The translations under genes were made by a program, and so were the position numbers. Positions 1-64,000 of a stretch of DNA of 64,000 bases are shown here, piece by piece. The stretch is from Haliclona indistincta (taxonomy: Eukaryota; Porifera; Demospongiae; Haplosclerida; Chalinidae). The notes beneath the pieces were generated by a model, which saw nothing but the letters and a program-made list of their open reading frames with translations, made no database searches and was not told the origin of the DNA. The first letter of the stretch is position 1; each line of letters begins with the position of its first letter. The DNA is taken from contig OZ024787.1 in NCBI GenBank assembly GCA_964017065.1, positions 7,206,996 through 7,270,995 on the forward strand. Reading direction: 5' to 3'.

Positions 1-70
1 CAGCATATTTAGTTCCCTTGCTAACACACGCTCACTCTCTATTTTTCTGTGATGTAGTTGCCACACCCAT
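1..70 (-). pseudogene. relic of an ANK-Roc-COR-Death gene 5' end
   Basis: This stretch resembles the extreme 5' coding end of the three ankyrin genes, the reverse complement of the part around the MSQ-K/E start. It matches a better-preserved relic at about 41,505-41,632, with shared bases around gctaacacacgctcactc and ttttctgtgatg. Only the first tens of bases are recognisable and no open frame continues. It suggests that a further ankyrin gene once lay left of the window. The match is by eye and short, so confidence is moderate. Confidence 0.4.
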
Positions 71-189
71 AATTGTGATTTTTACGATTATTATAAATTT
101 ACATGCACTATGCATTATAGCTCCTGTGTTGATGAAAATACATGATGCACCTATCAATGTGCAACCCCCACTTCCTCCATCCCGGCCAA

Positions 190-734
190 TTAACCCTTTA
201 ATTACTAAATTATCTTGCTTAAATTTTAACATCGTAAATGCTGACCAATTCTATCGTGAATATCTCGTGTGTCTTTTGTGCTACTGGTCTCAAATTTGCA
301 TCCTTTTACGCCATTGAGTAGCCGCAATTGCCCACACTCAAGTCAGTCGATATGCCCCTCCCACTTCGAAAGTGAAGCCAGTAAAGTGCAGCGACCTCGT
401 CAAATTTTGCTCAAAGTTAGTACTTTGGGGCTGGCTACTGAAAAGTACATGTAAATAGCAGTGGTTTTGGTCAATGTAAAATGTAGCCCAGATCATAATT
501 ATGTCAAAAAAATTTGGCTGCCATTTTGTTTTTCCTAAAATGTTGTGAAATTTGCACTGAAGCCATAGAAATGCCAAAGCCAATACATTTAGCGCAAGGG
601 GCGCACCGAAAACCGGTCAATTTTTGCGGTTATTTGTATTCTTCAATTTGGCTTAATTTTGCACTTATTCATTAAGTTATGCTGTCTGAAGTATGTATGA
701 CGCCAAATTGCGTCATTAGGGCTTAAAGGGTTAA
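190..734. mobile_element. MITE-like element, TIR TTAACCCTTTA (copy 1)
   Basis: The element starts with TTAACCCTTTAA and ends with TTAAAGGGTTAA, an inverted pair. An internal block (gaagccagtaaagtgcagcgacctcgtc region, about 373-400) is also present in the copy at 39,131-39,736. No transposase ORF is visible. The family is not recognised beyond its termini. Confidence 0.6.
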
Positions 735-781
735 GGATACATAGGGCTTTGATCACAAATTCAGCCTAGTGGGTGGAAATT

Positions 782-1142
782 TTAACCCTTTAAGGCCTAA
801 AGGTGTCATGATTGGCTCTACCTACTTTACACGTCATAAATAGTGTGAAGAGTGCTTTAGAAAGATCTATTTGCAAAGGATAACTTTACCTGAAAAATTC
901 ACAATATTTCGGCTTGCCCTCCCCAGGCCACTAAGACACTAAGACGTCTTAGTGTGTAGTGTGGAACCCATTTAAATTCCTCCCATCTCCACACTAAGAT
1001 GGGAGTAATTTAAATGGGTTTCCTCCTGTAAACATGGGGTTCGAAGTTCCGGAGTCCCTCACCGCTTTCAGCATTTTTAGGGCTTCAGTGTGCCCGGTAA
1101 CACATACTTTGGGATAGAATGTGGTCTAAACTATGCTGTTTA
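782..1142 (-). mobile_element. partial copy of the TTAACCCTTTA element, inverted
   Basis: It begins with the same terminus (TTAACCCTTTAAGGCC). Read in reverse it matches the right half of the 39,131-39,736 copy, through the block gtttagaccatattctatgcc. It is truncated at about 1,142. Confidence 0.55.
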
Positions 1143-1407
1143 TTAGCTAACTTGCACAAGATTGACAAAAGTCATGCTCTAAAGACCGCATAATTATTCA
1201 ATTCTATGATGTAAATCGCCTCATGTTGTGTTTTAGTTGTCAAATGTCCTGTCGACTCACAACATAATCCAATAGCTACCACATGAGGATCATGAACATA
1301 GTCTATAGTAATCTCCCACATTAGTACATGAGTCTGAACCAGGAAGAAACAGTCTTATAATCTCCTTCAAATAGGTAATTTGCATCAACGGATATCTGGC
1401 AGTCATT

Positions 1408-2060
1408 TCACAGATATTGAGTGACTACCACTGGTAGCTCTTCCACCATTACTCTCACTGTGATGAAGAACTCTGTGTGCCGACTATGAATAATAATAGT
1501 TGAGTCAGGAGCTAGTGTAAACATGAGTGATGGTTGTCCTAACCGAAGTATCTTATCAAAGGAGATGCCCTCACTGATTCCCGACCCAACAGCCATCATC
1601 TTGTGGTTTAGAGCAGCCTTGTCACTGTGAGTATTGTTTAGTCGCTCAATCAGCTTGATACCCTGTGTCGCCATGACTATACATAGCTTGCATCAGTCAT
1701 ACACTTGTGAGTGTGGTCAGTAAATCGAGTAAAGCTGTCTAGCTGAGCTAAGGTGACCTCAGCAATCTCCTTCTGTGCCCAGATCTTCTTCACTCCTTGT
1801 GATGCTTTCTGAAGAGCTTCATTCCTCTGTGCCTCTACCAGTGCTCAAATGCATTGTGTACTTCACTCTTCATGAGCTCACTGCTATCCAGTGCCTTGCT
1901 CTCTACCTTGTCCACCTTCTCCAAGTACCTTGTTGAACTCTTCTTTCTTCTTCACTGCTAAACTAGTGAGTTTCTCTAGCTTGCTCTCTAAGCTGTGGTG
2001 ATCCTTGTGTGCATACAGCAGACACTCTGCACAAACCACCTCTGGACAACCTGTACAGTA
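1408..2060 (-). pseudogene. decayed B-box/coiled-coil (TRIM-like) gene fragment
   Basis: Read from 2,060 downwards the - strand gives a B-box-like start (CTGCPEVVCAECLLYAHKDH), with the Cys/His spacing of a B-box zinc finger. A Lys/Glu-rich segment typical of the following coiled coil comes next. The reading then changes frame at least three times, at about 1,925, 1,850 and 1,680. The last open piece, 88 codons ending at 1,408, starts MATQGIKLIERL. With these frameshifts and no RING exon beside it, this is a broken copy. A small piece of the same sequence recurs at 39,780-39,875. It could be a retained exon set with assembly errors, but three lesions make that unlikely. Confidence 0.55.
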
Positions 2061-2328
2061 TTATTTCAGTTCTACTCCAACATGCAAAAGCACCGTTTGT
2101 TTGTAATTAATTTTAGTCGTTTGTAGTTTGTTATTCGTGAAATTCACGAGTCAAATGGTGGTAGCTATAACAACATGACATGAACTGAACAAAATTATTT
2201 CTTGACACTAGTAAATTTATACAGACACAGTGTGTGGTTGTGCTAGGGTAATTCCTTCTTGCATGGTCCTGTATGAGAGGGACAACACACACATACTAAC
2301 AATGATGTACTATAGTCACAACTCACCA

Positions 2329-5300
2329 TCAGTTGCTGTGGATCCTGTCAGCTGTCTCATGCTCTCCCATACTCTGCAGTGCAGTTCTCAACACACTCCA
2401 CGAAGGGACTCCCTTCTTTGAAACGTTGTCTTGTTGCTGTAGCCATGCCGACAGCATGCATATCTTGCAGCTATCTATTCTGCCTCGCTGCTCAAGGTCT
2501 ATCTTCTCTAGTGTTGGGTAGACAAGACCTAGTTGTAGTCCAAGCTCCTTCCAGTTATTAATATCACGAATCACAGCTAACACATCTACAAGATCTCCAG
2601 TACCTAATGAGTAGATAATAACAAAGACACTCTCCTCATTATTACGTTTAACTCACTGAGTGTTCTTGATAGGTCACCACTAACACCAGCAGCAGATGTG
2701 TGTTGCTGTGTATCAGTAGCTGTGTGACTGATGATATCCTCCTCCTTCAGTTCAGCCACCTCCTGTACACACTCCTGTACACACCAGAGAAACATACCAT
2801 CATGCACTTGCTAAAGTACAGCCTGCACACTGCAACTCACCAGAGGGTTTCTGCCAGCAAATATGCTGTACTTGCCCACACACTCTCTCAGCTCCTTGTG
2901 GTCTCGTGGTTTCTGATAGGGCAGTTGGCACTTGAGTACCTCCTGGAGGAGGGGATCAGGAACAGGCTGGCTAGCCATGCTTTGGTTAAAGAGTTGGCAG
3001 ACAGAGGAGGGTTGCAAGAGGTAGTAAGGCTCACACAATAGAGCCTCATCTGTTGAGTAAGTGTTCCATCCTCCTTTTCGATCCAATAGAAACTTGTGCT
3101 GTGGTTGACGAAGAAGCATTGCCTTAGCTACTGATGGTAGATCAAATAGGTCAGTGTCGGGCAAGGCATCAAAGGGATAGCGGTCGAGTAGAGATGGAGA
3201 GATGAGACATTCACATGTAGTGACAACACTACACAGCTGGTGTTGGAGGCCGAGGATCATCCTGATGACACTGCTGCAGGTCTGTGCTGCTTCTCTGGTC
3301 TTCTCGGACACCAGCACAATGACCCAACGATTGCGATCCACAATTTCTACTATAGTGGACACTCCAGAGCCACTCTTCCAGCAGATTCCATTTTGCCACA
3401 CTTTACACTGTCGCTCGAGACCGCATAGAGAGGAAAAGGGTGAAAGATGCTTGCTAGCCATGGAGAATGTGAAGGCAAGCCGAAGGAGAAGAACATGGAG
3501 GAAACGATTACTAAAAAATTGGTGAGGGTCACTGCACCCCAGACACCAGCCAAACATCGGTGAGGGGAGGTCACTAGGTCGATGCTCTTTAACAAGACAT
3601 GGAAAGAAGAGACAGTTAGCTCCTGATGAAGGAAGAGATGTAGTAGTATTGAGATTAGTGGCTTGAAGTGTAGTGAGGTCCACTGGATGACAGAATTCCA
3701 TGCTCTCCAGACAGCCCACCAGCATCTCTGTATTGTACTGTGGGAACAATTCCTCAAGTGTCGCAATAGGTACTATACTAGTGTTACTGGCAACTTGACG
3801 ATACTGTTTAAAATGTTCAGGCGCAAATAGTGTTCCATGAACCTCTCTCAGCAAGTCCTCTTTCTCCACTACCACCCAGCTAGACTGGGAATGCTCCTGG
3901 TTTTGTATGAATAAAATGAGACCTTTGTCACTGAGGGAGGTTAGTGACTCTGTGAGTAAAGTTATGTCAGGAGGGAAATCTTCTTCTTGATTGAAAGCGG
4001 AGGTCAGCTCGTGCAGTGTGCAGCCTTTCTTCGTAAGCTTTGTATGTAGAAAAGCATACAAAACATGACAGTGCAAGCTCATGCTGGGCTGTGATGATAA
4101 TATGGCTTGTTGGCTGGTTGAGAGGAGAAAACGGAAATAACGAGCTTGTTTTGTTTTTGATTTTCGACAGTCCATGCTTATAAATCCTCCATATGTCAGC
4201 TGCTTTGCTCTGCTCTCTGCTATTCTCTCCACTAGTGAGCTCTTATCCTTTAGCTCTTGTGATGACTTGACCTGGTCAGCATGGCTGCCAACAATGATGA
4301 CGTGTGATGATCCCTGGGCTAAGCTGCAGGCATTCTCTATGAAACTGATCCAGTAGTGTATGGACTCACTGATCTTGTCCATACACTGCCTTAAGTCTAT
4401 GATACAAGCAAAGATAGCAGCAGAATTCATCATGATGCGTTCCAGTACAGCACCATGACTAGAGTAGTACTCTTGTTGTCCTGCGAAATCGTATATTACC
4501 ATGTTACCAACCTCATTGACCTTGCTCTCAACATGGAGAGGTATGATTCCAGCAGTGAGGCATTCTACATCAGGAACACGACCCGATGAAAACCATGAGG
4601 AGATGCCAGTTTTAGTAGCCAAGAGGAGAATCATTTGAGATATCGTGGTCTTGCCTGCTCCACTGTATCCAGTTAGGATGAGTTTTGTATAAGTGTGCAC
4701 GGGAAAGTCTTTCTCGCATTGTGGAAATGATTGGAACAGTTTCAGTAGATCATAGCTGTATGTTTGAGTAGCAATGTCTACTGGAGTCTGTTTGTTATTG
4801 TTCTCAGCTAGTGGGTCAACTTTACCAGTGGATAGTATATATTGCACAACATTGGCATTGCCATACCGACAAGCAATGTGAAGTGGTGTATCACCATCAT
4901 TGTCTTTTGTCATTGGGTCGCAGTGTTGTTCATTGATGAAGTACCTTACCACCTCCAGGTGATTGTTGCTGGCAGCAATGTGAAGTGGTGTATTGCCATC
5001 ATTGTCTCTAGTCATTGGGTCACAGTGTTGTTCATTGATAAAGTACCTTACCACCTCCAGGTGATTATTGCTGATAGCATAGTATAGAGGAGTGCGCCCA
5101 TTAGAGTCCTTTCTGTTGGTATTACATTTGTACTTTGTTATTAGGTCAATTGCTATATCCATCCAGCCTTGGTGAGCTGCCAGGTGTAACAGAGGTAGTC
5201 TTCTACGATCTAGTTTGAACAATGGAGGTTTGCCGTACTTGTTCCTAGCCAGTGGGTTTACTTTACCAGTGGATAGTAAGTATTGCACAATATCAATATG

Positions 5301-6331
5301 GCTATGGTGACAAGCATAGTGAAGTGGTGTGTCACCATCATTGTCTCTAGTCATTGGATCACAGTATTGTTCATTGATAAAGTACTTTACCACCTCCAGG
5401 TGATTGTTGATGACAGCAAGGTGCAGTGGTATATTACCATCATTGTCTCTAGTCATTGAGTCACAGTGTTGTTCATTGATAAAGTACTTTACCACCTCCA
5501 GGTGATTGTTGATGACAGCAAGGTGCAGTGGTATATTATTGTCTCTAGTCATTGGGTCACAGTGTTGTTCATTGATAAAGTACCTTACCACCTCCAGGTG
5601 ATTGTTGATGACAGCAAGGTGCAGTGGTATATTACCATCATTGTCTCTAGTCATTGAGTCACAGTGTTGTTCATTGATAAAATACTTTACCACCTCCAGG
5701 TGATTGTTGATGACAGCATAGTGTATACATGTAGTGGAGTGCATCCATTAGAGTCCTTACAGTTGGTGTCACACTTGTACTTTGTTATTAGGTCAATTGC
5801 AATATCCATCCAGCCTTTTTGAGCTGCCAGGTGGAGCATAGGTAGTCTTCTTCTATAATCTATTCTGAGCATTGGATGGTTGCCGAACTTGTTAGTAGCC
5901 AGTGGGTTTACTTTACCAGTGGATAGTAGATATTGTAAAATGTCAATTTGGCTATGACGACAAGCATAGTGAAGTGGTGTATTTTCATCATTGTCTCCAG
6001 CCATTGGGTCACAGTGTTGTTCATTGATAAAGTACCTTACCACCTCCAGGTGATTGTTGATGACAGCATAGTGTAGTGGAGTGCGTCCAGTAGAGTCTTT
6101 ACAGTTGGTGGCACACTTGTACTTTGTTATTAGGTCAATGATGATATCCATCCAGCCATAGGCAGCTGCCAGGTGAAGCAGAGAGTTGACCAGTGGTTTA
6201 CCATGAGGCACATTAGTTGTTATCTTTATGTCCGCTGGTTGTTCTATTTGTGGTAACATTCTCTTTACATATTGTTTGTTCCCTCCTTCGAATGCCCACG
6301 CACACTTAAGGCTCAATTCTTCCTGTGACAT
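2329..6331 (-). pseudogene. ANK1: ankyrin-Roc-COR-Death gene, split by an 8-bp insertion
   Basis: Three exons: 6331-2841, 2762-2657 and 2603-2329. Order of parts: ankyrin repeats, Roc GTPase (P-loop GYSGAGKT, switch DFAGQQ, SHAD in the G4 position), COR domain, short linker, Death domain ending DRIHSN. The architecture resembles DAPK1 without the kinase, so a scaffold or regulated GTPase in death or immune signalling is likely by family; substrates are unknown. The conserved ATG (MSQEEL) is taken as the start. Near 5,724 an 8-bp insertion shifts the frame, leaving a 5' piece of about 214 codons and a long 3' frame that is open to the donor. ANK1 has only three of the large three-repeat ankyrin blocks but a local run of near-identical single 33-residue repeats at 5,350-5,710. 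It lies antisense in a HID1 intron. Without RNA data a downstream start cannot be excluded. Confidence 0.75.
5350..5712 (-). repeat. 99-bp tandem array of single ankyrin repeats in ANK1
   Basis: About four consecutive nearly identical units of 99 bp (93 bp in one), each encoding one repeat with the core NNHLEVV(R/K)YFINEQ. One unit lacks two codons (DNNIPL against DNDGNIPL). The near identity points to recent slippage or unequal exchange. Confidence 0.8.
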
Positions 6332-6624
6332 CTCTGCTGTGTTGCTGGTATTTTCTTTTTGCCACGCCCTTGTTATGACCAAACATGGTATATTAATCTA
6401 AACTTTGAATCTATTTATGAAGACTGACAGGGATCATGAATTATATTACTTTTATCTAATTCAGAACATCTATGCATGCATTCTTCTCTGTGCTTTTATA
6501 GGCTCAGTTTCTATATTATGGATAAAGACTAGCATAACTATGTAGATACATTAAAAAGTAGAATTCAGAGAGTTAGCAATTCAATCATAGTTTACATGTG
6601 CTTGAATTTATAATACATGTGAAG
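6332..6624. other. 5' flank of ANK1, shared among units
   Basis: This is the upstream flank of ANK1, similar to the flanks of ANK2 (24,881-25,225) and ANK3 (38,710-38,900), and again at 38,913-39,125. It contains out-of-frame MFGHNK-like ATG codons in ANK1 and ANK2. The promoter probably lies here, but I recognise no defined core element. Confidence 0.4.
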
Positions 6625-6689
6625 ATAACTTGTACCATAGGAAGCCTTATTTTCAAAGGCACCGCCAGTGGTGTATTTCAGATATACCA

Positions 6690-6785
6690 TGGAAAGTCAA
6701 ATGATTTCATGTGGAATAACTGGATATTCCACATGAAATCATGTGATTTCCTGTGGTATATCTGGATATTCCACAGGAAGTCACA
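6690..6785. repeat. two adjacent short palindromes
   Basis: The first is a perfect 16-bp stem (gatttcatgtggaata / tattccacatgaaatc). The second is a diverged version (gatttcctgtgg / ccacaggaagtc) directly after it. They are likely ends of small foldback elements. Confidence 0.6.
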
Positions 6786-7670
6786 TGGGCAAAAAAGATC
6801 ATGCGCAAGCCGCCCTTATTTATCCTATAGAAACCTACAGACATCAGCGGGCCTTGTGGTTGCCATGGTACAAGTCAGGTGGCTTAGCATTGATTTTTAG
6901 GATTACCGTGCAATTGCGGACAAAAGCGCCAAACTTTCTCAGTTGAATCTTTAGAGGATACTAGTTAGTTTTTGCCTAGGAGCCCACGTGAAATATCTAT
7001 GGGAAACGTTTTATAAATAAAAGTATGTACTGCAATAAAATTCATTGAATAGTAATAAACCTATCAGATAATTGGTGCTAAACCTTGTGAAAGTACCATG
7101 CTTGATGACTATTGAGTTAGTAATACTTGACAACCGAAACTACATGTACTTGCCTGAAACAGTATCAAATAATGATTTGTACAAAATGGAAGATGAAGGC
7201 AAGAAACAGTATGATGCTTATGTAAAGACAGTTCTTGAGAATCGTACAGCTTCTATTCCTGCATGACACGATCAAAAAGAATTCCTTTGCACTTTTCAAG
7301 AGACTCAACTACAAAGCAACATCCAAGCAAGGTAAGAAGATCAAGCTACTTCAAAATAATGTGGCACTTTTTGGTCAGCTATACATATCAATGCAAAACT
7401 TACAAGGGTACCTAAAAGAATTTTTTGCCCACGAAGTACAATCATTTCCACCATCATTGTCTGTCTTTGGAAAATATATATCTGCCTGGCTCCAAATCAA
7501 ACATGCTTTCATGTATTGTGTGTCCTGCTGAAGATTGCAGTCCACCATCTTATGGCTCTACTGTGCTTGATGGTGGGGTAGTCGATCACATGCTAACTGC
7601 AAAAACTGTTTGTACATAAATTTTGATGAATATGCAAATCAAGTCTATCCCATACTTAACAAGAAAATTA

Positions 7671-8051
7671 AAAAGATTTCTATCGAAATCAAAAGGATGT
7701 AGGGTTGTGAAATCTGCCACTGGTCCACAATGTAAACTAACAAGGAACAGGCATGGAATGGTAACACGATTGACTTGCTAACAGACCATAGATCCCTACA
7801 TCAGTGGCTGTATAATTATAAGATCAATATTTTGTCACAAGCTGGATGCACGTTAGGTGTCAGTCAACAGCAACTAGCTGAACTAGCTATAGCCACCACA
7901 GCAGCCACTGATGTAGGGATCTATGGTCTGTTAGCAAGTCAATCATGTTACCATTCCATGCCTGTTCCTTGTTAGTTTACATTGTGGACCAGTGGCAGAT
8001 TTCACAACCCTGCATCCTTTTGATTTCGATAGAAATCTTTTTAATTTTCTT
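7671..8051. mobile_element. foldback element with about 140-bp arms (copy 1)
   Basis: The left arm, about 7,671-7,810, is repeated in reverse complement at about 7,911-8,051; both carry the block around gatccctacatcagtggctg. The spacer is about 100 bp. The same structure is at 39,961-40,340. No coding capacity is seen. Confidence 0.8.
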
Positions 8052-8893
8052 GTTTGTGTCCTTTTTTCTTTTTCAGTGAAGTGCAGTTCAATATCATGCT
8101 CGTACTGAGCTGTCTTTGTTTCCACCATTGGTTTAGTTTTCCTGTTGCTGATGGCTTTTCCTTATTATTAAGAATTTTAAACTTGTAGCTAAAAATAATT
8201 GTTATATCAGCTCGCATGCATGCATGCAGTGGACACGAGCCCCGCCCACGCTTGCTTGTAGACCTGTACGGCGGTTATAATTATCAGGCAAGCGCAGAAT
8301 GCATATGGTGATCCTATACGAGCTTACAGTTCTTCGAAGACTCCAGACAAATATGTGTTCTCAGTGATCCATATGGCGCGGCGATACTCAAGCTAGTGCT
8401 TGGTCACGTGCGCTAACCACTGCTTGGTCACGTGCGTATTGCGCAATCACAATAATGGCGTCTAATACTTAGCTGACAATGGATCACGATCGAGAAATCG
8501 CTGAATTTATATCGCCGTTTCGCTAAAAACAAAGTTCAAAAGGCACCTCCCAGGAGAATTTCACGACTTTTCGTGGGTGTTTTGGTCTCGGCTTTGCTCG
8601 CATAAAGGCGCTAGACGCGCTGAAGAAAGAAAGAAGAAAGAAGAAAACGAAGATGACGAAACTGGATTTTCACCGTTTCCAGGTTCGTCACTTTAGTAAG
8701 AATTTCGAGCAATCTCCTTGCTACTGTAAGATGGGGCAACGTCAGATAGCAGATCTAAGTGTCTTTTGACGTATACAATTCATCACCAGGCGAAATATCA
8801 GCGTTTGAACGCTAATACATTGTATGTAGCCGCCATCTTATTTTCCCGTTCAACCCTACATAGCCTACATAGGGAGGCACTACCGTGCCTCCC
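8052..8893. repeat. 840-bp repeat segment ending in a GC-rich hairpin (copy 1)
   Basis: It is nearly collinear with 40,337-41,168. It contains a GA-rich stretch at 8,620-8,650 and ends in a 9-bp hairpin, gggaggcac-tacc-gtgcctccc, at 8,872-8,893. It directly follows the foldback in both copies, so both may belong to one element. No ORF is convincing. Confidence 0.6.
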
Positions 8894-9960
8894 TAATTAT
8901 TAGTCTTCATGAGTGGATGTAGTATGGGACACATGCAAAACCGACAATCTTAAGGAGTCAACAAGAGAGAAGAGAGGAAAAGGATTGCTGAGAAAAGAAT
9001 CTGGTAAAACAAAATACTCAACAACTGGATGGATTTTCCGCGTGACCCAAATAACAATTGAATTTTTTGCTGCAAAAGTTGCTAATACCACTTTACCAAA
9101 CAATAATAATTATATATCACATCTGGTGAATCAGCAATTTTACAGCTATGACAGGATGCAATCATGAGGAGGCAGACATCAGAATCGTTGTTCATAATTA
9201 TTATACATGCACTGCAACAAGGAATGAAAAGTGTTAAGGTTCGCACTGCAGACACTGATGTCATTGCCATCTTGGTTGCAATGGTTGATGCATTCTTTGA
9301 CTTGAAGTTAACCCATCCATGTGTGGATATTTGGGTGGCCTTTGGAACAAGTAAGAGCTTTAAGTATTTAAATAGCAATGCTCAGTAGCCACATTGGAGT
9401 AGCAAAGGCTCGTGCTTTACTGATGTTTATGCATTAACTGGCTGTGACACAACATCAGCATTAATTTTAAAGGAAGAGGTAAAAAACAGCATGGCAGGCT
9501 TATGAGGAGGGTCACACAAACATTTGGCTACTCACCCATAATGTTGTTGTGCTGTATGACTAGACAAGTTTTCTCAGTTTTGTAAACAAAGCCAGAAAAG
9601 AGTTGTTTTGCCGCAAAAGCCGAACTATTGACAATATTCCACCTACTTAAGATCACTACTCCAACATACATAGCACGCTGTGTACCAAGCTGGAGTTTGG
9701 ACAAGGACTCAGGTGCATCAAATTTTACCATCTCCTAATCAATTTGCTTAGTCCAAGGCTACATCTGGTTTATGGGAGCCTGTTTGGAAAACCATTCCAC
9801 AAGTCTCAAAAGCAATAATCCATGTTCTCAGTTAATCAAATGTGTATGCAAAGGAGATTGCACTAGATGTAATTTAAATGTGCAATTGCAACATTTCATC
9901 ACTCTTTTTGCAACTTTGTTGAACTAAAATAGTTTACATTGTGCCTAGAAGAATATCAGA

Positions 9961-10559
9961 AGAAATTTTGAACATCAAATTATTAGTTATCCGTTTGTAT
10001 AAGCATGTTTACAAAAACAAAATGGCTGCTACTAAGGTGTTAATGTTATATCCCAGGATTCATGAATTTTTGAATTTTCAAGTGGGCTCCTAGGCTAATT
10101 CTGTAGAGGAGGTTCAAGTAATGCTGCATGCAAAATTTGGTGCTTTTGTCCGCAAATGCACAGTAATTTTGCTAAGCCACCTGACTACATTGCCGATAGG
10201 CAATGATATGTAGGGATGACCTCGAATTAAGATGGCGGCTACTCATGTGTGAAAATTAGTTTTCACACATATCTCTTCTGTTATACATTTCTACTGCATT
10301 TTAACTATCTCTGAGTGAATCTGAAGTGTAAGCGCTTGTAGGAAGTCCATGAAAGTCGCCGGGACTGCTTGCTTGACGACGAAAATCAAGATGGCGCCTC
10401 TCGGGGAGCAAGTTGCAGATCTTCGCTGTTTTAGCGTTTATCGAGATTCTAGACATCTAGGATTGATCAGACGATTGTTCTGAGCATGGAAATACCTTTG
10501 GCGAAGCTGGCAAACGTTTCTAAAGTGGTAAAACAAAATCGCCGCCCACGCGAATTGTT
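9961..10559. other. no gene recognised; insertion DNA
   Basis: I see only AT-rich sequence. A GC-richer block at about 10,340-10,420 (gccgggactgcttgcttgacg) precedes the tetranucleotide tract. No open frame or splice pattern is convincing. Confidence 0.4.
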
Positions 10560-10695
<136 letters not shown>

Positions 10696-11005
10696 CAGTA
10701 GGCCTAGCGCTGTCCTGAGTGAACGAATCGCTACCAAACCTGCACCATCGCATGTGTGTATATCTGGGGTAGTGCACTTAGTTCTTAGAAAGTTAAGTAA
10801 AAAAGTTTTAATAAAAAAACTAGAAAGTGTAGGAATGACGCTTGCAAAAGTAAAGGAACAAGATGGAATAATGCTTGCAAAAGTAAAGGAACAAGATGGA
10901 ATAATGCTTGCAAATGTAAAAGTCCCAAGTATCCCTACATCAGCGGCTTGAAGGAGGACGCAGTCCGATGAAGTAATTGACGGTTGCATGTAAATAACTA
11001 GACAT

Positions 11006-11625
11006 CAGGCGCGTGTCCAGGAATGAAGAGAGATAGGTGCGCGAGCGAAGCGCGCGCAAAATCTAATTAATATTCATATTATTCGTTAAATTACGTCATT
11101 TCATCACTATAGACCCATTGCTCGGCGCGTCATACAGTGACGTAGGTGTGAATGGGTCGTGCACGTCCGTGTCTCTTCGTACTCGCTGGGGGTCAGCAAA
11201 CAGTTTTAGCAATGCTATGTACACACGGCGAAGCGACAGTGTAGATACAGTCATGGGTGAACTGTGCAGGCAAGTTTCTCGGAGTTTACTGCTTCCGTCG
11301 CTGTACCAGAGGTACGAGAAGGGCTACCTAGTACCTGACCCCCAGCATGACGTCAAGTCACGTGACGTATTCACACCTACGTCACTGTATGACGCGGCGT
11401 GCAATGGGTCTATTATCGTGGCGCACTGGATTTGTTCCTCGCTGAAAACAGCCTAACTACCTTAGAATGGGATGTTGGCAGCTGTTAAGTTCTTTGTAAT
11501 AACAGCTATGATAAATTAATAGCCACAGCAGAGCCACAGTGTACTTTAATGCAATGAATAATTTAAAACTTCAATGCTGAGGGGGGTGCTAGAGCACCCG
11601 GAGCCCTATCGTGGACACGCGCCTG
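11006..11625. mobile_element. 620-bp TIR transposon with 5-bp target duplication
   Basis: Its ends are perfect 14-bp inverted repeats, CAGGCGCGTGTCCA and TGGACACGCGCCTG. The flanking gacat is duplicated (11,001-11,005 and 11,626-11,630). The insertion interrupts the 62-bp minisatellite of the surrounding foldback. It has no transposase ORF, so it is non-autonomous. It is GC-richer than its neighbours. The superfamily is not assigned. Confidence 0.8.
11109..11413. mobile_element. 305-bp hairpin element nested in the 620-bp transposon
   Basis: Arms of about 45 bp begin TAGACCCATTGC, with the shared core catacagtgacgtaggtgtg, and are inverted at 11,362-11,413. An inner inverted pair, gctgggggtcagc and ctgacccccagc, lies at about 11,189 and 11,336. 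Flanking TA suggests a TA-targeting element. Confidence 0.75.
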
Positions 11626-12016
11626 GACATATCTGTGTTTTGGAGGACGCAGTCTGATGAAGTAATTGATGGTTGCATGTAAATAACTAGAGGTATCTGT
11701 GTTTGGAGGACGCAGTCCGATGAATTAGTTGACAGTTGCAAATAACTGGAGGTATCTGTGGTTTGGAGGACGCAGTCCGATTAAGTAATTGATGGTTGTA
11801 AAAGGTATAGGAAATGGATTCCACATTTGTCAGTTGCTCGTCATCGCAGCAAGCCGCTGATGTAGGGATACTTGGGACTTTTACTCTTGCAAGCATCATC
11901 CCATCTTGTTCCTTTACTTTTGCAAGCATCATCCCATCTTGTTCCTTTACTTTTGCAAGCGTCATCCCTACACTTTCTAGTTTTTTTATTAAAACTTTTT
12001 TACTTTATACTTTACT

Positions 12017-12114
12017 ATGCCTACCTGTGGTGTATCATGAATACACTTAGCAATAACCATTAATCCCTCGGGAGTTATTGCTTCGTGTATTCATGATACA
12101 CCACGGGTAGGCAT
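12017..12114. mobile_element. 98-bp foldback with 41-bp arms
   Basis: The arm starting atgcctacctgtggtgtatc pairs with the reverse complement ending ggtaggcat, with about 3 mismatches and a 16-base loop. It is a minimal foldback element. Confidence 0.85.
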
Positions 12115-12439
12115 GGTATAACATTATACTTATTTACCCATCTATATACATAACTAGTCCAACAGTACTGACAGTAGTTCATGTGTCTAAGCTAGCTTGA
12201 CTTTCTTACTGGGAGAGAGAAATTTAGCTAATGCACAGTTTGTAATATTGGCAACAACTCAGTTGTTGGTCAAGGTTGCTTCTGATGAGCTAATAGTTTT
12301 GTAGGTTGGTAATTTTAGATAGCTGACAGTGCAATATAGTTATTTGCCGGGTATTATAATTTACAGAAAATTAATCATGAACTAGGTAGTGCTATCTTTA
12401 TGCAGTCCTTTAATGCTCATTTCTTCTTGTCTCCCATAG

Positions 12440-14578
12440 TCATTCTCCACTCCATGGTTCTTGTTCGCTAAGCCCAACAACCATTATCTTGTGTTCTATC
12501 TGCTTGAGATCATCAACAATATTGTGCAGTACCAGTTTGACGGTATGATACAGCAACTAGATGATCACTATACTGTGTGTTACTCATTCCTCAGGTAACA
12601 CTAATCTGGTCTACTCTGTTGTACGATCCAAACATGTCTTTTATCAGGTAAATATTTTTCAGTGTACTCGTTTCCGATGCAATACTGATTTATAGCTCTT
12701 TCTCCTCCTTAGAACAATTTTTGCTAGGTATTGTTAAAAAAAGAGTTCTATTTATTCAATTTCTATGCTTTGTTGTTGCTTGTGTATACTTAGTGTTTAT
12801 AGTTGGATTTCTTTGTACTAATGTTTGCCTCTTAGAGTGTTGTCTATGTGTTTCATTTTTCCAGTTGGCTGGTCTCTCTGATAATGCCTGTCTCAATGTG
12901 TCTCGTAATCGTTCCTCTCGTACTAAATCTACAACAGAGGAACCATCTCCAACCACTCAACAACCGCTTGCCGAGGACAGTGGAGAGATAGCATCAGACA
13001 CAAGTGTACAACAGCAGTCGCCACCTGGTAAGATAACTGAGAGGGAATGCTCTGTGTTACTCAGAATTTTTTAGTAGCTGAGGCAGTGACGGACTCCTCA
13101 CCTCCTCCTAACCCTCCTCCTCAAACAATGCCCGAGATAACACCACTGAAGAGAGTAGAAATGGAGACAGTAGAGGTGGAGATGGAGCCAGGAGCTGGTG
13201 GCACTGACTCGGTCCCACCCTCACCATCAACCCCACCTGTCACACCCTCACAAACTACACATACCAGCACATCACTGACAACCACGCCCACTTCTGTTCA
13301 GCCATCGTCCAGTGGAGCTAGCCAAGCAGCAGCCTCTCTTCCCTCTCATGTTGTTCCCTCCTCTAGTGGACCTACCTTTGCTTCATCTTATGATCTTCCT
13401 CCTGTTGTTGGAGCAGGCAAGAGAAAGAAGCAGTCTCGTCCTAGTAACCTACAACAAGCTAAACCAACACTGTATCCTCTTGGGAGGCAGGTCGCTAGTG
13501 GTAACAAGCTTCTTCTAGAGCCCACTACACCTACTGACTTCAAGGCCTCTCCTGAATGGGTACGATAGCTTCTACTTCTCTCTTTGTTTAGTTCCCTCTT
13601 GACAGCAATTCATTGTGCTATGTTTAGTATGGGTATTCTACTCTTTTTCTCTCTTTAGTTTTTTATTAAGTTCAATTTTGGTTTTACTAGGTTCGTAGCT
13701 GGAAGCAGCGTCTTCCTCTGCACACTGTACTGAGATTGCTGCAAGTACTGGTACCACAAGTAGAGAAACTGTGCTCGGAAAAGTGAGTGATACAACGAAG
13801 AAAATAGTCAACCAAACATACATATAGACAGACAGACAGACAGACAGGCAGCTAGACGAGTGCTTTCTTTGTGTGTCAACTGATGTGAATCTAAATAGCT
13901 GAACAAGCTAATAGTATTATCTTGTGTCTCTTTGTTGGTCATACACATGTAGTGAGGTGAAGTTTGAGACTGAGATACTGGAGTACCTGAAGAATGGTAC
14001 ACTAGTGGGGCTCCTCCCAGTACCACACCCCATTATCATCAGGAAATATCAGGTATTGACTACTATGTAATGTAGTGATAGTACTATAGTACAGTAGATA
14101 GTAGCATTGTGTCAGTAGTGATAGTACTATAGTACAGTAGATAGTAGCATTGTGTCAGTAGTGATAGTACTATAGTACAGTAGATAGTAGCATTGTGTCA
14201 GTAGTGATAGTACTATAGTACAGTAGATAGTAGCATTGTGTCAGTAGTGATAGTACTATAGTACAGTAGATAGTAGCATTGTGTCAGTAGTGATAGTACT
14301 ATAGTACAGTAGATAGTAGCATTGTGTCAGTAGTGATAGTACTGTAGTACAGTAGATAGTAGCATTGTGATGCGTCTTTGTTTTCATTTTCTTCAGACAA
14401 GTGAGAGTACCGAGATTTGGTTTCACACGTATATCTGGGGCGTGGTGTATGTGAGGTAAGAATGTTGAACCTAACCCATAGACCTGCTATAACAAGCCGT
14501 CTGTCTGTCAGGAACTATGAGCCTCCAATCTGGTATGACACCTTCATTAATCTCTTCACTGTCAACCGAAGCCAATAG
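12440..14578 (+). CDS. HID1: HID1 copy, 3' half (unit 0), frame intact
   Basis: Eight exons: 12440-12542, 12595-12647, 12865-13027, 13075-13559, 13691-13782, 13953-14052, 14397-14455, 14512-14578. All junctions are GT-AG and the phases add up. The protein reads SFSTPWFLFAKPNNHYLVFY, then NTNLVYSVVRSKHVFYQ, a Ser/Pro/Thr-rich linker, LRLLQVLVPQVEK, GTLVGLLPVPHPIIIRKYQ and WYDTFINLF, then a stop. This order matches the C-terminal half of HID1, a conserved Golgi/trans-Golgi peripheral membrane protein needed for dense-core vesicle biogenesis. Earlier exons must lie left of the window, beyond the intron that hosts ANK1. No lesion is visible in this half, so it may belong to the working gene. Confidence 0.85.
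14072..14390. repeat. 43-bp intronic minisatellite, seven copies
   Basis: The unit tagtgatagtactatagtac... repeats from 14,072 at a strict 43-bp period (14,115, 14,158, 14,201, 14,244, 14,287, 14,330). It lies in the intron between HID1 exons 13953-14052 and 14397-14455. Units 1 and 2 have no such expansion at this place. Confidence 0.9.
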
Positions 14579-14829
14579 AGAAGGAACAAATTGTACATAA
14601 ATTATACTGTGTGCAGTGCGTACAGCTGCTTATAATAATCAGATAATCATGAGCTCTATCTCTTAGGACTATTATTATTTTTACTGAAATACTTGTACCA
14701 TAACACCAAAATTTGATAATAAAAACCTGTATAAAATTGTATTTGAAAGTCATCTCAATTACCATGACGGCACACATGAATTGTAGTTGTTGCAAATACA
14801 AATGGGTAAAAATTTGACACTGTGACTAG

Positions 14830-14851
14830 TCACATACTCTAAGAAAATGAC
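14830..14851 (-). pseudogene. orphan tail of the PH-gene last exon at the array junction (unit 0/1)
   Basis: Reverse reading gives HFLRVCD and a stop. These are the last codons of the PH-domain gene, whose intact copy ends at 51,147. The sequence is followed at 14,852 by HID1 intron sequence instead of PH coding sequence. The same remnant is at 28,736-28,757 and 44,236-44,257. Confidence 0.8.
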
Positions 14852-15671
14852 AACAAACTGCTGGTAAGATTATTATCCTAGCTACTGTATGTAGTAGATA
14901 AGAATAATGATTTCTTTTTTCTTTCACAAGTGTTGAACTGTGTCCGTCTGCTCACTCGGCTAATCCCTCTCTTGTTTGAGTCTCCTGACTGGAGGCTGCT
15001 GTTCTGGTCTCCAGCAAACATCTCTAAGGTTGGTACGACCCTCCACTACAACAGACACTATCATACACATCTACCAACCTGAGGATAAATGGAGAGCACA
15101 TTATTATACCCTATAACCACAGACTCAAGTGAGGTAAAGGATGATGGCTTGTATGTGCTAGTATAGTGTGTTTCTGTTTATTATAAGATAAAGGAATGTT
15201 GTCCTACATGTGTGTGTTTGTGTCATTGATTGTGATTTTGTCTACTGAGTGAGTATGTGTGTGCATACATTGTACTTGTGTAGTAAGGAATTAAGCTGAA
15301 TTTGCATCTAATTGTTTGTTGTTTGTGACACTTGATAAAGCATCAACTCACTAGTGCTTGTGACGTCATCTTGGAATAGGGAGATGTTTTCTATTCGAGT
15401 AGTGTCACCACCGCATCCAGGAATCTGGTTAAATTAGCTTGCCTGGAACTATTGATAATTGGTACCATCAGCATTCAGGGTCTTATTCCAAATGTCTCTT
15501 TACATGTAAAGATAACTGGATTGTTTGCAGTGTTCTTTCTGTGAAATTTGATGAGTGCTGTACCACCATAGTGTTGTAGTCCTCTCCTCTATAAGCTTGA
15601 TTTCTAACTTCATCTTGCTCCATTAACATAGTAGAGTAAAGGTTACATATTTGCATTAGTGCGTGTCACTA

Positions 15672-15920
15672 TTTGTGAGCGGATTTTTGAAAGGGGTCAC
15701 TTTGCTCCTGCAATTTTTGAAGACATGCCTGATTTCAAATGGCCGCTACTCAGTCAAACATTATTGAAGCTCAATGAAATTTTTGTGTATATTATTTGAT
15801 GGCTCTGCTTGCAGTACATAAAATTTTAGTGCCATTGTACTAAATTTGGATGAATGGCAGCAAGTTGAAAACATGCATTCATTCGAAAACTGCATGAGTG
15901 AAGTGACCACATTCTCAAAT
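15672..15920. mobile_element. MITE-like element, ends GTGAGCGGATTT (copy 1)
   Basis: It starts tgtgagcggattt and ends with the inverted form aaatccgctcgat. A related copy is at 25,406-25,670. It lies inside a HID1 intron of unit 1 and is absent from the same intron in unit 3, so it inserted after duplication. Confidence 0.6.
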
Positions 15921-16454
15921 CCGCTCGATCCTATTTTGTGTTTTTCCCTAAAATGCATCCTTCATTTTACTGTCATAACACCTAAACACTGATTGATTGT
16001 ATTTGTTTATTCTAGGATATGGACTTCTTGATCAAAGGTCTCACATCATTGATTGCCAATCCTCTCAACCAGGTGAAACAGTTGTTGATATAACAAGAAA
16101 TAATATTGAAATGTTCTTATTATTAGAGTCGCACATATCTCCCTGGCTCTACTAAGAAGATATTCTTCACTGAAGTCCTGTATAATTATTATAGTATGGA
16201 AACTAGTCTCCATCAATCAGGTATGTTTTTAGAATTTGCAGAATATTTAACTTTTGTCCTTTTAATTAGAAATTCTGGTCTCACCTGCTAAGGAGTACGA
16301 TACTGTTTGAATTTCTTGTACCACTACTGTACGAGATACTGAATGCTCGAACTGACCCTAGTGAGTCTCACACCTCTTTGTTTCATGAGAATAGGGCTTC
16401 CACTTGTACTTGTATAGCAACTACTGTATTACGGGTAATTTTTGCTAGGCTGAA

Positions 16455-16514
16455 TCCCAATAAATGGCTGGAGGAAGACGCTGAAACACGCCATTTTAGC
16501 CATTTATTGGGAAT
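16455..16514. repeat. short hairpin, unit 1 only
   Basis: The arms cccaataaatggct and agccatttattggga flank about 30 bases. The matching intron in unit 3 (about 49,675-49,700) lacks it. Confidence 0.6.
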
Positions 16515-18325
16515 TTTTCGGAAATAAGATGCTACTACTCTTTCCAGTATAGCTGCCGCCCTAGAGTTTATCGCTTAGTCGCTTCAGCTTTTACGTGGGT
16601 ATAATTTTATGAACAGGCAAATGGACATACAAATTAGACTATTATGACATGATACATTTCATCAAGATTTGGACATTTTATTTTCGTTTTTGAGCAAAAA
16701 TTGCTGGGAAAAATAGGAACATTTAGCACTGAAAATTAGCTAGCCGCTATAGAAAATGTCGCTCTTGTCCTTTTTTAAATTCTTGTTCTTTTATTCCTCC
16801 TTTCTCAGATATGATCGGTATGCTTCATGTTGGTGTGTTCATTCTACTCATGTTGAGTGGTGAGAGGAACTTCAGTGTTCGTCTCAACAAACCCTACTCC
16901 AGTAAAGTGCCCATGGACATCCCACGCCTCTCCAAGGGCACACATGCTGATCTGCTCTTCTTGGTGAGGAAGCTAGCCTAGCTTGCTATCAGACACTACA
17001 GTACAGTCTCTGATTATTAAAGTCCATAATTATATTGCTGATTTAAGTGACAGTTCAAAGACTGTCCTCGTCCTGTACTTACATGTACAATAGTTGCTGT
17101 AAAATGCCTTTGCATAATACAGTATTCTTAATAATGTTTATCCTATTCCAGGTATTTCATCGTGTGATTACTGCTGGGTTACCATGGATACGGCCACTGT
17201 ATGACTGCCTCCTCACAGTGCTAGTGAATGGTAAGTGTATAAACCAGTGTCCAATAACCTGCTAGTGGTGCACTGTGATAGCAAAGTGAATGAAACGTAA
17301 ACAATAATGATCAAATCTTCTATGTTTGTCAAAAGGTCTTCGATACAGTACGAGTACACAGCTTTTGACTTGCATGTGTGGAGCCTTCTTCAGGTGTCAA
17401 ACAGTTTTGTGAAAGTGAAAGATTCGAAAATAGATACAGTACACCTGTACCATTCACTTTCACGTTCTGTATAATAGCTAGCCTCTAGAAAGACACTTTC
17501 TTGTTCTTACACATAAGTTGACTAAACTAGCGTACACATGAGCTCACAACATTGGGCTCATGCAGCACACAGTTTTGTGCTTTAACTTGTGTCCAGGGAG
17601 CTATGTAAGCTGCTTACTCTGTATGAATGATTAACAGCTTTGCTCACACGCTTGTACATGTACTATGACTACATGTAATGCAGTGTAAGCAACTTTGGTG
17701 CACCATATCAAAGAGCCAGTGATCAATTATTTATCTCTTTTCAGTGCAGTGTACGTTTCTTTTTTTTTCCAGTGTCTCCATATCTCAAGTCACTATCAAT
17801 GGTCACGTGCACTCGTATGATGCATCTTATGGAGGTACTTGCTTCTCTCTCTCTCTTCATTCTAAGATACAGTACCATGTGCATTGTCTGCTGATAATGC
17901 ATGTACCAAAAGTAGTAATTTTCACCTGATCGCAGCATGCAAAGAAACACATGTATGCATTGAAATAACATCTAAAAACGGCTGCTGTTTGAGCCGTACT
18001 ACTCAAAATCTCAGGTAGAATGCTCTAAGGTGTAGCTAATTTGTGCACTCCTGGTTAATGCTGTTTGCTCATTAATTATTCATGAGTAGCTACAAAAATA
18101 TATTCAGACACTGTGTCAAGATAAAATGCGTGTAAAGACAAGCAACCGAGATTAGTAATAGATGCCAAAGGATGCTCTTTTACAGTAGTTGACTGTAGTT
18201 CTGAAGCTAAGCTCTCACGCAAAGTAGCTTGGTAGCAGAAACCAAACACCCATCATGACTTTTCTGAGTTTCTGCGTCAACTTATGTCTCAGCTGTAGCA
18301 AAGAAACACAAACAAATACCACCAA

Positions 18326-18706
18326 CCAATGCTTCTGTATTTAGCGGAGTGCCATTGAGAGTCTGCAGGCGTCCCGATAAGCTAGCATAGAGAAATAAGC
18401 TGGGAAGTCGAAAATCCACGGTGATCTCTTCGAGTCATAACTTATGAATGGCAAATTTTCTAACAAAATTTTTACTCCTTGTCCGTGCCTACGACATCGT
18501 ACAACTGGAAGAACCAGGCTGTACGGTCTACTGGATGGAGCTGCTCACAAACTTTGACGCAGAAACGGTTCACCAGAGAGTCGCCATTTACTGAGCTAGA
18601 ACGAGGAAGTCCACGCCCACACAGCATAGGTGTGGTCGCCGCCTAACGATATCAAAAGTGCACATTCTATGCACAAAATTGTACGCACTAAACAGGGTAC
18701 CGCCAC
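18326..18706. repeat. dispersed repeat of about 370 bp (copy 1)
   Basis: It shares long blocks with 31,160-31,530 and with 63,018-63,385, for example tcgtacaactggaa and ctactggatggagctgct. Copies 1 and 2 are part of the duplicated unit; copy 3 lies outside it. Its nature is unknown. A - strand frame (VVRC-R/H-R-H/Q-GQGV) recurs, but I do not claim a protein. Confidence 0.7.
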
Positions 18707-19192
18707 CTTAACTAGATGTGTCACCCAGCCTTGGGATGACTCGTGAATCATGAAAACCTGACACGTACACATGTGAGCTGAGTCAAATAGTGGTACATGA
18801 ATGAAAGCTCAATCAATTCAGTTACTTGTATTATTGACAGTCAGATATGATTGTGATGTGGCAATTCCTTCCTTCTCTTGTTCCTGTATAGAGGACAATA
18901 CACACTCACAATCAGAGCTGGCACCAGCTAAGTTTGACAAAATTATTTACATGTATTTTGCGCATAAAGCATATGAAAGTTGCTGCTTTATGAGGCATAC
19001 CTACCAATGGTGCACCCACAGCATGATCAAAAACCTTCACAGACACTCGGGAACGACGGGAAGTATGGCAGATAAAAAGATTAAAGCATTTGTGTTTGGT
19101 CGTCAATCATTTTCTGGGTAAATACTGGTACAGCACTAGCGCACCTTTGCCGCCTTCCCTGATCATGATGATGTGCTAGTCACAACTCACCA
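18707..19192. other. 3' flank of ANK2, no separate gene accepted
   Basis: The sequence is shared with 31,531-32,017 in unit 2. A + strand frame of 106 codons (18,801-19,121) has a counterpart of 122 codons in unit 2. Since the duplication is recent, this does not show coding function. The ANK2 3' UTR should lie here. Confidence 0.4.
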
Positions 19193-22100
19193 TCAGTTGC
19201 TGTGGATCCTGTCAGCTGTCTCATGTTTTTCCATCTGCTTCAGTGCAGCTCTTAACACACTCCATGAAGGGACTCCCCTCTGTGAGACGTTGTCTTGTTG
19301 CTGCAGCCATGCTGAGAGCATGTCTATCCTGCATTGACTAGGTTTATAATGTCGATAGGTCTCGATATCAGTAAGTGTTGAGTAGAGAAGGCCTAGTTGT
19401 AGTCCAAGATCCTTCCAGTCATTGAGATCACGAATCACAGCCAACACATCACACAGGTCATTCTCAGCTGTAACGAGTAAATAAAGACAGGGCACTCTAT
19501 CCATCATTGTAACTTACATAGTCTTCTTGAGATGTCACCACTAACCCCAGCCGCAGCTGTAGGTAGCTGTGTATCAGTAGCTGTGTGTAGCTGTGTATCA
19601 GTAGCTGTGGGTAGCTGTGTATCACTAGCTGTGGGTAGCTGTGCATCAGTAGCTGTGGGTAGCTGTGTATCAGTAGCTGTGGGTAGCTGTGCATCAGTAG
19701 CTGTTGGTAGCTGTGCATCAGTAGCTGTGGGTAGCTGTGTATCAGTTGCTGTGGGTAGCTGTGCATCAGTAGCTGTGGGTAGCTGTGCATCAGTAGCTGT
19801 GGGTAGCTGTGCATCAGTAGCTGTGGGTAGCTGTGCATCAGTAGCTGTGGGTAGCTGTGCATCAGTAGCTGTGGGTAGCTGTGTATCAGTTGCTGTGGGT
19901 AGCTGTGTATCAGTAGCTGTGGGTAGCTGTGTATCAGTAGGTGTGTGTTGCTGTGTATCAGTGTGACTGATGATATCCTCCTCCTTCAGCTCAGCCACCT
20001 CCTGTACACACCAGAAAAACATACCATCACATGCTACAGTACAGCCTGCACACTGCAACTCACCAGAGGGTTCTGTCAGCAAATATGCTGTACTTGTCCA
20101 CACACTCCCTTAGCTCTTTGTGGTCTCGTGGTTTCTGATAGGGCAGTTGGCACTTGAGTACCTCGAGGAGAGAATCAGGAACAGGCTGGCTAGCCATGCT
20201 TTGATTGAAGAGCTGGCACACAGAGGAGGGTTGCAAGAGGTAGTAAGGCTCACATGATAGAGCCTCATCTGTTGAGTAAGTATTCATTCCTTCTTTACGA
20301 TCCAAGAGAAACTTGTGCTGTGGTTGACGAAGAAGCATCGACCTAGCTACTGTAGGTAGATCAAATAGGTCAGTGTCGGGCAAGGCATCAAAGGGATAGC
20401 GGTTGAGTAGAGAGGGAGAGATTAGACATTCACATGTAGTCACAACACTACACAGCTGGTGTTGGAGGTCGAGGATCATCCTGATGACACTGCTGCAGGT
20501 CTGTGCTGCTTCTCTGGTCTTCTCAGACAACAGCACAATGACCCAACGATTACGATCCACAATTTCTACTATAGTGGACACTCCAGAGCCACTCTTCCAG
20601 TAGATTCCATTTTGCCACACTTTGCACTGTCGCTCGAGACCGTACAGAGAGGAGGAGGGTGAAAGATGCTTACTAGCCATAGAAAATGTGAAGGCAAGCC
20701 GAAGGAGAAGAACATGTAGGAAACGATTGCTGAAAAATTGATGAGGGTCACTGCACCCTAGACACCAGCCAAACCTTGGTGAGGGGAGGTCACTACATGT
20801 AGGTCGATGCTCTTTAACAAGACTTGGAAAGAAGAGATGGTTAACTCTTGATGGAGGAGATGTAGTAGTATTGAGATTAGTGGCTTGAAGTGTAGAGGGG
20901 TCCACTGGATGACAGAATTCCATGCTCTCAAGACAGCCCACTAGCATATCTGAGCTGTACTGTGGGAACAACTCCTCAAGGGTCGCGACGGGCACCATAC
21001 CAGTGTTACTGGCAATTTGACGATACTGTTTGAAACATTCTGGAGCAAATAGTGTTCCATGGACCTCTCTCAGCAAGGCCTCTATCTCCACCACCACCCA
21101 GCTAGACTGGGGATGCTCCTGGTTTTGTATGAATAAAATGAGACCTTTGTCACTAAGGGAGGTTAGTGACTCTGTGAGTAAAGTTATGTCAGGTGGGAAA
21201 TCTTCTTCTAGATTGAAAGCAGAGGTCAGCTCATGCAGTGTGCAGCCTTTCTTCGTAAGCTTTGTGTGAAGAAAAGCATACAAAACATGACAGTGCAAGC
21301 TCATGCTGGGCTGGGATGATAGTATGGCTTGTTGGGTGGTCGAGAGGACAGAGCGAAAATAACGAGCTTGTTTGGTTTTTGATAGTCGACAGTCCATGCT
21401 TACAAATCCTCCATATGTCAGGTGCTTTACTCTGCTCTCTGCTATGCTCTTCACTACCAAACTCTTTTCCATTAGCTCTTGTGATGACTTGACCAGGTCA
21501 ACATGGCTGCCAACAATGATGACGTGTGATGATCCCTTGGCTGAGCTACAGGCGTTCTCTATGAAACTGATCCAGTAGTGTATGGACTCACTGATCTTGT
21601 CCATACACTGGCTCAGGTCTATGATACAAACAAATATAGCGGCAGAATTCCTCATTATGTGTTCCAGTACAGCAGCATGACTAGAGTAGTACTCTCGTTG
21701 TCCTGCGAAATCATATATTACCATGTTACCAACCTCGTTGACCTTGCTCTCAACATGGAGAGGTATGATTCCAGCAGTGAGGCATTCTACATCAGGAACA
21801 CGACCTGATGAAAACCTGGAGAAGAAGCCAGTTTTAGTAGCCAAGAGGAGAATCATTTGAGATATCGTTGTCTTGCCTGCTCCACTGTATCCAGTTAGGA
21901 TGAGTTTTGTATAAGTGTGCACAGGAAAATCTTTCTCACATTGTGGAAATGATTGGAACAGTTTTAGTAGATCATAGCTGTTTATTTGAGTAGCAATGTC
22001 TACTGGAGTCTCTTTGTTATTGTTCTCAGCCAGTAGGTCAACTTTACCAGTAGATAGTAAATATTGCACAACATTGGCATTGCCATAGCGACAAGCAATG

Positions 22101-24880
22101 TGAAGTGGTGTATCACCATCATTGTCTCTAGTCATTGGGTCACAGTGTTGTTCATTGATAAAGTACCTTACCATCTCCAGATGATTATTGCTGGCAGCAT
22201 AGTATAGTGGAGTGCGTCCATTAGATTCATTTCTGTTGATATCACATTTGTACTTTGTTATTAGGTAAATTGCAATATCCATCCAGCCTTGGTGAGCTGC
22301 CAGGTGGAGCATAGGTAGTCTTCTACGATCTAGTTTCAACATTGGAGCTTTGTCGTCCTCATTCCTAGCCAGTGGGTTTACTTTACCAGTTGATAGTAAG
22401 TATTGCACAATATCAATATGGCTATGGTGACAAGCAATGTGAAGTGGTGTATCATCATCACTGTCTCTAGTCATTGGGTCACAGTGTTGTTCAATGATTA
22501 AGTACCGTACCACCTCCAAGTGATTGCTGCTGGCAGCATAGTGTAGTGGAGTGCGTCCATGAGTGTCCCTATAGGTGGCGTCACACTTGTACTTATTTAA
22601 TAGAGCAATGAATATGTCCGTCCAGCCTTTGTAAGCTGCCAGGTGTAGCATAGGTAGTTTTCTTCTAGTATCTATTATGAATATTGGAGGTTTGCCATAC
22701 TCTTTCCTAGCCAGTGGGTTTACTTTACCAGTGGATAGTAAGTATTGCACAATATCAATATGTTTATGGTGACAAGCGTAGTGAAGTGGTGTATTACCAT
22801 CATTGTCTCTAGTCATTGGGTCACAGTGTTGTTCACTGATAAAGTACCTTACCATCTCCAGGTGATTATTGATGACAGCATAGTGGAGTGGAGTGCGTCC
22901 ATTAGAGTCCTTTCGGTTGATATCACATTTGTACTTTTTTATTAGGTCAATTGCAATATTCATCCAGCCTTGTTGAGCTGCCAGGTGGAGCATAGGTAGT
23001 CTTGTTCTAAAATCTATTATGAGCAATGGATGGTTGCCCTTTTCGTTCCTAGCCAGTGGGTTTACTTTACCAGTGGATAGTAGATATTGTACAATATCAA
23101 TATGGCTATTATGACAAGCGTAGTGAAGTGGTGTATTGCCGGCAATGTCTCTAGTCATTGGGTCACAGTGTTGTTCATCAATGAGGTACCTTACCACCTC
23201 CAGGTGATTGTTGATGACAGCATAGTATAGTGGAGTGTGTCCACAAGAGTCTTTACTGTTGATACCGCATTTGTACTTAGATATTAGTTCAATGATGATA
23301 TCCAACCAGCCATGAGCAGCTGCCATGTGGAGCAGAGGTAGTCTTACATACTCTTGTGGCATCTCTTCGTTATTGTACTTAGCCACTTGACCAGTAGATA
23401 GTAAGTGTTGTACATTATATTTAGTCATTGGGTGATAGTGTTGCTTGTTGATAATGTATCTTACAATTTCCATATGTTTTTTGCAGATGGCATAGTATAG
23501 TGGAGTGTGTCCATGAGCGTCCCTATAGATGGCGGTGTCACACATGTACTTATTTAGTAGATAAATGAATATGTCTGTCCAGCCTTGGTGAGCTGCCAGG
23601 TGTAGCATAGGTAGTCTTCTATAATCTATTATGAACATTGGAGGTTTGCCATCCTTGTTCCTAGCCAGTGGGTTTACTTTACCAGTGGATAGTAAATAAC
23701 GCACGATGTCTATATGGCTATGACGACAAGCGTAGTGAAGTGGTGTATCACCATCATCGTCTCTAGTCATTGGGTCACAGTGTTGTTCAATGATTAAGTA
23801 CCTTACCACCTCCAGGTGATTGTTGCTGGCAGCATAGTGTAATGGAGTGCGTCCATGAGTGTCCCTATAGGTGGCGTCACACTTGTACTTATTTAAAAGA
23901 GCAATGAATATGTCTGTCCAGCCTTTGTGAACTGCCAGGTGTAGCATAGGTAGTCTTCCTCTATCATCTAGTTTGAACATCGGAGGTTTGCCGTACTTGT
24001 TTCTAGCAAGTGGGTTTACTTTACCAGTGGATAGTAAGTATTGCACAACTCTAATATGGCTATGGTGACAAGCGTAGTGAAGTGGTGTGTCACCATCATT
24101 GTCTCTAGTCATTGGGTCACAGTGTTGTTCATCAATGAGGTACCTTACCACCTCCAGGTGATTTTTGTAGGCAGCAATGTGAAGTGGTGTGTTACCATCA
24201 TTGTCTTTTGTCATTGGGTCACAATGTTGTTCATTGATAAAGTACCTTACCACCTCCAGGTGATTGTTGATGACAGCATAGTGTAGTGGAGTGTGTCCAT
24301 TAGAGTCCTTTCTGTTGATATCACATTTGTACTTTGTTATTAGGTCAATTACAATATTTATCCAGCCTTGGTGAGCTGCCAGGTGAACCATATTTAATAT
24401 TCTACAACCTATTATGAGCATTGGATGGCTGCCGTACTTGTTCCCAGCCAGTGGGTTTACTTTACCAGTGGATAGTAGATATTGCACAATATCAATATGG
24501 CTATTATGGCAAGCGTAGTGAAGTGGTGTATTACCATCATTGTCTCTAGTCATTGGATCACAGTGTCGTTCATTGATGAAGTACCTTACCACCACCAGGT
24601 GATTGCTGACGACAGCATAGTGTAGTGGAGTGCGTCCATGCAAGTCCTTACAGTTGGTGTCACACTTGTACTTAATGACTAGGTAAATAGTGATATCCAT
24701 CCAGCCATTGGCAGCTGCCAGGTGGAGCAGAGAGATCAGTATAGCATAACCCACATCTGTTACATAGTGTGTTGTCCAGATATCAGCTTGTTCTATTTGT
24801 GGTAGCAGTCTCTTTGCATCTTGTTTGTTCCCTCGTTTGAATGCCAAAGCACACTCGCTCTCCAATTCTTTCTGTGACAT
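19193..24880 (-). pseudogene. ANK2: ankyrin-Roc-COR gene, Death exon out of frame
   Basis: Exons: 24880-20064 (very long), 20001-19518, 19467-19193. From the conserved MSQKEL start the first exon encodes eight blocks of about 112 residues, each with about three ankyrin repeats and opening with a (M/L)(L/V)H(L/M)A-like motif. Then come a Roc GTPase (GYSGAGKT near residue 1,000, DFAGQREYYSSH, GSHVD) and a COR region (WVVVEIEALLREVHGTLFAP; WQNGIYWKSGSG). Exon 2 encodes the linker with 17 octapeptide repeats, exon 3 a Death domain (SAWLQQQDNVSQRGVPSWSV). Near 20,066 the codons for AGRNPL are one base short compared with ANK1 and ANK3, giving DRTLW and a stop just past the donor. The exon therefore ends in phase 2 while exon 2 needs phase 0. 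The Death domain is lost unless this is a sequencing error or is bypassed by splicing. Confidence 0.8.
19553..19960 (-). repeat. 24-bp coding minisatellite in ANK2, 17 units
   Basis: The + strand unit is agctgtgggtagctgtgcatcagt with small variants. It is translated on the - strand as TDTQLPTA or TDAQLPTA, 17 consecutive octapeptides between COR and Death. The 24-bp period has no stop in several frames, hence overlapping open frames that I regard as spurious. Confidence 0.9.
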
Positions 24881-25405
24881 CTCTGCTGTGTTGTTGTTCT
24901 CCACAGTTTAGTTCTCCGCAGTTCTCCGTAGCTGCATAACTCTTGTTATGACCAAACATGGTAAACTAGTTTAGATATGAATCGTATTATTATGACAGTC
25001 ATATTGTCTCTATGTACACTTCTGCTATTATCAATACTGTGATATAGTGTGTATTGTCTAATTCACAACATCTACACATGCGTTCTTCTCTATGCTTTTG
25101 TAGGCTCAGTTTCTACATTATGGATAAAGACTAGCACATGTATTCAGAGAGTAGAAAAGTAGAGTTAGCAATTCAATCGTAGTTTACATGTGCCTGAATT
25201 TATAATACATGTGAAGATAACTTATTTACCTATAATACATAACTATAGTTCCACAGTAGTTCATGTGTCTAAGCTAGCTTGACTTTCTGGCTAGGAAAGA
25301 GACCGTTAGCTATCATGCACAGGTTGCAATATCGGCAACAACTCAGTTGTTGGTGAAGGTCGCTTCTGATAGTTTTCGAAACTGATAGTTGTAGGACTTA
25401 ATATT

Positions 25406-25670
25406 GTGAGCGGATTTGAGAAATAGGAACGCTTCGCTCCTGCAATTTTTGAATGAACTCATGTTTTTAACTTGCTGCCATTCAGCCAAATTTAGTGCCA
25501 TACCTCTAAAATTTGGTATACAGAATGATCAAATATTTTACACAAAAAATTCAAAAAATAATTTTTAAACACAAGAATTTCATTGAGTTTCAGTAATGTT
25601 TGACTGAGTAGCAGCCATTTGAAAACAGGCGTGTGTTCAAAAGAGCAAAGTGACTCCTTTTCTCACAATT
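25406..25670. mobile_element. MITE-like element, ends GTGAGCGGATTT (copy 2)
   Basis: Starts ttgtgagcggattt, ends with an inverted counterpart (ccttttctcacaattg), and shares its interior in reverse orientation with 15,672-15,920. It lies between the ANK2 5' end and HID1 exon 25802. Confidence 0.55.
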
Positions 25671-27504
25671 GACAAATAAAACGGTTTGGAAAGCTGACAG
25701 TGCAATATATTTGCCGGGTAATAAAATTTGCAAAAATCATGAACTAGGTAGTGCTATCTTCATGCAGTCCTTTAATGCTAATTTCTTCTTCTCTCCCATA
25801 GTCATTCTCCACTCCATGGTTCTTGTTCGCTAAGCCCAACAACCATTATCTTGTGTTCTATCTGCTTGAGATCATCAACAATATTGTGCAGTACCAGTTT
25901 GACGGTATGATACAGCAACTAGATGATCACTATACTGTGTGTTACTCATTCCTCAGGTAACACTAATCTGGTCTACTCTGTTGTACGATCCAAACATGTC
26001 TTTTATCAGGTAAATATATTCCAGTGTGCTCGTTTCCGATGCAATACAGATTTATAGCTCTTTCACCTCCTTAGAACAATTTCTGCTAGTTATTGTTAGA
26101 AAAATGAGTTCTATTAATTTTGTTCAATTTCTATGCTTTGTTGTTGTTTGTGTGTACTCAGTGTTTACAGTTGGATTTCTTTGTACTAACGTTTGCCTCT
26201 TAGAGTGTTGTCTTTGTGTTTCATTTTTCCAGTTGGCTGGTCTCTCTGATAATGCCTGTCTCAATGTGTCTCGTAATCGTTCCTCTCGTACTAAATCTAC
26301 AACAGAGGAACCATCTCCAACCACTCAACAACCGCTTGCCGAGGACAGTGGAGAGATAGCATCAGACACAAGTGTACAACAGCAGTCGCCACCTGGTAAG
26401 ATAACTGAGAGGGAATACTCTGTGTTACTCTGAATTATTTAGTTGCTGAGGCAGTGATGGACTCCTCACCTCCTCCTAACCCTCCTCCTCAAACAATGCC
26501 CGAGATAACACCACTGAAGAGAGTAGAAATGGAGACAGTAGAGGTGGAGATGGAGCCAGGAGCTGGTGGCACTGACTCGGTCCCACCCTCACCATCAACC
26601 CCACCTGTCACACCCTCACAAACTACACATACCAGCACATCACTGACAACCACGCCCACTTCTGTTCAGCCATCGTCCAGTGGAGCTAGCCAAGCAGCTG
26701 CCTCTCTTCCCTCTCATGTTGTTCCCTCCTCTAGTGGACCTACCTTTGCTTCATCTTATGATCTTCCTCCTGTTGTTGGAGCAGGCAAGAGAAAGAAGCA
26801 GTCTCGTCCTAGTAACCTACAACAAGCTAAACCAACACTGTATCCTCTTGGGAGGCAGGTCGCTAGTGGTAACAAGCTTCTTCTAGAGCCCACTACACCT
26901 ACTGACTTCAAGGCCTCTCCTGAATGGGTACGCTAGCTTCTAATTCTTTCGTTCCCTCTTGACAGCAATTCATTGTGCTTTGTTTAGTATGGGTATTCTA
27001 CTCTTTTTCTCTCTTTATTTTTCTCATAAAGTTAATGTTTTGGTCTTTACTAGGTTCGTAGCTGGAAGCAGCGTCTTCCTCTGCACACTGTACTGAGATT
27101 GCTGCAAGTACTGGTACCACAAGTAGAGAAACTGTGCTCTGAAAAGTGAGTGATACAACGAAGAAAATAGTCAAGTAAACTACATAGACAGACAGACAGA
27201 CAGCTAGACGAGTGCTTTTTTGTGTGTCAACTGATTTGAAGCTAAATAGCTGAACAAGCTAATAGTATTATCTTGTGTCTCTTTGTTGGTCATATACATG
27301 TAGTGAGGTGAAGTTTGAGACTGAGATACTGGAGTACCTGAAGAATGGTACACTAGTGGGGCTCCTCCCAGTACCACACCCCATTATCATCAGGAAATAT
27401 CAGGTATTGACTACTAAAATACACTAAGTAATGTAGTGATCGTTCTATTGTTTAGATTAGTAGATGGTAGCATTGTGTACTATTATAGTAACAATAGTAC
27501 TAGT

Positions 27505-27812
27505 CTGAGCTCTCTCCTCTCTGAAAAGCGCAAACTTATAGTACCACAATGGCCCGGCTGACTGAGATCATCCATCTTATGCTTCCGAGGAAATCGGTCA
27601 GCTGTTGGAAGAAATCAAAAACAACACCGCTTTTACCAGCCTGTGTACGTCGTTAGGGCTGAGAGCTCTTGGTCTCCCTTCAGGCCTTGGACTAACTCTT
27701 TTTTCCTAGCTGCATTGTATCATTCCTTACAGCACCGCTTTATTCCTTTCACTACTTCATTCACTATCTGTATTTGCCTGTCCTATTCATCATTATGCAT
27801 TGATCATGACTG
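27505..27812. repeat. intronic insert shared by units 1 and 2
   Basis: The block from ctctgaaaagcgcaaactta to tgatcatgactgctaaa occurs here and at 43,380-43,690. It is absent from the same intron in unit 0. No ORF is recognised. It marks units 1 and 2 as sister copies. Confidence 0.65.
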
Positions 27813-28186
27813 CTAAATAATAGTTAGACAGCGCATCCGAGGATCTACGCGATTTAGAAGCCCGAGAGCCGTTGCTATATAGCGTCCGAGCGTAGCGAGG
27901 GCGCTATGGTAACGGCGCGAGGGCTTCTACATCGCGTAGATCCGATTGGATGCACTGTCTAACTGATTTAGACCATAGCAACAGCAAACAGAAACGACGC
28001 GAACGACGAGCAAGGACACGCGAGCGTTGTAAAAATTATTCAGTAGAACTCCGCTCACAGAACCGTAATCTGCGCCGTGTGGTGGGATTCCACTATAGAG
28101 TCGCGGTAGTGGCGGGATTCCACTACGAGAAATAGAGACCCGCAGCTACGCAACCTGATTGGTCAACATCGCTTAGCTGTGGTCTA
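27813..28186. mobile_element. foldback insertion in unit 1 with ctaaa target repeat
   Basis: Unit 2 reads tgctaaaaatgatag where unit 1 reads tgctaaa, about 370 bp of insert, then ctaaaaaatgatag. The insert contains 43-bp arms (gttagacagcgcatccgagg / inverted at about 27,920-27,962). It also holds an Arg-rich short frame, KQKRRERRARTRERC, at about 27,985. Confidence 0.7.
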
Positions 28187-28735
28187 AAAAATGATAGTAC
28201 TAGTACAGTAATAATAGTACTATAGTGCTATCATTACTAATAGCATTACTAGATAGTAGCATTGTGATGTTTTTTGTTTTCATTTTCTTCAGACAAGTGA
28301 GAGTACCGAGATTTGGTTTCACACGTATATCTGGGGCGTGGTGTATGTGAGGTAAGAATGTTGAACCTAACCCATAGACCTGCTATAACAAGCTGTCTGT
28401 CTGTCTGTCTGTCAGGAACTATGAGCCTCCAATCTGGTATGACACCTTCATTAATCTCTTCACTGTTAACCGAAGCCAATAGAGAAGGAACAAATTGTAC
28501 ATAAATTATACTGTGTGCAGTGCGTACAGCTGCTTATAATAATCAGATAATCATGAGCTCTATCTCTTAGGACTATTATTATTTTTACTGAAATACTTGT
28601 ACCATAACACCAAAATTTGATAATAAAAAACCTGTATAAAAATTGTATATGAAAGTCATCTCAATTACCATGACGACACACATGAATTGTAGTTGTTGCA
28701 AATAAAAATGGGTAAAAATTTGACACTGTGACTAG

Positions 28736-28757
28736 TCACATACTCTAAGAAAATGAC
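28736..28757 (-). pseudogene. orphan tail of the PH-gene last exon (unit 1/2 junction)
   Basis: It carries the same HFLRVCD-stop remnant as at 14,830-14,851, at the duplication junction. Confidence 0.75.
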
Positions 28758-31159
28758 AACAAACTGCTGGTAAGATTATTATCCTAGCTACTGTATGTAG
28801 TAGATAAGAATAATGATTTCTTTTCTTTCACAAGTGTTGAACTGTGTCCGTCTGCTCACTCGGCTAATCCCTCTCTTGTTTGAGTCTCCTGACTGGAGGC
28901 TGCTGTTCTGGTCTCCAGCAAACATCTCTGAGGTTGGTACGACTCTCCACTACATCAGACACTATCATACACATCTACCAACCTAGGGATAAACGGAGAG
29001 CACATTAGTATACCCTATAAACCACAGACTCAAGTGAGGTAAAGGATGATGGCTTGTATGTGGTAGTATAGTGTGTTTCTGTTATTATAGGATAAAGGAA
29101 TGTTGTCCTACATGTGTGTGTTTGTGTCATTGATTGTGATTTTGTCTACTGAGTAAGTATGTGTGTGCATACATTGTACTTCTGTAGTAAGGAATTAAGC
29201 TGAATTTGCATCTAAATGTTTGTTGTTTGTTACACTTGCTAAAGCGTCAACTCACTAGTGCTTGTGACGTCATCTTGGAATAGGGAAATGTTCTCTATTC
29301 GAGCAGTGTCACGGCATTTAGGAATCTGGTTAAACTAGCTTGTCTGGAACTAATGATAATTGGTACCATCAGCATTCAGCAAATGTCTCTAGTCTTTACT
29401 TGTACATGTAAAGATACCTGGATTGTTTGCAGTCTATCTTTCTGTGAAATTTGATGAGTGCTGTATACCACCTTGATGTTGTATTCCTCTCCTCTATCAG
29501 CTTGATTTCTAACTGCTTTTTCGCGGGTATAATTTTTACGAACAGGCAAATGGTCATACAAATTGGACACTATACAACATGATACAATTCATCAAGATTT
29601 GGGCATTTGGGCATTTTATTTTCATTTTTTGAGCAAAAATTGTGGAGAAAATAGGAGCATTTAGCACTGCGAAAATTAGCTAGCTGCTATAGAAAATATC
29701 GCTCTTGTCCTTTTTTGAATTCTTGTTTCTTCTATTCCTCCTTTCTCAGATATGATCGGTATGCTTCATGTTGGTGTGTTCATTCTACTCGTGTTGAGCG
29801 GTGAGAGGAACTTCAGTGTTCGTCTCAACAAACCCTACTCCAGTAAAGTGCCCATGGACATCCCACGTCTCTCCAAGGGCACACATGCTGATCTGCTCTT
29901 CTTGGTGAGGAAGCTAGCCTCAGACACTACAGTACAGTCTCTGATTATTAAAGTCCATAATTATATCGCTGCTTTAAGTGACAGTTCAAAGACTGTCCTC
30001 ATCCTGTACTTACATGTACAATAGTTGCTGTAAAATACCCTTGCTTAATACAGTATACGTTTATCCTATTCCAGGTATTTCATCGTGTGATTACTGCTGG
30101 GTTACCATGGATACGGCCACTGTATGACTGCCTCCTCACAGTGCTAGTGAATGGTAAGTGTATAAACCAGTGTCCAATAACCTGCTAGTGGTGCACTGGG
30201 ATAGCAAAGTGAATGAAACGTTAACAATAATGATCAAATCTTCTATGTTTGTCAAAAGGTCTTCGATCCAGTACGAGTACACAGCTTTTGACTTGCATGT
30301 GTGGAGCCTTCTTCAGGTGTCAAACAGTTTTGTGAAAGTGAAAGATTCAAAAATAGATACAGTACACCTGTACCATTCACTTTCACGTCCTGTATAATAG
30401 CTAGCCTCTAGAAAGACACTTTCTTGTTCGTACAGATAAGTTGTCTAAACTAGCGTACCTGACTACACATGAGCTCACAACATTGGGCTCATGCAGCACA
30501 CAGTTTTGTGATTTAACTTGTTTCATGTAAGCTGGCTAGTTGCTTACAGCTTTTCTCACGCTCACTACATGTGTAAACAACTTTGATGCATCACATCAAA
30601 GAGTGATCAATGATTGTACACTTATTTTCTTTTCCAGTGTCTCCATATCTCAAGTCACTGTCAATGGTCACGTGCTCTCGTATGATGCATCTTATGGAGG
30701 TACTTGCTTCTCTCTCTCTCTTCATTCTAAGATACAGTACCATGTGCATTGTCTGCTGATAATACATGTACCAAAAGTAGTATTATTCACCTGATCACAG
30801 CATACAAAGAAGCACATGTGTATACATTGAAAGAACATCTAAAAACGACTGCTGTTTGAACCGTACTACTCAAAATCTCAGGTAGAATGCTTTAAGGTGT
30901 AGCTAATTTGTGACTCCTGGTTAAGGTACTGTACCTGTTTGCTCATTAATTATTTATTAAGTTAGCTACAAAAACATATATTCAAACACTGTGTCAAGAC
31001 AAAATGCAAAATGTAAAGACAAGCAATCGAGACGCCAAACATGCTCTTTTGCAGTAGTTCTGAAGCTAAGTAAAACGCACATCATGAATTTTCCGAGTTT
31101 CTGCATCAACTTTGTCTCAGCCTTAGCAAAGAAACACAAATAAATACCACCAACCAACG

Positions 31160-31530
31160 CTTCTACATTCAGTGGAGTGCCATTGAGAGTCTGCAGGCGT
31201 CCCGATAAGCTAGCGTGGAGAAATAAGCCGGGAAGTCAAAAATCCACGGCGATCTCTTCGAGTCATAACTTGTGAACGGCAAATTTCCTGTCAAGATTTT
31301 TACACCTTGTCCATGCCTACGACATCGTACAACTGGAAGAACCAGGCTATACAGTCTACTGGATGGAGTTGCTCGCGGACGATGACGCAGAAACGGTTCA
31401 CCATAGAGTCGCCCTAGAATGAGGAAGTCCACGCCCACACAGCATAGATGTGGTTGCCGCCTAATAGTCTAACGATATTAACAGTGTGCATTCTATGCGC
31501 ATAATTGTACGCACTAAACAGGGTACCGCT
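31160..31530. repeat. dispersed repeat of about 370 bp (copy 2)
   Basis: This is the unit 2 counterpart of 18,326-18,706, related to 63,018-63,385. Confidence 0.7.
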
Positions 31531-32387
31531 ACCTTAACTAGATGTGTCACCCAGCTGCTTGGGATGACTCATGAATCATGAAAACGTGACACACATGTGA
31601 GCTGAGTCAAATAATGGTACATGAATGAAAGCTCAATCAATTCAGTTACTTGTATTATTGACAGTCAGATATGATTGTGATGTGGCAATTCCTTCCTTCT
31701 CTTGTTCCTGTATAGAGGACAATACACACTCACAATCAGACCTGGCACCAACTAAGTTTGACAAAATTATTGACATGTATTTTGCGTGCAAAGCACATGA
31801 AACTTGCTGCTTTATGAGGCACACCTACCAATGGTGCACCCACAGCATGATCAAAAACCTTCACAGACGCTCGAGAACGACGGGAAGTATGGCAGATAAA
31901 AGGATTAAAGCTTTTGTGTTTGGTCGTCTATCATTTTTCTGGGTAAATACTGGTACAGCACTAGCGCACCTTTGCCGCCTTCCCTGCTCATGATGATGTG
32001 CTTGTCACAACTCACCATCAGTTGCTGTGGATCCTGTCAGCTGTCTCATGTTCTTCCATCTGCTTCAGTGCAGCTCTTAACACACTCCATGAAGGGACTC
32101 CCCTCTGTGAGACGTTGTCTTGTTGCTGCAGCCATGCTGAGAGCATGTCTATCCTGCATTCACTAGGTTTGCCTCGTCGATAGGTCTCAATATCAATAAG
32201 CGTTGAGTAGAGAAGGCCTAATTGTAGTCCAAGTTTCTTCCAGTCATTGAGATCACAAATCACAGCCAACACATCACACAGGTCATTCTCAGCTGTAACG
32301 AGTAAATAAAGACAGGGCACTCTATCCATCATTGTAACTTACTGAGTGTTCTTGAGACGTCACCACTAACACCAGCAGCAGCTGTGG

Positions 32388-32926
32388 GTAACTTCGTAGC
32401 AGTAGCTGTTGGTAGCTGTGTATCAGTAGCTGTAGGTAGCTGTGTATCAGTAGCTGTGGGTAGCTGTGTATCAGTAGCTGTGAGTAGCTGTGTATCAGTA
32501 GCTGTGGGTAGCTGTGTATCAGTAGCTGTGGGTAGCTGTGCATCAGTAGCTGTGGGTAGCTGTGCATCAGTAGCTGTGGGTAGCTGTGTATCAGTAGCTG
32601 TGGGTAGCTGTGTATCAGTAGCTGTGGGTAGCTGTGTATCAGTAGCTGTGGGTAGCTGTGCGTCAGTAGCTGTGGGTAGCTGTGCATCAGTAGCTGTGGG
32701 TAGCTGTGTATCAGTAGCTGTGGGTAGCTGTGTATCAGTAGCTGTGCAGGGTAGCCGTGTAGCAGTAGCTGTGGGTAGCTGTGTATCAGTAGCTGTGGGT
32801 AGCTGTGTATCAGTAGCTGTGGGTAGCTGTGTGTCAGTAGCTGTGGGTACATGTAGCTGTGCATCAGTAGCTGTGGGTAGCTGTGTATCAGTAGCTGTGG
32901 GTAGCCGTGTATCAGTAGCTCTGTGA
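32388..32926 (-). repeat. 24-bp coding minisatellite in ANK3, 22 units
   Basis: Same unit as in ANK2. Twenty-two octapeptides of the TDTQLPTA type, one lengthened to TDAQLHVPTA by a 6-bp catgta insertion at about 32,848, and one to TATRLPCTA by 3 bp. Confidence 0.9.
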
Positions 32927-34431
32927 CTGATAATGTCCTCCTCCTTTAGATCAGCTACCTCCTGTACACACCAGAGAAACATACCATCACATGCTAAAGT
33001 ACAGCATGCACACTGAAACTCACCAGAGGGTTTCTGCCAGCAAATATGCTGTACTTGTCCACACACTCTCTCAGCTCCTTGTGGTCTTGTGGTCTCTGAT
33101 AGGGTAGTTGGCAGTACTTGAGTACCTCCTGGAGGAGGGGATCAGGAACAGGCTGGTCAGCCATTCTTTGGTTGAAGAGCTGGCACACAGAGGAGGGTTG
33201 CAAGAGGTAGTAAGGCTCACACGATAGAGCCTCATCTGTTGAGTAAGTGTTCCATCCTCCTTTTCGATCCAAGAGAAACTTGTGCTGTGGTTGACAAAGA
33301 AGCATTGCCTTAGCTACTGATGGTAGATCAAATAGGTCACTGTCGGGCAAGGCATCAAAGGGATAGCGGTTGAGTAGAGAGGGAGAGATGAGGCATTCAC
33401 ATGTAGTGACAGCACTACACAGCTGGTGTTGGAGGTCGAGGATCATCCTGATGACACTGCTGCAGGTCTGTGCTGCTTCTCTGATCTTCTCAGACACCAG
33501 CACAATAACCCAACGATTACGATCCACAATTTCTACTATAGTGGACACTCCAGAGCCACTCTTCCAGCAGATTCCATTTTGCCACACCTTACACTGTCGC
33601 TCGAGACCACATAGAGAGGAGGAGGGTGGAAGATGCGTACTAGCCAAAGGAAATGTGAAGGCAAGCCGAAGGAGAAGAACGTGTAGGAAACGATTGCTGA
33701 AAAATTGGTGAGGGTCGCTGCACCCTAGACACCAGCCAAACATTGGTGAGGGGAGGTCACTAGGTCGATGCTCTTTAACAAGACTTGGAAAGAAGAGACA
33801 GTTAGCTCCTGATGGAGGAGGAGATGTAGTGGTATTGAGATTAGTGGCTTAATGAAGTGTAGTGAGGTCCACTGGATGACAGAGTTCCATGCTCTCAAGA
33901 CAGCCCACTAGCATATCTGAGCTATATTGTGGGAACAACTCCTCAAGGGTCGTGATAGGCACTATACCAGTGTTACTGGCAACTTGACGATACTGATTGA
34001 AATGTTCTGGAGCAAATAGTGTTCCATTGACCTCTCTCAGCAAGGCCTCTTTCTCCACCACCACCCAGCTAGACTGTGGATGCTCCTGGTTTTGAATGAA
34101 CAAAATGAGACCTTTGTCACTGAGGGAGGTTAGTGATTCTGTGAGTAAAGTTATGTCAGGAGGGAAATCTTTTTCTGAAGCAAGGAGCTCTTGCAGTGTG
34201 CAGCCTGTTTTTCTGAGGTTTGTACAAAGAAAAGCATACAGCATATGACAGTACAAGCTCATGCTGGGCTGGGATGATAGTATGGCTTGTTGGCTGGTTG
34301 AGAGGAGAGAACGGAAATAATGAGCTTGTTTGGTTTTTGATAGTCGACAGTCCATGCTTACAAATCCTCCATATGTTAGATGCTTTGCTCTGCTCTCTGC
34401 TATACTCTCCACTAGTGAGCTCTTCTTCATT

Positions 34432-34784
34432 GCCGAGCGCCTTAGCGCGAGGCATTTGATCGCGTAGTACAGTTTCGAAATTGTATGTTTGTATGTATAT
34501 ATATATGTCACGTTTTGGAACCCGCGGGGTCTCGGAGTCTACTTGACGTTCTTTCATAAACACTACGTTCTTTAATAACCATCCATTAAAATGGACGACA
34601 GCGATTTGCCCAGAGACAGCGATTCGTCAGACTCACTCGTCAGCACTACCGCCGATGCTTTAGCAAGATCCAGGGCTTTGGCACGGGAGAGAAAGCGCAG
34701 GTGTAGAAGAGTTAATTATAGGTAATATGCCTATTGGTCTCATCACTGCGCGAGGCAAATTCATGCTGTAAGTATACCTAGTTA
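34432..34784 (+). mobile_element. 350-bp insertion in the Roc-coding part of ANK3
   Basis: ANK1 and ANK2 are continuous here (agctcttgtgatgacttgacc). ANK3 has foreign, GC-richer sequence starting tgccgagcgccttagcgcg. On the + strand it carries a short exon-like frame from 34,574 (MDDSDLPRDSDSSDSL... ARERKRRCRR) ending near a possible donor at 34,718. I see no clear terminal repeats. It may be a promoter-plus-first-exon fragment of a transposon or a captured gene piece; its origin is unknown. Confidence 0.6.
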
Positions 34785-37700
34785 ACTCTTGTGATGGCTT
34801 GACCAGGTCAGCATGGCTGCCAACAATGATGATGTGTGATGATCCCTGAGCTGAGCTGCAGGCATTCTCTATGAAACTGATCCAGTAGTCTATGGACTCA
34901 CTTATCTTGTCCATACACTGCCTCAAGTCTATAACACAAACAAAGATAGCGGCAGAATTCCTCATGATGCGTTCCAGTACAGCATCATGACTAGAGTAGT
35001 ACTCTTGCTGTCCTGCGAAATCGTATATTACCATGTTACCAACCTCGTTGACCTTGCTCTCAACATGGAGAGGTATGATTCCAGCAGTGAGGCATTCTAC
35101 ATCAGGAACACGACCTGATGAAAACCTGGAGAAGAAGCCAGTTTTAGTAGCCAAGAGGAGAATCATTTGAGATATCGTTGTCTTGCCTGCTCCACTGTAT
35201 CCAGTTAGGATGAGTTTTGTATATGTGTGCACGGGAAAATCTTTCTCACATTGTGGAAATGATTGGAACAGTTTTAGTAGATCATAGCTGTTTATTTGAG
35301 TAGCAATGTCTACTGGAGTCTCTTTGTTATTGTTCTCAGCCAGTAGGTCAACTTTACCAGTAGATAGTAAATATTGCACAACATTGGCATTGCCATAGCG
35401 ACAAGCAATGTGAAGTGGTGTATCACCATCATTGTCTCTAGTCATTGGATCACAGTGTTGTTCATTGATAAAGTACCTTACCATCTCCAGGTGATTATTG
35501 CTGGCAGCATAGTATAGTGGAGTGCGTCCATTAGATTCCTTTCTGTTGATATCACATTTGTACTTTGTTATTAGGTAAATTGCAATATCCATCCAGCCTT
35601 GGTGAGCTGCCAGGTGGAGCATAGGTAGTCTTCTACAATCTAGTTTCAGCATTGGAGCTTTGTCGTCCTCGTTCCTAGCCAGTGGGTTTACTTTACCAGT
35701 TGATAGTAAGTATTGCACAATATCAATATGGCTATGTTGACAAGCAATGTGAAGTGGTGTATCACCATCATCGTCTCTAGTCATTGGGTCACAGTGTTGT
35801 TCAATGATTAAGTACCTTATCACCTCCAGGTGATTATTGATGACAGCATAGTATAGTGGAGTGCGTCCATTAGATTCCTTTCTGTTGATATCACATTTGT
35901 ACTTTGTTATTAGGTCAATTGCAATATCCATCCAGCCTTGTTGAGCTGCCAGGTGGAGCATAGGTAGTCTTGTTCTAAAATCTATTATGAGCAATGGATG
36001 GTTGCCCTTTTCGTTCCTAGCCAGTGGGTTTACTTTACCAGTGGATAGTAGATATTGTACAATATCAATATGGCTATTATGACAAGCGTAGTGAAGTGGT
36101 GTATTGCCGGCAATGTCTCTAGTCATTGGGTCACAGTGTTGTTCATCAATGAGGTACCTTACCACCTCCAGGTGATTGTTGATGACAGCATAGTATAGTG
36201 GAGTGTGTCCACAAGAGTCTTTACTGTTGATACCGCATTTGTACTTAGATATTAGTTCAATGATGATATCCAACCAGCCATGGGCAGCTGCCATGTGGAG
36301 CAGAGGTAGTCTCACATACTCTTGTGGCATCTCTTCGTTATTGTTCTTAAGCATTTGACCAGTTGATAGTAAGTATTGTACATTGTATTTAGTCATTGGG
36401 TGATAGTGTTGCTTGTTGATAATGTGTCTTACAATTTCCATATGTTTGTTGCAGATGGCATAGTATAGTGGAGTGTGTCCATGAGAGTCCCAATAGATGG
36501 CAGTGTCACACATGTACTTATTTAGTAGATAAATGAATATGTCTGTCCAGCCTTGGTGAGCTGCCAGGTGTAGCATAGGTAGTCTTCTATAATCTATTAT
36601 GAACATTGGAGGTTTGCCATCCTTGTTCCTAGCCAGTGGGTTTACTTTACCAGTGGATAGTAAATAACGCACAATGTCAATATGGCTATTATAACAAGCA
36701 TAGTGAAGTGGTGTATCACCATCATCGTCTCTAGTCATTGGGTCACAGTGTTGTTCAATGATTAAGTACCTTACCACCTCCAGGTGATTGTTGCTGGCAG
36801 CATAGTGTAATGGAGTGCGTCCATGAGTGTCCCTATAGGTGGCGTCACACTTGTACTTATTTAAAAGAGCAATGAATATGTCTGTCCAGCCATGGTGAGC
36901 TGCCAGGTGTAGCATAGGTAGTCTTCTTCTATGATCTAGTTTGAACATTGGAGCTTTGCCATCGTTGTTCTCAGCCAGTGGGTCAACTTTACCAGTGGAT
37001 AGTAAGTATTGCACAACATTAGCATTGCCATAGCGACAAGCAATGTGAAGTGGTGTATTGCCGTTATTGTCTCTAGTCATTGGATCACAGTGTTGGTCAT
37101 TGATAAAGTACCTTACCAACTCCAGGTGATTTTTGATGACAGCATGGTAAAGTGGAGTGCGTCCATGTGAGTCTTTACTGTTGATATTAAATTTGTACTT
37201 AGATATTAGATCATCGATGATATCCAACCAGCTATGGGCAGCTGCCATGTGGAGCAGAGGTAGTCTTACATGTGGCATCTCTTCGTTATAGTTCTTGGCC
37301 ACTTGACCAGTTGATAGTAAGTATTGTACATTGTCTTTAGTCATTGGGTGATAGTGTTGTGTGTTGATAATGTATCTTACAATTTCCATATGTTTGTTGC
37401 TGATGGCATAGTATAGTGGAGTTTGTCCATGAGCGTCCCTATAGTTGGCGGTGTCACTCTTGTACTTAGTTATTAGATCAATAAATACGTCTGTCCAGCC
37501 TTGGTGAGCTGCCAGGTGTAGCATAGGTAGTCTTCTTCTATGATCTAGTATGAATATTGGAGACTTGCCATTCTTGTTCCTAGCCAGTGGGTTTACTTTA
37601 CCAGTGGATAGTAAATAACGTACGATGTCAATATGGCTATTATAACAAGCGCAGTGTAGTAGTGTATTACCATCATTGTCTTTTGTCATTGGGTCACAGT

Positions 37701-38912
37701 GTTGTTCAATGATTAAGTACTGTACCACCTCCAGGTGATTGCTGCTGGCAGCATAGTGTAGTGGAGTGCGTCCATTCGAGTCCTTTATGTTGATATCACT
37801 TCTGTACTTTGTTATTAGGTCAATGGCAATATCCATCCAGCCTTGGTGAGCTGCCAGGTGGAGCATAGGTAGTCTTCTTCTATGATCTATTATATGCATT
37901 GGAGGTTCGCCATCCTTGTTCCTAGCCAGTGGGTTTACTTTACCAGTGGATAGTAAATAACGCACAATGTCAATATCTCTATGACGACAAGCGTAGTGAA
38001 GTGGTGTATTACCATTATTGTCTTTTGTCATTGGATCACAGTGTTGTTCATTGATAAAATACCTTACCACCTCCAGGTGATTGTTGATGACAGCATAGTG
38101 CAGTGGTGTGCGTCCATGAGAGTCCTTACAGTTGGTGTCACACTTGTACTTTGTTATTAGGTCAATGGCAATATCCATCCAGCCTTGGTGAGCTGCCAGG
38201 TGGAGCATAGGTAGTCTTCTTCTATGATCTATTACATGTATATGCATTGGAGGTTCGCCATCCTTGTTCTTAGCCAGTGGGTTTACTTTACCAGTGGATA
38301 GTAAATAACGTACGATGTCAATTTGGCTATTATAACAAGCGCAGTGTAGTGGTGTGTCACCATTATTGTCTCTAGTCATTGGGTCACAGTGTTGTTCATT
38401 GATGAAGTACCTTACCACCTCCAGGTGAATGTTGCTGGCAGCATAGTGTAGTGGAGTGTGTCCATTATTGTCCTTACAGTTGGTGTCACACTTGTACTTA
38501 GTTATTAGTTCAATAATGATATCTATCCAGCCAGTGGTAGCTGCCAGGTGAAGCAGAGAGACCAGTTCAGCATAACCCACACCTGGTACATAGGTTGCTA
38601 TCCTGATGTCAGCTGGTTGTTCTATTAGTGGTAGCAGTCTCTTTGCATCTTGTTTGTTCCTTTGTTTGAATGCCAAAGCACACTCAAACCTCAATTTTTT
38701 CTGTGACATTTCTGCTGTGTTGCCCTTCCCTTTGCAATTTTCTGTCATGTGCTTGTTATGCCCAAACATGGTAAACTATTCTAGACTATGAATCATATTA
38801 TGCACTTCAGCTATTATCAATGCTGTGATATAGTGTGTTTAGATTCAGAATATCCGCACATGCATTCATACTCTATGCTTTTGTAAGCTTAGTTTCTACA
38901 TTATAATGTATA

Positions 38913-39125
38913 TTGACATCTCTGCTGTGCTGGGTATATTCTTTTTGCTATGCCCTTGTTATGGTAAACTAATCTAGACTTTGGATCTTATTATGAAGAC
39001 TGACAGTACTCATATTATGGTTTCTATGTATTTCTAATTCAGAACATGCATCTACACATGCATTCTTCTCTATGCTTTTGTAGTCTTAGTTTCTACAGAT
39101 GGATAAGACTAGCATATTTTGTTGA
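38913..39125. pseudogene. second, ANK1-like 5' flank relic behind ANK3
   Basis: The sequence gacatctctgctgtgctggg...tgttatggtaaactaatctagac resembles the start and upstream flank of ANK1 (6,320-6,560) more than that of ANK3 just beside it. It is a leftover of another ankyrin copy, probably from unequal exchange. Confidence 0.5.
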
Positions 39126-39130
39126 TACAT

Positions 39131-39736
39131 TAACTCTTTAGTGACTGAATTATTTTGACGAAAATTCGGCTTGCTCTAAACTGACAGTTTGTCTTGCGAT
39201 TTCTACAACATGCATTACGCTAGCTGTTCCAAACTAGCACTGTTTTTTCCTGGCATGTCAAAGTTTACGACCATGTACTAAACTCTGAGTTGGCCACTCC
39301 CAATTCGGAACTGAAGCCACTTAAGTGCTGCGACCTCGTCATTTTTCACCCAATTTTGGTCTTCGTTTAGCCCTGGTGACTGATACAAAAACCTGGTGGT
39401 GTCCAGGTGAGCAAACAGCATAGTTTAGACCATATTCTATGCCCAAGTATGCATTTCCGGGCATCCTGAAGCCCCAAAAATGCCGAAAGCGGCGAGGGGC
39501 TCCGCCCCTTCGAACCCCGGGTTAAAGGGGGGACACCCCCCTTTAAAAATCTCCCCGTTCTATATATTTTAGTGGGGAGGCGCGGCGAAAAACAGTGGGT
39601 TTTTTCAGGTAAAGTTAGCTTTTGCAATTAAACTTTATTTGACCTTTCTATAGAGCACTTTTCACACTATTTATGACATCTACAGTAGGTGGAGTCAATT
39701 ATGACGGCTAAATCCGCTATAGGCCCTAAAGGGTTA
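39131..39736. mobile_element. MITE-like element, TIR TTAACCCTTTA (copy 3)
   Basis: Begins ttaactctttagtgactga and ends ggccctaaagggttaa. It is homologous to copies at 190-734 and 782-1,142. It is GC-rich around 39,480-39,600 and has no transposase frame. Confidence 0.6.
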
Positions 39737-39779
39737 AAGTAGGATTCAGAGATATTTTGCAATGAATCTTATAATCAAA

Positions 39780-39875
39780 TGCACCCACCAATGATGACAA
39801 TCTGTGTGCTGACTATCAATTTAAATACTTGAGTCAGGAGCTGGTGTAAACATGAGTGATGGTTGTAGAAGCTCC
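39780..39875 (-). pseudogene. fragment of the B-box gene relic
   Basis: It shares gtgtgctgactat, gagtcaggagctggtgtaaacatgagtgatggttgt and neighbouring bases with 1,470-1,545. It is a short, non-coding remnant. Confidence 0.5.
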
Positions 39876-39960
39876 TAAGTGGAGCAGAGAGACCAACCTG
39901 ACACTCCATATAGCCTTGTACCATGTCCCTTTGAAAAAGGACCTAGTACAGAGTGTCTAC

Positions 39961-40340
39961 AAGAAAATTAAAAAGATTTCTATCGAAATCAAAAGGATGT
40001 AGGGTTGTGAAATCTACCACTGGTCCACAATGTAATCTAACAAGGAACAAGCATGGAATGGTAACACGATTGACTTGCTAACAGACCATAGATCCCTACA
40101 TCAGTGGCTGCTGTGGTTGGCTATAGCTAATTCAGCTAGTTGCTGTTGACTGACACCAGACATGCATTAAATTGAATTGGATTCAGCTTGTGACAAAATA
40201 ATTATTGATCTGATGTACAGCCACTGATGTAGGGATCTATGGTCTGTTAGCAAGTCAATCGTGTTACCATTCCATGCTTGTTCCTTGTTAGATTACATTG
40301 TGGACCAGTGGTAGATTTCACAACCCTACATCCTTTTGCA
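39961..40340. mobile_element. foldback element (copy 2)
   Basis: Arms of 130-150 bp carry the same sequences as 7,671-8,051, including gatccctacatcagtggctg and its reverse complement. The right end is slightly shortened. Confidence 0.8.
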
Positions 40341-41168
40341 GTTCAATATCATCCATGTACTGAGTCGTCTTTGTCATGGTTTCCACAATTGGTTTAGTTT
40401 TCCTGTTGTTGATGGCTTTTATTTATTATTAACAATTTTGAACTTGTAGCTAAAAATATTTGTTATGTGGTAGTCTACATATCAGCTCGCCTACGCATTC
40501 ATGCATGCAGTGCATACGAGCCCCGCCCACACTTATTTGTAGACCTGTACGCCGGTTATAATTATCTGGCAAGCGCAGAATGGCGATCCTACACGAGCTT
40601 GCCCTTATTCGAAGACTCCAGACAAATATGTGTTCTCCATGATCCATACGGCATGGCGATACTCAAGCTAGTGCTTGGTCACGTGCGCTAGCCACTGCTT
40701 GGTCACGTGCGCACGTGTTGCGCAATCACAATAATGGCGTCTAACACTTAGCTGACAATGGATCACGATCGAGAACTCGCGGAATTTAGATTGCCGTTTC
40801 GCTAAAAACAATGTTAAAAAGGCACCTGCCAGGAGAATTTCACGAATGTTCGTGGGTGTTTTGGTCTCGGCACTGCTCGCGTAAAAGCGCTAGGCGAGTT
40901 GAAGAAAGAAAGAAGAAGAAGAAGAAGAAGACGAAGATGACGAAAGTCGATTTTCACCGTTTCCAGGTTCGTCACTTTAGCAACAATTTCGAGCAATCTC
41001 CTTGCTACTGTAAGATGGGGCAACACCAGAGAGCAGATCTAAGTGTCTTTGGACGTATAAAATTCATCACCAGGCGAAATATCAGCGCTTGAACGCTAAT
41101 ACATTGTATGTAGCCGCCATCTTGTTTTCTCGTTCAACCCTACATAGGGAGACACTACCGTGTCTCCC
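40341..41168. repeat. 830-bp repeat segment ending in a hairpin (copy 2)
   Basis: Collinear with 8,052-8,893. It ends with gggagacac-tacc-gtgtctccc at 41,147-41,168. It contains a GAA-rich stretch at 40,900-40,935. Confidence 0.6.
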
Positions 41169-41504
41169 TAATACATGCATGCATTTTAACAATTTTAAGT
41201 GGTAATAACATGGGCATGATGATTTAGGGGAAGGGTGATGTTTTGTCACATGATTATGTTCTTATAAACTACTTCTTGAGAGCTCCTACATGCATTCTTC
41301 GACATTGGTGAGTGTGGAGAAGTGCTAGCAGACAATGAAATGTTTGCTGAAAGTCTATCATCGCGTCAAAGAAAGGACTAGTGTGTCATGGACGCCCAAG
41401 ACAAGTGGTGCTAGTGACATAGCCTGGAGCATACGCAGACAGTCTGTACCAGGTTCTTTTCTGAAAAAGAGCCTGGGAACGAGGCTAGCACTCCACAATA
41501 CACC
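41169..41504. other. no gene recognised; repeat debris
   Basis: AT-rich sequence followed by a block with gcctggagc and gagcctgggaacgaggct. The latter resembles ends of common small repeats but is too short to classify. Confidence 0.35.
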
Positions 41505-41632
41505 TGGTGTGGTTATCCTGATGGCAGCTGGTTGTTTCTATTTGTGGTGCAGTCTCTCAGCATTTTTTCCTTTGCTGACACACACTCACTCTCCATTTTT
41601 TCTGTGACATCTCTGCTGCAGTTGCCATGCCC
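41505..41632 (-). pseudogene. relic of an ANK gene 5' end next to HID1
   Basis: It aligns by eye with the ANK3 5' coding end at 38,570-38,720 (cacctggt..., gcagctggttgtt, gcagtctct, ttttttctgtgacatctctgctg). It abuts the splice acceptor of HID1 exon 41654. It is further evidence that ankyrin copies were lost from this intron. Confidence 0.6.
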
Positions 41633-44503
41633 ATTTCTTCTTCTCTCCCATAGTCATTCTCCACTCCATGGTTCTTGTTCGCTAAGCCCAACAACCATTA
41701 TCTTGTGTTCTATCTGCTTGAGATCATCAACAATATTGTGCAGTACCAGTTTGACGGTATGATACAGCAACTAGATGATCACTATACTGTGTGTTACTCA
41801 TTCCTCAGGTAACACTAATCTGGTCTACTCTGTTGTACGATCAAAACATGTCTTTTATCAGGTAAATATTTTCCAGTGTGCTCGTTCCGATGCAATGATA
41901 TATAGCTCTTTCACCTCCTTAGAACAATTTCTGCTAGGTATTGTTAGAAAAACGAGTTCTATTTATTCAATTTCTATGCTTTGTTGTTGCTTGTGTGTAC
42001 TCAGTGTTTACAGTTGGATTGCTTTGTACTAATGTTTGCCTCTTAGAGTGTTGTCTTTGTGTTTCATTTTTTCCAGTTGGCTTGTCTCTCTCTGATAATG
42101 CCTGTCTCAATGTGTCTCGTAATCGTTCCTCTCGTACTAAATCTACAACAGAGGAACCATCTCCAACCACTCAACAACCGCTTGCCGAGGACAGTGGAGA
42201 GATAGCATCAGACACAAGTGTACAACAGCAGTCACCACCTGGTAAGATAACTGAGAGGGAATACTCTGTGTTACTCAGAATTATTTAGTTGCTGAGGCAG
42301 TGACGGACTCCTCACCTCCTCCTAACCCTCCTCCTCAAACAATGCCCGAGATAACACCACTGAAGAGAGTAGAAATGGAGACAGTAGAGGTGGAGATGGA
42401 GCCAGGAGCTGGTGGCACTGACTCGGTCCCACCCTCACCATCAACCCCACCTGTCACACCCTCACAAACTACACATACCAGCACATACCAGCACATCACT
42501 GACAACCACGCCCACTTCTGTTCAGCCATCGTCCAGTGGAGCTAGCCAAGCAGCTGCCTCTCTTCCCTCTCATGTTGTTCCCTCCTCTAGTGGACCTACC
42601 TTTGCTTCATCTTATGATCTTCCTCCTGTTGTTGGAGCAGGCAAGAGAAAGAAGCAGTCTCGTCCTAGTAACCTACAACAAGCTAAACCAACACTGTATC
42701 CTCTTGGGAGGCAGGTCGCTAGTGGTAACAAGCTTCTTCTAGAGCCCACTACACCTACTGACTTCAAGGCCTCTCCTGAATGGGTACGATAGCTTCTACT
42801 TCTCTCTTCCGTTCCCTCTTGACAACAATTCATTGTGCTTTGTTAGTATGGGTATTGTACTCTTTTTCTCTCTATATTTTTCTTATAAAAGTTAATGTTT
42901 TGGTTTTTACTAGGTTCGTAGCTGGAAGCAGCGTCTTCCTCTGCACACTGTACTGAGATTGCTGCAAGTACTGGTACCACAAGTAGAGAAACTGTGCTCT
43001 GAAAAGTGAGTGATACAATGAAGAATAGTCAACCAAGCATACATAGACAGACAGACAGACAGATAGCTAGACGAGTGCTTTCTTTGTGTGTCGACTGATC
43101 TGAAACTAAATAGCTGAACAAGCTAATAGTATTATCTTGTGTCTCTTTGTTGGTCATACACATGTAGTGAGGTGAAGTTTGAGACTGAGATACTGGAGTA
43201 CCTGAAGAATGGTACACTAGTGGGGCTCCTCCCAGTACCACACCCCATTATCATCAGGAAATATCAGGTATTGACTACTAAAATACACTAAGTAATGTAG
43301 TGATCGTTCTATTGTTTAGATTAGTAGATAGTAGCATTGTGTACTATTATAGTAACGATAGTACTAGTCTCCTCTCTGAGCTCTCTCCTCTCTGAAAAGC
43401 GCAAACTTATGGTACCACAATGGCCCAGCTGACTGAGATCATCCATCTTATGCTTCTGAGGAAATCGGTCAGCTGTTGGAAGACCTTAAAAACAACACCG
43501 CTTTTACCAGCCTGTGGACGTCGTTAGGGCTGAGAGCTCTTGGTCTCCCTTCAGGCCTTGGACTAACTCTTTTTTCCTAGCTGCATTGTATCATTCCTTA
43601 CAGCACCGCTTTATTCCTTCCACTACTTCATTCACTATCTGTATTTGCCTGTCCTATTCATCATTATGCATTGATCATGACTGCTAAAAATGATAGTACT
43701 AGTACAGTAATAATAGTACTGTAGTGCTATCATTACTAATAGCATTACTAGATAATAGCATTGTGATGTGTTTTTTTTGTTTTCATTTTCTTCAGACAAG
43801 TGAGAGTACCGAGATTTGGTTTCACACGTATATCTGGGGCGTGGTGTATGTGAGGTAAGAATGTTGAACCTAACCCATAGACCTGCTATAACAAGCTGTC
43901 TGTCTGTCTGTCTGTCAGGAACTATGAGCCTCCAATCTGGTATGACACCTTCATTAATCTCTTCACTGTTAACCGAAGCCAATAGAGAAGGAAAAAATTG
44001 TACATAAATTATACTGTGTGCAGTGCGTACAGCTGCTTATAATAATCAGATAATCATGAGCTCTATCTCTTAGGACTATTATTATTTTTACTGAAAAATA
44101 CTTGTACCATAACGCCAAAATTTGATAATAAAAAACCTGTATAAAAATATGAAAGTCATCTCAATTACCATGACGACACACATGAATTGTAGTTGTTGCA
44201 AATAAAAATGGGTAAAATTTTGACACTGTGACTGGTCACATACTCTAAGAAAATGACAACAAACTGCTGGTAAGATTACTATCCTAGCTACTGTATGTAG
44301 TAGATAAGAATAATGATTTCTTTTTTTTATAAGTGTTGAACTGTGTCCGTCTGCTCACTCGGCTAATCCCTCTCTTGTTTGAGTCTCCTGACTGGAGGCT
44401 GCTGTTCTGGTCTCCAGCAAACATCTCTGAGGTTGGTACGACCCTCACTACATCAGACACTATCATACACATGTACCAACCTGAGGATAAATGGAGAGTA
44501 CAT

Positions 44504-46436
44504 AACTGTGGCGAGTCTGAGCGAGCCCCACATTGATGGTGACAATGCTCCGCGCCCCGGGGGACCTATCTATGTCGCCTCGATGTTCCCGAGAAGTAGT
44601 ACACGCGCCACGGGTGTTTTTAACTGGCCAAGAACCAATAATTAGATTCACGTAGAAATAATTGCGGTACATACCAAAGCTACATAGCAACCGCAGCAGC
44701 AAGAAAGTTGTTGGTTGCTATGGCTCATTGGCTCCTATTCTTGGTCTGTGACCACTTTCTTAACAACAATGGTTAACTTATGTCCACTGACATGCATATT
44801 ATACCAAGTACGCATGCACCAACTCAACCGTTCGGGAATAGCGCGGCAGCTGACACACCGTACTACACTACAAAGAAAGGCGGTCCCTTTTGATAAAGAT
44901 CTATAGAGGTGGTGCTGAGGTTTTGTTACCTAAACAGTTTCTACTATTCATTGGAGAAAGGTCCAAGGTAGGTATTAAACTATAAATAATCTTGCTTATC
45001 ATTTTTCAGGCACTGTTTTTTAGACTGTTTTGGTAGCCTATTTTTACAACATAATTATAATACATCATACAGACATCAGCATGGAAAAACACGTTCAGCT
45101 CCTCCCAAGGCACTGTAGAATCAGTGCTACAGGGTAGAGTACAGTTCAGTGAAACACAGCACACTCCTTGAAGAGGCATTTGGTGTCAGATGGACACAGG
45201 TCGCCGTCAAATACAGTGCCAGCGTGGCGTGCGGCACACTCTCTCTTTCCTCACAGCAATGTGTACCAATGATCAGCTCAACTTGCTCTACGTCACCATC
45301 ACAAGAGCTACTCATTATGTCAGTTTAATGTCTGCATCAGTAGATGTGTAGATCAAGCCAGGGAGTATCCTGTACTGCACTGTATGCTCTCATCTGTTTC
45401 TGGGATTTCAGATGGAGTAAGTAAATTTACCGCACAAGTTACACTAAATTCAAGCAAGTATTCATGGCATATGCTAAATGCCATGACATTCATGACAGCT
45501 CTAGCCTGCTTGAACCACCAGTCATACAACAGCTTCATAATTAAGCTTTACAATAATCTTTAACACATATCAAAGAACTGCAGGTGTGGACATTGACAAA
45601 CTTATGGCTAGAGGAATGAAAAGTTGGATTTGCTCTCTAAAACCCTCTCAAGCCAAGAAGAAGCAATGACATTAACGCACACACTATATTAAACATCTAG
45701 CATCCACATACAAATCCTTTAGCCATCTATAAATGGCTTACAACAGAGGAATAATAGTAAGCGTACATCCACCGGTTTACCGTGCACAGAAAAATAATAA
45801 GCACAAAGAAAACCTCACCAGTCAATTGTCTACACACCAAGCTTCCTGTCTCACCATGTGCCAGACGTTCAGAAACTTCCAGTTCGCTGTAAACTGCTGA
45901 TAAACCTTTAATAAGCACGCGAGCATAACTCCTAAACGCAGCAACGTATTCGACCGCTTCGAGGGCGAGATTCACCAAAGAGGGTTCTTCTTCGAGGTCA
46001 CGAGACTAACGCCTGTCTATCGCTAATAACAGGGTTAACCCACACTGTAAAACACTAGTCAACACATGGTAACTAGGGCGTTGCTAGGCAGTGTTCGAGT
46101 TTACTCTGACGTCACTACTTGGCCGCGAATCATTGAATAAAAACACCCGTGGCGCGTACGCATTGACCGCGCCCCATGATGTAATCCTCACGTGGCGCGA
46201 TTCAAAATAAGACAGCCAGCATTGGAGACGCCTGGCCCACCTGGATACACTTCTACAAGGCAAGAGTACTATCAGGAAGCGACAACGAGCAGCAGAGTCA
46301 CCTGATCACAGAGCTCTACGACTGGAGCGACAACGGGAATACCAGAGGGCTTACTGTTGTGCATGTAGAAAATTGGAGTGTTCTTGTGCAGCACATAAAT
46401 CAGCTCAGGCTCGCCCCCAGTATTTTATAAATGTAC
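44504..46436. mobile_element. 1.9-kb insertion in HID1 intron 1 of unit 3
   Basis: Units 1 and 2 are continuous across this point (gagagcacatta...ataccctataaaccac). Unit 3 has 1.9 kb in between. Inside, an 18-bp inverted pair, cgcgccacgggtgttttta at 44,604 and its complement at 46,138-46,156, brackets about 1.55 kb. Flanks are CpG-richer than average, and a TGACGTCA site lies at 46,108. Near the right end (about 46,265-46,430) an Arg-rich + frame reads RKRQRAAESPDHRAL, RLERQREYQR, then CCACRKLECSCAAH. Such Arg-rich repeats occur near the N-termini of some transposon proteins; assignment is tentative. Confidence 0.55.
45820..46000 (-). other. possible exon inside the unit 3 insertion
   Basis: A - strand open stretch (EEEPSLVNLALEAVEYVAAF, then SYARVLIKGLSAVYSELEV) has protein-like composition. 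It ends at a possible donor, gactg|gtgagg, near 45,820. There is no in-frame ATG before the upstream stop, and no second exon is convincing. It could be a captured gene piece. I do not recognise it. Confidence 0.25.
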
Positions 46437-46954
46437 TAGTTATACACTATAAACCACAGTCTATTGAAAGCACTATAGTTTGTCAGGTGTATACACTGTT
46501 AGTTATCAGCTATTCTAGATCTGTATCCGTACTCTACACTAGCAGATACAGGATACACTCACAATGTTTTCTCACATGCATGTCTAGTGAAAACATTTTT
46601 GAAATACTCTGCGTTACTCTTGCACTTCATTTTTATTCTCTTTCCTCAGCATAGTGATCATGGTCCTCCTCCTGCTCTAGCACAAGTGTTGCTGGATTCT
46701 TTAGCAGTGAGCACTAAGTTCTCTTTCTCTCCTCTGAATCTCTCTATATTGATGCACTTCTTTATCTTTCTCTCCTTTTAGAACCTCCTGTTCTGTCCTG
46801 ATTTTACTGTTCTTTCTAAGGTTGTTTCAGGACCGGTAAGTCAGCATCACTCACCATCACAGTTCACTTTGTAATATTTTGTTCCACAGGAGAAACCTGA
46901 CGATCTCTCCTCACTTGAGAGCAGTGAATACATCTGGTAACCTACTGTTCTATA

Positions 46955-47110
46955 TCTCTTTCCCTTTCCCGCTCTCTCTCTCCCTCTCTCCCCCTTCCTC
47001 CCTCCCTCTCTCCCTCTCTCCCTCTCTCCCTCTCTCCCTCTCTCCCTCTCTCCCTCTCTCCCTCTCTCCCTCTCTCCCTCTCTCCCTCCCTCCCTCCCTC
47101 CCACCCTCCC

Positions 47111-47168
<58 letters not shown>
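46955..47168. repeat. polypyrimidine (CTCT/CCCT)n tract in HID1 intron
   Basis: About 210 bases of almost pure C and T in the intron between exons 46890-46936 and 47365-47486. Open frames across it are compositional. Confidence 0.95.
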
Positions 47169-47170
<2 letters not shown>

Positions 47171-48071
47171 TCTCTCACACAATCATTACTCTTACTTTCA
47201 ATACTACACTGCTACTGATTTTTATCCAGTACTCGAAAAAATTCAGTATTCTCCTTTTGCATACAGAAATGATATTTTACCTCATCCACAAGTTTTAACA
47301 TGTGCTTCCAAAAGCCTGTTTTAGTCTATCTACACCCACATGTTTCATCTTATGTGTGATACAGGGAGTCTGGTATTGGGTGCACACAATCTCCTGGCAC
47401 TACCAAGCAACTGGACAACAACAGAACAGAAATACTCAAGCTACTGCTGGCTTGTTTCTCAGAGTCACTCTACTCACCTTCTAGTGGTAGGAAAACGTAA
47501 CTCAGTACTCTTGATTTAAAAAAACCTGCTAAGATACCCTGCTAAAACAGCTGCTTTTTGAAACTGTATCACACATCCAAGTATTTTCCCACTTTGCAGG
47601 ATTATGGTTAACCTTTATGTAGGCTAGTTTCATTTTCACTACCTTCCATAATTATAAATGAGTCTCACCTTCTCTGATTTGTGGTCGTTTGTCAATCCTA
47701 TGCCTTGCTCTGGAGAGACATTTTTTGAATGCAACACAATTTTATGTCAGTGTCATTAGATTAGACAGAGTTGTGTACAGCTTGATCATCTCTTCCTTCT
47801 CATTCAGAGTCTGTTCATAATCAGAATCGCTGGATCAATCACTTCACGTCTCCTGCCAACAGACACATACTACCGCTACTGACATCGTTCTTAAATGTCA
47901 TCTGCACCTATGATCCTGTCGGATATGGTGTACCGTACGTCTTCTCTCTCTTCCTCCCTCTCTCTCTCTTTCAAATGAAGTATTTATCCACTATTATTGT
48001 TGTAGACTGGTTGTTGTTGTAGACTGGTGGATAGTTTTGTCTAAATGTCAAATGAGCTTCTTTAATTCTTT

Positions 48072-48236
48072 TACAGTGGAACCCCTCTTAGCAGACACCC
48101 CTCATCCCTCTATAATGGACACCTACTGAATCCCAAATATAACCCACATAATGAACCCCTGACCAGAGGACACCCTTTCTATAATGGACAATTTTGTTGG
48201 TCCCAATGGTGTCCACCTTAGAGTGGTTCCACTGTA
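48072..48236. mobile_element. 165-bp MITE, TIR TACAGTGGAACC (copy 1)
   Basis: Starts tacagtggaacccctctta and ends gagtggttccactgta, with TA at both ends. A second copy is at 56,821-56,993. A Tc1/mariner-like origin is likely from the TA ends, but no transposase is present. Confidence 0.75.
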
Positions 48237-50906
48237 CATAGCTCTGAGTCTGAACTATCATGTGATGTGTAGAAGTGAATTCAAACTTAAATTTGTACAA
48301 ATCTTTTTGTCAGTAGCAGATGAGCTTTTGTATACCACAGTTGCCCTTCTCTCTACCCTGCTATATTGCTGTCGTCTTGTTCACTCATTCTCCTCCTCCT
48401 CTCAGCTATTACTATGCCGTGGTAGCTGACCCCAGGGAGCAGCTCGTCGAGACTTGCTCTCACATGTTGACTGTTCTACTGGACTACTCACCACCCTTGC
48501 ACTCTGGTCACACCCACACTCTCCTCCCACCTGAAGAGGGCAAGCCCCCGGCTATACAAATACAGGAAGAGACCGGTTTAACAAACCTGTTTGTCGCCTA
48601 TGTATCTCGCCTTCATCAAGTTGAGGTAATGGATGATAGCTTGCATGTGCTAATGTAGTGTGTTTCTGTTATTATAAGATAAAGGAATGTTGTTCTACAT
48701 GTGTGTGTGTGTGTCATTGATTGTGATTTTGTCTATTGAGTGAGTATGTGTGTGCATACATTGTACTTGTGTAGTAAGGAATTAAGGTGAATTTGCATCT
48801 AAATGTTTGTTGTTTGTGACACTTGCTAAAGTGTCAGCTCACTAGTGCTTGTGACATCATCTTGGAGTAGGAAAATATTTGTTCAAGCAGCGTCACGGCA
48901 TTCAGGAATCTGGTCAAACTAGCTTGTCTGGTATTAATGATAATTGGTATCATCAGCATTCATGAGCGTCATATTCCAAATCTCTCTTTACTTGTACATG
49001 TAAAGATACCTGGATTATTTGCTGTGTTCTTTCTGATGAGTGCTGTACCACCATAGTGTTGTAGTCCTCTCCTCTATAAGCTTGGTTTCTAACTCATCTT
49101 GTTTAAGCTCCATTGACATAGTAGAGTAAAGGTTACATATTTTCATTTACTCGTGTCACTATAATTTTTGTGCTTTTTTTCCCGAAAAATGCATCCTTCA
49201 TTTTACTGTCATAAGACCTAATCACTGACACTGATTGGTTGTATTTGTTTATTCTAGGATATGGACTTCTTGATCAAAGGTCTCACATCATTGATTGCCA
49301 ATCCTCTCAACCAGGTGAAACAGTTGTTGATATAAAAAGAAATAATATTGGAATTACTTATTATTAGAGTCGGACATATCTCCCTGGCTCTACTAAGAAG
49401 ATATTCTTCACTGAAGTCCTGTATATTATAGTATGGAAACTAGTCTCCATCAATCAGGTATGTTTTAGAATTTGCAGAATATTTAACTTTTGTCCTTTTA
49501 ATTAAAAATTCCGGTCTCACCTGCTAAGGAGTACGATACTGTTTGAATTTCTTGTACCACTACTGTACGAGATACTGAATGCTCGAACTGACCCTAGTGA
49601 GTCCCACAGATCTTTGTTTCATGAGAAGCTAAGAATAGGGCTTCCACTTGAATTTGTATAGCAACTACTGTATTACGGGTAGGCTAGGCTTAATCGCTTC
49701 AGCTTTTTTGCGGATATAATTTTTACGAACAGGCAAATGAACATTAATTCAAATTGCACACTATACAACATGATACAATTCATCAAGATTTGAGCTTTTT
49801 ATTTTTGTTTTTTAAGCAAAAATTGCGGGAAAACAGGAACATTTAACACCGTGAAAATTAGCCGCTATAGAGCATTTCGCTCTTGTCATTTTTCTTTTCA
49901 AATTCTTGTTTCCTCCTTTCTCAGATATGATCGGTATGCTTCATGTTGGTGTGTTCATTCTACTCGTGTTGAGTGGTGAGAGGAACTTCAGTGTTCGTCT
50001 CAACAAACCCTACTCCAGTAAAGTGCCCATGGACATCCCACGCCTCTCCAAGGCCACACATGCTGATCTGCTCTTCTTGGTGAGGAAGCTAGCCTAACTT
50101 GCTATCAGACACTACAGTACAGTCTCTGATTATTAAAGTCCATAATTATATCGCTGCTGTAAGTGACAGTTCAAAGATTGTCCTCGTCCTGTACTTACAT
50201 GTACATGTACAATAGTTGCTGTAAAATACCCTTGCTTAATACAGTATACGTTTATCCTATTCCAGGTATTTCATCGTGTGATTACTGCTGGGTTACCACG
50301 GATACAGCCACTGTATGACTGCCTCCTCACAGTGCTAGTGAATGGTAAGTGTATAAACCAGTGTCCAATAACCTGCTAGTGGTGCACTGTGATAGCAAAG
50401 TGAATGAAACGTAAACAATAATGATCAAATCTTCTATGTTTGTCAAAAGGTCTTCGATACAGTACGAGTACACAGCTTTTGACTTGCATGTGTGGAGCCT
50501 TCTTCAGGAGTCAAACAGTTTTGTGAAAGTGAAAGATTCAAAAATAGATACAGTACACCGGTACCATTCACTTTCACGTTCTGTATAATAGCTAGCCTCT
50601 AGAAATACACTTTCTTATTCTTACACATAAGTTGACTAAACTATCGTACCTGACTACACATGAGTTCGTAACATTGGGCTCATGCAGCACACAGTTTTGT
50701 GCTTTAACTTGTGTCCAGGGAGCTAGCTTGTTGCTTACTCTGTATGAATGATTAACAGCTTTGCTCAAGCTCATACATGTACTATGACTACATGTAATAC
50801 AGTGTAAGCAACTTTGGTGCATCACATCAAAGAGTGATCAATGATTATCTCTTTGTACTTCATTGTATGCTTATTTTCTTTTTCCAGTGTCTCCATATCT
50901 CAAGTC

Positions 50907-51106
50907 NNNNNNNNNNNNNNNNNNNNNNNNNNNNNNNNNNNNNNNNNNNNNNNNNNNNNNNNNNNNNNNNNNNNNNNNNNNNNNNNNNNNNNNNNNNNNN
51001 NNNNNNNNNNNNNNNNNNNNNNNNNNNNNNNNNNNNNNNNNNNNNNNNNNNNNNNNNNNNNNNNNNNNNNNNNNNNNNNNNNNNNNNNNNNNNNNNNNNN
51101 NNNNNN
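50907..51106. other. assembly gap (200 N)
   Basis: The gap starts inside HID1 exon 50888, after the bases ctcaagtc. It ends in sequence equal to the HID1 3' flank of the other units (about 14,786). By collinearity it should hide the rest of that exon, an ankyrin gene, eight HID1 3' exons and the 3' UTR, which is many kilobases rather than 200 bases. Confidence 0.9.
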
Positions 51107-51146
51107 AGTTGATGCAAATAAAATGGGTAAAAATTTGACACTGTGA

Positions 51147-54100
51147 CTAGTCACATACTCTAAGAAAATGACGGAGTTGGTCCATTGCGTTCTCTTCTTG
51201 TAGCCAAGGTGCTTCACCTGGTAATGGCATCCAGTCAATCTCCTCGTCCTCTTGTCTCCAGCTCTCGTCTACTGCTACTAGTTCTCTTAAGCGACCAATG
51301 AATGAGTTTGGAGGAAGTGGAGGCTCTCGTGGAGGGGACTGCAGAGATCGACGTCGAGCACTATTAGCAGGACCGGGTGGAGGTGGTAGTTTAGGAGGAA
51401 TAGTGTCAGGAGAAACCGATCTGCTACGGGTCTGCTCAACAGATGGAGGTGGTAGTTTAGGAGGAATAGTGTCAGGAGAAACCGATCTGCTACGAGTCTG
51501 CTCAACAGATGGAGGAGGAGGTGGAGAGCGGAGAGGGCTTCTTGGCTCGGTTCTTTTCTGGTTGATTGTCTCAACTACTTGCTCCTCCTCTTCCTCTTTG
51601 ATAGCTTCTGGTATTGACATGGGTGGTGGAGAGTGAAGAGGACTTGTTAGCTTCTGTGTTGTTGTCATGGCAACTTGCTCTTGCTCCTCCTCTTTGATGA
51701 CTTCTGGCAGTGACATATCTAGCACAGGAGGTAAGTCTAATTCTACTGGCGAGACAGATCGGCTTGACTCAATCGTTGAAGGTGGGAGGTCATTGTCATG
51801 AGATGTAGAGATGCTGTCAGTTGTAGTTGCAATGTCCTCTGGAAGAGTAGGCAGCTCCATCTCAATAGGACTAACAGAGCGGTCAACTGGTCCAGTTTCT
51901 GATGGTGTGGGAGCTGGGACAGAGTCAACAATGGCTGGGATAGTGGGAGGAAGAAGTGGTTCTTCAACTGGGCTAAGAGGAGGCGGGTCTGGAGAAGGGA
52001 GTTCTATGACTAATGGTGAAGGAGAACGGTTAACATCAGTGTCTAGATCAGTTCCTACTGGACTGCCATCAGTTGGTTGTGGCAAGCTATAGCTAGCAAC
52101 ATCAATGTCCTGTGGGAGCGGAGGGAGTTCAACGTCTACTGGAGACATTGGCGGTAGGTCCTCAAATATCGGTGAAGAAGGCGGTAGGTCCTCTAATATC
52201 GGTGAAGAAGGAAGCTCAGCATCTACTGGAGGTAAGGTAAAATCGAGTGGAGGAAGGTCAGTGTTAGCTGAGGGAGGAGGAAGGAGTTCAATGCCGACTG
52301 GTATTACAGGAGGTAGTGCTTCATCAACTGGTGAGACAGAGCGAGGAAGGGGAGCTGCTACTTTCTCCTCTTCCTGAATGGACGGAGGAAGACTCAAGTT
52401 GGGATCACCTTTGAAAGACGGAGAGGTTGGTTCTACGCTAGTTGGTGAAGGAAGTGATTCTGTTACAGTTTGAGGAGTAGCCTCGATTTGAGCAGTTGGA
52501 GGAGGAGAATGTGATACTACAGTGTCAAGTGTGTGAGGTTGTTCTGCTGTGGGACTGGGTAGTGTAGGGAGAGGAAGAGTGATGTGTTCAGGTGAGCCAG
52601 GAGGGGAATCATGACGAGTAGTCGTATTGTTCACATCAAATCCATGATAGCTGTGTGAGTTGGGCAGAGTTGCCTCTCGCTGATCAGCTGGCACTTTAGG
52701 TTTATGTGTCCTAGCTACTGTTGCTGACTGGTACGTGCCTGGTTCTGGTGGTAAGGGACGTTGAGGTGACTTGGGCCTGTTACTGCCTGCAGCACCCGGT
52801 TCTGGTGGTAAAGGTCGTTGAGGCGAACGGGGCCTACTGCTGGCTGGCTGTACTACTGCATGAGTTCGTCTGCTTTGGCTGCGCTTCACTGTTGCTCTCC
52901 TTCTTTTCAGATCAGGCTGGCCCTCATCAAACCCGCCTCCTCTGAGAAATTAAAATACAACACTAGAACAGAATGTCCACATTAATACTCACTTTGTGTA
53001 CAGAGTCATCTTGCTCTTTATTGAACTCACCCACTGATTCATATCAGTTTCATTCCTTGCCGCCTGTTATAAAATAAACAGTAATACATTAATATACACT
53101 AGAACCATACACTTCTGCTTCCTTTATAATAATAATTATTACAGAAAGTTTACCATACACTCACCAAAACATGCACTCTGTTGGCAGTTTTCAGTTCAAA
53201 GGGAGCACCAAAGCTTGCCATCCTGGTAGCACCAACTGTGTAGCACTGTAGAGAAGCAGCAACAGTAAGCCTCAGTGGATGATTCTTTGTGTGTTTTACA
53301 GAATGAGACACTTTGTGTGTGCTGTGTGTTTTATAGAATTGATTCCACATGTGTGTGTTTCTGTAGTTTTCTGTCAATGTTTACGCAACAGTAGACACAG
53401 TATATGTCTGTGTTGTTGATATGTCTTTGCTTCCACAGCACCAACCAATGTAGATTGTAAGTGTTTGTCATTTGATGAGTGGGCTCACTATATTTGCTGC
53501 CCACACGACACTTACCAATACTATACACTTAAAAAGAGGTTTCGTATTAATGTAAACACACACAACAGATAGATTAACCACACACACACAGTCAGTGTAC
53601 ACCTGTATACACACTAACATGCACTCACCTGGCTCAGATCAATGTAGCCAAGACAGCATGGTTTCTGTGCAAGATAAAAAACCAATGGCTACTTTAATTG
53701 CAGCAGAGCATGATGGATGCTTCGTGTGTACAGGCAGAAATGCATTTGACACTCATTGACAGTATAAGACAGACAAAAGGGCAAATTTACTGTTCAACTG
53801 ACACCCAGTTTTAGCTATAGCTGGTCCATAATCATTTGCTCAAACCCATTGTATACTTTGTGTTAAGAACCCATACAATGGTGTCTCTGCTGAAGGTTGT
53901 AGACCAAACTTAGCTTCCTTTTTAGTTTAGCAGGAATCACTAATTATTTTATTAGCAAACCTTTGAGTTCTTGTAGTAGTACATATTGGAGCCCTGTATC
54001 TCGAAGTAACGTTGCTTCCATGTCTTGAATATTCTACCCAGCTTGTGCAAGTTGCCCGAGATCACCAGCGGCTCCTCGGCCGGACTGGGCGGCATTATGT

Positions 54101-54278
54101 CTCCCTGCAAAACCAGCTAACTTAGCCACACCTCCATGTTGCAACTTACCTCGGCCATCGATGCGCGCCAGTTAGCAGCAATGCCGCTGCCTTCAGAAGC
54201 TCGTCTTCGGCGTAGTACCTCTCTGTCCTCGTTACTTCCGCCTGTACGGCGTCTGTAGTTTACTTTTTGTACTTCCAT
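51147..54278 (-). CDS. PH-domain protein with long proline-rich tail
   Basis: Six exons: 54278-54150 (ATG, MEVQKVNYRRR), 54104-53961, 53664-53629, 53245-53165, 53063-52993, 52941-51147. Phases fit. Exons 2-5 form one PH domain: SGNLHKLGRIFKTWKQRYFE, YYYKNSK, CLGYIDLSQ, APFELKTANRVHVL, ending in the Trp helix NETDMNQWVSSIKSKM. Such domains bind phosphoinositides or proteins at membranes. The last exon encodes about 600 residues rich in Pro, Ser and Glu, with repeated RSxSP(V/D), LPPPSVEQTRSRSVSP (twice in tandem) and PLPPEPG motifs, which are likely SH3/WW ligands. The tail ends with an acidic Trp-containing segment (WRQEDEEIDWMPLPGEAPW) and HFLRVCD, whose codons lie in DNA shared with the array. 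No orthologue name is offered. It converges on HID1 and diverges from INTS1. Confidence 0.8.
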
Positions 54279-54524
54279 AGTTTTGCTGAAGATTTGTCAA
54301 CACGCTATGTTTGCTTCCGTAAATATTGCCAGCGCTCTATTAATTAATTTTTATGAAGAAATTTTAGAATAAAAGTTTCCGTAAAGTATTATTTCTGATG
54401 TATTTAGTCGTTAGTATTAAGAAATTTTGAATTATTAAACCCATGTGGTCTGCTGTCTGAGCTTCTGTGCTCTTCATACGATGGATTGCAACCATTAGAG
54501 AGGTGATCATTATCAGTGGAAAAG
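54279..54524. promoter_or_regulatory. 246-bp bidirectional promoter region, PH gene / INTS1
   Basis: The start codons of two divergent genes are separated by 246 bp, so both promoters must lie here or overlap the first exons. I see no obvious TATA box or recognised sites. Confidence 0.55.
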
Positions 54525-60921
<6,397 letters not shown>

Positions 60922-60934
60922 GTCAGAACAATAG

Positions 60935-61055
60935 GATGTGGTCTATGGTGGGGTGTGGTCTATGGTGGGGTGGGGTCTATGGTGGGGTGTGATTTATGGT
61001 GGGGTGGGGTCTATGGTGGGGTGGGGCCTATGGTGGGGTGTGGTCTATGGTGTCT
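60935..61055 (+). repeat. G-rich tandem repeat, unit about 18 bp
   Basis: Seven or so copies of tctatggtggggtgtgg and close variants start about 14 bases after the donor of INTS1 exon 60726-60921. Runs of four G recur regularly. Confidence 0.85.
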
Positions 61056-63017
61056 GTGGTCGAGTGGTCTATTTTTAACAACGAGACCGGAAGCGAGTGC
61101 GGACAAATCCAATGTTACACGAGGAGACATGCATTAATTGTTTAGTTATTACTCGTTCGAAGTCCCACTAGCGTTAGTGTATTGTCAACATTTACTGCCG
61201 TACCACTCATAAAATCTGTATGAAATATCCTAGCTCCTACTGCTTTGACAAGTTGAGGTGATATTCTGTTGTGTGCTATGAGCTTTTGGTAGTGTCTTTC
61301 ATAGCTGCATCACCGATTGGATCATTATAGTAACAAAGCTAGTGCTCCTGAAGGAGCATCCTCAACTCAAAAAATTTTCTTGGATTCTAGCAGTGACGTT
61401 TTAATAGTAGTTAGTAATTGCTAAAATTAATTACAAAGTTTATGTAATGGTAATGGTAAATTGCAATTCGAATTTGGAGCTCTATGTAGTTGGTAATGGT
61501 AATTCATTTTGTTGTATTTGGGCATCCACAATTGCAATGTCAATATAAGTGAATATAAGTATTATTTGACTTGAGGAAGGAATGCAAGCTGTGATAAAAA
61601 GAGATGTCCTGGGCTGTAAAAATATTTCATAGTTTAAAGAAACCACTCCCTTATTTCTGGCTGTGTGTTTGTGTGATCGAAACGTAATTGAAAAGTAATC
61701 GTTACAATATTTGATTTTGTTAATATTATTAATCGTAATTGTAATCATTACAAGAACCATTGAAGTAGTTGGTAATCGTAATGATTAATCGTTACATCCC
61801 TGCATAATTCTAGACAAGCTGGTCACTTCAGTACACTTGTGACACTGGATTAAAACTAGTTTAATCACAAGTGTCAGAATTTTTTGGGAATTGAATTTAT
61901 TACGACTCCTAGTACTGTGTGCGTCACCATAGTAATTATTGCTGATATAGAGTGTTCATAGTTTGTCTGTTAGAGCATTACTATAACAACGTTGCTTACA
62001 GAGTTTGATGCATTGTCTAAAGAATGACTGGTTGGTTTAGGAGCTATAGCGTAATTGCTCATTAATTTGTTTTGTCTAAGCAATACTTTGTTGCCTAGTG
62101 ATACTAATACATTGAGTGCTGTACTAATTAGTTAAAGCACCGTTGCAAGTGCAATATTGTGTGAGGGGTGTGGTTGAGATGGTGATACAGCACGAGATGA
62201 AACCAAGTGCTGTATCAGCGTCGAGACCGTCATCCCTAGCGCATTAATTCTCGTATTGCACGAGCAGATGGTGCTGTTACTAGTTTGTAGCACGACGGCC
62301 CGCCACTGTCACTGGATCTTTGTGCCCGGGCGACTTTTTCTTGAGGTCGAGCCAAAGTCAGTCTCCACCCACCATGCTATATGAGTGACTTTCTTTTACC
62401 TGCACCTCGTGACAGAGCAACGCTAGCAGCGTGAAACTCGCTCTGATGCATCAATGAGTGTGTCTCAATGTATACTTCAGCTTGAAATGTTGTACTTCAG
62501 CTTGAAATGTTGCACAATATTCTACACCAAAGAATAATCGACATTGTACAGATACAATGTACACATTTTTCTACCCAAAAATCTCTCCTGGCTAACCGTG
62601 CAGCAAAGGTTTATACCAGCTGAAGTTCAACACTTATAAACCATTTCTAGGTGCTGACGAAGAGTTTCTGCAGTTACGTTTTCTGATTTAAAGAAAAACA
62701 CTTTGACATTCAAAATCATGACTGATTTTGCAGAGATGCCCATGTTTGTCGGTGCATAAAACAGCTATGTTCAGCGTGAGTCAACAAAATGCTTTGTCCG
62801 CACCTGAAAAATTTACTTAGCCTTAAGTAGGTTAGCTCATCTTGAACTAAATAATTATGCAGGTGCAGATTCTTGGCTAGAAGCTAAGCAGACTAGAATT
62901 AGCCATGATATCTATGAGGGTGCTCGGTACTATTTAATATTCGTAATAAGGTCTGCACTTGTGAATATCATTCGGAGGTTGTGAATATCGTCACACTGTT
63001 GTGAATATAATACCACT
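61056..63017. other. noncoding, INTS1 intron or intergenic
   Basis: No exon is recognised. The segment at about 61,440-61,803 has mirrored gtaatggtaa / ggtaatcgtaatgattaatcgttacatccctg, resembling a small hAT-type repeat; this is weak. A repeated 20-mer (cttcagcttgaaatgttg) occurs at about 62,477-62,512. Confidence 0.4.
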
Positions 63018-63385
63018 GACCAATGCATCTACATTCTGTAGAGTCTGCAGGTGTCCCGATGAGCTAGTGTAGAGAAATGAGCTGGGAAGTCATTAATCTA
63101 AGGAGATCTCGCGCCTTCTTTGAGCCATAACTTTCGAACGGCAAGTTTTCTGACGAGATTTCCACTCCTTGTCCCTGCCTATGACATCGTACAACTGGAA
63201 AAAACCAAACTATACCATCTACTGGATGGAGCTGCTTGCAAATAAACGATGACGCAGAAATGTTCACCAGATTGTCGCCATTTACTGAGCTAGAACGAGG
63301 AAGTCCATGCCCATACTGCACAGATGTGGTCATCGCCTAACGATATTCACAGTTCGCATTCTATGCGCATAATTGTGCACACTAA
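63018..63385. repeat. dispersed repeat of about 370 bp (copy 3), outside the array
   Basis: Homologous to 18,326-18,706 and 31,160-31,530 over its length, with more divergence. It shows that this sequence is a mobile or dispersed repeat and not only part of the segmental duplication. Confidence 0.7.
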
Positions 63386-64000
63386 CAGTCGTCCGGCCAA
63401 CAGACCGGAAGTCCAATCAAACCCATACAAATTTATCTTTCAGCGTAAATCACCTATTCGTGGGTTATCTCTGAGCTAAACCGGCTGTAACTTTTTTATC
63501 TTCCGTTCTTTTCCTTTCATTTATGCAACCTAAAATCTTCTGTACTTGCTCTTGGTATTCCTCTAAACACACGGCGCCAGGCACCCTCGTACACGAACGG
63601 CAGTTGTTTAAAGTCAACAATAAAACAGCATCAGGAATTTTTTTATGACAACAACTGCTGCAATCTCATAGTTCCTTTCTTTGATAAGTGTAATAAGCTT
63701 GCTGAAGAGCAGATTTGAAGTTGTTCTAGCGTATAACAAAAAAGTTATAACTACATCAATATTCTGTTAATTGGTTATGCCAGAATACTTCGGGTAGCTG
63801 CACAGAAAATGGTTAAAACAACCTGTACTAGATACTGCAATCTAGCTTGCATACAACAGAATGCAGTATTAAGTTTCTTCCAGCATTATGAGGCTGTTTC
63901 TGATGGCTCTTTAGTCCTCCAGTATGCATACAATCAAAATTACAAATGTGTGCAACTGCAAGCATGTATGTCATGTGCAGTGTGTGAATGTTTGAGCTCT
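63386..64000. other. noncoding, nothing recognised
   Basis: I see no open frame of note, RNA gene or repeat structure in this final stretch. Confidence 0.4.

What the first reader, a model, noticed from the sequence alone, without database searches (positions are those of the whole stretch)
12440..51172. Tandem array of HID1 units, each with an antisense ankyrin-Roc-COR-Death gene in the same intron
The nested gene lies on the - strand between HID1 exons ending HLME and starting SFSTPW in units 1 and 2, and at the matching place in unit 0. Array amplification therefore copied a host gene and its guest together. The host copies decay while the guests vary in domain-repeat number. The guest architecture (ankyrin, Roc GTPase, COR, Death) is that of signalling or immune scaffolds by family. 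The idea that selection on the guest drove the amplification is inference.
Basis: partly seen in the sequence, partly recalled or inferred. Interest (0 to 1): 0.85.

Follow-up and report, generated by a model that had tools for sequence, protein, structure and literature searches.

The report
HID1 gene array with nested guests
In an animal genome a secretory-pathway gene (HID1) has been copied in a row about six times together with an immune-type signalling gene lying backwards inside one of its introns; only the first HID1 copy is complete, but the end part of the other copies looks preserved, and the same immune-type gene family has multiplied beside another, unrelated gene elsewhere.

Summary
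The array starts 42 kb left of the window and runs without a gap to 200 N at 50907-51106. It holds six HID1 units (A-F; C-F in the window) and six minus-strand ankyrin-Roc-(COR)-Death genes. In units A, B, D and E the guest lies in the intron between HLV/ME and SFSTPW. Unit C has lost the left border exon and has two guests; unit F is cut by the gap. Only unit A has exons 1-3; all five unit junctions share one breakpoint inside exon 3, so one founding duplication was multiplied. The array guests fall in one clade. Corrections: (1) 'host copies decay' fits the 5' halves. The 3' halves (366 aa, with HID-1's mapped functional domain) show 1 nonsynonymous against 8 synonymous changes; unit E's is frame-broken. 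(2) Guest synonymous divergence is 0.17-0.23, but unit junctions differ by 2-3.4% and host 3' exons by 0.7-2.3% at synonymous sites: host parts were homogenised. (3) The guests belong to a family of at least 71 genes; on C4 it is interleaved with copies of a KIF23-like kinesin, which supports, without proving, guest-driven amplification. Most likely: unequal crossing-over of host-guest modules.

The parts
12440..14569 (+). HID1 unit C, 3' half: exons e16-e22, no stop or frameshift in the exon blocks
14570..14929 (+). unit junction C|D: HID1 3' flank joined to the last 12 bases of exon 3 (at 14852-14863)
   Evidence: divergence
14930..17834 (+). HID1 unit D, 5' part: e4, e10-e15 (e5-e9 missing; +4-base frameshift in e11 near 16184)
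25802..28473 (+). HID1 unit D, 3' half: e16-e22, no stop or frameshift in the exon blocks, one T>M change
28834..30699 (+). HID1 unit E, 5' part: e4, e13-e15 (e5-e12 missing)
41654..43976 (+). HID1 unit E, 3' half: e16-e22, frame broken by +2 bases in e18a and +10 bases in e18b
44333..50343 (+). HID1 unit F: e4-e14 including e5-e9, cut off by the contig end
50907..51106 (.). 200-N gap that ends the array's gap-free stretch
2332..6397 (-). guest 0: ankyrin-Roc-COR main frame 2811-5747, shifted N-terminal piece 5687-6397, Death exon 2332-2598
19196..24907 (-). guest 1: main exon 20060-24907 (1615 codons), minisatellite linker exon about 19540-19985 (splicing inferred), Death exon 19196-19465; 1-base deletion before the first donor
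32021..38775 (-). guest 2: ankyrin-Roc frame 34660-38775, family likeness interrupted about 34431-34782, COR and C-terminal pieces in two frames 32994-34430, Death exon 32021-32290
17835..25801 (.). host intron 15 of unit D (7967 bases) enclosing guest 1
30700..41653 (.). host intron 15 of unit E (10954 bases) enclosing guest 2

Best explanation
A minus-strand Ank-Roc-COR-Death gene came to lie in intron 15 of the single HID1 gene (inferred). One tandem duplication joined the HID1 3' flank to exon 3 (shown by one breakpoint in all junctions), making a second unit without exons 1-3 and their promoter. Unequal crossing-over between units then multiplied the host-guest module and kept mixing the host parts (shown: host 3' halves give conflicting groupings and low divergence; guests stay diverged). 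Unit A remains the only complete HID1 found. The downstream 5' halves degrade, whereas the 3' halves have evolved under protein-level constraint, either because they are still transcribed or because they are repeatedly exchanged with the functional gene's own 3' half (inferred). Retention of the array most likely reflects benefit from many guest copies, as for the rest of this large family (inferred).
For: Six units and exon losses. Exons 1 and 2 match at DNA level in unit A only, and the last 12 bases of exon 3 in all five downstream units at the junction. Array guests in one clade. 3' half: 1 nonsynonymous, 8 synonymous changes among A-E (P about 1e-4 against neutral); 5' halves of B-E: 10 and 6; difference P 0.033; from e18a to e20, exons vary in 8 of 828 columns, the introns among and before them in 74 of 544. 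Host region e16-e20: 17 two-against-three columns in 9 different splits. Guest Roc-COR dN/dS 0.24-0.37, dS 0.17-0.23. Family: 71 matches at 76-100% identity, 69 of 71 without a stop (71 of 537 candidates scored). KIF23-like copies between guests on C4. HID-1's functional domain is its C-terminus, residues 687-788 (PMC10522040, abstract and passages); the matching blocks b19-b22 are identical in protein in A-E (the match to human numbering rests on a recalled human sequence).
Against: No transcript data, so function of any downstream copy is untested. Unit E's 3' half is frame-broken, and guests 0, 1 and 2 carry defects, so constraint on every copy is not shown. The 3' contrast rests on 9 changes; the 5'/3' difference is only P 0.033. 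Two short introns and the 3' flank are also nearly invariant, so exchange explains part of the likeness. Protein constraint could predate the duplication if the copies come from diverged haplotypes.
Confidence: 0.6

Rival explanations
1. The downstream HID1 copies are plain pseudogene passengers; the preserved 3' exons reflect constraint from the time when each copy was an allele of the functional HID1, later brought together by unequal crossing-over between diverged haplotypes.
For: Even the 5' exons of units lacking exons 1-3 differ less than their introns; A-F shows 1 nonsynonymous and 11 synonymous changes although F lacks exons 1-3; unit E is frame-broken in two places.
Against: Proteins from other assemblies match guests A, B, 0, 1 at 99.9-100%, which does not suggest strongly diverged haplotypes here; 5' halves of B-E already show 10 nonsynonymous against 6 synonymous changes while 3' halves do not.
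Confidence: 0.25
2. Downstream 3' halves are live C-terminal HID1 modules, transcribed away from a promoter shared with the guest's 5' end (0.5-0.9 kb from e16 in units A, B and D) or by splicing from unit A.
For: Guest 5' ends face e16 at short distance in A, B and D; 3' halves constrained; the isolated HID-1 C-terminus works when tethered to the TGN (PMC10522040, abstract).
Against: No methionine in e16, e17 or e18a and an in-frame stop directly before e16, so an upstream start would be needed; the distance is 2.9 kb in E and 6 kb in C; E is frame-broken.
Confidence: 0.2
3. Assembly artefact: repeats come from collapsed or merged haplotypes.
For: A gap lies inside unit F; three guest-clade proteins (P0003, P0004, P0006) of other assemblies have no full-length counterpart in the 200 kb: 87-89% over the last 640 residues; the best piece is 92-95% over 284 residues of guest 2. 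P0003 has none in the genome either, best rows 84-89% (44 of 1172 candidates scored).
Against: Six units lie in one gap-free stretch with guests 10-15% apart in protein; another assembly appears to hold guests A and 0 on one contig.
Confidence: 0.04

Closest known systems
Human RCCX module (C4-CYP21-TNX-STK19), PMC8362596 (passages)
   Same: Tandem module carrying genes on both strands, one of them a truncated partner copy (TNXA); copy number changed by unequal crossing-over and gene conversion.
   Different: There the genes partly overlap; here the immune-type gene sits wholly inside a host intron, copy number is six or more, and most truncated host copies keep a constrained 3' half.
DAPK1 (third ROCO group), PMC6337361 (passages)
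   Same: Roc GTPase, COR-like region and C-terminal Death domain in the same order; ankyrin repeats before Roc (their place in DAPK1 is recalled).
   Different: No kinase domain found; 71 or more copies in one genome; variable ankyrin number and a minisatellite linker.
Sponge NLR expansions, PMC12909245 (passages); brown-algal ROCO expansions, PMC11378527 (outline and abstract)
   Same: Lineage-specific expansions of repeat-NTPase scaffold genes thought to act in immunity.
   Different: In what I read, neither describes nesting in, or co-amplification with, a housekeeping gene.

Membership tests
HID1 (PF12722) | Hid1 domain over the family cut-off | tested here: met
   23 matches, all in C5:7165127-7257338 (56 of 463 candidates scored)
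HID1 (PF12722) | complete set of exons from start codon to stop | tested here: met
   unit A only: exons 1-22 recognised, start codon at -41992; not met by units B-E; F is cut by the gap and lacks exons 1-3
ROCO / DAPK1-type protein | Roc GTPase domain | tested here: met
   PF08477 over cut-off in guests 0, 1, 2; LRRK2 Roc in the PDB E 1.1e-9
ROCO / DAPK1-type protein | COR domain directly after Roc | tested here: inconclusive
   no Pfam match; hhalign to COR-A genes of the same genome P 3.8e-4, probability 36%, at the right place; structure prediction not available
DAPK1 | N-terminal kinase domain | tested here: not met
   no kinase in the main frames of guests 0, 1, 2 or in P0003 and P0006; a distant upstream exon was not searched for
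DAPK1 | C-terminal Death domain | tested here: met
   PF00531 E 2.8e-5 on the guest-1 exon; homologous exon beside all six guests; out of frame in guest 1
Nested gene in a host intron | guest wholly between two consecutive host exons, opposite strand | tested here: met
   units A, B, D, E; left border missing in C, not visible in F
Immune receptor/scaffold | immune function | not testable with these tools
   family inference only

The most novel reading that the evidence does not exclude
An immune-type Ank-Roc-COR-Death family spreads by making host-guest modules with whatever gene it lies in or beside (HID1, KIF23-like), and the broken host copies are kept as working C-terminal modules, so that a defence family's amplification re-engineers housekeeping genes.
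Probability: 0.15. Interest if true: 0.85.

Novelty: new variant of a known kind. Interest (0 to 1): 0.6.

Why it matters
It is a clean natural case in which the copy number of an immune-type gene and that of a housekeeping gene are physically locked together, with one complete host gene left. It makes testable whether guest selection drives the amplification, how a cell copes with headless HID1 copies, and whether 3' halves of a broken gene can stay under selection. The second cluster, with KIF23-like copies, suggests the pattern recurs.

Tried and rejected
Merged haplotypes: rejected (gap-free stretch, other assemblies, divergence). Simple whole-copy decay of the host: rejected for the 3' halves as a group, not for unit E. 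Repeated independent insertion of guests: not favoured, the guests fall in one clade at one position. Outside gene conversion as source of guest divergence: not supported by the tree; but units D and E share stretches only 1-4% apart in the ankyrin part, a local exchange. Host in every guest cluster: rejected; the C8 spacer piece read is a dispersed element without a second copy in that cluster, and the C1 piece is co-duplicated but I recognised no gene in its open frames by eye (no family search was run on it). The ATG in the unit junction as new start: out of frame with e4 (read). Search of plasmids for the HID1 half: no match, uninformative. Literature: searches listed no paper whose title or abstract start describes a nested immune-type gene co-amplified with HID1 or KIF23; that covers only this open library and those terms.
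Full report
What is there. The window is C5:7206996-7270995 of a 144-Mb, 46-contig genome that is not named; window position = C5 position minus 7206995. I fetched 100 kb to the left and 36 kb to the right. The window matches this stretch exactly, and the only N in the 200 kb are at 50907-51106. The Pfam Hid1 matches listed all lie in this locus (23 matches, 56 of 463 candidates scored). Exon mapping gives six tandem units: A -41992 to -27817 (exons 1-22), B -27455 to -9096 (e4, e10-e22), C -8742 to 14569 (e4, e10, e11, e16-e22), D 14930-28473 (e4, e10-e22), E 28834-43976 (e4, e13-e22), F 44333-50343 (e4-e14, then the gap). Exon numbers are mine and splice sites were read by eye; unit A supplies the start codon, MGGGGSKEAF, at -41992. 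Exons 1 and 2 match nowhere else in the 200 kb.

The guests. Six minus-strand genes lie at -35381 to -30929 (A), -16043 to -12001 (B), -6103 to -3139 (C), 2332-6397 (0), 19196-24907 (1) and 32021-38775 (2). The main exon of the three tested by Pfam (0, 1, 2) encodes ankyrin repeats and Roc, followed by a COR-like region (weak). A 24-base minisatellite seems to form a linker exon and a last exon encodes a Death domain (splicing inferred). Units A, B, D and E enclose the guest in an intron of 6289, 5827, 7967 and 10954 bases between e15 and e16. In unit C no e12-e15 was found and there are two guests with dispersed repeats between them, as if two units had fused. Main frame open from its MSQ start through Roc-COR: A, B, C and 1. 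Guest 1 lost one base just before its first donor, putting the Death exon out of frame; the protein P0001 of another assembly ends the same way. In guest 2 the likeness is interrupted between Roc and COR; guest 0 has a frame break among its ankyrins.

Not an assembly artefact. Among the 120 listed proteins of public assemblies (831 above threshold), P0001 and P0002 equal guests 1 and 0, and P0005 and P0007 match A and B at 99.9%. P0005, P0002 and P0050 (the family member at -86722, 99.7%) share the longest-contig length 296,703, which I take as one contig. P0003 has no close match in this genome (best rows 84-89%, 44 of 1172 candidates scored); P0004 and P0006 did not complete. So more guests of this clade probably exist in the species, in the gap or on other haplotypes. 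The HID1 e18b exon protein stands for 11 member sequences in those assemblies, with a 1-residue-shorter form (P0122) and an 89% relative (P0123).

Origin. All five unit junctions have the same join of HID1 3' flank to the last 12 bases of exon 3, so one duplication founded the array. Junctions differ pairwise by 7-12 of 345-358 bases.

Two histories in one unit. In 500-base bins the divergence from D is 0.3-8% in the 3' half, 1-12% from e4 to e15 and 1-20% over the guest. Guest Roc-COR dS is 0.17-0.23 among A, B, C, 0 and 1 and 0.31-0.35 to the outside copy, with dN/dS 0.24-0.37; the two pieces of guest 2 give dS 0.24-0.32 and 0.13-0.15. Host 3' exons differ by 0.7-2.3% at synonymous sites. 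In e16-e20 the 17 two-against-three columns fall into nine different splits. This is the mark of exchange between units in the host part, while the guests stayed apart; units D and E share stretches only 1-4% apart within the ankyrins.

Constraint. In e16-e22 (366 aa; A-E) I count 1 nonsynonymous and 8 synonymous changes, leaving out three codons of E at a 2-base insertion; neutral P about 1e-4. In e4 and e10-e15 of B-E the count is 10 and 6 (P 0.18; one of the ten, in e15, may have happened in A instead; changes seen in A alone were left out). Between A and F it is 1 and 11 (P 2e-6). 3' against 5': P 0.033. From e18a to e20 the exons vary in 8 of 828 columns and the four introns before and among them in 74 of 544. 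I chose that stretch; the other exons vary in 2 of 270, the introns e16-e17 and e21-e22 in 0 of 52 and 1 of 56, the 3' flank in 1 of 106, and the e20-e21 intron, which has two forms that do not align, was left out. Against this reading: E has two frame-breaking insertions, the counts are small, and exchange explains part of the likeness. The preserved part contains the residues that PMC10522040 identifies as HID-1's functional domain (687-788; abstract and passages read). Whether the modules are live is open.

The family elsewhere. Guest Roc-COR finds 71 matches at 76-100% identity (71 of 537 candidates scored), 69 of 71 without a stop, on C1, C4, C5, C7, C8 and C9, many of them clustered. In the C4 cluster (11 listed guests between 13.87 and 14.06 Mb) the spacer that I read holds a KIF23/MKLP1-like kinesin on the same strand as the guests (Kinesin E 1.6e-27; MKLP1 Arf-binding E 3.5e-17). 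Motor exons recur at four places and the Arf-binding exon over cut-off at nine places in C4:13.87-14.06 Mb, and once on C5 3.9 kb from a lone guest-family gene; further kinesin matches at 81-89% lie at C8:7.40-7.42 Mb. In the one spacer read the next guest follows the kinesin's 3' end; the kinesin's first exons were not seen there, so nesting in an earlier intron is not excluded. A C1 spacer piece is co-duplicated at 93% without a recognised gene; a C8 piece is not co-duplicated. So a passenger gene was seen in 2 of 4 clusters sampled, and most of the other three was not read.

Reading. A host-guest module was founded once, multiplied by unequal crossing-over and homogenised in its host part. 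The guests are a large, mostly open-framed, DAPK1-like family without a kinase found. Guest-driven retention is plausible because the same family expanded with a different passenger; it is inference. Compared with the RCCX module (PMC8362596, passages) the mechanism is known in kind; full nesting, constrained headless host copies and recurrence with a second passenger make it a variant.

Noticed in passing
C4:13867651-14055622 (L045, L046 read): Nine copies over cut-off of the 3' part of a KIF23/MKLP1-like kinesin are interleaved with Ank-Roc-COR-Death genes; its motor exons were found at only four places there.
   Followed up: partly
19497-19985 and 32322-32945: 24-base minisatellite (TDAQLPTA) open in more than one frame, between the main exon and the Death exon of guests 1 and 2; array length differs.
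   Followed up: partly
L025-L028, window coordinates about 65871-96682, - strand: Ten similar frames in tandem right of the window, the one tested a fibrinogen C-terminal domain (PF00147 E 8.9e-47), and an AIG1-type GTPase at -93116 on the left.
   Followed up: partly
57252-58295: Rhodopsin-family receptor frame on the - strand (PF00001 E 2.5e-18).
   Followed up: partly
21831-23830 against unit E: Guests 1 and 2 are only 1-4% apart in three of four 500-base bins of this ankyrin stretch but 15% apart in the fourth: patchy recent exchange between guests.
   Followed up: no
51147-52949: 600-codon proline-rich frame on the - strand directly right of the gap, no Pfam match.
   Followed up: no
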